This document shows positions 1-64,000 of a stretch of 64,000 nt of DNA, piece by piece; the first letter of the stretch is position 1; each line of letters begins with the position of its first letter. Origin of the DNA: Xenorhabdus miraniensis (lineage in GTDB: Bacteria; Pseudomonadota; Gammaproteobacteria; Enterobacterales; Enterobacteriaceae); the NCBI RefSeq assembly GCF_002632615.1, contig NZ_NITZ01000003.1:248001-312000 (forward strand), in the 5' to 3' direction. The position numbers and the translations under genes were made by a program. The notes beneath the pieces were generated by a model. The model saw nothing but the letters and a program-made list of their open reading frames with translations. It did not search any database and had not been told where the DNA came from.

Positions 1-77
1 AAAAATATTTTGTGGTATAGGTTATTTTTGATGTATTTAATGAATTTTGTTCAAATGGAATAAAGCCATGGGCATCA

Positions 78-97
78 ACGGGAGTGGTGACTCCCGT
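78..97. terminator. Hairpin near left edge
   Basis: An 8-bp perfect stem, ACGGGAGT/ACTCCCGT, with a GGTG loop is followed on the + strand by a weak T-rich tail. It could end a transcript entering from the left. The gene it would serve lies outside the window, so the role is inferred. Confidence 0.5.
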
Positions 98-174
98 TTC
101 TTCATTAACTTCAACATATATTAAGCTCTACGTGCTGTTTTTTTCTATTTTTTCGACAATCTTATTGTACTCTT

Positions 175-303
175 TCTAAACAACGGATACAGGTGAACTC
201 AAACAACAGATAGAGATTGATCCACCTGTTGCAGGATGATATTCATACTTTGATTTTCCTCTATAAACTCGCTTGGGCAGTATGTTGTCCGCGGGGTTTT
301 TTC
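175..303 (+). ncRNA. Candidate small RNA of unknown family
   Basis: No protein-coding signal is visible here, but the stretch folds like a small RNA. A 7-bp stem (189-195 pairs with 223-229, ACAGGTG/CACCTGT) is followed about 40 nt later by a clear intrinsic terminator. I recognise no known sRNA family and cannot fix the 5' end; the start given is only where structure begins. It could equally be the 3' end of a longer transcript. Confidence 0.25.
268..303 (+). terminator. Rho-independent terminator
   Basis: Two stacked helices, CTCGC/GCGGG and GGGCA/TGTCC, are separated by a two-base TT bulge and closed by a 6-nt loop. Six T residues (297-302) follow at once. The structure points to an intrinsic terminator on the + strand, either for the candidate sRNA or for a transcript from the left. 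Confidence 0.7.
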
Positions 304-583
304 TTTTGCGCTCTAACATCAATTATAACCTCACTTGCAGATTACCTGATGGCCAGATAGTGGAATATTAACATGTTATTTACTTATTATTGTGGTTTCC
401 TACCGTAAAAATAACAATTGAAAATTTTAATATGGGATGGTGGCTTTTTCCAACTATCACAGTATTAAAATTTAATAATCTCATTTGAAGAAAATTATTG
501 CTATATGTTTTCGAAAATATTAGAAATTTCAATATTAAATTTTGTAATTATTTTGTGGTTTTTAATGAATTGGATTATTGCTA

Positions 584-599
584 TGTGAGTGATATCACC
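584..599. promoter_or_regulatory. CRP-like operator
   Basis: TGTGA-N6-TCACC differs from the palindromic CRP consensus TGTGA-N6-TCACA at one base. It lies about 490 bp before the symporter gene, with a second half-site (TGTGA) just downstream at about 603. Which promoter it serves is not clear. The 304-1093 stretch otherwise holds AT-rich DNA with no convincing gene. Confidence 0.4.
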
Positions 600-1093
600 C
601 AGTGTGATCATCTAAATTTGTTCGGTACATTGTTTAATTTGGCCTTAAGAACTTTTGATTAACACTCTCTTTTTGTATGGTTATTGCGTTGATATTGTTT
701 TATTATGGTTTTCATTTGGTTATTAAATTGTTTCTTATTTTGGATTGAATTGTTAATCAATTAATGCTCCTTGCTTATATATAGGAAAGGAAAATTCTTG
801 TATTTATTGTTTGCAAAATGAGTCAAACAGGCTTGAAATGGGGAGTGAGACATTATGAACACCAAAATAAATGTTCAGTAACACTAAAGTAAATGTAAAA
901 AATTCATTAAAAGTTACCCATTGAAATAGATCTTGTGTTACATTCTTTTCGTTTTTACTGGCTAGTATCTCTGTGTTTTTTGTATACAGAATTGTATTAC
1001 TTGTTAATTAATAAAGGAAATTAAGCACAACAAAATTTCGCCGGATACTGCATTATGGTCAGCTAATGTTTTAATTAGTAAGGGGAAAATATC

Positions 1094-2548
1094 TTGACGG
1101 ATCCGATTAACTTCATTAACAACATTCTTTGGGACTATGTATTAATATACCTGCTGCTTGGGGTTGGTCTCTACTTCACACTGCGTTCTGGTTTTATACA
1201 ACTTCGCCATTTTGGCCACATGTTTTCAGTTCTGAAGAATAGTAATAAATCAGATAATTCTGGCATTTCATCTTTTCAGGCTTTATGTACTAGTCTTGCT
1301 GCCCGTGTAGGAACCGGTAACTTAGCAGGGGTTGCTATTGCAATTACTGCCGGGGGACCAGGGGCTATTTTCTGGATGTGGGTAGTGGCATTCATTGGTA
1401 TGGCAACTTCCTTTGTGGAAAGCACGCTTGCCCAGTTGTACAAGACGAAAGACGATCAAGGGAATTATCGAGGTGGCCCTGCCTACTATATGGAGAAGGG
1501 GCTCAAGAAGCGATGGATGGGAGTGTTATTTTCATTTTTCCTTATTATCGCGTTTGGTCTTGTATTTAATGCCGTTCAGGCAAACTCAATTGCGGAAGCG
1601 GCTGCCTTTGCCTTTAATGTTAAACCTCTTTATGTCGGTATTGTATTAGTCATCATCAGTGGCGTAATTATTTTCGGCGGGTTGCGTTCCATCGCCCGGG
1701 TAGCGGAATTAGTTGTACCATTTATGGCGGGGGCTTATTTAATACTGGCATTTTGGGTTGTTGGTCACAATATTGAACGCATTCCAGATGTATTCGCATT
1801 AATTTTCAGAAGTGCCTTTGGCCTTCAGGAAGCGATAGCCGGAACATTAGGCTACGGCATCTCTCAGGCAATGCTTCAGGGTGTTCAACGCGGATTATTT
1901 TCGAATGAAGCAGGGATGGGTTCTGCGCCAAATGCGGCAGCGTCAGCTTCTCCCTACCCACCACATCCTGCCTCTCAGGGTTATGTGCAGATGTTGGGGG
2001 TATTTATGGATACCATCGTTATCTGTAGTGCAACGGCTGTCATCATCCTCTCTTCTGGAATTCTCAACGAAAACGTCACGGCTATCAGCGGAATTGAACT
2101 GACTCAGAGAGCATTGTCATCAGCGGTTGGGCATTGGGGAACAACCTTCATTGCTATTGCTATTTTCTTCTTTGCTTTCACATCGATCATTGCTAATTAT
2201 GCTTATGCTGAAAGCAACATGATATTCCTGGAACGCAACCACACAGCCGGCTTATTCATTCTGCGATTGGCTGCGTTGGGAATGGTGATGTTTGGTTCAT
2301 TGGCAGAAGTCCCTGTGGTTTGGAGTATGGCAAATTTATCAATGGCTTGTATGGCTATTGTTAACTTGATTGCCATACTGCTATTGTCAGGTATTGCGAT
2401 AAAATTAGCCAAAGACTATAACCGACAGAGAAAATTGGGTCAGTTACCCACATTCAATATCAACTCTTACCCAGAAATTCAGCAACAAGTTGAAAAAGGT
2501 ATCTGGGATAATGATGCTGTGCATAACAGCGGGAAAGATACTCGTTAG
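1094..2548 (+). CDS. Sodium:alanine/glycine symporter (AGCS/AlsT family)
   Basis: Secondary transporter predicted to import alanine or glycine with Na+ across the inner membrane. The 484-aa protein aligns well by eye with E. coli YaaJ: the family stretches SLAARVGTGNLAGVA (about 67-81) and FSNEAGMGSAPNAAA (about 268-282) are present, and roughly ten hydrophobic segments run through the chain. Translation starts at a TTG preceded by AAGGGG at good spacing; the downstream sequence keeps the family N-terminus, so the rare start is likely right. It stands alone, with a long AT-rich leader and a strong terminator after it. Substrate (alanine, glycine or glutamine) cannot be read from the sequence. 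Confidence 0.9.
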   Translation: MTDPINFINNILWDYVLIYLLLGVGLYFTLRSGFIQLRHFGHMFSVLKNSNKSDNSGISSFQALCTSLAARVGTGNLAGVAIAITAGGPGAIFWMWVVAFIGMATSFVESTLAQLYKTKDDQGNYRGGPAYYMEKGLKKRWMGVLFSFFLIIAFGLVFNAVQANSIAEAAAFAFNVKPLYVGIVLVIISGVIIFGGLRSIARVAELVVPFMAGAYLILAFWVVGHNIERIPDVFALIFRSAFGLQEAIAGTLGYGISQAMLQGVQRGLFSNEAGMGSAPNAAASASPYPPHPASQGYVQMLGVFMDTIVICSATAVIILSSGILNENVTAISGIELTQRALSSAVGHWGTTFIAIAIFFFAFTSIIANYAYAESNMIFLERNHTAGLFILRLAALGMVMFGSLAEVPVVWSMANLSMACMAIVNLIAILLLSGIAIKLAKDYNRQRKLGQLPTFNINSYPEIQQQVEKGIWDNDAVHNSGKDTR

Positions 2549-2661
2549 TACGGGGATATCCCAATAGATTGCGGATGCCGCTAATAAAGCAGCAACTCGA
2601 AAGATGATGAGTAATAGACTAAAACCGTAACAAGGTATTACTCATATAAAATAATGTTATC

Positions 2662-2703
2662 AGCCGGGCATTTTGGCCATTTCACAAATGCCCGGCTTTT
2701 ATT
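2662..2703 (+). terminator. Terminator after the symporter gene
   Basis: A 12-bp perfect stem, AGCCGGGCATTT/AAATGCCCGGCT, with a 12-nt loop runs straight into a T-rich tract. A textbook intrinsic terminator closing the symporter transcript. Confidence 0.9.
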
Positions 2704-2808
2704 TGTTCTTAAAATCATGCTTGAAAGTAAAAAACATCACATCTATTTTAGTTTCATCTACGATATAGTCATCATAACGTTACCTTTTTTTAAAATAGCT
2801 GACCAATC

Positions 2809-3642
2809 ATGATAAGAATATTAATAGCATGCGTGTTTATCACTCTGTTGATTGGCTGCGCTTATTCCCCTGAGCGTGAAGACAGAAACAGTTATATTGT
2901 TGAACATTCCTATCCTTATTCAACTAAGCAGCATATTGATTCAGTTGATTTCCTTGTTTTGCATTATACGGCTTTAGATGACAGACGCTCTCTACAGGTA
3001 TTAACGGGTGGAAAGGTCAGCGCGCATTATCTTATTCCCTCTCAACCAAAATATGAGAATGAAGAACCGATTATTTTTCAATTGGTTTCAGAAAAGGAAA
3101 GGGCATGGCATGCGGGAAAAAGTGAATGGGATGGATACCAAAGCCTAAACCGCTATTCTATTGGTATTGAAATTGTTAATTGTGGATTTAAGCAACATTT
3201 TATCAAAAAAGAGTGGTGTTTATATCACCCATCACAAATTGATGCAGTGATTCGATTGGCAAAAGATATTATTCAGCGTTATCAAATCAAGGCGGTGAAT
3301 GTTGTTGGTCATAGTGATATAGCACCACTTAGAAAAGAAGATCCTGGGCCTGCTTTCCCGTGGCAATTACTTTATGAACAAGGGATCGGTGCTTGGCCTG
3401 ATCATGTGACGGTCAATAAACATTTGGCTGGAAGGGCTCCTGATGTACCCGCATCTGTTCTGTCAATACAGAAAGCCTTAGCTTATTATGGTTATAGCAT
3501 CCCTCAGACGGGTTTACTGGATGATGCAACCCACAAAACTATCCAAGCATTTCAGATGCATTTTCGCCCGTCAGATATCAGTGGTCGTCCTGATGCAGAA
3601 ACAGAAGCGATTGCTTTGGCATTGGTCGAAAAATATCGATAA
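2809..3642 (+). CDS. amiD: N-acetylmuramoyl-L-alanine amidase AmiD (outer-membrane lipoprotein)
   Basis: Zinc amidase that cleaves the MurNAc-L-Ala bond of peptidoglycan and anhydro-muropeptides in the periplasm. The N-terminus is a lipoprotein signal with lipobox LLIGC (Cys17). The amidase_2 fold follows, with likely zinc ligands His52 (LHYT), His168 (GHSDIAP) and Asp178 (EDPG), and the GIEIVN strand holding the probable catalytic Glu. Residues about 205-270 are a peptidoglycan-binding helical domain ending in the AmiD-like AFQMHFRP stretch. Length 277 aa matches E. coli AmiD (276 aa). It is monocistronic as far as can be seen. Confidence 0.93.
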   Translation: MIRILIACVFITLLIGCAYSPEREDRNSYIVEHSYPYSTKQHIDSVDFLVLHYTALDDRRSLQVLTGGKVSAHYLIPSQPKYENEEPIIFQLVSEKERAWHAGKSEWDGYQSLNRYSIGIEIVNCGFKQHFIKKEWCLYHPSQIDAVIRLAKDIIQRYQIKAVNVVGHSDIAPLRKEDPGPAFPWQLLYEQGIGAWPDHVTVNKHLAGRAPDVPASVLSIQKALAYYGYSIPQTGLLDDATHKTIQAFQMHFRPSDISGRPDAETEAIALALVEKYR

Positions 3643-3763
3643 CCGTATATGCTTAATGTATCGGAAAAGAAAAATAACAAAATAACATAGTGTTATTTAG
3701 CAAAAGGAATAGTGAAGGGGCATGCAGGAGCGGCCATTCAATGGCCGCTGACAATATCAAGCT

Positions 3764-4189
3764 TTATGATTCGCAGTTGTAAGTCAGATGCAATGGAAGT
3801 TTAACTTCAAGTTCAATATCTATACTTTGGCGAAAATCATAAGGTGTAATGCCATATTCTTTACGGAACATATATGTGAAGTGAGATTGAGAGCCGAAGC
3901 CGAAGTCCAGGGCAATATCAAAAATTGGCAATGAACTGTTTCTCAGTAGGGAAACTGCACCAGCCAAGCGTCTCTGACGAATGTATTTGCCAAGCGATAT
4001 CCCTGTGACTTCTTTGAATATTTTCTGCATGTGCCAAAGTGAATAGCCAGAGTAAGCAGCAAGCTCTTCAAGATGAATGACACGGCCAAGATGGTTTTCT
4101 ATCCATTTACTCAGTGCGCATACAAGTGCTAAGTGGTTATCTTGTGGCATTACAATTTTAAATTGGTTGAAGGTTGGGGAAGTATACAC
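3764..4189 (-). CDS. AraC/XylS-family regulator, MarA/SoxS-like
   Basis: Small DNA-binding regulator made of little more than the two helix-turn-helix units of the AraC family (about residues 25-125). The second HTH and the family signature GFGSQSHFTYMFRKEYGITPYDFR are clear. The size (141 aa) and lack of an effector domain resemble MarA, SoxS and RamA, which control efflux and stress genes by their abundance. The longest reading begins at GTG (4189) with an AAGAAG just upstream at tight spacing; an internal ATG at 4150 would give a protein 13 residues shorter. I cannot tell which member of the Mar/Sox/Rob/Ram group it is and saw no mar-box by eye. Confidence 0.8.
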   Translation of the reverse strand: MYTSPTFNQFKIVMPQDNHLALVCALSKWIENHLGRVIHLEELAAYSGYSLWHMQKIFKEVTGISLGKYIRQRRLAGAVSLLRNSSLPIFDIALDFGFGSQSHFTYMFRKEYGITPYDFRQSIDIELEVKLPLHLTYNCES

Positions 4190-4337
4190 AACTTCTTTTC
4201 AAGATGACAAAATCGATCATTGCGAGGTTCAGTAATGACTGAATTAAAATTTGAATGTTTTATCATATAAAACCCCCTATAATATTTGATTATAACATTA
4301 ACTACAATGAAATCATTCTAAGGTGGCCTAATTGAAT

Positions 4338-4505
4338 ATGAAAGTAATAGTATTAATTTTGTGCTTGATATTAGTATGTCTATTTTTGTATTTACTGGCA
4401 CTGGACGTACATTGTGAGCAAGGTACCGTACACGGTGATCAAGGACATGGTCATGGACAATTCGAATTAGGTATTTGTTCTATTACTCGATATTTACCTT
4501 TTTGA
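4338..4505 (+). CDS. Small membrane protein of unknown function (55 aa)
   Basis: Too short for most gene finders, but it has coding features: a purine-rich AAGGTGG about 11 nt before ATG (an in-frame TTG at 4332 is closer), an N-terminal hydrophobic helix (about residues 3-22) and a polar C-terminal half containing a His/Gly-rich patch (HGDQGHGHG) and Cys residues, which could bind metal. Its TGA stop overlaps the ATG of the next tiny ORF. I do not recognise the family. The His/Gly patch is compatible with metal binding but this is inference. Confidence 0.45.
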   Translation: MKVIVLILCLILVCLFLYLLALDVHCEQGTVHGDQGHGHGQFELGICSITRYLPF

Positions 4506-4573
4506 TGAGCATCCTAATCATTTTCCTGCTTACATGTGTGTTAACATACATTCGTGGTATTCATTCTTTGTAA
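4505..4573 (+). CDS. Possible 22-aa hydrophobic microprotein, translationally coupled
   Basis: ATG overlaps the preceding stop (TGATG), giving a 22-residue, almost wholly hydrophobic peptide beginning MSILIIFLLT. Such overlap is typical of coupled translation. No family is recognised, and at this length chance cannot be excluded. Confidence 0.25.
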   Translation: MSILIIFLLTCVLTYIRGIHSL

Positions 4574-4791
4574 ATGATGTTTTAATATCCACCTGATTCT
4601 AATTAACAGACTAAATATCGCGTTAAGTCAGGGGATAGCCCAATTATTACAATAATTGAAGTAATTTAGATTCGAAAAATTTTGTGAGAATTGGGAGGCA
4701 GGTGGATTTTTTTACGCTACTCAGGTCTAAGAGCAACAAATAAAATGGCTTTTAATGAGACAGGTTCCAAGCATCGCAAAAAGAGGACTAG

Positions 4792-6159
4792 ATGGCAGGA
4801 CAACAAGAACAACAAACGACGCTTAAGCGTGGTTTAAAAAATAGGCATATTCAGCTTATTGCCCTCGGTGGTGCAGTAGGAACAGGATTATTTCTGGGCA
4901 TTGCCCAAACGATAAAAATGGCTGGCCCTTCGGTACTTCTCGGATATGCGATTGCTGGATTTATTGCATTTTTGATTATGCGACAGCTAGGGGAGATGGT
5001 CGTTGAGGAGCCTGTTGCGGGGTCATTTAGCCATTTTGCTTATAAATACTGGGGAAACTTTGCTGGTTTTCTATCGGGCTGGAATTACTGGGCAATGTTC
5101 ATTCTGGTCGGCATGGCAGAATTAACCGCCGTTGGTATGTATATCCAATATTGGTGGCCAGAGGTTCCGACATGGGTTTCTGCTGCAATATTCTTTGTAC
5201 TGATTAACCTTGTTAATCTGATTAATGTTCGGTTATACGGTGAAACCGAATTTTGGTTTTCTATCATCAAAGTTACTGCAATTATCGGCATGATTATCTT
5301 TGGAAGCTATTTACTGGTTAGCGGTAATGGCGGTCCACAGGCAAGCATAACCAATTTATGGCAGCAGGGCGGTTTTATGCCAAATGGGGTTACTGGCTTG
5401 ATTATGGCGATGGCGGTAATCATGTTTTCATTTGGTGGGCTGGAAACCGTGGGAATTACTGCGGCGGAAGCGGAACATCCTGAGAAAAATATACCAAAAG
5501 CAACCAATCAGGTTGTTTATCGAATCTTGCTGTTTTATATCGGTTCACTGGCTATTTTGCTTGCACTTTACCCTTGGCAGAACGTAGTAGAAGGTGGTAG
5601 CCCATTCGTTTTAATCTTCCATGATATGGATAGCTTTTGGGTAGCGAACATCCTAAACGTGGTGGTACTTACGGCTGCATTATCTGTTTATAACAGTGGT
5701 GTGTATTGTAATAGCCGAATGTTATATGGTTTGGCTAAACAAGGTAATGCTCCCCGCATTCTGACAAAAGTTAATAAACGTAGTGTACCTGTCTTGTCCA
5801 TTGGTTTATCGGCCTTAGCAACATCGATTGGTGTGTTGATTAACTATATTATGCCCGGTAAGGCATTTGAGTTGCTGATGTCATTGGTGGTGACAACGTT
5901 GGTCATTAACTGGATTATGATTTGTTTTGCTCACCTGAAATTCCGCGCGGCTAAGAACAAAGAAGGTGTTAAGACCCAATTTCGGGCATTATGGTATCCA
6001 TTCGGGAACTACCTGTGTCTGGCATTCTTGGCGTTCATTCTCATCATTATTCTGATGATGCCAGCAATTCGTATTTCAGTTATTCTGATGCCATTCTGGA
6101 TTGGTGTATTGTGGGTGGGTTACTTGGTGGCTAGAGCAAAAAAGCAGACAAACGAGTAA
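4792..6159 (+). CDS. pheP: Aromatic amino acid permease (PheP/AroP family)
   Basis: Proton-coupled importer of phenylalanine or other aromatic amino acids in the inner membrane, APC superfamily. The 455-aa chain shows about twelve hydrophobic segments and the hallmark N-terminal run GLKNRHIQLIALGGAVGTGL. Several stretches agree better with E. coli PheP than AroP (NVRLYGETEFWF, the IMICFAHLKFRA region, YPFGNYLC), so PheP is preferred, but AroP-type breadth of substrate cannot be excluded. AGAGGA lies just before the ATG. It is followed by a terminator and appears monocistronic; no TyrR box was found by eye in the 218 bp upstream. Confidence 0.88.
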   Translation: MAGQQEQQTTLKRGLKNRHIQLIALGGAVGTGLFLGIAQTIKMAGPSVLLGYAIAGFIAFLIMRQLGEMVVEEPVAGSFSHFAYKYWGNFAGFLSGWNYWAMFILVGMAELTAVGMYIQYWWPEVPTWVSAAIFFVLINLVNLINVRLYGETEFWFSIIKVTAIIGMIIFGSYLLVSGNGGPQASITNLWQQGGFMPNGVTGLIMAMAVIMFSFGGLETVGITAAEAEHPEKNIPKATNQVVYRILLFYIGSLAILLALYPWQNVVEGGSPFVLIFHDMDSFWVANILNVVVLTAALSVYNSGVYCNSRMLYGLAKQGNAPRILTKVNKRSVPVLSIGLSALATSIGVLINYIMPGKAFELLMSLVVTTLVINWIMICFAHLKFRAAKNKEGVKTQFRALWYPFGNYLCLAFLAFILIIILMMPAIRISVILMPFWIGVLWVGYLVARAKKQTNE

Positions 6160-6189
6160 GCTAGCTATTAATCCATTCAGCATGTTTTT

Positions 6190-6218
6190 CAGCCGGGTAT
6201 GATATCGATATCCGGCTG
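6190..6218 (+). terminator. Hairpin terminator after pheP
   Basis: CAGCCGG/CCGGCTG stem with a 15-nt loop, followed by ATTATTATTG. The weak T-tract makes this a moderate terminator candidate. Confidence 0.6.
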
Positions 6219-6235
6219 ATTATTATTGTCAGTAC

Positions 6236-6280
6236 CAATATGACAAACATCAATATAACAAACACGAATATAAAAAACAT
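6236..6280. repeat. 15-bp tandem repeat, three copies
   Basis: Three adjacent diverged units: caatatgacaaacat, caatataacaaacac, gaatataaaaaacat. Located between the convergent pheP and pagP genes. No coding role; one of several short tandem arrays in this window. Confidence 0.8.
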
Positions 6281-6352
6281 AGTGATAGATGAAAACCAAT
6301 TGATTAAGAGAATTTTTGTTATATACCCAATGAATTTCGATATATTAGATAT

Positions 6353-6967
6353 TTACCATTGCCAACGTAACCAGCTAAACAGCACATTACCGTTATTGTA
6401 TGTACCGGGAATATAGGTTGATTGAAAAGAGAGCCTATTATACTCAATGGAAAAAATCGGTAATGGTATGGGCAAGGGAATATATTGATAATCATGACGT
6501 GCTGTAATACTAAATGTAAACCCTCCGCCCACTCTGAAACTATCAAGGCCATTAGGAACCCACATTTTTTGAAACCCGTAGCCAATAATAGGCTCAAGAC
6601 GATTATGTGAGTCCATAAAAACCATCGCATACAAAGAGTGCCAATCGTTATCTTTATCGTAATGAGATTTGCCGTAACCAAATCCCCAGGGCATTTCGTT
6701 GTACCTATCTGTTTTTTCTTTATCATAGGTAAAACGGTTATGCCATGTGATTACGGGTAAATAAATGTCATTATCTGGTGAATTCCATGTTGATGAGATA
6801 TTACGCCTGAATTTTTCCAATAAGGAAGAATAAATGTATTTATAGCCTTTTTCTGTTTTTCCCTGCGGTACAGTCCCAGGCTCTGGAGTGGTACCTGAAT
6901 AGGCCATCTCTGATGATATAAATAATGTTATTGGTAGAACATATGACGTGGCTAAATAAAACCTCAT
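6353..6967 (-). CDS. pagP: Lipid A palmitoyltransferase PagP
   Basis: Outer-membrane enzyme that moves a palmitate from phospholipid to lipid A, stiffening the outer leaflet against cationic peptides. A signal peptide (about 1-23) is followed by a roughly 20-residue Pro/Gly-rich extension and the eight-stranded barrel. Catalytic residues by family are visible: His76 (ITWHNRF), Asp119 and Ser120 (MDSHNR). The stretches YDKEKTDRYNE and TYIPGTYNNGNV are nearly identical to E. coli PagP. GGAG lies 9 nt before the ATG. At 204 aa it is slightly longer than E. coli PagP (186 aa), the excess being near the mature N-terminus. It lies beside cspE as in E. coli, but here the two genes are divergent. Confidence 0.95.
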   Translation of the reverse strand: MRFYLATSYVLPITLFISSEMAYSGTTPEPGTVPQGKTEKGYKYIYSSLLEKFRRNISSTWNSPDNDIYLPVITWHNRFTYDKEKTDRYNEMPWGFGYGKSHYDKDNDWHSLYAMVFMDSHNRLEPIIGYGFQKMWVPNGLDSFRVGGGFTFSITARHDYQYIPLPIPLPIFSIEYNRLSFQSTYIPGTYNNGNVLFSWLRWQW

Positions 6968-7537
6968 TTTAAAACTCCAACCACTCTAATTTCAGTAAGC
7001 TGTATGGAATCAGTTTACCATATAGATAGAATAGTCAATTTTTAGCAATTAATATTATAATTGAACAATATTTAATAAAAGATAAACAAAAAGTAATCTG
7101 GTTATATGTAGAATAATTATATTGTATGCTTCAATGAATAGGTGCGAATTTAACCATTATTTTATAGTTATCCAAAATGGAACTTCGGGATAACTATAAC
7201 TCTCTGATCTACCCTATAGTAGGCGTAAAAAACAGCATTATATATTAGATTAATTAAAGTTGTTTCTTGGGTTAAAATTTTCTTTTTGTATTTATTCATG
7301 AAGTTATGTAACTTAAAAATTATTGTGTAATTTCAAATCGGTATGGAAGTTAAGTATTTTAAATATGTGCGTTAGCTCCAGCACCTGAAAAAAATGGCTT
7401 GCGATTATATAAAGAGTATGTGATAAAACACATGGGTAAACGAAGTTCTGTTTTGTTAATAAATAACAGCAACCAATACTGGTTTGTTTATTTTTATGCC
7501 TGTCGGCTAATAAAGTGATTCAAAGGAAATTTTTGAA
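6968..7537. other. pagP-cspE divergent intergenic region
   Basis: A 570-bp AT-rich stretch with no convincing gene. It must hold the pagP promoter and, toward 7400-7537, the leader of cspE; cold-shock mRNAs usually carry a long 5' UTR of this kind. A 12-bp perfect inverted repeat at 7162-7199 is the only strong structure seen. Confidence 0.6.
7162..7199. repeat. 12-bp inverted repeat between pagP and cspE
   Basis: TTATAGTTATCC pairs perfectly with GGATAACTATAA across a 14-nt loop. Neither side has a T-run, so it is not an obvious terminator. It could be a regulator site or a transcript structure. Confidence 0.7.
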
Positions 7538-7747
7538 ATGGCAAAAATCACTGGTACCGTGAAGTGGTTCAACGAGTCTAAAGGTTTTGGTTTTATTACT
7601 CCAGCTGATGGTAGCAAAGATGTATTTGTACATTTTTCTGCAATTATGAAAGATGGATTTAAAACATTGTCTGAAGGCCAACAAGTTGAGTTTGAAATTC
7701 AGGATGGTCCTAAAGGCCCTGCTGCTGCAAACGTCTCAGCTTTATAG
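7538..7747 (+). CDS. cspE: Cold-shock-like protein CspE
   Basis: Single OB-fold RNA chaperone, 69 aa, that melts RNA structure and can act as a transcription antiterminator. The RNA-binding motifs RNP1 (KGFGFI) and RNP2 (VFVHFSAI) are intact. The sequence is closest to the CspE/CspC pair, and synteny with pagP supports CspE. AAAGGAA precedes the ATG. A terminator follows within 90 bp, so it is monocistronic. Confidence 0.95.
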
Positions 7748-7837
7748 TAATAAATTCATTTTGGTTAGTATTTAATTACTGGCTAGATGTATTATTGTCA
7801 GTCTGGTTTTACTGTCTGATAATAAACTATTGCAAAT

Positions 7838-7873
7838 ATCACTCTATTGGGATACTAATAGAGTGATTTTTAT
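7838..7873 (+). terminator. Terminator of cspE
   Basis: ATCACTCTATT/AATAGAGTGAT, an 11-bp perfect stem with an 8-nt loop, followed by TTTTATTTT. It ends just before the riboswitch, so it separates cspE from thiD. Confidence 0.9.
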
Positions 7874-7876
7874 TTT

Positions 7877-7950
7877 GACTCGGGGCGTTCTTTATTGAGC
7901 TGAGAAGTACCCGTATTACCTGATCTGGATAATGCCAGCGTAGGGAAGTC
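7877..7950 (+). promoter_or_regulatory. Thiamine pyrophosphate (TPP) riboswitch
   Basis: The sequence carries the THI-box core: CTGAGAAGTACCCGTATTAC followed by CTGATCTGGATAATGCCAGC and GTAGGGAAGTC. P1 closes as GACT (7877-7880) with AGTC (7947-7950). In known cases TPP binding lowers expression of thiamine genes; here it sits 57 nt before thiD. The P3 arm is short. Confidence 0.95.
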
Positions 7951-7988
7951 ATGGTATCTCCTATTTTGATATCTGCTTTTCTTTGGCT

Positions 7989-8004
7989 GGTGATAGGAAT
8001 CACC
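7989..8004 (+). promoter_or_regulatory. Hairpin presenting or hiding the thiD ribosome-binding site
   Basis: GGTGAT/ATCACC forms a 6-bp stem with the Shine-Dalgarno AGGA exactly in its tetraloop (7995-7998), ten bases before the thiD ATG. It is a natural candidate for the riboswitch expression platform, acting at translation initiation. The switching partner strand was not worked out. Confidence 0.55.
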
Positions 8005-8007
8005 ATA

Positions 8008-8805
8008 ATGAGAACTAACTCACTGACTATCGCAGGGACAGATCCTAGCGGTGGTGCCGGCATTCAGGCCGATTTAAAGACTTTTTCCGCGCTTGGTGCT
8101 TATGGCACGGCTGTGATAACCGCACTGGTTGCCCAAAACACAATGGGCGTACAATCAGTTTATGATATCGATCCCCTCTTTGTTGCTTCCCAACTCGAAT
8201 CTGTACTTTCAGATATCAGAATAGATAGCGCCAAAATTGGCATGTTATCGAATGCTGCTAATGTCGCTATAGTGGCTGAATCATTGCGCCGTTATCCTAT
8301 TCCTTATATCGTATTGGATACTGTTATGCTGGCAAAAAGTGGTGATCCGCTATTATTACCAGAAGCCGTTACGGCAATGGTAGAACAGCTATTGCCAATT
8401 GTTTCTTTGGTCACACCAAACTTACCGGAAGCCGCTGCCATACTGAAATGCGCCCTTGCCAAGACAGAAGCTGATATGTTGCAACAGGGACGTGAATTGC
8501 TTTCAATAGGATGTCAGGCGGTTTTATTGAAAGGAGGTCATTTGATCGATAAGGAAAGCCCCGATTGGCTGTTTACTCCTGAAGGCGAATGGCGTTTTAC
8601 TTCAACCCGGGTGAATACACGGAATACTCATGGTACAGGTTGTACTTTGTCTGCCGCACTTGCTGCATTGCGCCCCCGTTATCCTGATTGGCAAAGCACG
8701 TTGCCTGTTGCAAAAATGTATTTGCAGAATGCGCTTGCGCAGGCTGATACCCTCGAAGTTGGCCAGGGAATAGGGCCAGTCCACCATTTTTACCAGTGGT
8801 GGTGA
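8008..8805 (+). CDS. thiD: Hydroxymethylpyrimidine/phosphomethylpyrimidine kinase ThiD
   Basis: Two-step cytosolic kinase that makes HMP-PP for thiamine synthesis. The ribokinase-fold motifs are present: GTDPSGGAGIQADLKTF at the N-terminus, binding HMP, and NTHGTGCTLSAALA near the C-terminus, forming the anion hole and ATP site. I chose the ATG at 8008 (265 aa; E. coli 266 aa) because the longer reading from 7951 would begin at the last base of the riboswitch and has no ribosome site. In E. coli the riboswitch precedes thiM-thiD; here thiM is missing between switch and thiD. Confidence 0.95.
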   Translation: MRTNSLTIAGTDPSGGAGIQADLKTFSALGAYGTAVITALVAQNTMGVQSVYDIDPLFVASQLESVLSDIRIDSAKIGMLSNAANVAIVAESLRRYPIPYIVLDTVMLAKSGDPLLLPEAVTAMVEQLLPIVSLVTPNLPEAAAILKCALAKTEADMLQQGRELLSIGCQAVLLKGGHLIDKESPDWLFTPEGEWRFTSTRVNTRNTHGTGCTLSAALAALRPRYPDWQSTLPVAKMYLQNALAQADTLEVGQGIGPVHHFYQWW

Positions 8806-8853
8806 ATAATGTGGGTGCCCGCTTGTCATTAAATGAAATACTTGTATTAAATA

Positions 8854-8875
8854 ATGGGGATACGAATATCCCCAT
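8854..8875. terminator. Bidirectional hairpin between thiD and fbaB
   Basis: ATGGGGATA/TATCCCCAT, nine perfect pairs closed by a CGAA tetraloop, lies between the converging thiD and fbaB. T-tracts are weak on both sides. Confidence 0.65.
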
Positions 8876-8904
8876 CTTGAGTATGGAAGGCGAAAAAAGC
8901 TGGA

Positions 8905-9954
8905 TTACGCAATTGTGATCTTTTTGTCGAGATAAACATCCTGAACGGAGTGAATTAGCTCAACGCCTTCTTTCATTGATTTCTTGAACGCTTTGCGACC
9001 AAGGATCAACCCCATGCCTCCGGCACGTTTGTTGATGACAGCGGTACGGACTGAATCACTCAAATCGTTATCGCCAGAAGCACCACCAGAATTAATTAAT
9101 CCAGCGCGCCCCATGTAGCAGTTAGCAAGTTGGTAGCGAACGAGATCAATCGGGTGTTCAGTGGTCAAATTGCTATAAACACGTTTATCAGTATGCCCAA
9201 ACCCAATAGCCGTATAGCCACCATTAGTTTCAGCCATTTTCTGCTTAACGATATCAGCACCAATGGTTGCTGCCAGATGATTTGCTTGGCCCGTTAAGTC
9301 GGCGCTGGTATGGTAATCAACTCCATCTTTTTTGAAAGCAGAATTACGCAGATAAGCCCATAACACAGTAACCATGCCTAGTTCATGAGCGCGTTCGAAT
9401 GCGGCAGAGATTTCTTCGATTTGACGACGTGATTCAGGAGAGCCGTAATAGATTGTTGCACCGACCGCCACTGCACCCATGTTAAATGCCTGTTCGACAC
9501 TGGCATACAAGGTTTGGTCATATTGAGCTGGATAGGTCAACGTCTCATTATGATTTAGTTTCACTAAGAACGGAATTTTATGGGCATAACGGCGAGAAAC
9601 CGATGCCAGCACACCATAAGTTGAAGCAACACAGTTACAACCCGCTTCGATCGCCAATTCAACGATATTTTTGGGATCAAAATAGAGCGGGTTGGTGGCA
9701 AAAGAAGCACTCGCAGAATGCTCAACGCCCTGATCTACCGGCAAAATTGAGAGATAACCAGTGCCTGCCAGACGACCGTGATTCATTAAGGTCTGCATGG
9801 AACGTAAGACAGTATTGGGTCGATTATTTTCGATCATCACCCTATCGACAAAATCGGTGCCGGGGAGATAGAGATTTTCACGTGGAATGGTATTGCAGTG
9901 ATGTTGTAATAAACTTTCAGCGTCTTTTCCTAACAACTTAGCGATATCAGTCAT
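8905..9954 (-). CDS. fbaB: Fructose-bisphosphate aldolase class I (FbaB/DhnA type)
   Basis: Cleaves fructose-1,6-bisphosphate into dihydroxyacetone phosphate and glyceraldehyde-3-phosphate through a Schiff base, needing no metal; in E. coli it is used mainly in gluconeogenic growth. At 349 aa it matches the E. coli enzyme (350 aa). The strand containing Lys237 ([10 protein letters not shown]) is the expected Schiff-base site, and SGGASGD near residue 290 is the phosphate-binding turn. It is transcribed alone, with 430 bp of AT-rich DNA upstream. Confidence 0.95.
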
Positions 9955-10382
9955 GATTAACTCCAGTTTGCAAAAGGCGCTGCTGATTGTTGTTGATATT
10001 TATATTGATCACAAGGTAAGCAGAGAGGGAAACCGTAGTGGATCGCTTCAGTTAATACAAATGTTGTTAAAATTTAATCATTCTGCATGACAGTAAAGTA
10101 AAATAATACTTATTTGGCATGATGATAAATAACCATTAGTCTATTCTGTAATTGAATAAATTGAGCGGTGTTTTCTTAAAGTTTCCTTCATTAAACTGAA
10201 GGAAATCAGATGATATTTATTCTATATGGTTTTATTACTCATAATAAATAATGTTACCAATTTCTGATTAATATGTATCCAATTGGAAATTGAAAAACAT
10301 TAAGCTAATTTATATTTTTAAAGTGAAGGGTTATTTCCCTAATTAATTGAATTTATTGTTGTTTTTTATTTTTTGTATAAAA
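9955..10382. other. AT-rich intergenic region upstream of fbaB
   Basis: No gene is visible. It should contain the fbaB promoter on the minus strand. The one notable structure is a 9-bp perfect inverted repeat (TTTCCTTCA/TGAAGGAAA, 10182-10205) without a T-tract. Confidence 0.5.
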
Positions 10383-10468
10383 GAAAAGGCCAGCCCAAGG
10401 GAGATTGAGCCGGCCAAGGAGGTGGTTCCTAGTCTTACAGTAAAACTTTTTTAGTTCTTCGTTTTTCA
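10383..10468 (-). ncRNA. cyaR: CyaR (RyeE) small regulatory RNA
   Basis: On the minus strand the sequence reads AGGAACCACCTCCTT, then a GC-rich terminator stem (GGCCGGCTC/GGGCTGGCC) whose loop contains AATCTCCCTT, then TTTTCTTTT. The seed and the loop match E. coli CyaR, and the position just downstream of yegQ is the same. CyaR is an Hfq-dependent sRNA that, when CRP-cAMP is active, base-pairs with mRNAs such as ompX, luxS and nadE. The 5' end is set from the -10 TATTAT and is approximate to a few bases; the resulting length of about 86 nt equals that of E. coli. Confidence 0.93.
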
Positions 10469-10501
10469 GAGCAGATAATACGAGAAATAAAATGGTATTG
10501 A

Positions 10502-10517
10502 TGTGATCTGTTTCTAA
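10502..10517 (-). promoter_or_regulatory. CRP site of the cyaR promoter
   Basis: TGTGA-N6-TCTAA: one perfect half-site and one poor. Its centre (10509.5) is 41.5 bp upstream of a start at 10468, the classic class II CRP spacing, with TATTAT at 10475-10480 as the -10. This agrees with the known CRP dependence of cyaR. Confidence 0.7.
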
Positions 10518-10553
10518 AAAAACATAACAATTTCTTTAAAACTTCATTTCGAA

Positions 10554-11930
10554 TTATTTCACTGGAAATTCTTGTGAATGAGGAGCTCTGGTATTGCCGC
10601 TCTTTAAATGTCGGACAAGTAAGGCATAATTCAGATCAATTTCTTCAGGAATTGGGAGATAAACGATATGCCCATCACCGGGTGCGACTTCCACTGGCTG
10701 ACCTTTCTTATTTGTCATGGATTCTAACGTAAAGTTAATATTGCCTGATGGTGTCATGAGCTCCAGTTGATCTCCAACAAGAAACTTATTCTTCACGGCG
10801 ACTTCGGCCAATCCGTTGATTCGGTTGCCAGTAAGCTCACCAACGAATTGTTGAGTGTCCGATACCGAATAGCCGTATTCATAAGTCTGGTAGGCATCAT
10901 GGGTATGACGACGCAGGAAACCTTCTGTATAGCCACGGTGTGCCAGACCTTCCAGAGTAGTCATGAGAGTGGGATCGAAAGGTTTTCCGGCAACAGCATC
11001 ATCAATGGCACGGCGATATACCTGAGCTGTGCGGGCACAATAATAGAAAGATTTTGTACGGCCTTCGATTTTTAATGAGTGAACACCCATGCCGGTCAAT
11101 CTTTCCACATGCTCAATCGCACGTAAATCTTTAGAGTTCATGATATAAGTGCCATGCTCATCTTCAAATGCTGACATGTATTCGCCCGGACGCTTGGCTT
11201 CTTCAATCATGAATACTTTGTCTGTTGGAGTACCCTGGCCCAATGTGGGTTCAACATTCTTGACAGGGATAGGCTCGTGCATATGAACAATATTACCGAC
11301 AGTATCTTCTTTACCTTCCTGTACATTGTATTCCCAACGGCAGGCGTTAGTGCACGTTCCCTGATTGGGATCGCGTTTATTGATATAGCCCGATAACAGA
11401 CAACGACCAGAATAAGCCATGCAGAGTGCGCCATGGACAAAAACTTCAAGTTCCATTTCTGGTACTTGCTGACGGATTTCAGCAATTTCTTCCAGTGAAA
11501 GTTCACGGGAAAGAATGACACGCGTTAATCCCATTTGTTTCCAGAATTTGACGGTAGCCCAGTTAACCGCGTTTGCCTGAACCGAAAGATGAATGTCTAT
11601 TTCAGGAAATGCTTCGCGCACCATCATGATTAAACCCGGATCGGACATAATCAGCGCATCAGGCCCCATTTCCACAACAGGTTTCAAATCACGGATAAAT
11701 GTTTTCAGCTTTGCATTATGTGGTGCGATATTGACGACGACATAAAAACGTTTACCTAATTCGTGGGCTTCTTTAATGCCTTGAGCCAACGTTTCATGGT
11801 TAAATTCATTATTGCGGACACGCAGGCTATAGCGGGGTTGGCCGGCATAGATAGCATCTGCACCATAGGCAAATGCGTAACGCATGTTTTTCAAAGAGCC
11901 GGCGGGAGAAAGTAATTCTGGAGTAAACAT
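10554..11930 (-). CDS. trhP: tRNA uridine-34 hydroxylation protein TrhP (YegQ, U32 family)
   Basis: Prephenate-dependent enzyme of the U32 family needed for 5-hydroxylation of uridine 34 in tRNAs, on the way to cmo5U. The U32 signature around residues 162-200 (FVHGALCMAYSGRC, then NQGTCTNACRWEY) supplies four Cys that fit an Fe-S cluster. The fold is a TIM barrel, followed by a C-terminal domain. Length 458 aa compares with 453 in E. coli. The neighbours yegP and cyaR are the same as in E. coli. A 9-bp inverted repeat (CCTTACCCT/AGGGTAAGG, 11965-12001) lies in its leader. Confidence 0.95.
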   Translation of the reverse strand: MFTPELLSPAGSLKNMRYAFAYGADAIYAGQPRYSLRVRNNEFNHETLAQGIKEAHELGKRFYVVVNIAPHNAKLKTFIRDLKPVVEMGPDALIMSDPGLIMMVREAFPEIDIHLSVQANAVNWATVKFWKQMGLTRVILSRELSLEEIAEIRQQVPEMELEVFVHGALCMAYSGRCLLSGYINKRDPNQGTCTNACRWEYNVQEGKEDTVGNIVHMHEPIPVKNVEPTLGQGTPTDKVFMIEEAKRPGEYMSAFEDEHGTYIMNSKDLRAIEHVERLTGMGVHSLKIEGRTKSFYYCARTAQVYRRAIDDAVAGKPFDPTLMTTLEGLAHRGYTEGFLRRHTHDAYQTYEYGYSVSDTQQFVGELTGNRINGLAEVAVKNKFLVGDQLELMTPSGNINFTLESMTNKKGQPVEVAPGDGHIVYLPIPEEIDLNYALLVRHLKSGNTRAPHSQEFPVK

Positions 11931-12162
11931 ATTGTTAGCATTCTCGGTCTGAGTTCAAGTCAGCCCTTACCCTATCATCTTTATCATTACTAAGGGTAAG
12001 GTTAAAGGGAGGGGGATTTTAGCGCTTATTCCGTCATTAGCACAAATATATTATTGTCCCGGAAGGGGGCTAATAAGAGATGATTTCTTCTGAGATTACT
12101 TTGGACATCAGAACAAGTCACCCTGCATTGGTTATAAATTGAATTGCCGGATATGGTTAAAG

Positions 12163-12187
12163 AAAAACGCGCCGCTGATACGGCGCG
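12163..12187 (-). terminator. Terminator of yegP
   Basis: On the minus strand CGCGCCG/CGGCGCG with a 6-nt loop is followed by TTTTT at 12167-12163. A strong intrinsic terminator. Confidence 0.88.
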
Positions 12188-12211
12188 AGCCATTAATTGT
12201 GTTCATTAATT

Positions 12212-12550
12212 TTATTTGGTCAAATCACGGATACTTTCCGTCGGTCCGGTTTTCATGACCGATTGTATACATTTCTTCATGCTGGCTTCATTAGCATAAG
12301 GTTCACTGACACCAATAATCTGATGATTGCGGGCTTTCAGGACAAAATAAGACTTACCTGACTTATTTTTTCTCACTTCATGGCGGGTTTTATCGGGAGA
12401 ATTGACCCGCACAGAGTTAATACCTTTATTGGCAGCAGCCTTAGTGGTATACATTTCACTGTTCAAAATAATATCACCGCTTGCTGCCACCAGATTGAAG
12501 TAAAATTGCCCGTTCTTTGCTTTCTTAAGATCATAATGCCCAGTAGCCAT
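12212..12550 (-). CDS. yegP: YegP, DUF1508 tandem-repeat protein
   Basis: Small cytosolic protein of two DUF1508 repeats (each with the pattern NGQ.YF.L.A.....I..SE.Y..K, about residues 1-55 and 56-110). Function is unknown; E. coli YegP lies next to baeR and has been linked with the envelope-stress regulon. Start chosen at 12550 because AGGAG lies eight bases before it and the protein then begins MATGHYDLKK, in line with E. coli YegP (110 aa); the longer reading adds 37 residues unlike the family. Confidence 0.9.
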   Translation of the reverse strand: MATGHYDLKKAKNGQFYFNLVAASGDIILNSEMYTTKAAANKGINSVRVNSPDKTRHEVRKNKSGKSYFVLKARNHQIIGVSEPYANEASMKKCIQSVMKTGPTESIRDLTK

Positions 12551-12713
12551 AAGAAATTCTCCTGATTGGGTAATTATCAGCTTAAGTTTAGCTTGAATTT
12601 TGTACAGCAAAGAGGTTTGGCAAAAAATTTTTTTGTAGTCTTCCTGAAATCGCAACGACATTTAAGAAAAATCGCGTGAATTGTTGAGACAAAACCGGTT
12701 GCTGTGAATATCA

Positions 12714-13421
12714 TCACATCAAACGACAGATCTCGGCTTCCCAACGATAGCCAAGGCCATAAATTGAACGAATAAAAGATTTATCTTCATCCAATTGTTC
12801 TAGCTTTCTACGCAAGTTCTTAATATGGCTGTCAATGGTACGATCATTCACGATGCGATGATCATCATAAAGATTATTCAATAGCTGATCACGGGAAAAA
12901 ACACGCCCCGGTTGGCTGGACATAATCTTAAGCAGACGAAATTCAACGGGTGTCAGTTCAAGCGCCCGTTCAAGATAACGTGCCTGAAAGTGATTTTCAT
13001 CTATGGTCAGCGCACCTTGTTCGCTGACGATATCTTGCGGGCGATAACAACGGCGCAGGATTGTTTTTACCCTGGCTACCATTTCCCGTGGGCTATACGG
13101 TTTGCAGATATAATCATCAGCCCCAATTTCTAATCCGAGAAGCCGATCAATTTCTTCCGTTTTCGCCGTCATTATTACAATCGGGATATCAGAAAACTTA
13201 CGAATTTCCCGACAGACCGATAACCCATCAAGACCGGGTAGCATCAGGTCAAGTAAGATAATATGGGGTTGGTATCTTTGAACATGATCAATGACTTCAT
13301 CACCGCGTTTCAGCCATTCAGTTTGATAATCTGCCGATTGCAAATAATCAACCAGCAACCGTCCCAATTTCGGTTCATCTTCAACGATGAGAACGGTATA
13401 TTGTGTAGAATATATACTCAT
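12714..13421 (-). CDS. baeR: Response regulator BaeR
   Basis: OmpR-type transcription factor of the Bae envelope-stress system. The receiver domain (about 8-120) has the acidic pair near residues 15-16 and the phosphorylated Asp58 (ILLDLMLPG); a winged-helix DNA-binding domain (about 135-230) ends with the usual [12 protein letters not shown]. It lies 12 bp behind baeS in the mdtABC-baeSR operon. When phosphorylated it should activate mdtABC through the box upstream of mdtA. Confidence 0.95.
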
Positions 13422-13433
13422 TGCGTCTTAGGT

Positions 13434-14825
13434 TCAGAGTGTTTCACGTTCAGGGAATGTCATCAACGGTAATTCTACGTGAATTTTCATACCACCTAAA
13501 GGTGATCTTTCTGCATGAATCGTTCCATCGTGCGCTTCGACGATATTATAACAAATTGCCAGCCCTAACCCTGAGCCACCGCTTGCACGATTGCGGGAAG
13601 ACTCACAGCGATAAAAACGCTCAAAAACATGTTGGCATTGCTCGGCAGTCAGTCCGGGAGCACTGTCTTGTAAATCCAATACCCAACAGTGTTGATTTGA
13701 ATAAGCTTGAATAATTGTTTTTCCGTGCTCATTGGTATAGCGCAGGCTGTTTTCCAGCAAGTTTTGGAATAGCTGCATCAGTCGATCTGGATCAGCAAAC
13801 AGAGTTACATTTTCTTTCAGGCTCAACGCCAGGGTGATTTGTTTATCAGCGAAACGACCTTGATAACCTGCCACAGAGAGTTGCAGTAATTCGCTGACCT
13901 TAACGGCTTCTTTTCTATAAGTCAGAGAGCCGCGATCGGAAAGCGATAATAAATGCAGGTCGTTGACCAATTTTGTTAAGGTCGTGACTTCCGTGAGTAG
14001 AGAATGGATAGTCTCCTGTGTCGGTTGTCGCACACCATCCTGCAAAGCTTCCAGTTCCCCACGCAGTACAGAAAGCGGGGTGCGCAATTCATGGGAAATA
14101 TCCGCCATATAATCACGTCGCATCTGCTCATTTTTTTCCAGTGTACTGGCGAGCTGATTAAAATCTGACGCCAGCTTACCGATTTCATCTTGACTGGATG
14201 GAATAACGCGGACACTAAAATCACCCGCAGCAAGTTTGTGGGTTCCTTCTACCAGACGTTTGACCGGCCTTAAAAAGCCACGGGAGAGAAGAAAAGTCGC
14301 AATCAGTGCCAGTAAGGTGGAAAAACCAGCAATAATCCAACTGGTGAATTGTTGCTGGTGGGCGAAACTAATATCGGCCTGACGAGTAATTTTGTCCGAA
14401 GTGCTGACAATGACCCAACCGACAACGCCATTTTGATAGGTGACAGGTTCACGGTAACTTTCTGCCGGAATGTCATTGGAATGACCTACCAGACGATTCA
14501 TTTGAGTATCCACAACCCAGAACTGGGGACGCCAACCGTGGGAAGTTGTTCTTTTATAGATATCACTATTTTGTTCAATGGTACGGATGATTTGAAAAAT
14601 CATCCGATCATTTTGGGTTAAGAAACGCCAGTCGCCGTATTGCTGGTATTGTTCTGTCAATGCGTCTGCCAGCATCTTTGCGCGCATTTGGCTATTTTGT
14701 TTGATATAGCCAATAAAGCCGTGCTGGAAACTGAGGCGGACGCCCCAGTGCATAGTGACCAATACCAACATACAAGTGGCAAAAATCGCCAAAAATAACT
14801 TACTGCTGATGCCTGTTTTTATCAT
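13434..14825 (-). CDS. baeS: Sensor histidine kinase BaeS
   Basis: Inner-membrane kinase sensing envelope damage and toxic compounds, partner of BaeR. Two membrane helices (about 10-28 and 162-182 from the chosen start) flank a periplasmic sensor; HAMP and the phosphoacceptor His245 (DISHELRTP) follow, then the N box ([10 protein letters not shown]) and G box (GSGLGLAI). I start it at 14825, where ATG overlaps the mdtC stop as ATGA, giving 463 aa with the family N-terminus; the longer frame adds 18 unrelated residues. In E. coli mdtD lies between mdtC and baeS; here the two genes are joined directly. Confidence 0.95.
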
Positions 14826-17800
14826 GAATTTCCTGCTGATGCCGATGCGTGAGGCTGTTTGGTACGATGTCGCAGCCATTTTTCGCGCAGTCGGTCAAAG
14901 AACAAATATACAACGGGGGTGGTGTATAGCGTAAGCAATTGGCTCATCACCAGACCACCGACAATGGTGATACCCAATGGGAAACGCAGTTCAGCGCCGT
15001 CGCCGTTGCTCAGAACCAAAGGTAAGGCACCGAACAAAGCAGAAAGTGTTGTCATCATAATCGGCCGGAACCGCAATAAACAGGCTTGAAAGATCGCCTC
15101 TTGAGGACTGACATTACCGTTTCGTTGCGCTTCGAGGGCGAAATCCACCATGATGATGGCGTTTTTCTTGACAATACCCACCAGCAACATGATTCCAATC
15201 ATCGCAATCAGGCTAAATGGCGTATTGAACAACTCCAGTGCTAATAATGCCCCTATTCCCGCAGAGGGCAAGGTAGAAAGAATCGTCAATGGATGAAGAT
15301 AACTTTCATACAAGACGCCCAGAACCAGATAAACTGTCACAATCGCGGCAAGGATCACAAACAATTGGGAGCGTTCACTCTGTTGGAAATCTTGTGCAGT
15401 GCCTGCAAATGAGCTGCGAACTGACGAAGGAACACTGAGTTCTGTCATGGTTCTTTCTATTACAATGATTGCGTCAGACAACGTATAACCCGGCGCAACA
15501 TCAAAACCGATAGTCGAAGAGGCAGAAAGCCCTTCGTGGTAAACATCTAATGGGGCGTTAGCAGGACGCCAGTGAGCAAAATAGGAAAGCGGGATACGTT
15601 CCCCTTTGCTATTAATGACAAACATTTTCTCCAGAGCCGTTGGGTCCTGATTGTATTGCGGTGCAACTTCCATCACCACCTTGTACTGATTTAACGGTTG
15701 GTAAATGGTAGAAACTTGCCGTTGTCCAAAGGCATTATAGAGTAATTTATTGGCATCAGAGACATTGATGCCTAAACGTGCCATTACATCACGATCATAG
15801 ATAATTGCTATTTCTGCCCCTTTAGCCTCTTCGTCTTCATCTGAATTGACATCCACTAATTGCGGCTGTTTTTCCAATGCTTTTTTGACAGTAGGACTCC
15901 ATTTGCGCAGTTCGCCAAAATCATCAGACAGTAAATTAAACTGATAAGTGGATTTTGAACCGCGACCTCCGGATCTGAGATCCTGAACAGGAACTAAATG
16001 AAGACGTGCTCCTGCCTCATTGGTGAGCTTACTTCTTAAACGCGTTATCACTTGTTGGATACTTTCAGAACGCTCTTCCAATGGTTTCAGGGAAATAAAC
16101 ATAACGCCAGTGTTGATGCTATCACCACCGGTAGATCCCACAACATTATCCACTGTCGGATCTTCATCAATGATCTGCATAAAGCGTTTCATTTTTTCAC
16201 GCATAGCTTGAAATGAAATACTTTGATCCGCAACCACAAAGCCCAATATTTTTCCCGTATCTTGATGCGGGAAAAATGTTTTCGGGATACTGATATAGAG
16301 CCAGATATTCAGAGCGATAATACCGACTAATGTAAGTAGTACCCAGCGGGTATGATTGAGTATCCATTTCAGTGAACGGCCATAACTTTGCTGAATTTTC
16401 AGCAATACCTTACCGAATCCTTGCTTTTGTCTCTGTGTTTTTATTGGTGATGATTTGAGTAAATATGCGCACATCATTGGAGTCAATGTCAGTGAAACTA
16501 ACAGAGAAATTCCAATGGCGGTTGCAAGTGTGACAGCGAAATCCCGGAAAAGCCTGCCGAGTAGCTCATCGATCAACACAAGAGGAATGAAGACGGCAAT
16601 GAGTGACAGACTCATGGCAAGTACTGTGAATCCAACTTCCCTGACACCTTTGAGGGCAGCTTCCATCGGCTTCAACCCGGCATCCAGATGCCGGGAAATA
16701 TTTTCCAGTACAACAATCGCATCATCGACAACAAATCCGGTGGCAATGGTTAGTGCCATCAGCGAAAGGTTGTTCAAACTGAAACCACATAAATATATAG
16801 CAGTAAAAGTGCCAATGAGTGATACCGGAACGGCAATTGCCGGAATCAATGTGGCCCGGCCTGAACGTAAAAACAGGAACACCACCAGAATGACCAAGGC
16901 AACCGCAATGGCAAGTGCCCTTTCTACTTCTTGCAGGGAAGCTTGGATAGCTGGTGAGCGATCCTGCGCGATATTTAATTGAATACTGGCAGGCAGAGAT
17001 TCTTGCAGGATAGGAAGTTGATCACGAATGCGTTGAACAGTTGCGATAATATTCGCACCGGCTTCACGGCGAATAATAATGACAATTGCAGATTTATTGC
17101 CGGACATCCCCGCTGCCCGGATATCCTCGATCGAATTTTTAACATCTGCGACATCCTGCAAACGAACCGGAGCGCCATTATTATAATGCACAATAATAGA
17201 GCGATAGCTGTCTGCTGTTTTCAGTTCATCATTGGTGTGCAGTTGCCAGTTTTGTTTATCTGAATCAACATAGCCCGTTGGGCGCCGGACATTGGCATCA
17301 CTGATAGCATTGCTGACATCATTGAGAGAAACACCTTGATTGAAAAGGGCGTTAGGGTTCAATTCAACACGTATAGCAGGTAATGAACTACCGCCGACAC
17401 TGACCTTGCTGACGCCTTCTACCTGAGAAATTTTTTGAGCCAATCTGGTGGAAGCCAGATCATAGAGTTGCCCTTCACTATAACTGTCTGACGTGAGGGT
17501 TAATATCATGATCGGGGCGTCTGATAGATTGGCTTTATAATATACCGGTTTGCTTGGCATACCGGAGGGCAATAAGCTTTGCGCAGCATTGATGGCGGAT
17601 TGAACGTCCCTTGCTGCGCCATTGATATCCCGATTGAGGTCGAACTCCAAATAAATAAAGGAGGTTCCCAACGAGCTGGTGGACCCCATCTCTTTTACCC
17701 CTGCAATCCTGCCTAACGCGCGTTCCAGAGGTGTCGTCACAGAGGACGCCATCGTTTCTGGTGACGCACCGGGCATAGAGGCATGGACTGTTATCACAGG

Positions 17801-17926
17801 AAAATCCACTTTTGGCAGCGGCGATACAGGCAACAAGATAAAACTGAGCGCACCACACAGAGTGATAGCTAAACTCAGCAATGTCGTGGCAACCGGCCGC
17901 TGGATAAATAGGGCGAAAAATTTCAC
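14822..17926 (-). CDS. mdtC: RND efflux pump subunit MdtC
   Basis: Inner-membrane proton-driven RND transporter subunit. With MdtB it forms a B2C heterotrimer that works with MdtA and TolC to export bile salts, novobiocin and other compounds. The 1034-aa chain has the two-fold RND plan of 12 membrane helices and two large periplasmic loops, with the proton-relay Asp pair in [14 protein letters not shown] (about 397-410). Its start overlaps mdtB by 4 bp and its end overlaps baeS, implying coupled translation. The length is close to E. coli MdtC (1025 aa). Confidence 0.95.
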
Positions 17927-20900
17927 AGCGGCTCCTGATGATTAACAGAGGGTTTATCAAGCCTGGTTTGATTACCTTTCTCAGTCTTCTGGTTCTTATT
18001 TTTCCGGTAAGAATGCGCTAACTGATCAAAAAGTAGATAAATGACGGGCGTTGTAAACAAGGTCAGAATCTGGCTCATAATCAAACCGCCCACCATGCTG
18101 ACACCCAATGGGCGACGCAGTTCCGCACCAATACCGGTGCTGAGCATCAGAGGCAATGCGCCCAATAGCGCCGCCATTGTCGTCATCAATATCGGCCTGA
18201 AACGTAACAGACAGGCTTGATAAATAGCCTCATATGGAGACATGCCTTTTTCACGCTCCGCTGCCAGAGCAAAATCGATCATCATGATAGCGTTCTTCTT
18301 CACAATGCCGATTAAGAGAATGATCCCAATGATGGCGATAATATCTAATTCATATCCGCCCACCATCAAAGCCAGCAATGCGCCAACACCCGCAGTAGGC
18401 AAGGTTGACAAAATGGTAACTGGATGGATAAAACTTTCATACAGTACACCGAGCACAATATACATAGCGACGACCGCAGCCAGAATCAGCCAAAGGGTAT
18501 TGCTGAGAGCATCCTGGAACGCCAGCGTTGCCCCTTGAAATTGCGTGATAATATCTTTTGGCATTTGAATCGACCGTTCTGTCTCCTTGACGGCATTCAC
18601 TGCGTCTTCAAGGGAAGCGTTTTTCGTAGTGTTGAACGAAAAAGTGACAGAAGGGAATTGTTGCAAGTGATTGATAGATAAATTCCCAAGCCGTTGTTCA
18701 ACAGTAGCAATGGCATTAAGTGGCACCATTTTTCCATCATTTCCAGTCAGATAAAGATCGTTGAACGCCTCTAAACCGGATGAATTTTTCGTATCTTGTT
18801 CAAGAATGACCCGGTACTGATTTGACTGTGTGTAAATGGTCGAAATCAGGCGTTGGCCGAAAGCGTTATACAGCGCATTATCCACGGCAGCCATGGAGAT
18901 CCCGAATCGGCTGGCCATATCACGATCCACATTGAGATAAGCGACAAGCCCTTTATCTTGCCAATTGTGACCGATATCTACCAACTCCGGCCGCTGCTTC
19001 AGGGCACTTTGCAATTTGGGAACCCAGACAGCGAGTTCATCAAGAGAAGTTGCCTGCAATGTGAATTGGTATTGCGTACGGGATACTTGGGTGTCAATTG
19101 TCAAATCTTGTGTCGGTTGCAGATACAATGTGACATCGGGTACTCCGGCAATACGTTTCTGTAATCGAGGGATTACCTCGTCAACCCGGTCGTCACGTTG
19201 GCTGAGCGGTTTCAACGTAATCTGGAGACGTGCATTATTCAACGTTGAATTATTACCATCAACGCCGATAAATGTCGTGACATTATCCACCGCAGGATCT
19301 TGCAGTAACAGCGTAGTCACTTGCCGTTGTTTATCTGCCATCGCATTGAATGAAATGGATTGTGGAGCTTCCAGTGTGCCCTGAATCAACCCGTTGTCTT
19401 GCAAAGGGAAAAAACCTTTGGGGATCATAATATAGAGCAGGGCAGTCAGCGCTAACGTACCAAACGCAACGCTAAGGGTGATCCAAGGATGATTTAACAC
19501 CCGTTTCAAAAAGACCGCATATATCGCAATCATGCGTTCAAAAAAATGTTCGCAAGCTTGTTCAAAGCGATTGTGTTTAATGTCTGCTTCGGATTTCAAC
19601 ATTCTTGCGCACATCATTGGTGTTAGTGTCAATGACACAACCGCAGAAATTAAAATGGCGACAGCAAGAGTAATAGCGAATTCCCGGAACAGGCGGCCGA
19701 CGATATCTCCCATAAACAGCAATGGGATCAATACAGCAATTAACGAAAAGGTCAGCGAAATAATAGTAAAGCCAATTTCTCCCGCTCCTTTTAATGCTGC
19801 CGCCAGAGGTTTTTCTCCCCGTTCAATATAACGGGAAATATTTTCTATAACGACAATCGCATCATCGACCACAAAGCCGGTTGCGATGGTTAATGCCATC
19901 AAGGTGAGGTTATTGACGGAAAAGCCGCAGAAATACATAACGGCGAACGTCCCCACCAATGAAAGCGGTACAGCAATACTGGGAATCAGGGTTGCCGTGG
20001 TATTGCGCAAGAACAGATAAATCACCATGACAACCAGCGCAATAGCCAGCAACAGTTCAAATTGAACATCCTTGACTGAACTGCGGATTGTAACAGTACG
20101 ATCTGTCAGGACTTCCACATTGACTGATTTGGGTAAGCTGCTGATCAGCTCCGGCAGCATGACACGGATATTATCTGTGGTCTCGATAACATTCGCGCCG
20201 GGTTGGCGTTGAACATTGATGACAATAGCGGGTTTTTCATTGGCCCATGCGCTGAGTTTGTCATTTTCTGCCCCTTGTTCAATGTTCGCAACATCACTCA
20301 GGCGAATAGGGGAGCCATTTTTATAGGCGACGATTAACTTGCGATAATCATCGATAGATTTCATCTGATCATTGGAGGAAATTGTGATAGAACGTGTTGG
20401 CCCATCAAAACTGCCTTTTGCGGAATTGACATTGGCTTTCATGATAGCCGAACGAATCGTATCACTGTCCAAACCTTGTGCGGCGATGGCCTGTGCATTC
20501 AATTTCACCCGTACCGCAGGACGCTGCCCGCCAGCCAATGTGACCAAACCCACGCCACTGACCTGAGAAATACGCTGAGCTACACGGGTTTCCACCATAT
20601 CTTGCACTTGCGTCATGGGCAGGGCATCAGACGTTACGGCCAGCGTCAGAATAGGGGGATCAGCCGGGTTGACTTTGCTATAAATGGGGGGATAAGGCAA
20701 ATCTTCCGGCAGTAGATTGCTGGCTGAATTAATGGCCGCCTGTACATCTTGCTCTGCTACATCCAATGGCAGTGAAAGCTGGAATACCAGCGTGATAACA
20801 GAGGCTCCCCCGGAACTTCTGGAAGACATCTGCTTTAAGCCGGACATTTGCCCGAACTGGCGTTCCAGCGGCGCTGTAACGGCAGATGTCATAACATCAG

Positions 20901-21093
20901 GATTGGCACCGGGATAGAACGTTACCACTTGAATAGTCGGATAATCCACTTGTGGCAACGCAGAAACGGGCAGCATCCGATAACCGATAAACCCGGCCAG
21001 CAATATCGCAATCATAAACAGCGTCGTGGCAACAGGACGCAAGATAAACAGGCGGGATGGTCCCCCGCCTGGAATTGGAGAATCAGGTTGCAT
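17923..21093 (-). CDS. mdtB: RND efflux pump subunit MdtB
   Basis: Second inner-membrane RND subunit of MdtABC. The N-terminus [16 protein letters not shown] and the helix-4 motif [19 protein letters not shown] match E. coli MdtB closely. 1056 aa against 1040 in E. coli; the extra length is a polar C-terminal tail rich in Lys, Asn and Gln. MdtB is reported to carry the proton flow in the mixed trimer, while MdtC contributes to substrate binding. The start shares one base with the mdtA stop, a tight coupled overlap. Confidence 0.95.
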
Positions 21094-22331
21094 TAGGAAT
21101 TCTCCACTTTACCGTTTGATTGCTCTGAGTTTTTTTGAACTTTATCGGTATCAAGTGACTCAACTGTCAAAGGTTTGACAATTTCAACCTTGGTACCTTC
21201 GGTCAGTTGGTCAATACCATCGGTGACAACCCGTTCGCCTGCGGACAAACCGCTGTTGATAACCACGAGTTGGCTATTTTGCAGGCCCGCAATGACTTTA
21301 TGCTTGCTGACTTTATTTTCTTTATCCACTTTCCAGACGAAGTTACCTGAATTGCCCATTTGTAACCCGGCTGTTGGGATCACAACAACATTATCCAGTG
21401 TGTCGACTTTTATCTGGATATTGACGAACTGATTAGGAAATAACACGTTGTCCTGATTATTAAATTGAGCTTTCATTTTAATCGTGCCAGTAGCGACATC
21501 AATTTGGTTATCAATACTGTGCAGTTTACCTTGCGCCAATTGTTGCTGATTATTGCGATCCCACGCACTGACAGGTACATTTGCGTGATTTTTCTGGGCG
21601 TTTAATACCAAGCTGATATCATTTTCAGGCAGAGAAAACAGGACATCAATGGGATCGACTTGTGTAATGACAACAATCGGAGTACCGCCTGCACCAGATA
21701 TGTAATTACCGATATCAATACGTTTCAAACCAACACGACCGGAAATAGGTGCAGTAATGCGGCTGTAGTTCAATTGTAGTTTAACTTCGTCAATATCTGA
21801 TTGATCAGCTTTCAGACTGGCTTCGCTCTGACGCACCAAAGAAATTTGCTTATCCAGATCTTGTTGGGAGATAAGTTTATTCTTCACCAATTGTTGAAAG
21901 CGGATCAGATCTTGTTTGGCATTCGTTAATGTTGCCTGGTCTTTGGCATATTGCCCTTGTGCTCTTGCTAATTTGACCTGAAGAGGACGCGGATCAATTT
22001 CAGCCAGCAAGTCCCCTTTTTTGACATATTGGCCTTCACTGAAATGCAGATTTATTAACTGGCCTTCCACTTGGCTGGTGACCGTCACGGTATTTGCAGC
22101 CTGAACCGTCCCTAATCCTCTTAAATAATGGGGGACAGATTTTATTTCAGCCGTTGCTACTTGCACAGGCGATCGGGCTTGCTTCATTTCATTTTGTTCG
22201 GTTTCTGGATCCTGAGTCTGATCTGGTGTTGAAGGCGTGTTAAAGTATTTCCACGCAAAGAAAATCACTGCAACGATCACGGCTATAGCCGCAGCGAGTC
22301 GGAAAAAGTAGGAACGACTTTTGTTATTCAT
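21093..22331 (-). CDS. mdtA: Membrane-fusion protein MdtA of the MdtABC pump
   Basis: Periplasmic adaptor linking MdtBC to TolC. A signal-anchor helix (about 9-28) is followed by an acidic/Gln linker, a lipoyl half-motif ([30 protein letters not shown]), the alpha-hairpin (about 125-190), the second lipoyl half ([18 protein letters not shown]) and beta-barrel/membrane-proximal domains. 412 aa matches E. coli (415 aa). First gene of the operon; a BaeR-like box lies about 100 bp upstream. Confidence 0.95.
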
Positions 22332-22782
22332 TTGCTCGACATTCTCTCAATGTTGTGGCGATAATCAATCGTGCCGCATCTTATACCAAATAGATGCAGG
22401 ATATATTATTAGTGTAACCAGCTAGAATTAGTCAATAATGAAGAAAATATGGAGGTTATGTCAAAAAGATAATGTTTTTGATAGTGATTTTTCATGGAAT
22501 TTGTGATGGGGCCTCCAAAGGAGGGCAGAGAATTATGTTATGAGCGATAGGCGTTCCTCTTTGCAATTAATTAACATGACCTTGTTCATCAAGTGTTAAT
22601 GATATGTATTTTTTTCATAGAGTTAATATTTTACTTTATACATTGGTAACAAATATCAGGCTAGTCAGGAGAATGAAATATCTGTATTAAAGTGACATCA
22701 TTCCATTCACAGAGAAAAAAATGTTAACCATAGTCCAATTGTATTTGTAAAACCACAAGATAAATCATCACCATTATTACTG
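22332..22782. other. mdtA promoter region
   Basis: Gene-free stretch holding the mdtA control region on the minus strand (BaeR box at 22431-22448). An open frame runs on from about 22690 into the next small + strand ORF but has no usual start codon. Confidence 0.5.
22431..22448 (-). promoter_or_regulatory. BaeR-box-like site
   Basis: On the minus strand ATTTTCTTCATTATTGAC fits the published BaeR box TTTTTCTCCATNATTGGC at 15 of 18 positions. It lies about 100 bp before the mdtA start, suitable for activating the efflux operon. Binding is inferred. Confidence 0.65.
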
Positions 22783-22998
22783 ATGTCAATTTCAGATGAT
22801 GAAACATTAAATCTGAGATTTGACTCTTATCGCACAGCCCAATCTGGAGCACAGGAATTATATTATTTTATCGAATGTCGTGATGCGACAATTCTTGAGT
22901 TATCACCGAACTATCCGCACAGTGTTAACCATGCGGAAGCACAACCAGAAAAATTGGTTCTATTAAATTTAAAGACATTATTTACCGTCACCATATGA
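22783..22998 (+). CDS. Small ORF of unknown function, possibly a gene remnant
   Basis: 71-aa reading frame with a protein-like composition, ending PEKLVLLNLKTLFTVTI and followed by a hairpin terminator. There is no good ribosome site before the ATG, and the frame stays open for about 30 further codons upstream to a TGA, so it may be the 3' end of a decayed gene rather than a complete one. No family is recognised. Confidence 0.3.
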   Translation: MSISDDETLNLRFDSYRTAQSGAQELYYFIECRDATILELSPNYPHSVNHAEAQPEKLVLLNLKTLFTVTI

Positions 22999-23060
22999 TA
23001 TGGCGGGAACTTCTGGATATAGTGTCTGGGAAGACAGAGTATATTAATAATTGAGATAAA

Positions 23061-23085
23061 CGCCGATTAAATCATCGGCGTTTTT
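23061..23085. terminator. Bidirectional terminator between the small ORF and mgtE
   Basis: CGCCGAT/ATCGGCG with a 6-nt loop, followed by TTTTT on the + strand and TTTATCTC on the minus strand. Confidence 0.8.
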
Positions 23086-23137
23086 ACACAGGCCCAATTG
23101 TAATGCGTTGGGTAAAATAATATATGTATGAAAGCAC

Positions 23138-24601
23138 TTAAACCAAAAACAGCGTTGCCAACCCCAAAAAGATAAAGAACCCACCAGTATCGGTAATTGC
23201 TGTAATCATTACGCTGGAACCAATTGCAGGATCTCTTCCCAATTTCATCATGATAAATGGAATCAACACACCCATCAGGGCTGCCATCAATAGGTTCAGT
23301 ATCATTGCCATTGTCATCACACCACCCATAGCCAGATCGCTGTAGAGTAAGTAAGTGACAACGCCCATTATTCCACCCCAAATAATACCGTTGATTAAAG
23401 CAACGCCAAGTTCCCTTAATAACAAGTAAGAAAAACTACCGGTTTGGATTTGATGGAGTGCCAGCGCCCGGACGATCATCGTAATGGTTTGGTTGCCGGT
23501 GTTACCCCCAATCCCCGCCACAATAGGCATTAAAGTTGCGAGGGCAACAAGCTGGGAAATAGTATGTTCGAATAGCCCGATAACACGTGAAGCGACAAAA
23601 GCTGTACATAGGTTTATCGCGAGCCATGTCCAGCGAGTTTTGACAGCTTGCCCAACAGGAGCAAAAACGTCCTCTTCCCGGCTCAGGCCTCCCATGCGGC
23701 GGATGTTGGTATCCGTTTCTTCACTTAAAGTATCAACAATATCTTCAACGGTCAGACGGCCCATCAAACGCCCATTATTATCGACTACCGCAGCAGAGAT
23801 TAAGTCATAACGTTCGAACGCACTGGCCGCATCTTCACCTTTTTGTTCTGGCGAGAAAGTCACGGTATCCGTATTCATCACTTCGGAAACCAATCTGTCC
23901 GGTGCCTTGGTCAGTAAGGTGGTGAGAGGAAGCTCCCCTTGAAGCCGGTTTTTACGATCAATAACGAAGATCTTATCTGTAGTTTCGGGAATTGAGCCTC
24001 TGGAACGTAAAAAGCGTTGAACTGTGCTGAGCGTAATGCTTCCCCGTACTGTTACGAACTCAAAATCCATCATCTGGCCGATGCTGTCTTTATGGTACTG
24101 TAATACTTCGCGGATGCGGTTGCGTTGACTCGGCTCCAGATAAGTCAGTAAGCGGCGTGTGGTTTCACGTGGCAGATGTTCCGCAATGTAAGCTTGCTCA
24201 TCCACATGCAGTGTACCAATAGCGCGCAGCAGCTTGACGTCAGACATATCTTTAATCAAGTTGTCCCAGATCGGGACAGAGGCTTCAACCAGAACTTCAC
24301 CGCGCTGGTTATTGTCGATCAAACGCCACAAAGCAAGACGCTCATCATAGGGTAACGCTTCCAGAATATCCGCAATGTCGGCAGCATGCAGGTCTGCCAG
24401 CAGAATACTGACTTCCTCTATTTTCTCCAGTAACTGTTCGTCGCTGATGGTTGAATGTTCATCAGCCTGGCCCAATAATTTATCGACAAATAGCTTGTCG
24501 TTAATGAATAACGAAAGTAAGCGTTGACGGACATGTGCCAGTTTTTGGGAATGCTGGTTGGCAACGGTTGCATTATCAGGTGTAAAGGCCGGTTGTAACA
24601 T
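23138..24601 (-). CDS. mgtE: Magnesium transporter MgtE
   Basis: Homodimeric Mg2+ channel of the inner membrane. Order of domains: N-domain of helical superhelix (about 30-160), two CBS domains (about 165-290) that sense cytosolic Mg2+, a connecting helix, and five membrane helices (about 320-485) including the pore stretch MPIVAGIGGNTGNQT. The first CBS has SIPETTDKIFVIDRKNRL and the second DLISAAVVDNNGRLMGRLT. 487 aa is a normal length. Not present in E. coli; here it sits behind yfgG and ppx on the same strand. Confidence 0.92.
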   Translation of the reverse strand: MLQPAFTPDNATVANQHSQKLAHVRQRLLSLFINDKLFVDKLLGQADEHSTISDEQLLEKIEEVSILLADLHAADIADILEALPYDERLALWRLIDNNQRGEVLVEASVPIWDNLIKDMSDVKLLRAIGTLHVDEQAYIAEHLPRETTRRLLTYLEPSQRNRIREVLQYHKDSIGQMMDFEFVTVRGSITLSTVQRFLRSRGSIPETTDKIFVIDRKNRLQGELPLTTLLTKAPDRLVSEVMNTDTVTFSPEQKGEDAASAFERYDLISAAVVDNNGRLMGRLTVEDIVDTLSEETDTNIRRMGGLSREEDVFAPVGQAVKTRWTWLAINLCTAFVASRVIGLFEHTISQLVALATLMPIVAGIGGNTGNQTITMIVRALALHQIQTGSFSYLLLRELGVALINGIIWGGIMGVVTYLLYSDLAMGGVMTMAMILNLLMAALMGVLIPFIMMKLGRDPAIGSSVMITAITDTGGFFIFLGLATLFLV

Positions 24602-24700
24602 GGTGTACCTTTAAGACAGAAAATAGGGCAAAAAACAGGATAATTACAATAACATAACCATAACATAATCAGGAGCATTGACCTTAAGTTAGCATAGTAA

Positions 24701-24871
24701 CTACTTTGTTTCTGGTCTATTAAGATATTCCACCGATTGCTGTTTTGTTTGCTTTTGCTGGTAATGCTCCAGAGCTGCAACGAATGAATAGATAAAGCGC
24801 CCAAATAAAATCAGAAAGCTGATAAGCAGTATCAATTTTGTAATTTGAACAGTTTTCTTTTTCTTCTTCAT
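24701..24871 (-). CDS. yfgG: YfgG-like small membrane protein
   Basis: 56-aa protein, easily missed. It starts MKKKKKTVQITKL, has one hydrophobic helix (LILLISFLILFGRFIYSF) and ends in a Gln/Lys-rich tail. The helix with FGRFIYS matches E. coli YfgG, which also lies by ppx; that protein has been linked to nickel/cobalt tolerance. The ATG is 11 bp past the ppx stop, so it is probably read from the ppk-ppx transcript. The upstream ribosome site is weak. Confidence 0.75.
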   Translation of the reverse strand: MKKKKKTVQITKLILLISFLILFGRFIYSFVAALEHYQQKQTKQQSVEYLNRPETK

Positions 24872-24882
24872 AACGTGTATCG

Positions 24883-26415
24883 TTAAGTCGATTCCTCTTT
24901 AATGTGTAAATTCCAGCCTGTCACGTCACGCCAGTACTCTTGTTCTTTCTCTAAATCAAGCTGCACGAGGGCATTTTGCGTTAAATAATTGGCTGGCAGA
25001 TAGAGCGTCCAATGACCATGGTCAGTTTCCAGCCTCAGGGTTTCCGGTGTCGTGGTCGATTGGCGCTGATTATTCAACAGGGTTGCTAACCGCAATATCT
25101 TCAGCATAGGAAGATACTGTTTTTTCTTGAACAGATAGAAACGGGGATGCTCATGTACTTTAATCGCCTTGCGATGATAACGTACCAGTGTTGCCAGTAA
25201 CGATTGCTGTTCTTGATTAAACCCCGGTAGATCGGTATGTTGCAGGATATAAGCGGAATGCCGTTGCAGCCCACTCAAATTGATACTTAAACCGACTTCG
25301 TGCAACATGGCAGCCCATAGCAGAATAGACTCCAGTTGTGGGTGCACCCGCTTGGGATTTTGCTCTACCCATTGATCATAAAGGTTTTTGGCGGTGTTCC
25401 AGACCCGATCGGCTTGTTCCCGGTCAATATTGTAGTGTTCAGCAAGACTTTTGGCGGTTCTTTGACGAATATCTTGATGGCGGAAACGATCTTCCATTTC
25501 GTAAAGTACACCTTCCCTGAGCGCTCCTTGGGATAGACGCAATTCCTGAATAGGCAGGGCGTCGAAAATACCACACAATATTGAAAGGCCGGGAACAAAA
25601 GTTCGTTTGCGGTCATCGGAAAGCCCCGGCAGATCCAGCGAATCGAAATTTTTGTGTTTCAGAACCCGTTTTACCAGCATATTAAGGCGTTCTGGGGTAA
25701 TCAAACCATCTTTTTCACCCAGTTCCACCAATAATTCGTGGATAGCTTTAATGGTTCCCGATGCTCCCAAGGCAAAATCCCAGCCTTTTGTGCGGAATTG
25801 CCAAACAAGGTTTTCCAGTTTTTGTGCGGCTTGGAGCCGCGCCTTGCGGAAATTATGCTCGCTGATTACACCATCAGGAAAGAATTGACGGGCAAAACTG
25901 ACGCAGCCCATGCGACGGCTTTCAATCAGCAGCGGCTCGAAGTCTTCACCAATAACCAATTCCGTTGAGCCGCCACCAATATCAATCACTAATTTTCGGC
26001 CTTTTTCTGGTTGAGTATGTTCAACGCCCATAAAAATCAGGCGGGCTTCTTCATGACCAGAAATAATTTCAATCGGGTAGGGAAGAATTTCTTTTGCCCG
26101 TTTTAAAAACTCTTGTGCGTTAGTTGCTTCGCGTAAACTATGCGTTCCCACCAAACAGACATTATCTGCGGAAAAACCCTGCAATCGTTCGGCAAACAGA
26201 GAAAGGCAGCTCAAACCACGCTGGATAGCTTCTTCGCTTAATTCATTTTTGCTGTTTAAACCATCGGCAAGGTAAACCCGCTTCTTTAAACGTCCGATAA
26301 CCTGTAATGCCCCGTTTACAATACGGGCAATTACCATATGAAAGCTGTTGGAGCCTAAATCAATAGTCGCAATTTCTTGGGGTTTGGGTACGGGGGTGTC
26401 GTGTTTCAACGGCAT
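24883..26415 (-). CDS. ppx: Exopolyphosphatase Ppx
   Basis: Releases phosphate stepwise from the ends of long polyphosphate chains and can also act on pppGpp. Two actin/Hsp70-type ATPase-like domains (about 10-305) include [17 protein letters not shown] and the phosphate loop [12 protein letters not shown]; the HD-like C-terminal domain follows (about 310-500). 510 aa versus 513 in E. coli. It begins 3 bp after ppk in the same operon. Confidence 0.95.
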
Positions 26416-26418
26416 AAA

Positions 26419-28488
26419 TCAGGCTCTGGGTTCCGGTTGTTCAAGGTGTTTCAGATAATCATAAACAGCAAGTTGCGCACGGATTTTACGCTTATTTCCT
26501 CGTGGAACATAGCGGTTGCTCAACTCTTTATCAATATAACGTGCCTTGACGGTATCACTGAACTGTAATTCGAGGATATCCAGAACCTGTTGTTTTAACA
26601 TGGGTTCCAGCAGGCAAACGGCCACTTCAATGCGATAATCGATATTTCGTGTCATCCAGTCAGCAGAGGAGAGAAATATTTTCTCATCACCTTTATTGGC
26701 AAAAACATAAACGCGATCGTGTTCCAGAAAGCGATCGACAATACTGGTGACCTGAATATTTTCACTGAAACCCGGTTGATTGGGAACTAAAGAACACATG
26801 CCACGTACCAGAATGCGAACTTTAACACCGGCTTCTGAGGCATCATACAGGCGATCCACCAGTTCCTTATCAACTATGTTATTAATTTTAAGGGTAATTC
26901 CGGCTACTTCACCCGCTTTGGCGTTTTCGATTTCTTGCGTAATTAATCGATTGAGCGTTGCCCGTGAGTTTTGTGGCGATACCATTAAATTATCAAATGT
27001 AACCGGACGATAAGGGTTTTCAATAAAGTTAAATACCCGGCGAACTTCATTGGTGACTTCGGGTTTTGCGGTCAACAGTGAGTAATCGGTATATAACCGC
27101 GCTGTTTTTTCATTGAAATTCCCTGTACCAATATGGGCATAACGGATAATTTCATTTCCCTCAAGGCGCGAAATGATGAATAGCTTGGCGTGAATTTTCA
27201 GGCCAGGGGCGGAAAAAATAACATGGACGCCAGCTTCGGTCAGGCGTTTTGCCCAATGAATGTTGGCTTCTTCATCAAAACGTGCCTGTAGCTCTACTAC
27301 AACAGTGACTTTCTTGCCGTTATGTGCTGCATGGATCATGGAGTCGATAATGCGTGAGTCTTTTGCAACACGGTAGATATTAATTTTGATAGAGATCACG
27401 CTGGGATCGAAAGAAGCCTGCCGCAGTAATTCCAGTACGTGTTCAAACGTGTGGTAAGGATAATAGAGCAAGACATCTTTTTCGCGAATAGCATCGAATC
27501 CGTTGCGGAAATGGTCGAACCAGGTATGGCGCAGCCGTGGCATGGGTTTGTTCAGTAAATTGCGGTTTCCTTCATTGGGAAATTTAATGAAATCCTTAAA
27601 ATTATGATAGCGTCCGCCTGCAATGACGGAATCATCATTGGAAAGCCCTAGTTTACTGCGCAGCAAGTCCACCATTTCATCTGGCATATCACGCTGGTAA
27701 ACAAATCGTACTGGCTCTGCCGTCAACCTCTGTTTAAGCGTGGAGGACATCAATTCCAGAAGGCTGGATTCCATTTCTGTTGCCAAATCATACTCGGAAT
27801 CGCGAGTCATTTTCATGGAGTAGACATTCAAAGTATCGTAATCGAAGAACCCTTTGAAAATTTCATCCAGCGTGTAACGCAGAATATTATCAAGTAAGAT
27901 CATTGACTTGCGTCTGCGTGGCATTTCGGGAGGGAGGTTAACGAAACGAGGGACTTTATCCGATGGAATTTCCAGCAGGGCGTATTGCGTTTCTTGACCA
28001 CGGATAATTTCAACGGCCAAATAGGTATAGTCATCTTTGAGAAACTCAACCAAATTAGTTTCTGGATTGATGACAATTGGCGTAATGTGTGGGCGCAAAT
28101 GTTGCCGAAAATATTGCCGTAGCCAGATTTGTTGATTCGGCGATATTTGCCGTTCATTGATCAAAAAAATCTGGTTGCGAGCCATTTCCAGTAGCAGCTC
28201 GTTATAGAGTTCATCGAACTCTTGATCGATTTTGGCTACTTTAGCCTCAATTTTTTTCAACAATTGGCGGGCGCTGGTGGCTGAACCCCGTTCCTCACTG
28301 ATAAGAATTCGCCGTTTTACGTCAGCAAAACGAACTTTATAAAACTCATCCAGGTTATTGGAGTAGATCCCTAAGAACCTCATTCTTTCTATCAGCGGGT
28401 TACTTTTGTCAGCCGCTTCCTGAAGTACACGTTCGTTGAAAGAGAGCCAGCTCAGTTCTTTTTCGGTATAGAGACGATCGTGGGACAT
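26419..28488 (-). CDS. ppk: Polyphosphate kinase Ppk1
   Basis: Membrane-associated enzyme that reversibly builds polyphosphate from ATP. Four domains are expected; the catalytic C-terminal half includes the phosphorylated His region ([11 protein letters not shown]) and [21 protein letters not shown]. 689 aa matches E. coli (688 aa). It heads the ppk-ppx-yfgG set; a 16-bp tandem array lies between it and speG. Confidence 0.95.
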
Positions 28489-28526
28489 TACTACTCCATT
28501 TGGTTTGCCATTTAATCTAATGGTCA

Positions 28527-28590
28527 GCGTTTAATGGGCCAGGTGTTTAACCGGCTAAGTGTTTAACCGGCCAAGTGGTTAACCGACCAA
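28527..28590. repeat. 16-bp tandem repeat, four copies
   Basis: Units near gtgtttaaccggccaa at 28527, 28543, 28559 and 28575; the middle two are almost identical, the outer two diverged. The last unit overlaps the stop codon and final codons of speG, so the array fills the speG-ppk gap. Confidence 0.85.
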
Positions 28591-29142
28591 AATATCGGTC
28601 TGTGCTTCACGGGTTTTATTGGCAAAATAGTGGTGTTGGAATGTACACATCCTAATGGCTGTATGATAAGAGCCATTTACAAAAAATTCATCGATTAATT
28701 CGCCTTCGGTGTAAAATCCCAATTTATTGTATATGTGAATTGCTTTCGAATTTTCTTTATCAACAATTAAGTACAGCTTGTAAAGATTCAAAACAGCAAA
28801 AGCGTACTCCATCGCAAGTTTGGCGGCTACGGCAGCATAGCCTTGCCCTTGGTAGGCCGGGGCAATGATAATCTGAAATTCTGAGCGACGGTGGACATAA
28901 TCAATTTCGACTAATTCGACTAACCCGACTTTGGAGTTCATGCTTTCGATAATAAAACGGCGCTCACTTTGGTCATGAATGTGCTTGTCATAAAGATCGC
29001 ATAATTCAACAAAGGCTTCATAAGGCTCTTCAAACCAATAGCGCATGACACTGGCATTATTATCAATTTGATGAACAAAAGGGAGATCTTCCCGCTCAAG
29101 GGGGCGCAAATTTACGGATGGTCTTTCTGGATCACTGGACAT
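28579..29142 (-). CDS. speG: Spermidine N1-acetyltransferase SpeG
   Basis: GNAT enzyme that acetylates spermidine and spermine, preventing polyamine excess. [34 protein letters not shown] and the acetyl-CoA loop ([14 protein letters not shown]) leave no doubt. I start it at 29142, where GAGGT is six bases upstream of ATG and the protein matches E. coli SpeG (186 aa); a longer frame would add 34 unrelated residues. In E. coli speG lies elsewhere; here it sits between purN and ppk. Confidence 0.95.
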
Positions 29143-29484
29143 TGGATACCTCAGTGCTTCTTGCAGATTGTATGAATTCATTCTATACCCTTCAACTTTC
29201 TTCAAACGGTCGTCGCGTTGCAAGGTGAAATCTATCGGGTACAAATATAGCTAATAATGTTCGAATAAATAATTATTACAAGATAAATAATTATTGTCGG
29301 GCTAATATTTTTAGGTGGATAAACAACCAGATTCTTTAGGCATGGAAGTATAATAGAAGCATAAAGGGATAGAGGCAGAGAAAGAGAAACCAATCCGAAG
29401 CGGCAACTTACAGCAAAGTATTATCTTAATTACAGTATATTAATTAAAGTGCGTATTAACACTGAGCTGTAAGTTAGGGGCTAA
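29143..29484. other. Intergenic region between speG and purN
   Basis: About 340 bp with no gene. It holds the speG promoter. Near purN a separated inverted repeat, AACTTACAGC (29405-29414) with GCTGTAAGTT (29466-29475), could fold at the 3' end of the purMN transcript. Confidence 0.5.
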
Positions 29485-30123
29485 CTATTCTGAAGCATAA
29501 CCTTGTGGCGGTAAAACGTTGCCATCCATTACCGCTGTATTTCTTTCCATAGCTAAACGACCATTCAGGAACCAACCAATGACCAGAGGATAAATATTAT
29601 GTTCTTGGGTCTGGACGCGTCCGATAACGTCTTCTTCCTTATCTCCATCAAAAATAGGTACTTTAGCTTGTAGAATGATTGGGCCGCCATCCAGCTCTTC
29701 TGTAACAAAATGGATGGAAGTGCCATGTTCTTTATCACCATTTGCAATGGCTTTCTGGTGAGTATGCAGGCCGGGATATTTTGGTAATAGGGAAGGGTGA
29801 ATATTGAGCAGGCGTCCATGATAATGCCGGACAAAATCAGGCGATAAAATTCTCATATAGCCTGCCAAAACAACTAAATCCGGCTGATATTGATCGATAG
29901 CCTTGAGCAGAGCAACATCATAACTGGTGCGATCAGTATATCCTTTTGGGTCAATAAAATGGGCTGGAATATTGGTCTGTTCAGCCCGTTTCAAACCATA
30001 GGCATCAGCATTATTACTGAAGACGGCAGAAATACTCCCATTAATCCGGTTTTGTTGGCAGGAATCTATGATGGATTGAAGATTGCTACCATTGCCGGAT
30101 ACTAAAACGACAATTTTTTTCAT
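29485..30123 (-). CDS. purN: Phosphoribosylglycinamide formyltransferase PurN
   Basis: Third step of purine synthesis: transfers formyl from 10-formyl-THF to GAR. The N-terminal phosphate loop (VLVSGNGSNLQSII), the catalytic Asn-His pair in LLNIHPSLLPKYPGLHTHQ and the later Asp (TEELDGGPIILQ) are all present. 212 aa, as in E. coli. It is the second gene of a purM-purN operon. Confidence 0.96.
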   Translation of the reverse strand: MKKIVVLVSGNGSNLQSIIDSCQQNRINGSISAVFSNNADAYGLKRAEQTNIPAHFIDPKGYTDRTSYDVALLKAIDQYQPDLVVLAGYMRILSPDFVRHYHGRLLNIHPSLLPKYPGLHTHQKAIANGDKEHGTSIHFVTEELDGGPIILQAKVPIFDGDKEEDVIGRVQTQEHNIYPLVIGWFLNGRLAMERNTAVMDGNVLPPQGYASE

Positions 30124-30168
30124 GGTTTCTCTTAGCTGAAGATTTCATTGACTGATATACCCTTTATC

Positions 30169-30203
30169 TTGCAAGTTGCAGTTTTATTGACTGCAACTTG
30201 CAA
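30169..30203. repeat. 14-bp perfect inverted repeat inside the purMN operon
   Basis: TTGCAAGTTGCAGT pairs perfectly with ACTGCAACTTGCAA over a 7-nt loop, midway between purM and purN. There is no T-run in the direction of transcription, so it looks less like a terminator than an mRNA-stabilising or processing hairpin. Confidence 0.75.
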
Positions 30204-30235
30204 TTTATTGGGAACAATATTTGTTTCTTTATAAT

Positions 30236-31279
30236 TTATTTATTGATAACAACTGGTTGATCATCAGCGTTGAGTTCGGAAATTGTACCAATTTGCCAGG
30301 CATTTTCACCGGATGCTTTCAGATATGAAATTGCCTGTTCTGCCTGAGATTGAGGCAAGGCAATTATCATACCCACCCCGCAGTTAAATGTGCGGTACAT
30401 CTCATGTTCGCTGACATTGCCGGCTTGCTGTAGCCACGTGAAAATTGATGGCCACTGCCAACTGCCGGCATTGATTTTGGCTTGCATATTTTCTGGCAGA
30501 ACGCGAGGAATATTCTCCCAAAAACCACCCCCGGTCAGGTGTGCAACTGCATGAACGTCAACTTTTTCAATCAATTCAAGGATTGATTTAACATAAATTT
30601 GCGTTGGGGCAAGCAGATGATCTGCGAGTGATTTTCCGTCAAGCTCAGTTGTTTCAGGATTTGCCTGACTGACTTCGAGTATTTTACGGATTAAAGAATA
30701 GCCGTTGGAATGTGGGCCACTGGATGCCAGCGCAATCAGTGCATCACCAACCTGAACCTGACTGCCATCAATAATCTCTGCTTTTTCAACGACGCCGACG
30801 CAAAAACCAGCGACGTCATAATCTTCACCGTGATACATACCAGGCATTTCTGCTGTTTCACCACCAACCAGCGCACAGCCTGCCTGTTTGCAGCCTTCGG
30901 CTATCCCTGTGATAACACTGGCTGCGGTATCCACATCCAATTTGCCTGTAGCATAGTAATCAAGGAAGAAAAGAGGCTCTGCTCCCTGAACAACCAGATC
31001 ATTGACACACATGGCAACCAGATCAATCCCGATGGTATCATGGCGTTTCAGATCCATGGCAAGGCGCAGCTTAGTACCAACACCATCTGTACCGGAAACC
31101 AACACCGGCTCACGATATTTCTGAGGCAGGGCACATAATGCACCGAAACCGCCCAATCCCCCCATCACTTCAGGGCGACGGGTCTGTTTTACGACACCTT
31201 TGATACGATTGACTAAGGCATTGCCAGCATCAATATCGACACCGGCATCTTTATAGCTAAGAGAGGTTTTGTTGGTCAC
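30236..31279 (-). CDS. purM: Phosphoribosylformylglycinamidine cyclo-ligase PurM (AIR synthetase)
   Basis: ATP-dependent ring closure of FGAM to AIR in purine synthesis. The sequence is nearly collinear with E. coli PurM ([58 protein letters not shown]). I start at GTG (31279), because GGGAG is seven bases before it and the chain then begins like the E. coli protein (345 aa). The ATG at 31303 is in frame but lacks a ribosome site. A PurR operator lies upstream. Confidence 0.95.
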
Positions 31280-31343
31280 TGCGTAGCTCCCAGATGGTTG
31301 CATTTTTATGAATAAAACATAACGGCCGCAATTCTAACAGCCT

Positions 31344-31359
31344 AAGCAAACGTTTGCGA
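31344..31359. promoter_or_regulatory. PurR operator
   Basis: AAGCAAACGTTTGCGA differs from the consensus palindrome ACGCAAACGTTTGCGT at only two outer bases. It sits 65 bp before purM, so purMN should be repressed by PurR with hypoxanthine or guanine. Confidence 0.92.
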
Positions 31360-31458
31360 TAGCTTTATACAAGATTCCTGCTAAATGAAAATTAAAGAAA
31401 AATAGTTGTGGTTGATAAAAATCAATAGATTGATAGTGGCGTGCTGCTGAAAAGGCGG

Positions 31459-31464
31459 TATAAT
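31459..31464 (+). promoter_or_regulatory. Probable upp -10 element
   Basis: TATAAT, perfect consensus, about 40 bp before the upp start. The -35 was not assigned with confidence. Confidence 0.5.
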
Positions 31465-31504
31465 CCCGCGATTTTTTATCTGCCGGCTATATTAGGAGAA
31501 ACTC

Positions 31505-32131
31505 ATGAAGATCGTTGAGGTTAAACACCCACTGGTTAGACATAAACTTGGTCTGATGCGAGATCATGATATAAGCACTAAACGCTTTCGTGAATTGGCC
31601 TCAGAGGTGGGTAGTCTTCTGACATATGAAGCAACTGCTGATTTAGAAGTTGAGAAAGTAACCATTAATGGATGGTGCGGTCCGGTAGAAATAGACCAGA
31701 TTAAAGGGAAGAAGATTACAGTAGTCCCTATCCTGCGTGCGGGATTGGGCATGATGGATGGTGTACTGGAAAATATCCCGAGCGCGCGAATCAGTGTCGT
31801 CGGGGTATATCGTGACGAAAAAACACTCGAACCTGTGCCTTACTTCCAGAAATTGGTTTCTGACATTAATGAGCGCATGGCATTGGTTGTCGACCCAATG
31901 TTGGCAACCGGCGGTTCCATGATCGCCACGATTGATCTGTTGAAAAAAGCAGGATGCCCTGTCATTAAAGTATTGGTTCTGGTGGCTGCTCCAGAAGGTG
32001 TCGCTGCACTGGAAAAAGCTCACCCGGATGTTGAACTTTACACGGCTTCAATTGATGAACGCCTCAATGAACATGGGTACATTGTTCCTGGCCTGGGGGA
32101 TGCAGGCGATAAAATATTTGGTACTAAATAA
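31505..32131 (+). CDS. upp: Uracil phosphoribosyltransferase Upp
   Basis: Salvages uracil to UMP with PRPP. The PRPP-binding loop [19 protein letters not shown] and the C-terminal uracil-binding stretch [18 protein letters not shown] are intact. 208 aa, equal to E. coli. AGGAGAA precedes the ATG. It is transcribed divergently from purM and leads into uraA. Confidence 0.97.
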
Positions 32132-32138
32132 CATTTTT

Positions 32139-32165
32139 AGCCGGCTGAAAAGCCGGTTTTTTTTG
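32139..32165 (+). terminator. Terminator between upp and uraA
   Basis: CCGGCT/AGCCGG with a GAAA tetraloop and eight T's. Strong, yet it lies inside the upp-uraA pair, so it likely lowers uraA read-through rather than ending all transcripts. Confidence 0.92.
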
Positions 32166-32199
32166 GTTTCTAGCAAGATGAGATAAGAGGATATCAAGC

Positions 32200-33486
32200 A
32201 TGACCCGTCGGACTATTGGAGTAGACGAAAGACCGCCTTTGGCACAGACTATTCCATTAAGTTTACAACATCTGTTTGCTATGTTTGGGGCAACCGTTTT
32301 GGTTCCCATTTTGTTTAAAGTTAATCCCGCCACGATTTTATTGTTCAATGGTATTGGAACGTTACTCTATTTGGTGATTTGTAAAGGGAGAATTCCCGCT
32401 TATTTAGGTTCAAGCTTTGCCTTTATTTCGCCTGTGTTGCTGCTGCTGCCTTTAGGGTATGAATTGGCATTGGGGGGATTTATTGTCTGCGGCTTGTTGT
32501 TCTGTCTGGTTGCCCTGATTGTCAAAGTAGCAGGAAGAGGTTGGATCAACGTGATGTTTCCACCTGCCGCGATGGGCGCTATTGTTGCGGTAATCGGCCT
32601 GGAATTGGCTGGTGTTGCTGCGGATATGGCGGGTTTGCGCCCAGCGTCAGGTTCGGAAGTTAATATGACCAATTTGACCATATCTATGGTAACGCTGGCT
32701 GTAACCATTTTAGGATCTGTCGTATTCCGTGGTTTTATGGCGATTATTCCGATTTTGATTGGTGTGCTGGTGGGTTATGGGCTGTCATTCTTTATGGGCG
32801 TTGTAGATTTAACGCCAGTACGTGAAGCCCCATGGTTTGCATTGCCAACTTTCTATACGCCTCGTTTTGAATGGTTTGCCATCATGACGATTTTACCGGC
32901 GGCGCTGGTGGTGATCGCGGAACATGTCGGGCATTTGGTGGTGACGGCTAATATCGTACAAAAAGATTTGCTGAAAAATCCGGGTTTGCATCGCTCAATG
33001 TTTGCGAATGGCTTTTCAACGATGATTTCGGGGTTCTTCGGTTCAACGCCTAACACAACTTATGGTGAGAACATCGGTGTTATGGCATTGACCCGTGTTT
33101 ATAGTACATGGGTGATTGGGGGTGCTGCGGTGTTGGCGATATTGCTTTCTTGCGTCGGTAAATTAGCCGCGGCGATACAAATGATCCCTGTTCCCGTTAT
33201 GGGCGGTGTTTCTTTGTTGCTATATGGTGTCATTGGTGCATCAGGTATTCGAGTTTTGATTGATTCTAAAGTTGATTACAGTAAAGCACAGAATTTGATT
33301 CTGACTTCCATTATTTTGATTATTGGTGTCAGCGGAGCGAAAATTCAGATAGGTACAGCGGAATTGAAAGGGATGGCGCTTGCAACTGTCGTCGGTATTG
33401 GCCTGAGTCTGCTTTTCAAACTGATCAGCATTATTCGCCCAGAAGAGCAATATATTAACTCTTCTGTAGAATCGATTAAAAAATAA
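32200..33486 (+). CDS. uraA: Uracil:proton symporter UraA
   Basis: Inner-membrane uracil importer of the NCS2 family that feeds Upp. The 428-aa chain shows the 14-helix plan; the substrate-site Glu in VVIAEHVGHLVVT and the FGSTPNTTYGENIGVM stretch are present. It follows upp by 68 bp with a terminator in between. Confidence 0.96.
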   Translation: MTRRTIGVDERPPLAQTIPLSLQHLFAMFGATVLVPILFKVNPATILLFNGIGTLLYLVICKGRIPAYLGSSFAFISPVLLLLPLGYELALGGFIVCGLLFCLVALIVKVAGRGWINVMFPPAAMGAIVAVIGLELAGVAADMAGLRPASGSEVNMTNLTISMVTLAVTILGSVVFRGFMAIIPILIGVLVGYGLSFFMGVVDLTPVREAPWFALPTFYTPRFEWFAIMTILPAALVVIAEHVGHLVVTANIVQKDLLKNPGLHRSMFANGFSTMISGFFGSTPNTTYGENIGVMALTRVYSTWVIGGAAVLAILLSCVGKLAAAIQMIPVPVMGGVSLLLYGVIGASGIRVLIDSKVDYSKAQNLILTSIILIIGVSGAKIQIGTAELKGMALATVVGIGLSLLFKLISIIRPEEQYINSSVESIKK

Positions 33487-33536
33487 TAGAAAATGTGATG
33501 CAGTAGAATAAATCATATAATATAAATTAATAAAGT

Positions 33537-33561
33537 AAGGGCTTTGAAAAAAGCCCTTTTT
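33537..33561 (+). terminator. Terminator of uraA
   Basis: AAGGGCTTT/AAAGCCCTT with a short A-rich loop, then further T residues. Confidence 0.88.
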
Positions 33562-33723
33562 AATCATTTTATAATGTTATTTTGGTAATCTCTTTCTGTT
33601 GAATTTTATCTTTAATTTGTTCTTTTTTTGGTTGCATTCATTTAACTATCTCCATGGTTTAACTTGAAAGATGTCAGGTATCGATATGATTGAATGTTAC
33701 ATTTCTATTATCATTTTTAATAT

Positions 33724-34590
33724 TTATCGTATTTCATCTATATCAGGAAAATCCATATCAAGAAGTTCTTTTTTTTCTATTTCACTGATGTCATATGGGA
33801 CCTTACATAAATCATTCTTGAATTTATTTAGTGTATTAATATTGCCTTTTCCATCAATAAAAGCTATATATGCTGGTTCAAACTTATCATATGGTAAAAT
33901 CATATTGTATACTTCTGGTCTTGTAGGGGAAAAAAATCCATCATATTTATTTGTTACAGCATTGGAGTAATTTTTAGAGCTTTCTGTTGCTACGAAAACA
34001 TTTTCATTTTCCCATTGTTTCATTTTGCTCTTCCATTGAAGAGGGTAATCTTTTCCTTTACAGACAATTTCTGCCCAAGGATCACATATCCATGAATCCG
34101 GCAGGATGTGTGAAAATAGTCCTTTTCTGATAGCTAAAAAAACATCACTTTTTAAATGACTTATCGTGATAAAAGCATGATCCTTAGGAAATGTAGTTTC
34201 ATATATGACGACATATATATTCTTTTCTGGGTTGGGATCTATGGTCTTGTAAAGGTTGAAAATTGCAAATGAATGCTGTTTTATTAGATAATGAAAAGCA
34301 TAAGTACAATGTTCACTACAATTTCCAACCAAGTTCATTTTGAATTTGATTTCATTAATATATTGATATAGATGAGGAAGTCGTGAATCTCTGATATCGT
34401 TAAAACGTGTTTTACTAAGTTTATTTGATTGACTGGAAATAAGATGTTGCAGTTTAAGTGATATAGGATCTCCTTGGTTATCTACCTTATCAAGGTTTCT
34501 TGTTTCAAAATGAAATTTGTTGGCAGATCCTCCCATAAAAGCGTTTTTTGTTCTTAGTATCACATCACGTAATATATTTTCCATTAACAT
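33724..34590 (-). CDS. Unrecognised accessory protein with Cys-His-Asp pattern; possible papain-fold effector/toxin
   Basis: 288-aa protein with no match I can name. It has a proper start (GAGGT five bases before ATG) and no signal peptide. Spaced like a cysteine-protease/transglutaminase-type triad are Cys91 in LVGNCSEHC, His138 in KDHAFITI and Asp170 in WICDPWAEIV. A Gly-Asn-Cys, His-Ala, Asp-Pro-Trp series resembles the papain-fold (Tox-PL) group of bacterial toxin and effector domains, but this is inference from motif order alone. The gene is clearly more AT-rich than its neighbours and interrupts the uraA-hda adjacency seen in E. coli, signs of acquisition. A 75-aa ORF lies just upstream on the same strand. 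Confidence 0.8.
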   Translation of the reverse strand: MLMENILRDVILRTKNAFMGGSANKFHFETRNLDKVDNQGDPISLKLQHLISSQSNKLSKTRFNDIRDSRLPHLYQYINEIKFKMNLVGNCSEHCTYAFHYLIKQHSFAIFNLYKTIDPNPEKNIYVVIYETTFPKDHAFITISHLKSDVFLAIRKGLFSHILPDSWICDPWAEIVCKGKDYPLQWKSKMKQWENENVFVATESSKNYSNAVTNKYDGFFSPTRPEVYNMILPYDKFEPAYIAFIDGKGNINTLNKFKNDLCKVPYDISEIEKKELLDMDFPDIDEIR

Positions 34591-34688
34591 ATGAACCTCG
34601 GAAAATTAAAATTTAAGATAATTGCATTAAAATTAGCCGTATTATATTTTTACATTAGAATATCTGTTTGTCAGATATGAAATAAAAT

Positions 34689-34916
34689 TTATGTTAGTAA
34701 AGAGTATCTCTGGTCAACCGAAAAAATGGATTTTATTATAGGCCTTCTGTTATAAGGCTTTTGTTCTGGAACATGTTCTGATACTAATCTTCTGATTACC
34801 GGAATACCAATATTAAAAAATAAATTTTTGCCATCCTGTTGGTTGTAAACTATCCATTTTATCGCTCGACTAACATCGACAATAACCCCTTGTTTTAAAC
34901 AAAGCATTCGTTTCAT
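34689..34916 (-). CDS. Small ORF upstream of the putative effector gene
   Basis: 75-aa reading frame, basic and hydrophobic by turns (IKWIVYNQQDGKNLFFNIG), on the same strand and about 100 bp before the 288-aa gene. No clear ribosome site and no known family. It could be a small partner (adaptor or immunity protein), a remnant, or chance. Confidence 0.3.
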   Translation of the reverse strand: MKRMLCLKQGVIVDVSRAIKWIVYNQQDGKNLFFNIGIPVIRRLVSEHVPEQKPYNRRPIIKSIFSVDQRYSLLT

Positions 34917-34977
34917 TTATAGGGACTTTTTGTGGTAGACTTAGCACTGTTCGTTATCCATTCTGTTTGAGGTGCTT

Positions 34978-35679
34978 CTGAATACACCGTCGCAGCTTTC
35001 ATTGCCATTATATTTGCCAGATGATGAAACGTTTGCCAGTTTCTTTGCAGGTGAGAATACTTCCTTATTAGCTGCAATAAAATTGGCCATTAGTCAGTCA
35101 CATGGCAGCTATATCTATTTTTGGTCCCGCGATGGCGGGGGCAAGAGTCATTTGCTTCATGCTGCCTGTGCCGAATTGTCCCAACAGGAAGAAGCAGTAG
35201 GATATGTACCACTGGATAAACGCGCCTATTTTGTTCCCGAAGTCCTTGATGGTATGGAACATTTATCATTGGTGTGCATCGACAATATTGAGTGCATTGC
35301 GGGTGATCAGGAATGGGAGATGGCTATTTTCAATCTTTACAATCGAATTGTGGAGATTGGCCGGACTTGCCTTTTGATCACAGGCGATCGTCCTCCAAGG
35401 CAGATTAACCTGACGTTACCGGATTTGGCATCTCGTCTGGATTGGGGTCAAATTTACAAATTACAGCCTCTGTCTGATGATGAGAAAATCCAGGCATTGC
35501 AGTTACGGGCTAAATTACGGGGTTTTGAATTACCGGAGGATGTCGGGCGCTTTGTGTTGAAACGGCTCGACCGGGAAATGCAAACACTGTTTAAAACCTT
35601 GGATGAACTTGATCGCGCTTCTATCGTGGCACAACGTAAGCTGACGATCCCGTTTGTAAAAGATATCCTTGAGCTTTAA
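34978..35679 (+). CDS. hda: DnaA inactivator Hda
   Basis: AAA+ DnaA-like protein that, bound to the beta clamp, triggers ATP hydrolysis by DnaA (RIDA) and so prevents over-initiation. The N-terminal clamp-binding motif QLSLPL is present, then Walker A (GGGKSHLL), the Walker B region ([12 protein letters not shown]) and the arginine-bearing sensor region. I place the start at CTG (34978): it gives 233 aa like E. coli Hda, and AGG is five bases upstream. An in-frame GTG at 34972 overlaps the ribosome site itself. From memory, E. coli hda is also thought to start at CTG. Confidence 0.93.
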
Positions 35680-35721
35680 GTTGATGTTTTGAGTTGATAG
35701 AGCGGCAAGTAAACGAGTTCA

Positions 35722-35755
35722 GAATGTAAAAGTGATCCGAATGTAAAAGTGATAG
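35722..35755. repeat. 17-bp tandem duplication at the hda terminator
   Basis: Two units, gaatgtaaaagtgatcc and gaatgtaaaagtgatag. The second contains the 5' arm of the terminator stem, the first a near copy of it, so two alternative 5' arms exist for one 3' arm. Confidence 0.8.
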
Positions 35756-35779
35756 TGAACGTGTTCCTATCACTTTTTT
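35745..35779 (+). terminator. Terminator of hda
   Basis: AAAAGTGATAG/CTATCACTTTT, 11 pairs with an 11-nt loop, then further T's. On the minus strand the A-run would serve yfgD less well. Confidence 0.88.
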
Positions 35780-35801
35780 GTTCGGAATTTCTGAAAATTA
35801 A

Positions 35802-36158
35802 TCAGGACAGAATCTCTTTAACTTGCTCCGGTGGCCTCCCCAAGCGCGCTTTATCGCCGACAACAACAATCGGGCGCTCTATCAGTTTTGGGTTTTCAGC
35901 CATCGCTTGGATCAATGCTTTTTGCGATAGTGAATCATCACCGAGGTTGAGTTCCTTATAGAGTTCTTCTTTAGTTCTCATTAATTGGCGGGCATCTTTG
36001 AAGCCAAGTTGCTTCAATAGTACGGTCAGTTGCTCTGCTGTTGGTGGTGTATCGAGATAGTGGATGATTTCCGGTGTAATACCGAGTTCTTCAACCAGCT
36101 TAAGTGTCTCGCGGCTCTTTGAGCAGCGGGAATTGTGATAAAAAGTCACTTGTTGCAT
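35802..36158 (-). CDS. yfgD: Arsenate reductase (glutaredoxin-type) family protein YfgD
   Basis: ArsC/Spx-fold cytosolic protein. The single catalytic-type Cys lies in NSRCSKSRETL (about residue 12), with the ERPIVV stretch and the C-terminal GRPPEQV typical of ArsC. As E. coli YfgD, it lies by hda and bepA, not in an ars operon, so a role in arsenate reduction is only a family guess. Start at 36158 has AGGGA eight bases upstream and matches the family; an in-frame ATG at 36173 overlaps the bepA stop. Confidence 0.9.
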   Translation of the reverse strand: MQQVTFYHNSRCSKSRETLKLVEELGITPEIIHYLDTPPTAEQLTVLLKQLGFKDARQLMRTKEELYKELNLGDDSLSQKALIQAMAENPKLIERPIVVVGDKARLGRPPEQVKEILS

Positions 36159-36169
36159 AGAAAAATCCC

Positions 36170-37633
36170 TCATTTTGTATATTGGCTATAACTTTGTTGC
36201 AGCTGGCGCAATTGATCAATACGGGCATCATACCGCGCCTGAGCATAACTGCCCAATTTTGCCAATTTACTGGCCTTGCTCAGATAATCGATAGCCAAGT
36301 CAAATTTCCCCTGTAATGCCATAAATTCCGCATAAGCGGCGAGTTCTTCATCATTTTTTCCCTGCTTTCCTGCGGTTTTTCTCAATAAATCCCAACCGTT
36401 GAGATCGTCAGGGTTATTGAAGGTATAACGGAACAGAAGTTGTGATGCCTGTGAGTATTGCTCCGCGTTAAAGTAGGCATTTGCGAGATTGATTTGCAGT
36501 ATGGGATTGTTTTTCTGTTTCTTGAGCGCATCTTGCAATCGGGTAATAGCGCTGGCGTAGTGTTTTTGATTGATATCGATATCAGTCATTGCATCAATGA
36601 ACCAAACATTGTCCGGATGTTTATCCAGAAGTGGAGACAGGATCGCTTTAGCAGCAGCATACTTTTTATCTTCAGAAAGCAAAATAGCCTGTCCATAAGC
36701 AGCAGCGAGCTGCTCTTTCGTCGCTCCTTGGCTATATTTGTTCAACAATTGATTAATGTTAGAAGGTTTTTCATTTGAATACATTGTCAAAAGACGAACA
36801 CGGGCGAACAGAAAATCTTGAGATTCAGGAACAGTTTTAATCGGGTATTGATTTGCTCTATTACGAGCGTCAGCCAACCGACTATCAGGTAATGGGTGAG
36901 TATAGAGTATTTCAGGCAGCTTGGAGCTGTAGCGAGATTGATCTACCAGAATTTGCATAAAGTTAGGCATTCCATGTTGATCAAATCCTGCACGGCTGAG
37001 AATTCGTATTCCAATGCGATCAGCTTCTTGTTCATTTGACTGGGTAAAACTGATCATATTTTGCTGAAAACCTGCAAATGTACCGCTGAGTGCAGCTATG
37101 CCTGCATTCGGATTAGCCATCATCAGCAGAATAGAACCAAGGATACCAGCCCAGGCAAGGGGACCTTTGCGCTGTTGATCTTCCATCAGGCGCGCCAGAT
37201 GGCGTTGTGTAACATGGGAGATTTCATGAGCCATGACAGAGGCCAGCTCACTCTCATTCCGGCTATGGCGGAACAACGCTGAGTGAAGAACAACATGACC
37301 ACCGAAAAATGCGTAAGCATTAATATTGGAATTTTCGACCAGATAGAAATGGAAAGGTGTTTTTACGGAGTCTGCGTGGTGAACTAATCTTTGGCCTAGT
37401 TTATTTATGTACTGTGTCAGCAACGGATCATAAATCAAAGGAACCTGAGCCCGTATTGAACGTATGTATAAATCACCCATTGCCAATTCTTGATTGATGC
37501 TGAGGGTTGCTCCTGCGGTAGTACCGATGTCAGGCAGTGAATCTTCAGCCGGTGCGGAGAATACAGGGGTATTACTCAATAATAACAGGCTTGCAACGAT
37601 GGCTATCAGGGATTTTTTCGGTATTTTTCTCAT
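36170..37633 (-). CDS. bepA: Outer-membrane assembly metalloprotease/chaperone BepA
   Basis: Periplasmic M48 zinc protease that helps LptD mature and removes stalled outer-membrane proteins at the BAM complex. A signal peptide (about 1-28) is followed by the zinc motif in VMAHEISHVTQRHLARLMEDQQ, the third ligand in NEQEADRIGI, and four or so TPR repeats (about 300-480) ending QARYDARIDQLRQLQ. From the ATG at 37633 the length is 487 aa, equal to E. coli. This start codon is the first CAT of a 14-bp tandem array, so several upstream ATGs compete; only the chosen one gives a proper signal peptide. Confidence 0.93.
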   Translation of the reverse strand: MRKIPKKSLIAIVASLLLLSNTPVFSAPAEDSLPDIGTTAGATLSINQELAMGDLYIRSIRAQVPLIYDPLLTQYINKLGQRLVHHADSVKTPFHFYLVENSNINAYAFFGGHVVLHSALFRHSRNESELASVMAHEISHVTQRHLARLMEDQQRKGPLAWAGILGSILLMMANPNAGIAALSGTFAGFQQNMISFTQSNEQEADRIGIRILSRAGFDQHGMPNFMQILVDQSRYSSKLPEILYTHPLPDSRLADARNRANQYPIKTVPESQDFLFARVRLLTMYSNEKPSNINQLLNKYSQGATKEQLAAAYGQAILLSEDKKYAAAKAILSPLLDKHPDNVWFIDAMTDIDINQKHYASAITRLQDALKKQKNNPILQINLANAYFNAEQYSQASQLLFRYTFNNPDDLNGWDLLRKTAGKQGKNDEELAAYAEFMALQGKFDLAIDYLSKASKLAKLGSYAQARYDARIDQLRQLQQSYSQYTK

Positions 37634-37712
37634 AAAGCGATTCTCATAAGACAGTACCCATAAGATAACTCCCATAAAATAATTTCCATAAAGCAATTCC
37701 CATAAAACATGC
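37629..37712. repeat. 14-bp tandem repeat, six copies, over the bepA start
   Basis: CATAA recurs at 37631, 37645, 37659, 37673, 37687 and 37701, exactly every 14 bp, with consensus near cccataaaataatt. On the bepA strand each unit carries TTATG followed by purines, that is, a start codon; the last one is the bepA start. Confidence 0.92.
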
Positions 37713-37836
37713 GTTCTAATTAGCTACCAATTTCATGGATATGTGTATGATAGCAAAAGGTACCTGAAAATCCGTTAATCGTAATAATTTTTAATGAAAA
37801 ATAGTTATTGAGTGTCGTTATCAAGGAGTCGTATTT

Positions 37837-38904
37837 ATGCTGGAAATGATTATGCAGTGGTATCACCGCCGCTTCACTGATCCACAGGTGGTGGCGTTAT
37901 CAATTATTTTGTTGGCCGGGTTTGGGATTATTTATTTCTTTAATGGAATCCTGGCACCTGTCCTTGCCGCCATTGTTTTGGCTTATTTATTGGAATGGCC
38001 AACGGTGAAATTAGAAAAGCTGGGTTGTGGTCGAGTGCTTTCCGTTTCCATTGTATTAACTGTCTTTATGGGAATCAGCGCATTGGTTATCTTGATTATT
38101 GCGCCTGCTGTCTGGCAACAGGGATTAAATTTGTTTTCTGATTTGCCCAATATGTTAAATCGTTTCAATGAGTATGCCCATACTTTGCCTTCCCGTTATC
38201 CGGCATTAGTCGATGCAGGTATTATTGAAATGATTGCTGATAATTTACGTAGCAAACTCTCTCTGGCTGGTGAATCTGTTTTTAAGTTTTCAGTGGCATC
38301 TTTGATTGGTTTGTTGACCCTCGCAATTTATCTGATCCTTGTCCCCTTAATGGTGTTTTTCCTGCTGAAAGACAAAAATCAAATGGTGGTGGCATTACAG
38401 CGAGTATTGCCGCGTGATCGCGGTTTGGCAGGAAAAGTATGGCATGAAATGAACCAACAGATTACTAACTATATCCGTGGTAAAGTCACTGAAATGGTTA
38501 TATTAACCATCTGTACATACGCAGTATTTGCCTTCTTTGGATTGAATTATTCTTTGTTGCTTGCAGTCCTGGTTGGTTTGTCTGTACTCATTCCTTATAT
38601 TGGTACGGTAATTGTGACTATTCCGGTTATTGTCGTGGCACTGTTTCAATGGGGACTTGGAACGGATTTCTGGACTCTGTTTATTGCCTATTTGGTTGTA
38701 CAGGGGTTAGATGGCAATCTCCTTGTGCCAATTTTATTTTCGGAAGCAGTCAATCTACATCCTCTTGTCATTATTTTTTCTGTCATTATTTTTGGTGGGT
38801 TATGGGGATTCTGGGGCGTTTTCTTTGCTATTCCACTGGCTACACTAATTAAGGCTGTCATTAATGTTTGGCCGGAAGAAAAAATTGAAGGGCAAGAAGA
38901 GTAA
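37837..38904 (+). CDS. perM: AI-2E family membrane protein PerM
   Basis: Inner-membrane protein of the PerM/YdiK (AI-2E transporter) family, whose function in E. coli is not well settled. 355 aa versus 353; it begins MLEMIMQWYHRRFTDP and has about eight hydrophobic segments including the family run ALDGNLLVP-like VQGLDGNLLVPILFSEAVNLHP. Divergent from bepA, as in E. coli. Ribosome site AAGGAG. Confidence 0.93.
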   Translation: MLEMIMQWYHRRFTDPQVVALSIILLAGFGIIYFFNGILAPVLAAIVLAYLLEWPTVKLEKLGCGRVLSVSIVLTVFMGISALVILIIAPAVWQQGLNLFSDLPNMLNRFNEYAHTLPSRYPALVDAGIIEMIADNLRSKLSLAGESVFKFSVASLIGLLTLAIYLILVPLMVFFLLKDKNQMVVALQRVLPRDRGLAGKVWHEMNQQITNYIRGKVTEMVILTICTYAVFAFFGLNYSLLLAVLVGLSVLIPYIGTVIVTIPVIVVALFQWGLGTDFWTLFIAYLVVQGLDGNLLVPILFSEAVNLHPLVIIFSVIIFGGLWGFWGVFFAIPLATLIKAVINVWPEEKIEGQEE

Positions 38905-38999
38905 TGGCAAATGCCAATATTAAAGGTGGCTATGGTGAAGGATATTAAGAACAAAATTACTCTGAATATAATAAATTGAAAATAAGGGAAGGAGTAGGT

Positions 39000-40049
39000 A
39001 TGCGATCACTGTTGAGTATTGTGCCCTGTATGCTTTTGGGCTGGGGATTATCATTGCTGAGCCTGCCCCTAGCTTATATGTTTGGTGCAATTGCTGCTGT
39101 GATTATTGCGTATCGATTTCGGGTTGTCATTGAAGCACCCAAACACGGCTTCACGGTGGTCCAGATAGTATTGGGTGGTTCAGTGGGATTGATGATCAGG
39201 GGGTTACAAGCAGAAGAGGCTCAGGATATTTTTTTGTTGCTTCCTGCTTTGCTGATTTGCCTGATATTGCAATTTGTTACTGGTTACCTATGGTTTAACC
39301 GGAAAATGGGTTGGAGCCGTGAAGAGTCGGTGCTGGGTGCCGTTCCGGGGGCTATGGCAGCAGTGTTGGCACTGAGTGATCACACACAGACTCAATCCCA
39401 GAAAATTGTTATATCCCATGCTATTCGCTTAGTGGTGTTGATTATCATTGCGAGCATTATTGTCGGATTGAATCCACCTCCGGCCACAGATCCAGTTACA
39501 GAAATTGTGCCATATATCTATGCGATTAATGCCCATACATTTAGTGTGATTGGCTGGTTGTCAGTGATTGCAGTGGGAGGATATTGGCTGGGACGCTTGT
39601 TAGCGCGTATCCATGTTCCTGCTCCTTATATGTTGACTTCATTGGCTGTTGCGGTATTGGTGCATTTACTATCCGAGACAACGCTGGTTATGCCTGATTT
39701 TCTTAATTCCTTATCTATGACGTTGATTGGTATGCGAATAGGCATGAATTTTATAGCCTTACCTTTATCTATGCTTATCAGCAATATCTGGTCTTCTATA
39801 CAGGCCGTCTTTATCAGTCTGGTTGTGACTATTCTGGTGGCCTTGATTACGGCAAAGCTGATAGATTACCCGATGGATCTGCTGATTCTGGCTTGGGCGC
39901 CTGGCAGTATGGAAGCGATGTTATTTGCAGCAATAGCAATGAAAGTAAATGTGGGAATTGTGATGTCGAGCCATATTATACGTATGTCACTGCTTCATGT
40001 TATACCCGCCATCGTTTTGGCTTTTCAGGCGCGTCGTCACCGGAGTTGA
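39000..40049 (+). CDS. AbrB-family membrane protein
   Basis: 349-aa hydrophobic protein of the AbrB duplication family (membrane regulators or transporters, once called ammonia monooxygenase-like). Two similar halves are visible, each with a glycine-rich helix (MLLGWGLSLLSLPLAYMFGAI; PAPYMLTSLAVAVLVHLLS) and the charged-pocket stretch LGAVPGAMAAVLALS against APGSMEAMLFAAIA. I prefer the ATG at 39000, with AAGGAG seven bases upstream, over the one at 38976. It probably shares the perM transcript. Substrate unknown. Confidence 0.85.
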   Translation: MRSLLSIVPCMLLGWGLSLLSLPLAYMFGAIAAVIIAYRFRVVIEAPKHGFTVVQIVLGGSVGLMIRGLQAEEAQDIFLLLPALLICLILQFVTGYLWFNRKMGWSREESVLGAVPGAMAAVLALSDHTQTQSQKIVISHAIRLVVLIIIASIIVGLNPPPATDPVTEIVPYIYAINAHTFSVIGWLSVIAVGGYWLGRLLARIHVPAPYMLTSLAVAVLVHLLSETTLVMPDFLNSLSMTLIGMRIGMNFIALPLSMLISNIWSSIQAVFISLVVTILVALITAKLIDYPMDLLILAWAPGSMEAMLFAAIAMKVNVGIVMSSHIIRMSLLHVIPAIVLAFQARRHRS

Positions 40050-40069
40050 TATTGATTCACTCATGTTAC

Positions 40070-40105
40070 TTCACTCCCGTTGTCAGGTTAGACCGCGGGA
40101 GTGAA
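40070..40105. terminator. Hairpin between the AbrB-family gene and bcp
   Basis: TTCACTCCCG/CGGGAGTGAA, 10 perfect pairs with a 16-nt loop, between converging genes. No T-run, so it may be a Rho-type or bidirectional barrier. Confidence 0.6.
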
Positions 40106-40139
40106 TGATGCTATCTGGCTATCATTGGTTATAACTGAT

Positions 40140-40613
40140 TCACGATGAATGCTGTTTCAGGTAATCGAGTACAATTTGATGATGATCACTGGTTTTGAAC
40201 TTATCAAAAACGTGTTCAATACCGCCTTGTGGATCAATCAAGAAACTGATGCGGTGAATACCATCATAGATTTTTCCCATGAACTGCTTTTCACCCCAAA
40301 CACCAAATTGCTCAGCAACCTGATGATCAACATCAGAAAGTAGCGTGAAATTCAGCATCTCTTTTTCTGTAAAGCGAGATAGTTTTTCTGGTGCATCTGT
40401 GCTGATCCCCAACACTTCGACATTAAGATTTTTTAGTTCATTCATCGTGTCACGCAAACCACATGCCTGAACGGTGCAACCTGGTGTCATTGCTTTGGGA
40501 TAAAAATAAACTAAAACCCGCTGACCTTTGAAGTCAGACAAATTAATGGTTTCGCCATCTTGGTCAGGAAGGCTGAATTGAGGTGCCTTATCACCGGCTT
40601 TCAATGGACTCAT
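40140..40613 (-). CDS. bcp: Thioredoxin-dependent peroxiredoxin Bcp
   Basis: Cytosolic atypical 2-Cys (PrxQ) peroxidase that detoxifies alkyl hydroperoxides and H2O2. Peroxidatic Cys46 and resolving Cys51 stand in TPGCTVQACGLRD; the thioredoxin fold runs over the whole 157 aa. ATG at 40613 has GGAG eight bases upstream. It marks the last core gene before the NRPS cluster; in E. coli the next gene would be gcvR. Confidence 0.95.
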   Translation of the reverse strand: MSPLKAGDKAPQFSLPDQDGETINLSDFKGQRVLVYFYPKAMTPGCTVQACGLRDTMNELKNLNVEVLGISTDAPEKLSRFTEKEMLNFTLLSDVDHQVAEQFGVWGEKQFMGKIYDGIHRISFLIDPQGGIEHVFDKFKTSDHHQIVLDYLKQHSS

Positions 40614-40801
40614 CACGCATTCTCCGTTTAATCGTTTTGATTTAAATGATTTTTGTACGATAATACTGCCATATGTTCACACGTTAACATGTATATGTAT
40701 TAAATGTCATTGGTTTTAACTATTCATATGAATTTAAAGGGTTATTTCTCTCTCCTTGCCTAATGATATTCAACATTGTTCGTATGTATTCATCTTGTTT
40801 C

Positions 40802-41068
40802 ATGAAAAATGTGTACATATATCAGGATATGAACTGCATTAAAAGCGGTATTATTTTTGAGAAAATTGATCGGGCAATGACTGAACCATGGTTGTTCTCC
40901 ATCAGCGGAAAACGCCCTGAAAAAAAATGATTACCAAATCCGATAAGGACGATTTGTCTATTTGTGCTATTCCTAAAGAAAAAATTATATTTAAATTTAG
41001 GTATTGCTGGGACAGCAAAAGAGATTGAATTGATATTGGGATCTATCCAACGTCACGAAAAATCATAA
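40802..41068 (+). pseudogene. Possible degraded ORF at the cluster edge
   Basis: One reading frame stays open for 88 sense codons apart from a single TGA at 40928-40930. It directly follows an A8 tract (40920-40927), where a slip could have broken the frame. The first part reads MKNVYIYQDMNCIKSG and the last part GIAGTAKEIELILGSIQ. No family is recognised. The rest of the 550-bp stretch between bcp and the NRPS operon shows nothing but the bcp promoter region and the terminator. Confidence 0.25.
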
Positions 41069-41101
41069 TAGAAGATTAATCATATAAAAACTAATTATCT
41101 T

Positions 41102-41131
41102 GGGAAAACCAGGGTTATATCTGGTTTTCCC
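41102..41131 (-). terminator. Terminator of the siderophore operon
   Basis: GGGAAAACCAG/CTGGTTTTCCC, 11 perfect pairs with an 8-nt loop, 33 bp past the last gene. Downstream on the minus strand the sequence is AT-rich, with TTTTT a little further on. Confidence 0.75.
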
Positions 41132-41164
41132 GGAAGTAGTATTATTGTTTATCCCAATAGACTT

Positions 41165-44128
41165 TTAGTTTTTTCTGCCGGAATAAGGGCGAACATATTT
41201 CATGATGCAGTCAAGTTTTTCGCAAGTTTCCTGCCATTCTCTTTCTGGTTTTGAATCTCTGACCAACCCTGCGCCAGCCTGAAGCCAACAGCGTCCTTTA
41301 TGCTGATAAAGAGAGCGTAATACCAGAGCGGCATCTAATTTACCTGAGCTATCCAATAGCATGACACAACCACTGTAAAGCCGACGTGGATCACCTTCAT
41401 AGCGGGAAATGGCTTGCAAAGACGGTTTCTTTGGTATCCCGGAAGCCGTTACCGCCGGGAATAAGGCAATGAAAGCATCCCAGCGATTTTTGTCTGTTTG
41501 GAGTAATCCTTTTACCCTTGATGCCAAATGTTGTACTGAACCGCGTTCACGAATAGCCATGAATTCTGACACACAAAGCGTTTCAGCCTGACAAATCGGC
41601 GCTAGTTCTTCTAAGGCTAATTTAGCAGAAACGGCGTGTTCAGAGATTTCTTTCGGGTCAGAAAGTAAATCTGCCCGTAGCCGTTGATCCTGATCTTTGT
41701 CATGTGTCAATGCTCTGGTGCCTGCCAATGGTTGGGTGCTGACCCAACCTGAACCATCTGCTTCAACCACAGTTTCCGGGCTGAAACCGTAAGCAGAGAA
41801 ATCTTCATCACGTAAGAAGAAAGAGCGGGCGGGTGTGTTGGCTTGACGGCCCAGCCAGTAACTATGTGTCATATCGATATTTGCACCAAGCTCAACTTGG
41901 CGTGATAAGATCACTTTTTGGTAGTGACCTGCGGTAATGTCCTTAACCGCATTTGCTACGTTGTCTTGGTAATTTTTTGCGGCGTTTGCTGTGTTGGCAA
42001 TTGCCATCTCTTTTGTAGTTGGGAAATTTGTAGTTGGGAAATTTGTAGTTGGAAAAGCCGGCGTGCCTAATTGATCAGCTTGGCTGACTTTTTCTCTCAG
42101 GATGGCGATCTGAGCTTCTTCAAGTGTCCGTATCAGAACCTGACCTTGAGTTATGCGTAATTCATGCTGTGGAATGATGATTTTTATTAATGATTCGTTT
42201 TGTTGTTCTAATGGCAATCCATATGCCATATGGGAAAACTCAAATAATGTTCTCCCATAAGCACGCCAGTCTTTAACCTGAACCGCGTTGAGTGCCTGTT
42301 CAAGCTTCTGGCTTAAAGTACTGATATCATATGAATGATAATTACCTTGTGAATCAATCAATTGTCCTGCTGCATCTGCACTGATAGTTGCTGCACAGCC
42401 TATTCCCAATGACCATTCACCTTTTGCTTCATAGAGCGTACAAGGTTGTGAATTATTATCTGAAAGCAAATGCGTGATCAGATCTAACGGGGTGCTGGTA
42501 ATAGCGAGAGTGTGTTCATGATATTGTTGCATAGGGCTTCCGTGCTCTGTTTGTGCCATCTGTACTAACTGGCGTTTGTCGATTTTTCCTACTGTGGTTA
42601 AAGGCCAATACGCTACAAACAACCATTGATCAGGGATTTTATGACGCTGAACACCTTTCTGGTGCAAGAATGTCTGCATCTGTGTAGGTTCTGGTTGGTT
42701 GCCACTCTTTGGCAGGCAAGCGCAAATTCGCTCACCCAGTAGTTCATCAGGGACAGCGATGACAACTGCATCATCAATGTCAGGATGTTGCAGCAACAGC
42801 GTCTCAACTTCTTGTGTCGAAATTTTTTCACCACTGCGGTTGATCTGTTCTTTAATCCGCCCTTCAACGATCAGGTTGCCATCTGAATTCATGCGAACCA
42901 GATCGCCGGTACGATAGAATCCATCAGAAGTGAAAGCGACGGCATTATGTTGTTCTGCACGGTAATATCCCGTAATGGTGTAGGGGCCGCGTGTAATCAA
43001 CTCGCCTACCTCACCGGGTGCAACAGGTTGCAGGCTGGTATCAACAATTTTGATTTCATCCTCTTCCGACAATGGGCGTCCTTGGGTATTAATGATGACC
43101 TCATAGGGATCATCCAGCCGGGTATAGCAAAGTAATCCTTCTGCTGTACCAAATACCTGCTGTAAAGGGCCAAGGCGTGCCATGACCTGTTCCGCCAGTT
43201 CTGGTGTGAGCCTGCCGCCACCGACTTGTAAGCAGCGCAGGGATGAAAGGTCGCTTTGTTCCCAGTCGCGGGCCTGCTCCCAGAGACGTGCAAGAGCCGG
43301 TACTAATGCCAGATGTGTCACTTGATACTGTTCGATCAGCGGCATGGCTTCATCACAGCTAGCGGTATCGCTTAGGAGTACACATCCGCCTTGAGAAAGC
43401 GTACCCAGAATACCGGGACTGCCTAAAGTAAAGTTATGGGCAACAGGCAATACCGCTAAATAAACGCTTTCAGGATTTACCGAACACAGGCGGGCAGAAA
43501 GCACAAAATCATAGGTATAGGCGTCGTGAGTACGCGGAATTAATTTAGGTGTCCCTGTCGTTCCACCAGAAAGCAGCAGTACAGCAATATCGCCATAACT
43601 TGGGCCGGAAATATTGAGTGGTTTATCACCAATGGATGCCAATGCGGTAAATTCTCCGGCTTCTCCATCAACGATAATATGTTTCAGTTCGGGACATGAG
43701 GCTGCAATTTCTTGCGCCATTTCCCGGTAATCAAAGCCATGAATACAGTCAGGGATAATATAAGCGACCGGGCGCGCAATTTGGCAAAGGGCATGAATAT
43801 CATGTGCCCGTTGTGTCGGCATTAATAGCACAGGGTGAGCGCCTAGCCTGAACAAAGCAAAACAGGTGACAACAAAGGAAATGCGGTTAGGCAGTTGTAC
43901 CATGACATTATCACCACGGCGTATTCCTTTGTGGAATAACCCGCTTGCGAGCCTTTCCGCGGCTTGATGAAGTTCATGATAAGTCAGTTGCTCTTCCTGA
44001 CAGATCAGCGCCGTTTTATCACCCCAGAGACCAGACCATCCGGCAAGTTGTTGGTCCAGTGTTTTGCCATTCCAAAAATAGTCTGGCGTCATTGTTAGTG
44101 CTCTTTCTGGGATTGAAAAAAGTGCCAT
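41165..44128 (-). CDS. Fused salicyl-AMP ligase and salicylate synthase (Irp5/YbtE::Irp9/YbtS)
   Basis: One 987-aa protein combining two yersiniabactin enzymes. Residues about 1-525 form an aryl-acid AMP ligase that would activate salicylate and load it on the ArCP of the Irp2-like synthetase: A3 motif LLLSGGTTGTPKLIPRTHDAY, YRTGDL, and VGKIDKRQL with the adenylation Lys near 515. Residues about 545-987 form a chorismate-utilising salicylate synthase: HYQKVILSR (Lys738, equal to the Irp9 general base), GFSPE, QPLAGTR, ITASGIPK, LYSGCVMLLD and WLQAGAGLV. In Yersinia these are separate, distant genes. Start at 44128: ATG overlaps the previous stop (TAATG), with AGGAG eight bases upstream. A 15-bp tandem repeat expands a loop of the second half (about 691-706). 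Confidence 0.93.
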   Translation of the reverse strand: MALFSIPERALTMTPDYFWNGKTLDQQLAGWSGLWGDKTALICQEEQLTYHELHQAAERLASGLFHKGIRRGDNVMVQLPNRISFVVTCFALFRLGAHPVLLMPTQRAHDIHALCQIARPVAYIIPDCIHGFDYREMAQEIAASCPELKHIIVDGEAGEFTALASIGDKPLNISGPSYGDIAVLLLSGGTTGTPKLIPRTHDAYTYDFVLSARLCSVNPESVYLAVLPVAHNFTLGSPGILGTLSQGGCVLLSDTASCDEAMPLIEQYQVTHLALVPALARLWEQARDWEQSDLSSLRCLQVGGGRLTPELAEQVMARLGPLQQVFGTAEGLLCYTRLDDPYEVIINTQGRPLSEEDEIKIVDTSLQPVAPGEVGELITRGPYTITGYYRAEQHNAVAFTSDGFYRTGDLVRMNSDGNLIVEGRIKEQINRSGEKISTQEVETLLLQHPDIDDAVVIAVPDELLGERICACLPKSGNQPEPTQMQTFLHQKGVQRHKIPDQWLFVAYWPLTTVGKIDKRQLVQMAQTEHGSPMQQYHEHTLAITSTPLDLITHLLSDNNSQPCTLYEAKGEWSLGIGCAATISADAAGQLIDSQGNYHSYDISTLSQKLEQALNAVQVKDWRAYGRTLFEFSHMAYGLPLEQQNESLIKIIIPQHELRITQGQVLIRTLEEAQIAILREKVSQADQLGTPAFPTTNFPTTNFPTTKEMAIANTANAAKNYQDNVANAVKDITAGHYQKVILSRQVELGANIDMTHSYWLGRQANTPARSFFLRDEDFSAYGFSPETVVEADGSGWVSTQPLAGTRALTHDKDQDQRLRADLLSDPKEISEHAVSAKLALEELAPICQAETLCVSEFMAIRERGSVQHLASRVKGLLQTDKNRWDAFIALFPAVTASGIPKKPSLQAISRYEGDPRRLYSGCVMLLDSSGKLDAALVLRSLYQHKGRCWLQAGAGLVRDSKPEREWQETCEKLDCIMKYVRPYSGRKN
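42012..42056. repeat. 15-bp in-frame tandem repeat in the fused ligase/synthase gene
   Basis: Three units (tttgtagttgggaaa twice, then a one-base variant) encode FPTTN-FPTTN-FPTTK. The loop precedes the catalytic-Lys helix of the salicylate synthase. Confidence 0.92.
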
Positions 44129-44931
44129 TATGCGAACTCCTTTGAATAAACATACTGCATAAATTGCGTAATGTAATGAATAAAACTCTGTGGTTTTTGA
44201 GTAATGTAAAAATGGTCGCCGGTAATCTCCCGGCAACAATACGAAAGGTTTTGTTTGTCGCCTGCAAGCCAGTGATGCCACTGCTGAACTTCCAGAGCAG
44301 AGGCCTCTTTGTCTTCATTGCCATAAAGCAGCAACGTTGGTATTTGCAGTTTCACTGAATCCGGTTGAATGACATGGTGATAATGCTCAGTGGCAAAAAA
44401 ATCAGCACGCAGCATGGGTAAAAATAGCGCAAGTAATCCCGGATCTTCCTGTAAAATCGGGCTGCAACCACCAATATCAATCAGTTGCTCAATGAATTCA
44501 TGATCAGATAATCCACTCAACTGGCGGCGGGATTGAAGATGGGGGGCATGACACCCCGAAAGTACCAGCGCCTTGGGAAAACAGCTATGTTGTTCAAGGC
44601 GCCGGCAGGTTTCAAAAGCCACCTGAGCCCCCATACTGTGGCCGGCCAGTATTAAGTTCTCTCTTTGTGCAGGCGTGAATGACACGATCAGGTCGAAAAG
44701 TGATTGTGCTAATGGTGCAATGCTGGTGACAGCTCGTTCATTCATGCGGCTGTCACGTCCCGGATAAATGACCAGCGAAACCGCGATGTCTGAACTTTCC
44801 AGCGTGGACCATTGGCGGAATGCACTGCTGCTGCCCCCGGCAAAGGGGCAGATTAACAGGGTGTATTTGGGTTCATCATGCGTCGTCAGGCACGGACGAA
44901 TCATCGGGTGTGTAGGGAGTACCCATGTCAT
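44128..44931 (-). CDS. irp4: Type II thioesterase (Irp4/YbtT-like)
   Basis: 267-aa alpha/beta hydrolase thought to clear wrong or stalled acyl groups from the carrier domains of the synthetases. The nucleophile elbow is GHSMG (Ser99), the acid lies near YGNEDKEAS and the His in TGDHFYIT (about 244). It overlaps the neighbouring genes by single bases on both sides, indicating coupled translation. Confidence 0.92.
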   Translation of the reverse strand: MTWVLPTHPMIRPCLTTHDEPKYTLLICPFAGGSSSAFRQWSTLESSDIAVSLVIYPGRDSRMNERAVTSIAPLAQSLFDLIVSFTPAQRENLILAGHSMGAQVAFETCRRLEQHSCFPKALVLSGCHAPHLQSRRQLSGLSDHEFIEQLIDIGGCSPILQEDPGLLALFLPMLRADFFATEHYHHVIQPDSVKLQIPTLLLYGNEDKEASALEVQQWHHWLAGDKQNLSYCCREITGDHFYITQKPQSFIHYITQFMQYVYSKEFA

Positions 44932-46028
44932 CAGCGTTCTTCCTTAGTCAGCATCAGTTGGGTTGGATCAATCCAGACAGGAGCCAATAAATCTTGGGCA
45001 ACAGGCTCTCCCATAATGCGCAGAATTTGTTGCCATAAACCCGCCAGCCGCAGTTGGTAGCCGCAGGAAAAAGCGGGTGGGCAGAACGCACCATTCAATA
45101 CAGAACTCAAGGTGTTGAGTAGAAATGCCACACCTTCAGCGCCATCACATTCAAATGCTGTCATCCAGTTTTGGGTTGCCGGACAAAGAATGTGTGATGT
45201 TGTCTGGTGCAGATAAGCGCCATCCGGCTGACTGGCACTCAGGTAGAGGCTTTGCTCATTATTCAGATGATCCGGCGCATGAAGAACCGGCGTCCAGACA
45301 ACCGGGCCATAACTGGCTTCCTGCGTAAGATAACCGGCAGGCCAGATCAGCGTCATTTTATGCATAACCAGGTTGTGCATGTCTGGATCTCTGGGGTCCA
45401 GATAGGATTGAACGTTTAACGTTATCGTTGTATCCGCAGTACTGAGTTCAAAGCAATGAAATGCGTTGCTTCGCTGTCCCATATAGACTATCTCCATTTG
45501 CTCAGGGCAATGACATGCCTGTAATAACAGATCAAGTGCGGAAAATAGTAACTGGCGGCTGGTGGTCAGATAGCCACTCACCGGACGTTGCTGTGATAAT
45601 TGATTAATTTGTTGTGCCGCATGTAACCAGCTCCTGCCTGCATGGCATTGACTGTAGAAGCTATTGACCCAAAACATAGCATCATGCTTGTTAGCGACTG
45701 ATTGGTGCCTTTTGATGGCTTCTGCATCAAGGGGGTGCTCCTGAATGACAGAAATACCCCGTGCCAATAGTGCTTGGGTCAATTGGTCGCCTTTGCCGCC
45801 AATAACCTCTGCGCGTATTACGACACAGGCAATATCAATGTCGTTTGGCAATTCATCCAATGAGCGGAATAGTGGCACATTGAAATCACGGGCAAGTTGC
45901 TGTGAACGAGGACTTCCTTGCGCCAGAATACCGGCCAGTTCCAGACCTGTCCGAGGTTGTAGAAACGCATTAAGATACAGTTCGCCAAATTTTGAACCGA
46001 CAATCAGAACCCGCCGTGGCTTTATCAT
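44931..46028 (-). CDS. irp3: Thiazolinyl imide reductase (Irp3/YbtU-like)
   Basis: NADPH-dependent reductase acting in trans on the assembly line to reduce one thiazoline to thiazolidine. The N-terminus RRVLIVGSKFGELYLNAF is the Gfo/Idh-type dinucleotide fold of the YbtU/PchG family; a C-terminal substrate domain follows. 365 aa is the usual length. It overlaps irp1 by four bases. Confidence 0.92.
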   Translation of the reverse strand: MIKPRRVLIVGSKFGELYLNAFLQPRTGLELAGILAQGSPRSQQLARDFNVPLFRSLDELPNDIDIACVVIRAEVIGGKGDQLTQALLARGISVIQEHPLDAEAIKRHQSVANKHDAMFWVNSFYSQCHAGRSWLHAAQQINQLSQQRPVSGYLTTSRQLLFSALDLLLQACHCPEQMEIVYMGQRSNAFHCFELSTADTTITLNVQSYLDPRDPDMHNLVMHKMTLIWPAGYLTQEASYGPVVWTPVLHAPDHLNNEQSLYLSASQPDGAYLHQTTSHILCPATQNWMTAFECDGAEGVAFLLNTLSSVLNGAFCPPAFSCGYQLRLAGLWQQILRIMGEPVAQDLLAPVWIDPTQLMLTKEER

Positions 46029-49000
46029 ATGTTCTCCTTAACAGGTGCAATAGTTGGGGCTGAACTCAGGATGTCTTTCAGACATGCAACCAGAGAGCCG
46101 ACATGTTTATGTTGGAATAGACTGTAATGATCACCATCAAGTTGTGTCACATTGACCGGCCCGAAAGCCTGCCAGCCAAGATCAGTTGCGGTGAGTGTTG
46201 TTGGATCAAGGTAATCCATAAAATCAGGTAATGCCTGCGCTGCCCGGATAAGGCAGAAAGGTTGTGAAGTTTGCGGTGGGCAGTAGCCAAGCAATGCACT
46301 CAGGTTATGGCGCCATACGGCATAAAGTGCGGTCAATGAGCCGTCAATCTGTGCAGATTGCGGCAAGGCTTCGTGCAGAGCCTGAAGGAATGCCTCCGTG
46401 TTAGCAGCGATAGCGCTGTTATCCAGCTTCAGGTCAGGGAATTGTCCCTGTAAGTCGAGCAGGAAATGACGATGGCAGAATGTATCGTTCAGAGTCAGGT
46501 CAGTGCGTACGTTCGGCGCGAAACTATCAATCAGGATACAGTGAGAAACACTTTCACCCGCAGTTCGTAACTGATGCGCCATTTCATAGGCTACCAAGCC
46601 ACCGAAAGACCAGCCCGCCAGTGCATAAGGCCCTTTAGGCTGGAAGGTACGGATTTGGTTGATATAGTTAGCGGCCAGCGCTGCAACGGAAGGCTCACCG
46701 ATATTCAGGCTGTCTGGTGCAAATGCTAACCCAACTATACATTGAGAATTGAAATTAGCTGCTAAATGGCGATACCCCAGTAAGTGCCCGCCAATAGGGT
46801 GTACGATGAACAATGCAGGTTGCTCTGTGTTTCCCTTGTTCAGTATCACACTCTGACATGTGTTTTCCGGTTGATGTTCAATGAATTCAGCCAATGACTG
46901 TACGGTATCGTAAGTTTGCAGCAGGCTGAGCGGGTATTGGCGATTAAATGCCTGATTGATTTTCACCATTAATCGCACTGCCGCCAGAGAATCTCCACCA
47001 AGAGTAAAGAAACTCTCATGTACGTTAATAGCTTGTTGCTCTAATACGGATTCCCAAAGGCTTAATACAGCTTGTCCTGTTGCGTTGAGAGTCGCCGTCA
47101 GTGGCACTGAATTAATTTCTTGCGCTTTTTCAACCAGAGTAACTAATGTGCGTCTGTCAATTTTACCGTTGTCTGATACAGGTATCGCATCAAGAATGAT
47201 AAATCGCTGTGGGCACATCCAAACAGGTAAGGTTTGCTGCAACCAGTGAGGCAGTACCGGTAAAAGTTCTGTAGATACTGGCGTGTCGCCGGTTAAACGC
47301 AAGCCTGCGACGAGTTGCAATGCGCCGGTTGACGTAGTATGTGCAAACACTAACGCTTGTTGTATATCAGGGTGTTCGCATAAACGGTGCTCAATTTCGC
47401 CCAGCTCAATCCGGTAGCCACGAATTTTAATCTGGTGATCATTGCGTCCCAGAAATTCGATATTGCCGTCCGGCCGCCAGCGGCCTAAGTCGCCAGTGCG
47501 GTAAAGTCGCTCACCTGTTTGAGGATGCGTGATAAATGCCTGTTCAGTTTTTTCTGAATCGGCCCAATAACCCTGCGCCAGCCCTTGTCCGCCAATATAA
47601 AGTTCACCGGTTACCCAGACCGGGCAAGGTGAAAGTGAGGGATTAAGCACATAGAAAGTCTGATTAGCCAAAGGCTTACCATATGGAATGCTGCGCCAAT
47701 TTGGATCAACTTGTGCGATAGGATAGGCGATAGACCATATTGATGCTTCGGTGGCACCTCCCAAACTGAGAAGATTTAGCTCAGGGTGGAGAGCATATAA
47801 TCTTGCCGGCAAATGGGTTGGTACCCAATCACCGCTCATCAAGATCCAGCGCAGACTATTCAGGGAATGCGGATAGCTTCGGGCGTATTCCTCAAGCAGT
47901 TGCACAAATGCCGGAACAGAGTTCCAAACTGTCACCGCTTCCTGTTGTAACCATGCCAGTAACTTGTCGGGTTGCCGACTGTCACCAGGAGAAGGCATAA
48001 CCAGCTTCGCCCCACAACTCAAAGTGCCGAACAGGTCATAAACTGAGAGATCGAAGGTTAACTCTGATATTGCCAGTACGCTATCGTGTTCATTGAGTGC
48101 AATGCGTTGGTTAATATCAAGGATAGTGTTGACCGCACCCTGATGATCGATCATCACACCTTTCGGTTTTCCGGTAGAGCCGGAGGTGAAAATCACATAA
48201 GCTAAATCTTCAGGATGTGCGAATAAACTCTGCTCGCCAGTATTTACCGGTAAGCCGTTAAGTAATGTTTCATCCAGAGAGATAACTTGTACCGCGTCAG
48301 ACCCGCTCATCTGTTGAGCAAACTTAGGTTGAGTCAGTACAGTATCAACTTCCCCTGATGTTAATAGCTGATGGATACGTTGTTGCGGATAACTGGCATC
48401 AATAGGCAGATAAGCTCGTCCCGCTAATAAAATCGCGAGAACCGCTACAACCTGTTCCCAGCCTTTTTCCATCACCACACCAACCAGAGACGAAGTCTGA
48501 TTTTCCTGCGCTTGCAGATGAGCAGCCAGTGCCAGGCTTTGTGACCACAAAGTGCGATAATCAATCTGACGAGCGGTATCGACAACGGCAATGTGTTGTG
48601 GGTAACGGTTTACTGCCTGTTCAATTAGAGAACAAAGTGTATGTGGTGGAAAACTGTTTTTTGTCGCGTTACTGTTCTGGCACAAAGTGCGATCACTTGC
48701 CGGGAGCCAGTCAGGAAGCGGAGCGTTCCATTGATAATCCGGTTCGAGCAGGGCAATGACACTGGCTTGATAATGAGCAAACATATTTTCTGCAACTTGG
48801 GGCTGGAACAGTTGCGGCAAAATCGCCCATTGTAGGGTGACGCCACCATCTGAACCGGAAATGAGCATACAGTCGAGATAAACATGGGGCGTTTGCGCAC
48901 CAAAAAGATTCAGTGTCCCTAATCCTGATGGCCCTTTGCCCGCCGTACCGGTTGTATCGTTGAATACGATTGGCATTCCGGCATTCAGGTTGTGGCGATG

Positions 49001-52000
49001 CTGATTTTTCTCCCTGAGAACCAGTTGCCCGTCAAACAGCGCATGTTGAAGATCCGCTAGCCATTGTTTTTGTATCCGGCTCACTGCATCACTGAATCCT
49101 GCGATATTGCGTAAATCCACTTCCAGCAACGACGTGGTGGACAGATTGCCGACTAACATATCGCAATGCTGTGGCATCAACAGGCGGTTGCCATGCAGAA
49201 CATTGATAGTGAAATGCTCGTTATTGCTCCATACCGACAAAATATGGGCAAATAGTGTGAGCATTACTTGTGATGGTGATACCCGATGTTCTGCCGCACG
49301 TTGTTGCAAACGCTGCCATTGTTGTGGGTTGATGTACCCTGTCAGGCATTGTTGATCAAGTTGCTGTGATTGATGGTCTTTCAGTGGTAACACCGGAGCA
49401 TCAGGAAGCAAAGGTAAGCGATCAAGCCAGTATTGCCGGCTTTGTTGCCAGGTTTCTCCCACTTTTTCATCTTCCAGTGCTTGAATGTAGTCACCAATAG
49501 TTGCGGCTGGTGGCGCTGGTTGCCAGTTAGGTTCCTGATACCAGTGGTGTAAGTCACGCAAGATTAACGTCAGACTTTTCCCATCAGCTACCAGTAGATC
49601 GATGGTCAGATGCAATAGATGTGTTCGGTCATCAGTATGATACAACGTTAAATCAAACAGCGGCCAGTTGTCGCTGGGAACGCCCTGAGTACGCAGGATG
49701 TCACGGGCATTATCCAACTGTGTCTCACGCTCGTTCGGCATCATGTCACGGCAATCAATGACCGTCGGTGTATAACAGGAAACCTCCGGCAGAATATGAT
49801 ACTGACCATCCTTCACATAACCGCGTAATTGCGCATGATGGTTTATCACCCGGTTCCAGGCAGTGGTGAAACGGGGCAGATCAAGACCGTTGATAGCCAG
49901 TTCAGCATAGAAATGGGCGATACCGTTACCAAATTGGAACAGTTCACTTTCTCCCAACCAGTAAGCGTATTGCAGTGCGGTGAGTGGCAAAATCTGCTCT
50001 GATGCTGGTTCAGCTGCATGTGATTCAGTTGAATGTGATTCAGTTGAATGTAATGTAGTAAGTGTCGCTGAATTTGTTTCGACTACCTTCAGGGTACGGC
50101 AAAATTCACTCAACTTAGGATGTTCGAATAACTGTTGCAGATTGGCTTGTTCATAACCTTGGCGCCGTAGTTGCACCACCATTCGGGTCGCAATTAAGCT
50201 ATCACCGCCACTTTGGAAAAAGTCACTGTAGCGTTGTATTGGTTGAGGAAGCAGTGAATTCCAGAGTGCAATTACTTGCTGTTCAATATCATGGAGCTGA
50301 TCATCCTCTGTTTCCGGCTGTGCTGTTTCCGTAGTCAACGGTTGTACCATGCTCTCTTTCGCTGTCACTATCAGCGGTAATGCTGTCAACGGTAACTGCT
50401 CTTGCTGTTGAATATGCAATGAATAAGGCAAGGTGGAAAATTGTGCTGCGATTTCACTGATATTAAGCCGTGCTTGTTGTTCAGCCCGCGCCAGAATCAG
50501 TTGTTGATGCAGTTCTGGCCCGTCTTGCCCCGGCCATTCCAATGAAACCCGATAACCGGACTTCTCCAGACATTTACGCCAGTCTGTAAGTTCCAGCAAC
50601 GCGCTATCACCCCGATCGTCACTCCAGGCATTAATGCCTTCAATAAATCCGACACTGGCGAGCTGCATAGCGCTTTCGCGTTTAGTGGATTCAATGATCA
50701 ATAGCCATCCGCCCGGTTTCAGTAACCGTGACAGACGTTGCAGGGTATTTTTCAGATGGATGGCATCATGTAATACGTTAACCGCCATAATCAGGTCATA
50801 ACCCGATTCAGGATGCTGGCTGAAATCGATACGCTGGTTAATGTCGAACAGGGCAAATTTTACAGTTTCGCCATAGTGATTGAGTAACTGGCGTGCATCA
50901 TCCAGAAACAGCGGCGAAACATCAGTAAAGTGATAGCTTGCAATGGATTGTGCATTGTGTTTGAGGACTTTTTCTGATGTGGCTCCCGTTCCTGCCCCCA
51001 CTTCCAATATGGTGAAATGTTCAGATGTCTGACTTAATTGTTGGATAATTTCAGCCGCAGCTTGGTTCAGGCAACGCAATGCCGGGTTCTCACTGTAGAG
51101 GCTGGCTGTCGTCTGTTTATCGGCAAACAGAAGTTCCAGTGCATTGCTTCGTCCGGCAAGCAGGGTGTCATGTTGCTCAATACAGGTTGCAACATATCGG
51201 CTGATGGTTTGGCACCACACGGCATCATCCAGTTTTGCTGTAGGAGCAGGCATATGGCTAAGCGGCTGCAAACAGCGGTATCCGTCAGCGGTTTTTTCAA
51301 TCAATCCGTGATGGGTTAATAACGTCAGCCATTGGGTAAGCAGGCGCCGATACTGTGGTGCAAGTTGCAGGCGTTGTTCGATCTCTTCACGAGCGTGACA
51401 TTGTTGCGGATAGGTGAATAGGCTATGGCGCAGCAACGTCTGGCTCAGGCCAAATAATGCTTGTTGCTCAATGTGTTGCCAGGAGCGTTCAAACGACTGT
51501 TGTTCTGTTAACGTCGGCAGAGGTAATACATCGGTATTGATAATCAGCGGTTCTGGCAGTGATAGCGATAAATTATCTTCTGCAACCAGCCATAAGTTAT
51601 AGCCTTGTGTCTCGTCCTGATGTGGCCGAATTTCTGCCAATCGTATTTCAGGTTTAGCACGCAGGTTTTGCTCAGCCTGACGCAATTCAGGATGCTGTGG
51701 CCAGAAGTCATAGCGTGTATAGCCAGCAGGTGGTATATGCAGGTCATAACATTCCATGTGTTCAGGCTGGCGGCAAATTTGCACTAACAGCGCGTTATAA
51801 GCGGCAAACAACGCTTCAATGACACCCGGCTCTAGCACATCATCCATGCAATACCAGTTAAACAGTAAATCACCATCAACTTCCATGACCTGATGATCCA
51901 GCCAGACTTGCGGCGTCTGGCTCAGAACAAAGACCGGATCACCGAGTAATTGAGTGATGGATTGTTTGATTGCGACACCTTCCTGTGCCATCCCCAACAT

Positions 52001-55000
52001 ACTGGTGAAAACGACCGGCGTCAGTGGTTGTCTGCTTTGAGATTCGCCATTTTGCTGGCGTCCAAGTTCCCGCAATACCTCAACACCATTGACATGGTTA
52101 TGACTCAACCGTTGCCAGAGCAAAGCCTGTGTTTTTTCCATGCTGGCACGCAAGGAAGTTGTCTTGCGTAAATCAAAATCCATCAGCATGACTGAGGTAA
52201 AATCACCGATCAGGTTCTGAACCTCTGGATGGAAAGGCTGCCGGTTAAAGAATGTCAGGTTGAGGGTAAACAGCGGATGGCGGCTGTACCATTCAAGCGT
52301 ATGGGCAAACAGAGTCAGCAGGCCGGCAGAAGATGTCACACCCCATTTTTTCCAGCTTTGTTTAAGTATCTGCCAGTCAGATTGTGCCAGCCGACCTTCA
52401 TAAGTCGTGAATTGTGGCTGACTGCGTTGGGGCAGTTGTGGGTTCAACGGCAATTTTGGGGCAGGGGACAGTGAAGGTAATTGCTCCTGCCAGTATGACC
52501 ATGATGCCCGCCATTCTTTACTTTCACGTTGCGCTTGTTCTGCCATCACGTAGTCACGGAAAGTAAATGCTTGTGGCGCCAGAGGTTGCTGGCGATAAGC
52601 AAGTTGCAGATCGTCCATCATGATCCGGAAGCTCTGTACGTCAAACTGCAACAAGTCCAGATTCATATGTAAGCGGCAACGTTCATTGGGGAGCAACGAA
52701 ATCGAGACTTCAAACAGCGGCCACTGTTCCGCGGGCGGTACTTGATAGGAAAGGGTATGACGACGCTGAGCCAAAGCCTGTTCGCAGGCTGTATCGTCCA
52801 GCACTCTCAAATCATCCTGTGATAAAGCATACCACGGTGTTTCAGGCAGAATTCTTTGTTGTCCCTCTTCATCCACTACCATGCGCAACATGCCATGACG
52901 CTGAATTAAAGCATTCCATGCTTTCTCAAAGCGCTGGATATCAAAATTATTCAGTGCCAGATCCCATTCAAATAAGACATGACAAGCTACACCGCCAAAA
53001 TCAATGGCCTGGGTACGACCAATCCAATAAGCGTGTTGAATTGGCGTCAGAGGGAATGGTGCATGACGTTGGGAACTGTCAATAATGAACTCAGGTTGAG
53101 AAGAAACCGCCGATTGTTCAGGCAATGCGTCTCCAATAAGTGCATTAAGCCCCTCCAGCGTCATATTCTTATAAGCCTGTTCAGCGGTTAGCCTGATGCC
53201 AAATTGCTGGTGGATAACCGTATTCAGATCAAGAAACAGCAGGGAGTCCAAACCGAATTGCAGTAAATCCTGTTGTAGTTTCAGGTGATCAGGCTGTTCT
53301 AACCGTAATAATGTCGCGACACGCTGACGTAACCAATTGAGCCGTTGTTCACTATCTTGATATAGCGTGTTATCGGCAGAAGGTGAAGATGCAGATGTTG
53401 CAGCCATATGGGTAATATCGGCCTGTAAACGCCGCAAAATATCAGGATGATGTTCATCTAACCGCATTGCCAGATAGCAAGGTGATGTAGTGCGCAAAGA
53501 CTGGTTGAAATGCCAGATACCCTCATTTACGCTGAACGGTAACATGCCATCTTGTGCCAGTTTTTCCACTAATCGCCGATCGCTGGCCATACCAATACCG
53601 CTCCAAACGCCCCAAACCAACGCTTTTACTGTCAACTGATTTGGCGCTGTCAGCGCTAAAGATTCCAAACAAGCATTGGCGATTGCATAAGCGCCTTGTC
53701 CTTGAGCACCCAACATTGACGCGGCAGAAGCGTGAAGCAGCAAATATCGTGCATTATGTTGCTGGAGCACGGCTTGCAACGCCGATGCACTGTGGGCTTT
53801 TACAGATAACATCTGTGACAGGTGTGGACGCCCAAGTTCTGTCAGCCGGGTATGATCAGCGATACCTGCCGCATGGATCGCTCCGGCGATATCATCCTCT
53901 TGTGCCAGTGTTTGCACGGCGTCTAACAAGGCTGGCGTATCAGTAACATCAACGTTAATCCAACGTATTTCACATTCGATACTCAGTGACAACTCTTGTA
54001 CAAAAGCATCCCAGTCCGTGTTTTTTCGGCGGGCAAACACGGCAACCTTACGCACGCCTTGGGTCAGCAACCAACGGATGGAAATCTGACCGATACCGCC
54101 CATACCGCCTGTAACAATATGCCAACCCTGATGGGGAATCGACATAGGTTGTTGCGATAATGCCAATGGCTGACGTTGTAAAACAGGTACAGAGACTTGA
54201 TTCCCGCGTACTCTCAGCCAGCAATTGTGTTCATGATGGCGTTTATCCAGATAACCAAATGCCAGTGATAAAGCGGCTGCGTCGTTGATATCAGCGATAT
54301 CAATCGCCTGAATATGGCGATGGGGATACTCTTCAACCGCAACGCGTAGCAACGCCCAAACAGCGTATTGAGCCGGGTTGATATCCGCTTTTGATAACGT
54401 GCTTTCTGGTTGTGCGCAGCAGGTTATAACGGTTAAAGTCGCTGTTTCATCACGTTTTAATTCACTAATAACCTGATCACATAATTCAACAACATCATTG
54501 CCTTGGAGCAGTAGTATTGTATTCCCGCTTTCAGGCTGTAAATTAATCCCCGCCTGACGCCAATGATGAATAATTTCATCATTCGCAGTTGAAGAGCGGA
54601 GGGTATATGCCGTTGAAGATCCCGGTTTATTCGCCGTGTTTATGGTACGCCAATGTAGGGCATAGTGTGTATCAGGGCAGGGCTGTGGCGCAGGAAGCCA
54701 TGATTTTGTTATGGGTTGGGTTGCCACAACTTGGCGAGGAAGATCAGCACGATCGCTCAACAGAGCGAATAAACGTTCGCCAGCATAAATCAATGCAGGG
54801 AAAGCCGCGAGCAAATGGCTCTCTAATGATCGGCGTTTGGCATATGGCAGGGCGCGGAGAGGACGATACATTTTACTTACCGTCGGCCCGAAAACTTCTT
54901 GGTAATAACCTTGCTGGACACTATACGTCAATAATTGTTCCAGCAAAAAGCGCCAGCAAGGTTGCAGCCGGCCAGCCCGGATAGTGTCGATAGCACTGAA

Positions 55001-57796
55001 ACCTTGCTCAGCATTACGCCCATGACATTGATATACCAAGGTATCGGTATACAGTGCTCGTAATATTGCCGCATCAGGGTGTTGCTCAATGGCAGGATCA
55101 AGCAGGGAATTGACATCAAGCCCCGTATTGATATTGGCTGAATGTTGCACAGATTTATCCACAGGGTAACTGTAATGCTGCTTATCAAATGGATAGAGTG
55201 GAGCATGGCATTTACTCCCTGTGAACGGGAAAAGGTGTTGCCAATCAAGATGTGCCCCAGCGCAGTAAAGCTGCATGAGTGCCGTTTGCTGAACGGTCTC
55301 TGGAGAGCCTTGGCGATGCGCACTGGCAACCCAGGTTTCCTGTGGCAGACTGACACGCCGCCCGATCCCCGTTAACGGGGCATCAGCGCCGAATTCTACG
55401 AATAATGCAACACCTTGCTGGCGGGCAAATTCAATGGCTTGATAATAGCGTACGGTTTGGCGCATATGGTTACGCCAGTAGTCTGGTGAACCCAATTGCT
55501 CATAAGTTGCAATATTTGCCGTTAGGGTAGAAATTAGTGGAATTTCTCCCGATGTAGGCTGTAACTGGCGACAACGCAGAGAAAATGTCTCCAGAATGGG
55601 ATCAAGCATGGCTGAATGGGCTGCACAGGCAATATTAATACGCTGGCAACGAATCTGTTGTTGTTCCAAACGTTGTGCCAGAGTATCAATTTCCGTCTTC
55701 GTACCGGCCCAAACCCAGTGTTGTGGGCCATTGCAAACCGCCAGATCCAATGCCAGTGAACGAGTAAAGGGAAGAATATCTTCTTTGTTGGCAAAAACTG
55801 CCAGCATCGCTCCTTCTTGAGAGCAGCTTTGCATTAATTTGCCCCGTATCGCGACTAGCGGCATCATTTGTTCAGGCGTGAAGACACCGGCAACAACGGC
55901 AGCGGCAAATTCTCCGACAGAGTGCCCCAGTACGTAATCAGGCTTTAATCCAAGGGCCCGCCAATGTGCCGCCAGCGCAATTTGATGGGCCACAATTGCT
56001 GGTTGTGCGTATTCAGTAGTCGCTAATGCGGCATCATGTTCTCCGAACATCACTGCCTTTAACGGCAATGCCAATTCGGAGGTACAGGCGGCACAACAAC
56101 GATCCAACATAGCGGCAAAAACAGGAGAACCGGCATACATAGCCTTTCCCATGCCAGCCCATTGGCAACCCTGACCGCTGAATTGCCAAAGTTGCTTGTT
56201 TTCGCTATTGACTTGCCCGCTAAAAATGTTTGGTGTCGGGCTATTGCTCGCAAAAGCGGATAAGCTCGTGGCACTTTGTGGTGTCAATGTAAGTGCTAAA
56301 CGCCAGGTGAGTGAAAGGTCACGCCCTTGCAATGCAGTCCAGGCCAGATCTGCATAATGTTCTGGCTTAGCATGAAGTGCTGCCGCGTAGCGTTGTGCCA
56401 ATTGACGCAATGAGACTTCGGAAGCAGCAGAGAGCAATAACGGCGAAATTTGTGGATTATGAACACGGCGATGATGTAATTCTTCTGGCAATGATTGCAC
56501 CACAATATGACAGTTAGTGCCGCCAATACCGAACGAAGAAACGCCTGCGGTGCGCAATTCTTGCGTCCAGCGCTGTCCTTGCGTTGCTAGCCTGAATGGG
56601 CTTTCTTCCAGCCGCAATGCCGGGTTTGGTTGCTGTACATTGATTGTGGGCGGAATGTAACTATGCCAGACAGACAGAACCGTCTTGATCAGGCTGGCAA
56701 TGCCCGCGGCAGTATCAAGATGGCCTATATTGCTTTTCACTGAACCAAGGTAACAAGGTGGTATTGTCACATTGCGGTCAGAGAATATACTGCGTAACGC
56801 GTCAACTTCTATCGGATCGCCAAGAGGCGTTCCTGTACCGTGCGCTTCAATCATGCCGACATCATCAATACTGACATCTGCCAGTTGTAATGCTTCAGTA
56901 ATCACACGGCGTTGACCATTAACCGAAGGAGCAGTAAAGCCAACTTTTTCGTTGCCATCATTATTAATTGCACTGCCACGTAATACCGCCATGATGGGAT
57001 CTCCATCGCGTAAAGCATCACTCAGGCGTTTCAGCGTGACAACACCAACGCCATTACCACCGTAGGTGCCATTTGCCTGGCTATCAAAGGGGCGGCAATG
57101 TCCGTCAGGCGAGAAGATCATACCGGGTTGATACAAGTAACCGCTTTCTTGTGGGAAAGAAACGGCTACACCACCCGCCAGTGCCATGTCACACTCTCCG
57201 GCACGCAGGTTCTCACAAGCCATATGCACGGCAACCAGTGAACTTGAACACGCTGTTTGTACTGTTAGTGCAGGGCCTTTCAGGTTTAATTTATAGGCAG
57301 TACGGGTCGCAAGATAATCTTTATCGTTGCTGATTAGTGCCTGTAGTCCTTTAACCTGACCAACATTGGTCATCGTGAATTGTGACCATGAAGGCCAGGT
57401 ACTAACCCGGCTACTACCGAAAACGCCTGTTTTCAGTCGTACGTTACGTGGCGCATAACCTGCATGTTCAAGAGCATGCCAGGCTGTTTGAAGGAATAGA
57501 CGCTGTTGGGGATCGAGCATCTCTGCTTCCTGGCGTGAATAGCCAAACAGCGTGGCGTCAAATTGTTCCGCATTCTCCAATATCGCTGCTTGATTGACAA
57601 AGTATTCACTATCAATGACTTCAGGAGGGATACCTGCATCCAACAATGTTTGACGGGAGAGTGTGGTAGTACATTCAACCCCGTGTTGCAGGTTATACCA
57701 GAAAGTCTCGCTATCTGGTGCCTGTGGAAAGCGGCAGGCAAGGCCAATCACTGCGATGGGATCACAATTATCGTAGTGAGGCGTTAAATCAGTCAT
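46025..57796 (-). CDS. irp1: Irp1/HMWP1-like hybrid PKS-NRPS with an extra Cy-A-PCP module
   Basis: 3923-aa megasynthase. Order and approximate residues: KS 10-435 (Cys183, His319, His359); AT 535-870 (Ser625 in GHSVG); a 340-residue stretch holding only the helical lead-in of a methyltransferase; KR 1222-1405 (GGMGGIG); ACP near Ser1517; Cy 1575-2010 (DLLQFDVQS); methyltransferase 2200-2435 (LEVGAGTG at 2263); PCP near Ser2532; second Cy 2600-3020 (DLLVADGKS); A domain 3050-3550 (FTSGSTGKPKG); PCP near Ser3602; TE 3655-3920 (Ser3729 in GWSFG). Yersinia HMWP1 (3163 aa) has a complete PKS methyltransferase and goes straight from its PCP to TE. Here that methyltransferase core is missing and a whole cyclising module is added. 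It should extend the salicyl-bis-thiazoline chain with malonate, a C-methylated thiazoline and a further Cys-derived ring before release. Confidence 0.93.
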   Translation of the reverse strand: MTDLTPHYDNCDPIAVIGLACRFPQAPDSETFWYNLQHGVECTTTLSRQTLLDAGIPPEVIDSEYFVNQAAILENAEQFDATLFGYSRQEAEMLDPQQRLFLQTAWHALEHAGYAPRNVRLKTGVFGSSRVSTWPSWSQFTMTNVGQVKGLQALISNDKDYLATRTAYKLNLKGPALTVQTACSSSLVAVHMACENLRAGECDMALAGGVAVSFPQESGYLYQPGMIFSPDGHCRPFDSQANGTYGGNGVGVVTLKRLSDALRDGDPIMAVLRGSAINNDGNEKVGFTAPSVNGQRRVITEALQLADVSIDDVGMIEAHGTGTPLGDPIEVDALRSIFSDRNVTIPPCYLGSVKSNIGHLDTAAGIASLIKTVLSVWHSYIPPTINVQQPNPALRLEESPFRLATQGQRWTQELRTAGVSSFGIGGTNCHIVVQSLPEELHHRRVHNPQISPLLLSAASEVSLRQLAQRYAAALHAKPEHYADLAWTALQGRDLSLTWRLALTLTPQSATSLSAFASNSPTPNIFSGQVNSENKQLWQFSGQGCQWAGMGKAMYAGSPVFAAMLDRCCAACTSELALPLKAVMFGEHDAALATTEYAQPAIVAHQIALAAHWRALGLKPDYVLGHSVGEFAAAVVAGVFTPEQMMPLVAIRGKLMQSCSQEGAMLAVFANKEDILPFTRSLALDLAVCNGPQHWVWAGTKTEIDTLAQRLEQQQIRCQRINIACAAHSAMLDPILETFSLRCRQLQPTSGEIPLISTLTANIATYEQLGSPDYWRNHMRQTVRYYQAIEFARQQGVALFVEFGADAPLTGIGRRVSLPQETWVASAHRQGSPETVQQTALMQLYCAGAHLDWQHLFPFTGSKCHAPLYPFDKQHYSYPVDKSVQHSANINTGLDVNSLLDPAIEQHPDAAILRALYTDTLVYQCHGRNAEQGFSAIDTIRAGRLQPCWRFLLEQLLTYSVQQGYYQEVFGPTVSKMYRPLRALPYAKRRSLESHLLAAFPALIYAGERLFALLSDRADLPRQVVATQPITKSWLPAPQPCPDTHYALHWRTINTANKPGSSTAYTLRSSTANDEIIHHWRQAGINLQPESGNTILLLQGNDVVELCDQVISELKRDETATLTVITCCAQPESTLSKADINPAQYAVWALLRVAVEEYPHRHIQAIDIADINDAAALSLAFGYLDKRHHEHNCWLRVRGNQVSVPVLQRQPLALSQQPMSIPHQGWHIVTGGMGGIGQISIRWLLTQGVRKVAVFARRKNTDWDAFVQELSLSIECEIRWINVDVTDTPALLDAVQTLAQEDDIAGAIHAAGIADHTRLTELGRPHLSQMLSVKAHSASALQAVLQQHNARYLLLHASAASMLGAQGQGAYAIANACLESLALTAPNQLTVKALVWGVWSGIGMASDRRLVEKLAQDGMLPFSVNEGIWHFNQSLRTTSPCYLAMRLDEHHPDILRRLQADITHMAATSASSPSADNTLYQDSEQRLNWLRQRVATLLRLEQPDHLKLQQDLLQFGLDSLLFLDLNTVIHQQFGIRLTAEQAYKNMTLEGLNALIGDALPEQSAVSSQPEFIIDSSQRHAPFPLTPIQHAYWIGRTQAIDFGGVACHVLFEWDLALNNFDIQRFEKAWNALIQRHGMLRMVVDEEGQQRILPETPWYALSQDDLRVLDDTACEQALAQRRHTLSYQVPPAEQWPLFEVSISLLPNERCRLHMNLDLLQFDVQSFRIMMDDLQLAYRQQPLAPQAFTFRDYVMAEQAQRESKEWRASWSYWQEQLPSLSPAPKLPLNPQLPQRSQPQFTTYEGRLAQSDWQILKQSWKKWGVTSSAGLLTLFAHTLEWYSRHPLFTLNLTFFNRQPFHPEVQNLIGDFTSVMLMDFDLRKTTSLRASMEKTQALLWQRLSHNHVNGVEVLRELGRQQNGESQSRQPLTPVVFTSMLGMAQEGVAIKQSITQLLGDPVFVLSQTPQVWLDHQVMEVDGDLLFNWYCMDDVLEPGVIEALFAAYNALLVQICRQPEHMECYDLHIPPAGYTRYDFWPQHPELRQAEQNLRAKPEIRLAEIRPHQDETQGYNLWLVAEDNLSLSLPEPLIINTDVLPLPTLTEQQSFERSWQHIEQQALFGLSQTLLRHSLFTYPQQCHAREEIEQRLQLAPQYRRLLTQWLTLLTHHGLIEKTADGYRCLQPLSHMPAPTAKLDDAVWCQTISRYVATCIEQHDTLLAGRSNALELLFADKQTTASLYSENPALRCLNQAAAEIIQQLSQTSEHFTILEVGAGTGATSEKVLKHNAQSIASYHFTDVSPLFLDDARQLLNHYGETVKFALFDINQRIDFSQHPESGYDLIMAVNVLHDAIHLKNTLQRLSRLLKPGGWLLIIESTKRESAMQLASVGFIEGINAWSDDRGDSALLELTDWRKCLEKSGYRVSLEWPGQDGPELHQQLILARAEQQARLNISEIAAQFSTLPYSLHIQQQEQLPLTALPLIVTAKESMVQPLTTETAQPETEDDQLHDIEQQVIALWNSLLPQPIQRYSDFFQSGGDSLIATRMVVQLRRQGYEQANLQQLFEHPKLSEFCRTLKVVETNSATLTTLHSTESHSTESHAAEPASEQILPLTALQYAYWLGESELFQFGNGIAHFYAELAINGLDLPRFTTAWNRVINHHAQLRGYVKDGQYHILPEVSCYTPTVIDCRDMMPNERETQLDNARDILRTQGVPSDNWPLFDLTLYHTDDRTHLLHLTIDLLVADGKSLTLILRDLHHWYQEPNWQPAPPAATIGDYIQALEDEKVGETWQQSRQYWLDRLPLLPDAPVLPLKDHQSQQLDQQCLTGYINPQQWQRLQQRAAEHRVSPSQVMLTLFAHILSVWSNNEHFTINVLHGNRLLMPQHCDMLVGNLSTTSLLEVDLRNIAGFSDAVSRIQKQWLADLQHALFDGQLVLREKNQHRHNLNAGMPIVFNDTTGTAGKGPSGLGTLNLFGAQTPHVYLDCMLISGSDGGVTLQWAILPQLFQPQVAENMFAHYQASVIALLEPDYQWNAPLPDWLPASDRTLCQNSNATKNSFPPHTLCSLIEQAVNRYPQHIAVVDTARQIDYRTLWSQSLALAAHLQAQENQTSSLVGVVMEKGWEQVVAVLAILLAGRAYLPIDASYPQQRIHQLLTSGEVDTVLTQPKFAQQMSGSDAVQVISLDETLLNGLPVNTGEQSLFAHPEDLAYVIFTSGSTGKPKGVMIDHQGAVNTILDINQRIALNEHDSVLAISELTFDLSVYDLFGTLSCGAKLVMPSPGDSRQPDKLLAWLQQEAVTVWNSVPAFVQLLEEYARSYPHSLNSLRWILMSGDWVPTHLPARLYALHPELNLLSLGGATEASIWSIAYPIAQVDPNWRSIPYGKPLANQTFYVLNPSLSPCPVWVTGELYIGGQGLAQGYWADSEKTEQAFITHPQTGERLYRTGDLGRWRPDGNIEFLGRNDHQIKIRGYRIELGEIEHRLCEHPDIQQALVFAHTTSTGALQLVAGLRLTGDTPVSTELLPVLPHWLQQTLPVWMCPQRFIILDAIPVSDNGKIDRRTLVTLVEKAQEINSVPLTATLNATGQAVLSLWESVLEQQAINVHESFFTLGGDSLAAVRLMVKINQAFNRQYPLSLLQTYDTVQSLAEFIEHQPENTCQSVILNKGNTEQPALFIVHPIGGHLLGYRHLAANFNSQCIVGLAFAPDSLNIGEPSVAALAANYINQIRTFQPKGPYALAGWSFGGLVAYEMAHQLRTAGESVSHCILIDSFAPNVRTDLTLNDTFCHRHFLLDLQGQFPDLKLDNSAIAANTEAFLQALHEALPQSAQIDGSLTALYAVWRHNLSALLGYCPPQTSQPFCLIRAAQALPDFMDYLDPTTLTATDLGWQAFGPVNVTQLDGDHYSLFQHKHVGSLVACLKDILSSAPTIAPVKENI
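50005..50049. repeat. 15-bp in-frame repeat in an irp1 linker
   Basis: Two identical units (tgattcagttgaatg) and one diverged, encoding HSTES-HSTES-HAAEP, in the linker exactly between the old PCP and the added Cy domain. Confidence 0.85.
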
Positions 57797-60700
57797 TGTG
57801 CAGCTCCTTTATGACGTTTTTCCCGTTGTTGCAGACGCTTTTGTTGTTGACGCTGGCGAGGAGTCATCGACGGGTGATTCCCTTCGCAGGAATCTTTTCG
57901 GCAGCGTAAGCTGAGTGTCTCTGGTGTTGGATAAGCGAATAAATCAGTAACGGCAAGATGATGAAAACCCGCATGTTGTAATTTGCCGTGTAGTTGAATT
58001 AGCTGTAGCGAGTTAGCTCCAGCCTCAAAAAAGTTTTGTTGGGCATTGATAGGATGATTTGTTACAGATAAAAACAGGCGCTGAATTTCACAGCATGTTT
58101 CACTGCCTATTATTTGTGGCTCGCATCCTTCCGAACGCGGTGATGGTGTAATAGCAACAGAAACGTTATCTTCAGGCGTCAGGCATTGCTGGCGTGGCAT
58201 CAGTTGTTCCAACGCTGAATGCCAGCTTTCTGGCTGTGCTGCGAGGGTACGCAATAACGCCATATAGCTGTTGAACATGTTTTGTAACTGATGTGGTTCA
58301 AATAATTCTTCGACCGCATCCCAGTTCAGACAAAGCTCATTGTCAGATTCATAAACCTGATGATCCAACCAGATTTGTGGGGTTTGCGAGATGCCCCAAA
58401 CGGGTTTCATCCATGATGAACGTGAAAGGAATTGCCCTTCATGTGTCCCCAATGCGCTGGTGAAAACGACCGGCATAATGGCTGCATCAGGGCCACGACT
58501 CTGTGCCAGCTCACGCATCACTCTGATCGCTGAAATATGGCGGTGATCCAGATCCTGCCATAATTGTTGTTGCAGCCGCCGTGTGCTTGATAACCAATCG
58601 TTTTCCGGGTGCCACGCCAGTAGGGACAGTGAAGTAAAATCACCCAGAATATGTTTAATGTCCTCATGCCAGTGCGGGCGATCGAACAGGGTAAGATTGA
58701 GGGTTAACTCCGGTCTGGTGCTGAATGCGGACAGAACGGCTGCATAAGCTGCAATTAAGAGCGCAGAAGGGGTTATCTGATGGGGCGCAGCATATTGCTT
58801 TAACTGATCCCATTCATGAGCAGATAATCGGTCGCTATAGCGCACAAAACGCGGAGATTGAACGCCTTCCGGTGCAATGCGCAATGGCAATTGCGGTGCC
58901 AGCGGCAATGTTCTTACCTGCTCCTGCCAATATTGCAGCGAACTCTGATGCGCTGACGTTTGTTGCTGGCGTAACACACAATCCCGGAATGTGACTTTCA
59001 GTGGCGGCAATTCGTGTTGTTCGTCGAGATATAGCTGTTCTAATTCAGCCAGCAATATCTGCATACTCAGCCCATCTAATAACAAATTATCCAGACTGAC
59101 AAATAGCCGGGAAACAAGCTTGTTGTCTTGTGCAAGCTGAAAATCGAACACTGGCCAGTGGCTGGCATCCAAAACCTGATGTGACAGACGGTCGCGTAAT
59201 GTGTCTGCCTCACTAATATCAGTAAATTGGTGCTGTTTAACCGAAAATATTGAGACATCTTGCAATATCTGTTGCTGTCCATTGATAACAATCGTTCTAA
59301 GCACAGGATGACGCTGGATCAGGTGATTTAACACCCGGTTAAGACGTTGAACGTCTAACTGTTCTATCCGGTATTCGATAAAGAAATGTGCCCCAACACC
59401 ACTTAGGGCAAAACCAGGATGGCGTCCAACCAGATAGGCTTGCTGAATTTCAGTTAATGGGAACGGCTGATATTCATCCTGTTCTTTTGGTATTGAATAG
59501 GGTTCTGATGAAGTTTCAGACAGAGGAACCAGTGTAGCGGCAAATGCAGTCAATTGCGGGTTACGGAAAAGATGCCCAAGTTCGCCTTTGAAACCTTGTT
59601 GTGTCAGTTCACCAATCAGACGCGTAGCCAGAAGACTGTCACCGCCAAGTTGAAAGAAGTCACTGTTACGGCCTAACAGCTCTGTATTTAGCAGGCGTAA
59701 CCAAATATTGGCAACGATTTGTTCCACCGCATTAAATGAGGCCACTTCATGCTGATGTGGCATTTCTGTTTTTGTGACAGGCTGTATGGCTTGCGATAGC
59801 GCCTTACGATCAATTTTGCCGTTAGGGGTTAGCGGCAAACGAGGAAGAATATGCAAACGTTGTGGGATCATATATCCCGGCAGATGTTGCGCCAACACAG
59901 ATTTAATTTTTTCCCGATCAGGGATCATGACGTTGTCACTTACCTGCATCAATAACACACTAAGATTACCGATAGTAATTGGTGTTTCCGTTTGTAGTGG
60001 AAGAAGAGGTAACCACTGCGATGCAGAACGTAGTTGAATACCGTGAGGTGAGAGCAGTTCAGTTGTAATCAAAGAGAGGGAGGAAGCTTGTTGCAACTCC
60101 ATTGCCAATACCAACGCACCTGGTTGTGCCAGGGGGAGCAAAGCGTTAATGCAATTTGCTGGATCTTCCTCACGGTGTAATACATTGTTTAGCAGGATGA
60201 TATCTGCCTGATGCTGTAGCGACTCAGAAATTTGTTCTGACCAATATTGCACTGATGCGTGAGTATAACCACTTAACCGTGTCTGCATCTGGTTGATCAG
60301 TGCCTGAGAACGTTCAAAACCGAGATAAGACAGATGCTGGTCTGTAATATGTTCTGCCAGCCACTGAGCACAGAAACCGCTGCGGGCATCGAATTCCATC
60401 AAAGTTACAGGGCGTTGTAATCGTTGGGAGAGAGCAACGATTACCTGTTTTAATCCTGCCAACCATTGCTGGGTTTCTGGCAGTGCGAAGAGCTGTTGTT
60501 CCGGTGCGAATTGCGGATCATCGAGCAATGTGACTGCTGTCTGTTGTCCGGTAAGAATACTGTGTAGTACAGAATGCCAGCGTTCGGGGATACATCCTGC
60601 TTCACTATTGAATATAGTGGGGGTATTGAATGTAGTGGGGGACACGACGATCTGATATACATGATGTGTGGACTCAGCCAATAGATTACATTGGCAAAGA

Positions 60701-63700
60701 TACGTCAACATACGGGCAAACCAGTTATGGTATTCCGGTTGAGCCTGATAATATTTCAGACAATCGCTGAACGACTGGGGTGAAGTAAACGTCATGCCGT
60801 GACGTGACAGATGTTCCAGCAGAAATAGTGCAACTTGTGGCTCACTGTTATCATCGGTTATTGCCCGCGCTGCGGGAAACAGATCACGATAGTTTGTGGG
60901 TAATTGTGGGGCACGAGTTACACGTTGGCATAAAGTATCGCCTTCCAACTCAAGGAATGCCACCAGCGATTTCTCTTTTTCGCCATGAGCTAAGGCAACC
61001 CCTTTATTGATACCGATTACTTGATTGAGGGCCGCATCAATTTCTCCTAACTCAATTCGGTAGCCACCAATTTTCACCTGGCTATCGCGGCGTCCCATAA
61101 ATTCAAGCCAGCCTTCGGGATGGTAGCAGCCCAGATCACCCGTACGGTACCAGCGCTCTCCCTGATCAATGACAAATTGGGCGGAAGTGCGTTCTTCATC
61201 ATTAAAATAGCCTAATGCTACACCGGCACCACCAATCCAAAGTTCACCGACAACCCAGTCAGGACAATCACGGCCATCTTCACCCACTACACGGTAACGT
61301 TGGTTAGCCAAAGGATAACCATAAGGAATAGAGCGCCATTGTGCGTTAATCCCTTTGACGATGTATTCATTCGACCAGATAGCGGCTTCCGTTGCACCGC
61401 CCATCGCACTTAACACACCATCAGGATTGAACGCACGGTAACGTTCAGGCAGTGACAAGCCGATCCAGTCCCCGGATAACATCACGGTACGAAGAGCTTT
61501 CGGCGCATCTACCTCCATCCCTTCGCAATAGGTTAGTAACATATCAAACAATGCCGGCACGCTATTCCATAACGTAACATTGTGCTGCTCGATCAGCATT
61601 TCCCAGGTTGATGGGTCGCGGCGCTGGGCTTCGTTAATTAATACCAGCGCCCCTCCGGCACTGAGGATGCCGAAAATATCATAAACGGAGAGGTCGAAAT
61701 GCAGGGCAGAGAGTGCCAACAATCGGTCACTGCTTTGAACATGATGACGGTGATTGATGTCCAGACAGGTATTAAGTGCGCTTTGATGGCTGATAACCAC
61801 ACCTTTTGGCATTCCGGTTGAACCAGAGGTATAGATGATATAAGCCGGATCAGTCACGGCACGTTCAGCCATGTTTGCTAAAGGCAGTAATTGCTCATTC
61901 TGATGCCAGGAAATGCAATGTATATCTTGTGACCAAGAGCTATTTTGTAACCAAGAACTATTTTGTGACCAAGAACTATTCTGTGACCAAGAACTATTCT
62001 GTTGTTCAGAGTCAATAATAACAACATTGATCCCGGCACTTTCACAGATAACACGACGTCGGTTTAAGGGTTGATCGAAAGGAACCGGGACGTAAACACC
62101 GCCAGCATAAAGTATTGCTAATACAGCGACAATTTGTCCGATACCTTTTTCCATACTAATGGCAACCCGATCTCCCGGCATAACCGACATATTTTGCAGT
62201 ACAGCGGCTAATCGGCGGGCTGCCAGACTGAGTTCGCCATAACTCATTTTGTTATTATGAGTCACCAAAGCAACAGCATTGGGTGTGCGTTCTGCCTGTA
62301 TGAACACCTCTTCATGCAGCAGGGCATTGGGTAGTGTTTTAACCGTGTTATTGATTTGGTGCCGCAAATGGGATTGCGATTCGGGCATCAAATCTGGCAG
62401 CTTTTGGTTCCACTGCGCCGCGTTTTCCGTCAGGTTTTCAATCAGTTCCTGATAGGCGGTGAATAAGGTATCCATTAAGCCATCAGGAAAGAGTTCATCG
62501 TTGCTGTCCCACTGAATATTCAGAGCGTTTTCATGCTCAAATGCAACGAAATCCAGCCATACCTGAGGTGTTTGTGATATTCCCCAACTTGGTTTTCCCA
62601 GAACATCACGGGTATTTTCACCATATAAAGGGCGGCCTAAATTGCTGGTAAACACAATGGGTGCGCCGTGTGGATGGTTGCCTCGTTTCTTGAGTTCACG
62701 CAGAACTTCTACACCAGACCAGTGACGATGTTCGTAAGCTTCGGCAAATGTTGCCTGTGCATCCTGTGCCAATTGGCAGAACGGTAAATTATCACCAGGA
62801 ATATCCAACAGCAGAATGTTGGTAAAATCGGCCAGCATGTTATCAACTGCGGTATGCAGCGGAGCCCTGTCAAATAGCGTTAGGTTGAACAACAAGCGTG
62901 TTGCACTGCTCCAGCGACATAATAAAGCCGCAAATGCGGTCGCCAATGACATCGTTGGCGTAACCCCATTTTGTTGGGCGAGCTGCTTAAATCGTTCCCA
63001 ATGTTCTGGCGCTAAACGAAAACGTCTGCGCTGAATCAGGACATTTTTTATTAGGGCAGGGTCTTGAGCCAAAGGCAGTTGAGGAGCAAGTGGCAGAATG
63101 TCTAACCGGTTACGCCAGAAGACTTCTGCTTCTTGTCGGGCCTGCTTAAATTGGGTCTGATATTGTGTTAGATAACTGCAAAAATCATAGCCAGAAGGAA
63201 TTGCAGGCAGGCTACGTTTGGCAATTAATGCTGCCAGTTCGGTAAAGAATAGACTGAAACTGGCAGCATCCATGATCAGTAAATCGATATTGGTATGCAG
63301 ACGATGTTGATTATCACCAAACAGACTAAGCTGAATATCGAAAGTTTCTCCTTCTTCAACTTGTAATACCCGGTGACTGAGCTGTTCACGTAGGTTGTTC
63401 AGCGCTTGTTGCTGTTCACTTACTGCCAGATTACGTAGATCGTGAACAGTGAGTTTTTTCCAGTAAGCACTGGTCATGCCTTGTTGACGGCCATCTGGCA
63501 AAAAACGAACGCGCAACATCGGATGCCGTTGAATCAGTACATGAATCGCCGCTTCTAACTGTTCAGGTTTCAGCCCAACACCATCAAATTCCTGATACAG
63601 ATGGCATCCGACTCCCCCCAAGGTTTGTTCCGGTGAACGTCCAACAAAATAAGCATGTTGGACTGCCGTCAACGGGAATGGATGGGCATCTGCAATCAGT

Positions 63701-63975
63701 GGCTGTGGAGCTGTATCTTGCGGTACTGTGTGAGCAACAGGTGTCTGGCGTTGTAAAAGCTGGCTCCAGGCATGCAGGGTTGGTTTTTGGTAAAGTTCGC
63801 GCAAAGTGACGCGATGCCCTTGACGTCTAAGCTGGTTCAGCAATGCCATTATTTGCATTGAATCCAGCCCCTTGCGAATTAAATCGTCATTATCGTCCAC
63901 CAGAATATTTTTTTGATTAAACAGACCAGATATGAGCTGGCGCAGCGAATCTAGGGAGAAAAGGTCCGTGTGCAT
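57793..63975 (-). CDS. irp2: Irp2/HMWP2-like non-ribosomal peptide synthetase
   Basis: 2060-aa first synthetase of the line, collinear with HMWP2 (about 2035 aa). Order: aryl carrier domain (Ser39 in GLDSM), Cy1 about 95-520 (DLLIMDAAS), A domain from about 545 (YTSGSTGMPKG near 715; cysteine-type pocket stretches FDLSVYD, WNSVP, MLSGDWIG, GGATEAAIW), an embedded methyltransferase-like domain about 1010-1370, the A-domain end with GKIDRKAL, PCP1 (Ser near 1447), Cy2 about 1485-1930 (DNLLLDGLS) and PCP2 (near 1989). It should make salicyl-thiazoline-thiazoline and hand it to Irp1. The ATG at 63975 has AGGA seven bases upstream; the C-terminus overlaps irp1 by four bases. The embedded domain has lost its glycine motif. 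Confidence 0.94.
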   Translation of the reverse strand: MHTDLFSLDSLRQLISGLFNQKNILVDDNDDLIRKGLDSMQIMALLNQLRRQGHRVTLRELYQKPTLHAWSQLLQRQTPVAHTVPQDTAPQPLIADAHPFPLTAVQHAYFVGRSPEQTLGGVGCHLYQEFDGVGLKPEQLEAAIHVLIQRHPMLRVRFLPDGRQQGMTSAYWKKLTVHDLRNLAVSEQQQALNNLREQLSHRVLQVEEGETFDIQLSLFGDNQHRLHTNIDLLIMDAASFSLFFTELAALIAKRSLPAIPSGYDFCSYLTQYQTQFKQARQEAEVFWRNRLDILPLAPQLPLAQDPALIKNVLIQRRRFRLAPEHWERFKQLAQQNGVTPTMSLATAFAALLCRWSSATRLLFNLTLFDRAPLHTAVDNMLADFTNILLLDIPGDNLPFCQLAQDAQATFAEAYEHRHWSGVEVLRELKKRGNHPHGAPIVFTSNLGRPLYGENTRDVLGKPSWGISQTPQVWLDFVAFEHENALNIQWDSNDELFPDGLMDTLFTAYQELIENLTENAAQWNQKLPDLMPESQSHLRHQINNTVKTLPNALLHEEVFIQAERTPNAVALVTHNNKMSYGELSLAARRLAAVLQNMSVMPGDRVAISMEKGIGQIVAVLAILYAGGVYVPVPFDQPLNRRRVICESAGINVVIIDSEQQNSSWSQNSSWSQNSSWLQNSSWSQDIHCISWHQNEQLLPLANMAERAVTDPAYIIYTSGSTGMPKGVVISHQSALNTCLDINHRHHVQSSDRLLALSALHFDLSVYDIFGILSAGGALVLINEAQRRDPSTWEMLIEQHNVTLWNSVPALFDMLLTYCEGMEVDAPKALRTVMLSGDWIGLSLPERYRAFNPDGVLSAMGGATEAAIWSNEYIVKGINAQWRSIPYGYPLANQRYRVVGEDGRDCPDWVVGELWIGGAGVALGYFNDEERTSAQFVIDQGERWYRTGDLGCYHPEGWLEFMGRRDSQVKIGGYRIELGEIDAALNQVIGINKGVALAHGEKEKSLVAFLELEGDTLCQRVTRAPQLPTNYRDLFPAARAITDDNSEPQVALFLLEHLSRHGMTFTSPQSFSDCLKYYQAQPEYHNWFARMLTYLCQCNLLAESTHHVYQIVVSPTTFNTPTIFNSEAGCIPERWHSVLHSILTGQQTAVTLLDDPQFAPEQQLFALPETQQWLAGLKQVIVALSQRLQRPVTLMEFDARSGFCAQWLAEHITDQHLSYLGFERSQALINQMQTRLSGYTHASVQYWSEQISESLQHQADIILLNNVLHREEDPANCINALLPLAQPGALVLAMELQQASSLSLITTELLSPHGIQLRSASQWLPLLPLQTETPITIGNLSVLLMQVSDNVMIPDREKIKSVLAQHLPGYMIPQRLHILPRLPLTPNGKIDRKALSQAIQPVTKTEMPHQHEVASFNAVEQIVANIWLRLLNTELLGRNSDFFQLGGDSLLATRLIGELTQQGFKGELGHLFRNPQLTAFAATLVPLSETSSEPYSIPKEQDEYQPFPLTEIQQAYLVGRHPGFALSGVGAHFFIEYRIEQLDVQRLNRVLNHLIQRHPVLRTIVINGQQQILQDVSIFSVKQHQFTDISEADTLRDRLSHQVLDASHWPVFDFQLAQDNKLVSRLFVSLDNLLLDGLSMQILLAELEQLYLDEQHELPPLKVTFRDCVLRQQQTSAHQSSLQYWQEQVRTLPLAPQLPLRIAPEGVQSPRFVRYSDRLSAHEWDQLKQYAAPHQITPSALLIAAYAAVLSAFSTRPELTLNLTLFDRPHWHEDIKHILGDFTSLSLLAWHPENDWLSSTRRLQQQLWQDLDHRHISAIRVMRELAQSRGPDAAIMPVVFTSALGTHEGQFLSRSSWMKPVWGISQTPQIWLDHQVYESDNELCLNWDAVEELFEPHQLQNMFNSYMALLRTLAAQPESWHSALEQLMPRQQCLTPEDNVSVAITPSPRSEGCEPQIIGSETCCEIQRLFLSVTNHPINAQQNFFEAGANSLQLIQLHGKLQHAGFHHLAVTDLFAYPTPETLSLRCRKDSCEGNHPSMTPRQRQQQKRLQQREKRHKGAAQ
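60607..60642. repeat. 18-bp in-frame duplication in irp2
   Basis: Two units (attgaatatagtgggggt and a near copy) encode PTIFNS and PTTFNT in a loop of the domain embedded in the A domain. Confidence 0.75.
61928..61999. repeat. 18-bp in-frame tandem repeat in the irp2 A domain
   Basis: Four units near tgtgaccaagaactattc (positions 61928, 61946, 61964, 61982) encode NSSWSQ four times (one NSSWLQ). They lie at about residues 659-682, some 50 residues before the nucleotide-binding A3 motif, in what should be a surface loop. The Yersinia protein has no such insert. Confidence 0.93.
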
Positions 63976-64000
63976 GAAGAAATCCTGTAAAAATGGCGGT

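Follow-up and report, generated by a model that had tools for sequence, protein, structure and literature searches.

A further pxb gene cluster in a Xenorhabdus close to X. khoisanae, with indications of pxb spread between Xenorhabdus and Photorhabdus

Introduction

Shi et al. 2022 (PMC9177418, PMC9396620) gave the name pxb to a gene cluster for yersiniabactin-like iron-binding compounds of insect-killing nematode symbionts. The accessible text of both papers gives three differences from the yersiniabactin (ybt) cluster, namely a bifunctional PxbJ, a PxbG without cMT1 and an additional Cy4-A2-T6 module, and assigns prepiscibactin, piscibactin and photoxenobactins A-E to the cluster in X. szentirmaii DSM 16338. 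The cluster is called silent in PMC9177418, from transcript and protein data of wild type P. luminescens TT01. Photoxenobactin C takes up four 34S atoms in X. szentirmaii and converts into other photoxenobactins, and it has been proposed that Cy4 forms only a thioester, the fourth cysteine giving the dithioperoxoate or thiocarboxylic terminus (PMC9396620). According to the same source, inactivation of cMT in X. szentirmaii results in loss of piscibactin and photoxenobactins C and D, and deletion of pxbI only lowers the titres. Irp4, the PxbI homologue, is reported to be required for piscibactin in Vibrio anguillarum (PMC9408133), in which photoxenobactin E, a thiocarboxylate, has been proposed as end product.

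Here, we describe a locus of this type in a stretch of 64,000 nucleotides, hereafter called the window.

Results and discussion

Identity and gene content of the cluster

Five consecutive open reading frames, pxbF to pxbJ in this order, are located head-to-tail with stop/start overlaps on the minus strand of the window, from 63975 to 41165, and all five are open (Table 1). Gene order and coordinates agree with the first-pass annotation, which had listed the genes as irp2-irp1-irp3-irp4-irp5 and had reported a missing PKS methyltransferase core, an extra Cy-A-PCP module ahead of the thioesterase and a fusion of irp5 with irp9. These three departures from ybt were all borne out: Pfam and BLASTP against HMWP1 show PxbG to be devoid of cMT1, Pfam, motifs and the HMWP1 comparison show the inserted Cy4-A2-T6, and matches to salicylate synthase (TIGR03494, above its cut-off) and to salicyl/DHB-AMP ligases fall in one ORF. 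The guess that the cluster could be the Xenorhabdus/Photorhabdus pxb was also right, the architecture matching that described in the accessible text of PMC9396620 and PMC9177418. We consider it almost certain that positions 41165-63975 correspond to pxb in a close relative of X. khoisanae within Xenorhabdus, with piscibactin and photoxenobactins as predicted products. The unusual layout is real, but the system is already published, since the two papers describe the same three differences together with the products; the window adds one more genome to a known family. The first-pass annotation had itself named such a case, an identical architecture with a product assigned to it, as one that would refute its reading.

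Table 1. Positions of the pxb genes, domains and associated features in the window.
Feature	Position	Strand	Basis
pxbF (irp2/HMWP2 homologue), 2060 aa, ArCP(T1)-Cy1-A1 with methyltransferase-like insert-T2-Cy2-T3	57793..63975	-	Pfam, PDB matches, motifs
pxbG (irp1/HMWP1 homologue), 3923 aa, KS-AT-KR-T4-Cy3-cMT-T5-Cy4-A2-T6-TE	46025..57796	-	Pfam, motifs, HMWP1 comparison
PxbG KS and AT (aa 12-387, 537-809)	55370..57763	-	Pfam; KS TACSSS/EAHGTGT/NIGH, AT GHSVGE
PxbG KR (aa 1224-1399)	53600..54127	-	Pfam; AT-KR interval without cMT1, unlike HMWP1
PxbG Cy3 (aa 1582-2013)	51758..53053	-	Pfam; motif DLLQFDVQS
PxbG cMT (aa 2245-2417), C-17 methyltransferase homologue	50546..51064	-	GAGTG motif intact
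PxbG Cy4 (aa about 2603-3017)	48746..49990	-	DLLVADGKS at 2733; HMWP1 Cy match; D2733 = X. szentirmaii D2771
PxbG A2 (aa about 3059-3545)	47162..48622	-	Pfam; D3249 and K3545 align with mutated D3287 and K3583
PxbG T6 (aa 3575-3639), Ser3603	46880..47074	-	Pfam; alignment to X. szentirmaii PxbG
PxbG TE (aa 3661-3906), GWSFG, Ser3730	46079..46816	-	Pfam; alignment; motif
pxbH (irp3/ybtU), 365 aa, thiazolinyl imine reductase	44931..46028	-	TIGR01761 above cut-off; PF21390
pxbI (irp4/ybtT), 267 aa, type II thioesterase	44128..44931	-	PF00975; GHSMG, GDH motifs
pxbJ, 987 aa from likely ATG, fusion of salicyl-AMP ligase (irp5/ybtE type) with salicylate synthase (irp9/ybtS type)	41165..44128	-	Pfam, TIGR03494, ligase matches
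Junction: left side follows X. khoisanae bcp region, right side X. khoisanae pxb (another contig there)	40714..41100	.	
18-bp in-frame tandem repeat, 4.4 copies, PxbF A1	61923..62002	-	Absent from 21 relatives compared
15-bp in-frame tandem repeat, 3 copies, PxbJ just before chorismate-binding Pfam match	42012..42056	-	Absent from 21 relatives compared

The pxbJ ORF as listed covers 41165-44281, from a GTG within pxbI. The ATG at 44128 is likely to be the actual start because a TAATG junction is found there, and would give the protein of 987 aa; the X. szentirmaii counterpart has 984 aa. In PxbF, Cy motifs (DxxxxDxxS) are present at aa 231 and 1629 together with three carrier serines, and PDB sequence matches were obtained with HMWP2 7ry6 (residues 87-534) and Irp2 7jtj (1492-1918). 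The insert of its A1 domain gives methyltransferase matches that narrowly miss the Pfam cut-offs (29.6 and 22.9 bits). No BLASTN match to the 5' end of pxbF was obtained in E. coli genomes. A gathering search of the window with Rfam returned only CyaR and a TPP riboswitch, both far from pxb.

PxbG architecture and catalytic residues

According to Pfam, PxbG contains one each of KS, AT, KR, AMP-binding, TE and methyltransferase, two condensation-type domains and three carrier stretches, from which, with the motif positions, the domain order given in Table 1 was established. E. coli HMWP1, taken from a plasmid record, served as yardstick for ybt. BLASTP aligns the two proteins in two long colinear pieces (PxbG 7-1014 with HMWP1 22-1038, and 1033-2575 with 1370-2900) of 43-52% identity. 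HMWP1 1039-1369, i.e. cMT1, is skipped between them, and the sole match in the HMWP1 cMT1 region (960-1272) is to the other methyltransferase of PxbG. PxbG 2603-3563 (Cy4-A2), which follows the last carrier common to both proteins and precedes T6-TE, is an insertion without HMWP1 counterpart, Cy4 matching HMWP1 only via an earlier Cy domain.

Read from its ATG, PxbG of X. szentirmaii DSM 16338 has 3986 aa. Its numbering reproduces all nine of the mutated residues published in PMC9396620, so that this ORF can be equated with the published PxbG. The nine residues are all conserved in the alignment with PxbG of the window (cMT G2267/G2269/G2271, T5 S2533, Cy4 D2733, A2 D3249 and K3545, T6 S3603, TE S3730). 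The two proteins are 81.5% identical over 3902 aligned residues, and the other full-length copies reach 84.5-90.4%. The window also holds, as found by script, four Cy DxxxxDxxS motifs, the KS C/H/H, AT GHSVGE, KR GGMGGIG and AYAIAN, MT GAGTG, TE GWSFG and TEII GHSMG motifs and six carrier serines. The cluster thus has the identity, the architecture and the conserved catalytic residues of pxb. That it would be a decayed, non-functional copy kept by chance is very unlikely. The in-frame repeat expansions in PxbF A1 and PxbJ, seen in none of the 21 relatives compared, would fit such decay and could impair both proteins; however, none of the five ORFs is interrupted, and PxbG retains the nine tested residues, the other motifs searched for being present too.

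Proposed biosynthesis

Homology and the published X. szentirmaii mutants suggest the following assembly steps. Salicylate would be made and loaded by PxbJ, and PxbF would incorporate two cysteines in ring form, with PxbH reducing one of the two rings. The PKS module of PxbG would contribute one unmethylated malonate unit, and no gem-dimethyl is expected in the product because cMT1 is absent from PxbG. A third cysteine would be added by Cy3/T5 and C-methylated by the single cMT, after which Cy4-A2-T6 would join the fourth cysteine by its sulfur as a thioester, the ring not being closed. C-S or C-N cleavage could then yield products that end in a dithioperoxoate, thiocarboxylate, carboxamide or carboxylate group. 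Such products would be unlike yersiniabactin in chain length and methylation, as the first-pass annotation had predicted, in agreement with the published pxb products. The products of the window strain, their release chemistry and their metal-binding and virulence roles would be those deduced from the work on X. szentirmaii and Vibrio.

A single full-length product with four thiazoline-type rings had also been predicted, and we regard it as highly improbable. This prediction can draw on the DxxxxDxxS motif, kept in all four Cy domains, and on the A2 domain of PxbG, which keeps the two residues whose importance was demonstrated in X. szentirmaii. However, X. szentirmaii has the same tested PxbG residues and, according to the accessible text of PMC9396620, turns its fourth cysteine into a sulfur terminus only, without ring; the thiocarboxylate end product proposed for V. 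anguillarum also argues against a fourth ring. Four cysteines and three rings are what we would expect for the window line, four rings being unlikely because only a thioester is proposed for the X. szentirmaii Cy4.

Distribution among close relatives

A search for homologous loci, limited in its reach to close relatives, yielded 27 of them. All 27 belong to Xenorhabdus or Photorhabdus, which indicates that the pxb layout is not due to chance. pxbF, pxbG, pxbH and pxbJ are present in every one of them, and a pxbI-holding ORF in 25, two of which have it fused to pxbJ (X. vietnamensis and X. japonica, whose pxbI and pxbJ share an open frame). Each of these 27 other loci has four genes ahead of pxbF, the window itself ending 25 bases before pxbF; in X. 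khoisanae they are labelled as a TonB-dependent receptor, an MFS protein and two ABC transporters. The genes following pxbJ vary among the loci. One X. hominickii stretch accounts for three of the 27 loci, its repeats showing 100% identity across at least 58 kb including the flanks. Three pxb copies in X. hominickii were therefore rejected in favour of likely assembly redundancy, the contamination value of this assembly being 7. Longer proteins at five loci were rejected too, the long matches resulting from tblastn grouping.

PxbH matches at E <= 0.001 were found in 18 of 41 genomes drawn round the nearest relative. All are among the 25 genomes of the same genus, nearest included (16 at 81-94% identity, two at 35-42%); outside the genus, none of 16 genomes gave a match at this threshold.

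Genomic background and insertion site

The ppk gene of the window is 97% identical in DNA to that of X. khoisanae and 84-86% to those of five other Xenorhabdus searched. Positions 1-12000 and 35000-40713 of the window are 95% and 91% identical to X. khoisanae DNA, and the pxb part (41100-64000) only 86.9% to X. khoisanae pxb. The pxb cluster of the window diverges far more from that of X. khoisanae than the compared housekeeping genes do. In X. khoisanae, bcp is followed by gcvR-like and dapA-like ORFs (named by sequence reading) with no pxb between, and pxb is located on another contig than the bcp region. The site of pxb in the window is not seen in the relatives found, because bcp, the AbrB-duplication gene and perM are absent from all 27 loci within 2.5-8.7 kb beyond pxbJ. 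The ybt island integrates at a tRNA site. For the window pxb, such an integration is not supported on the visible side, no tRNA gene being found within the 64 kb.

Signal of horizontal spread

Identity at fourfold-degenerate sites was calculated for 55 pairs among 11 genomes, 10 of the 27 loci being represented by their genomes, with one housekeeping gene, ppk. For the 28 cross-genus pairs, the mean is 33.2% for ppk versus 57.9% for pxbF and 56.8% for pxbJ. The corresponding means are 55.1, 61.2 and 61.0% within Xenorhabdus (21 pairs), and 64.6, 64.3 and 65.0% within Photorhabdus (6 pairs). Between the window and X. khoisanae the order is reversed, with 90% for ppk, 67% for pxbF and 75% for pxbJ, and ppx agrees with ppk in ten window comparisons (tblastn). 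A slower synonymous rate of pxb was rejected as explanation: a similar rise would be expected within genera, whereas there is none in Photorhabdus and one of only 6 points in Xenorhabdus. The cross-genus synonymous identity of 57-58% in two pxb genes versus 33% in ppk points to horizontal spread. In a quick PxbF+PxbH tree with midpoint root, all ten Photorhabdus fall into one group with the window and X. khoisanae, at an SH-aLRT of 98. A PxbG tree including HMWP1, also a quick build, differs from this one; the two together do not settle a direction of transfer, and neither gives a resolved nearest neighbour for the window.

It is worth noting that PxbG of three Photorhabdus species has lost the remaining methyltransferase. 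Most of the cMT stretch is gone in P. heterorhabditis, where a scrap is left, and a clean deletion equivalent to residues 2032-2459 of the window protein is common to P. noenieputensis and P. caribbeanensis. In the two proteins scanned, those of P. heterorhabditis and P. caribbeanensis, Pfam detects no methyltransferase at E <= 0.001. Since the deletion boundaries differ, as do the clades, cMT would have been lost at least twice. The middle part of pxbI with the GHSMG nucleophile is missing in P. noenieputensis and P. caribbeanensis.

On balance we favour the view that pxb is a movable cassette that crossed between the genera after their split, entered the genome of the window beside bcp independently of the X. 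khoisanae copy, and underwent at least two methyltransferase losses in Photorhabdus. If this is true, P. noenieputensis and P. caribbeanensis would naturally make only unmethylated prepiscibactin and photoxenobactins A and B. In the main texts of the open-licence literature searched, no prior report was found of cMT-less pxb or, in the text accessible there, of pxb transfer between Xenorhabdus and Photorhabdus, and the word "horizontal" occurs 0 times in PMC9177418. Both the apparent transfer and the variants without cMT offer new leads, if modest ones. As by-products they matter somewhat more than the finding of the cluster, the horizontal pxb signal being one between two genera of insect pathogens.

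Comparison with known systems

The closest described system, pxb of X. szentirmaii DSM 16338, has five genes arranged as in the window cluster and departs from ybt in the same three ways, and all nine of its mutated PxbG residues are conserved in the window. The window cluster differs from it by protein sequence (79-84% identity by BLASTP), by another chromosomal site and by the two in-frame repeat expansions.

In the one Vibrionaceae cluster checked, the piscibactin-type irp of Vibrio sp. THAF191d, Irp1 (4000 aa) comprises a KS, an AT and a KR domain, a single methyltransferase, two Cy domains, one A domain and a TE. It aligns with PxbG 1094-3910 in one piece, the main pieces being 42-50% identical. 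Irp1 has four carrier stretches versus three in PxbG, the carrier that follows the methyltransferase being doubled, and this methyltransferase is without the GxGTG motif, whereas PxbG of the window keeps GAGTG. The salicylate synthase and salicyl-AMP ligase genes of this Vibrio are separate and in an order opposite to that of the fused PxbJ domains. Membership of the piscibactin (irp-HPI) type was rejected, irp9 and irp5 not being separate in the window. The assembly line is indeed rebuilt, as the first-pass annotation had put it, but this is not new to the window genome, the absence of cMT1 and the extra module being found in the Vibrio cluster too. Because these two traits are shared, it is the pxbJ fusion that marks pxb with respect to this cluster. 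PxbJ-like fusions occur elsewhere too, e.g. next to other NRPS genes of Pseudoalteromonas sp. NC201.

The ybt cluster of E. coli encodes homologous HMWP1, YbtU, YbtT and YbtE in the order of the pxb genes. It has cMT1 and is without Cy4-A2-T6; ybtE is a separate gene, and that of YbtS is presumably placed elsewhere in the ybt locus. The chance that the window holds a true ybt cluster is practically nil: the homologous genes in the same order and the colinear similarity to HMWP1 speak for it, but Pfam and BLASTP show neither cMT1 nor a TE directly after a single Cy-MT-T module, Cy4-A2-T6 and the fused pxbJ set the locus apart, and only pxb clusters are among the close relatives found.

Variation of PxbG and pxbI

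Sequence comparison showed that the sole methyltransferase domain (cMT) of PxbG is gone in Photorhabdus heterorhabditis, P. noenieputensis and P. caribbeanensis; a Pfam check of this loss was made on the P. heterorhabditis and P. caribbeanensis proteins. These losses represent at least two separate deletions. P. noenieputensis and P. caribbeanensis share a clean deletion, and each of these two species also has an internal deletion in the type II thioesterase gene pxbI, with the GHSMG nucleophile lying within the lost part. Among the PxbG copies that retain the cMT domain, only that of Xenorhabdus innexi (locus L013) departs from the cMT motif at its third glycine (G2309 in X. szentirmaii), which is replaced by alanine. 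In X. vietnamensis and X. japonica, pxbI is joined in frame to pxbJ, giving a product of about 1250 aa with the order thioesterase-ligase-salicylate synthase.

Features of the window and of the compared pxb loci
Feature	Location	Species or protein	Check
cMT-less PxbG	L023:16018-26514	P. heterorhabditis	Pfam-checked
cMT-less PxbG	L025:16030-26457	P. noenieputensis	
cMT-less PxbG	L026:16030-26487	P. caribbeanensis	Pfam-checked
Internally deleted pxbI	L025:27549-27815	P. noenieputensis	
Internally deleted pxbI	L026:27582-27848	P. caribbeanensis	
pxbI-pxbJ fusion	L012:26112-29873	X. vietnamensis	
pxbI-pxbJ fusion	L021:25252-28998	X. japonica	
In-frame tandem repeat	window 61923-62002	PxbF A1	
In-frame tandem repeat	window 42012-42056	PxbJ	
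In-frame tandem repeat	window 50009-50051	PxbG	
CyaR sRNA	window 10383-10471		
TPP riboswitch	window 7871-7963		

The pxb genes of the window carry in-frame tandem repeats of 18 and 15 bp in the PxbF A1 domain, PxbJ and PxbG. A comparison of 22 sequences for the PxbF A1 and PxbJ repeats found both expanded in the window alone. The X. hominickii DSM 17903 assembly shows three pxb copies on three contigs (L009, L015 and L019) that are 100% identical across at least 58 kb, and this threefold occurrence is probably assembly redundancy.

Genomic context and comparison with known clusters

Judged from the best NCBIfam matches, positions 1-40616 of the window are mostly ordinary chromosome, with agcS, aroP-like, pagP, thiD, mdtABC-baeSR, ppk-ppx, purMN, upp-uraA, hda, bepA and bcp, and with no family match for the ORF at 33724-34590. 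The bcp gene adjoins the pxb cluster (junction 40714-41100). In the close relative X. khoisanae, bcp is directly followed by gcvR-like and dapA-like ORFs (L041), and pxb is found at another place and is much diverged from that of the window. Together with the fourfold-site data, this difference in site and the divergence point to lateral movement of pxb.

In the irp cluster of Vibrio sp. THAF191d (L029), irp1 (6080-18079) encodes two consecutive, near-identical carrier motifs downstream of a methyltransferase without the GxGTG motif. In the E. coli plasmid serving as yersiniabactin yardstick (L028), irp2 (2271-8410) is split over two frames and is absent from the gene table. The three cMT-less Photorhabdus PxbG proteins resemble the published X. 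szentirmaii cMT mutant (PMC9396620), whose products are exclusively unmethylated.
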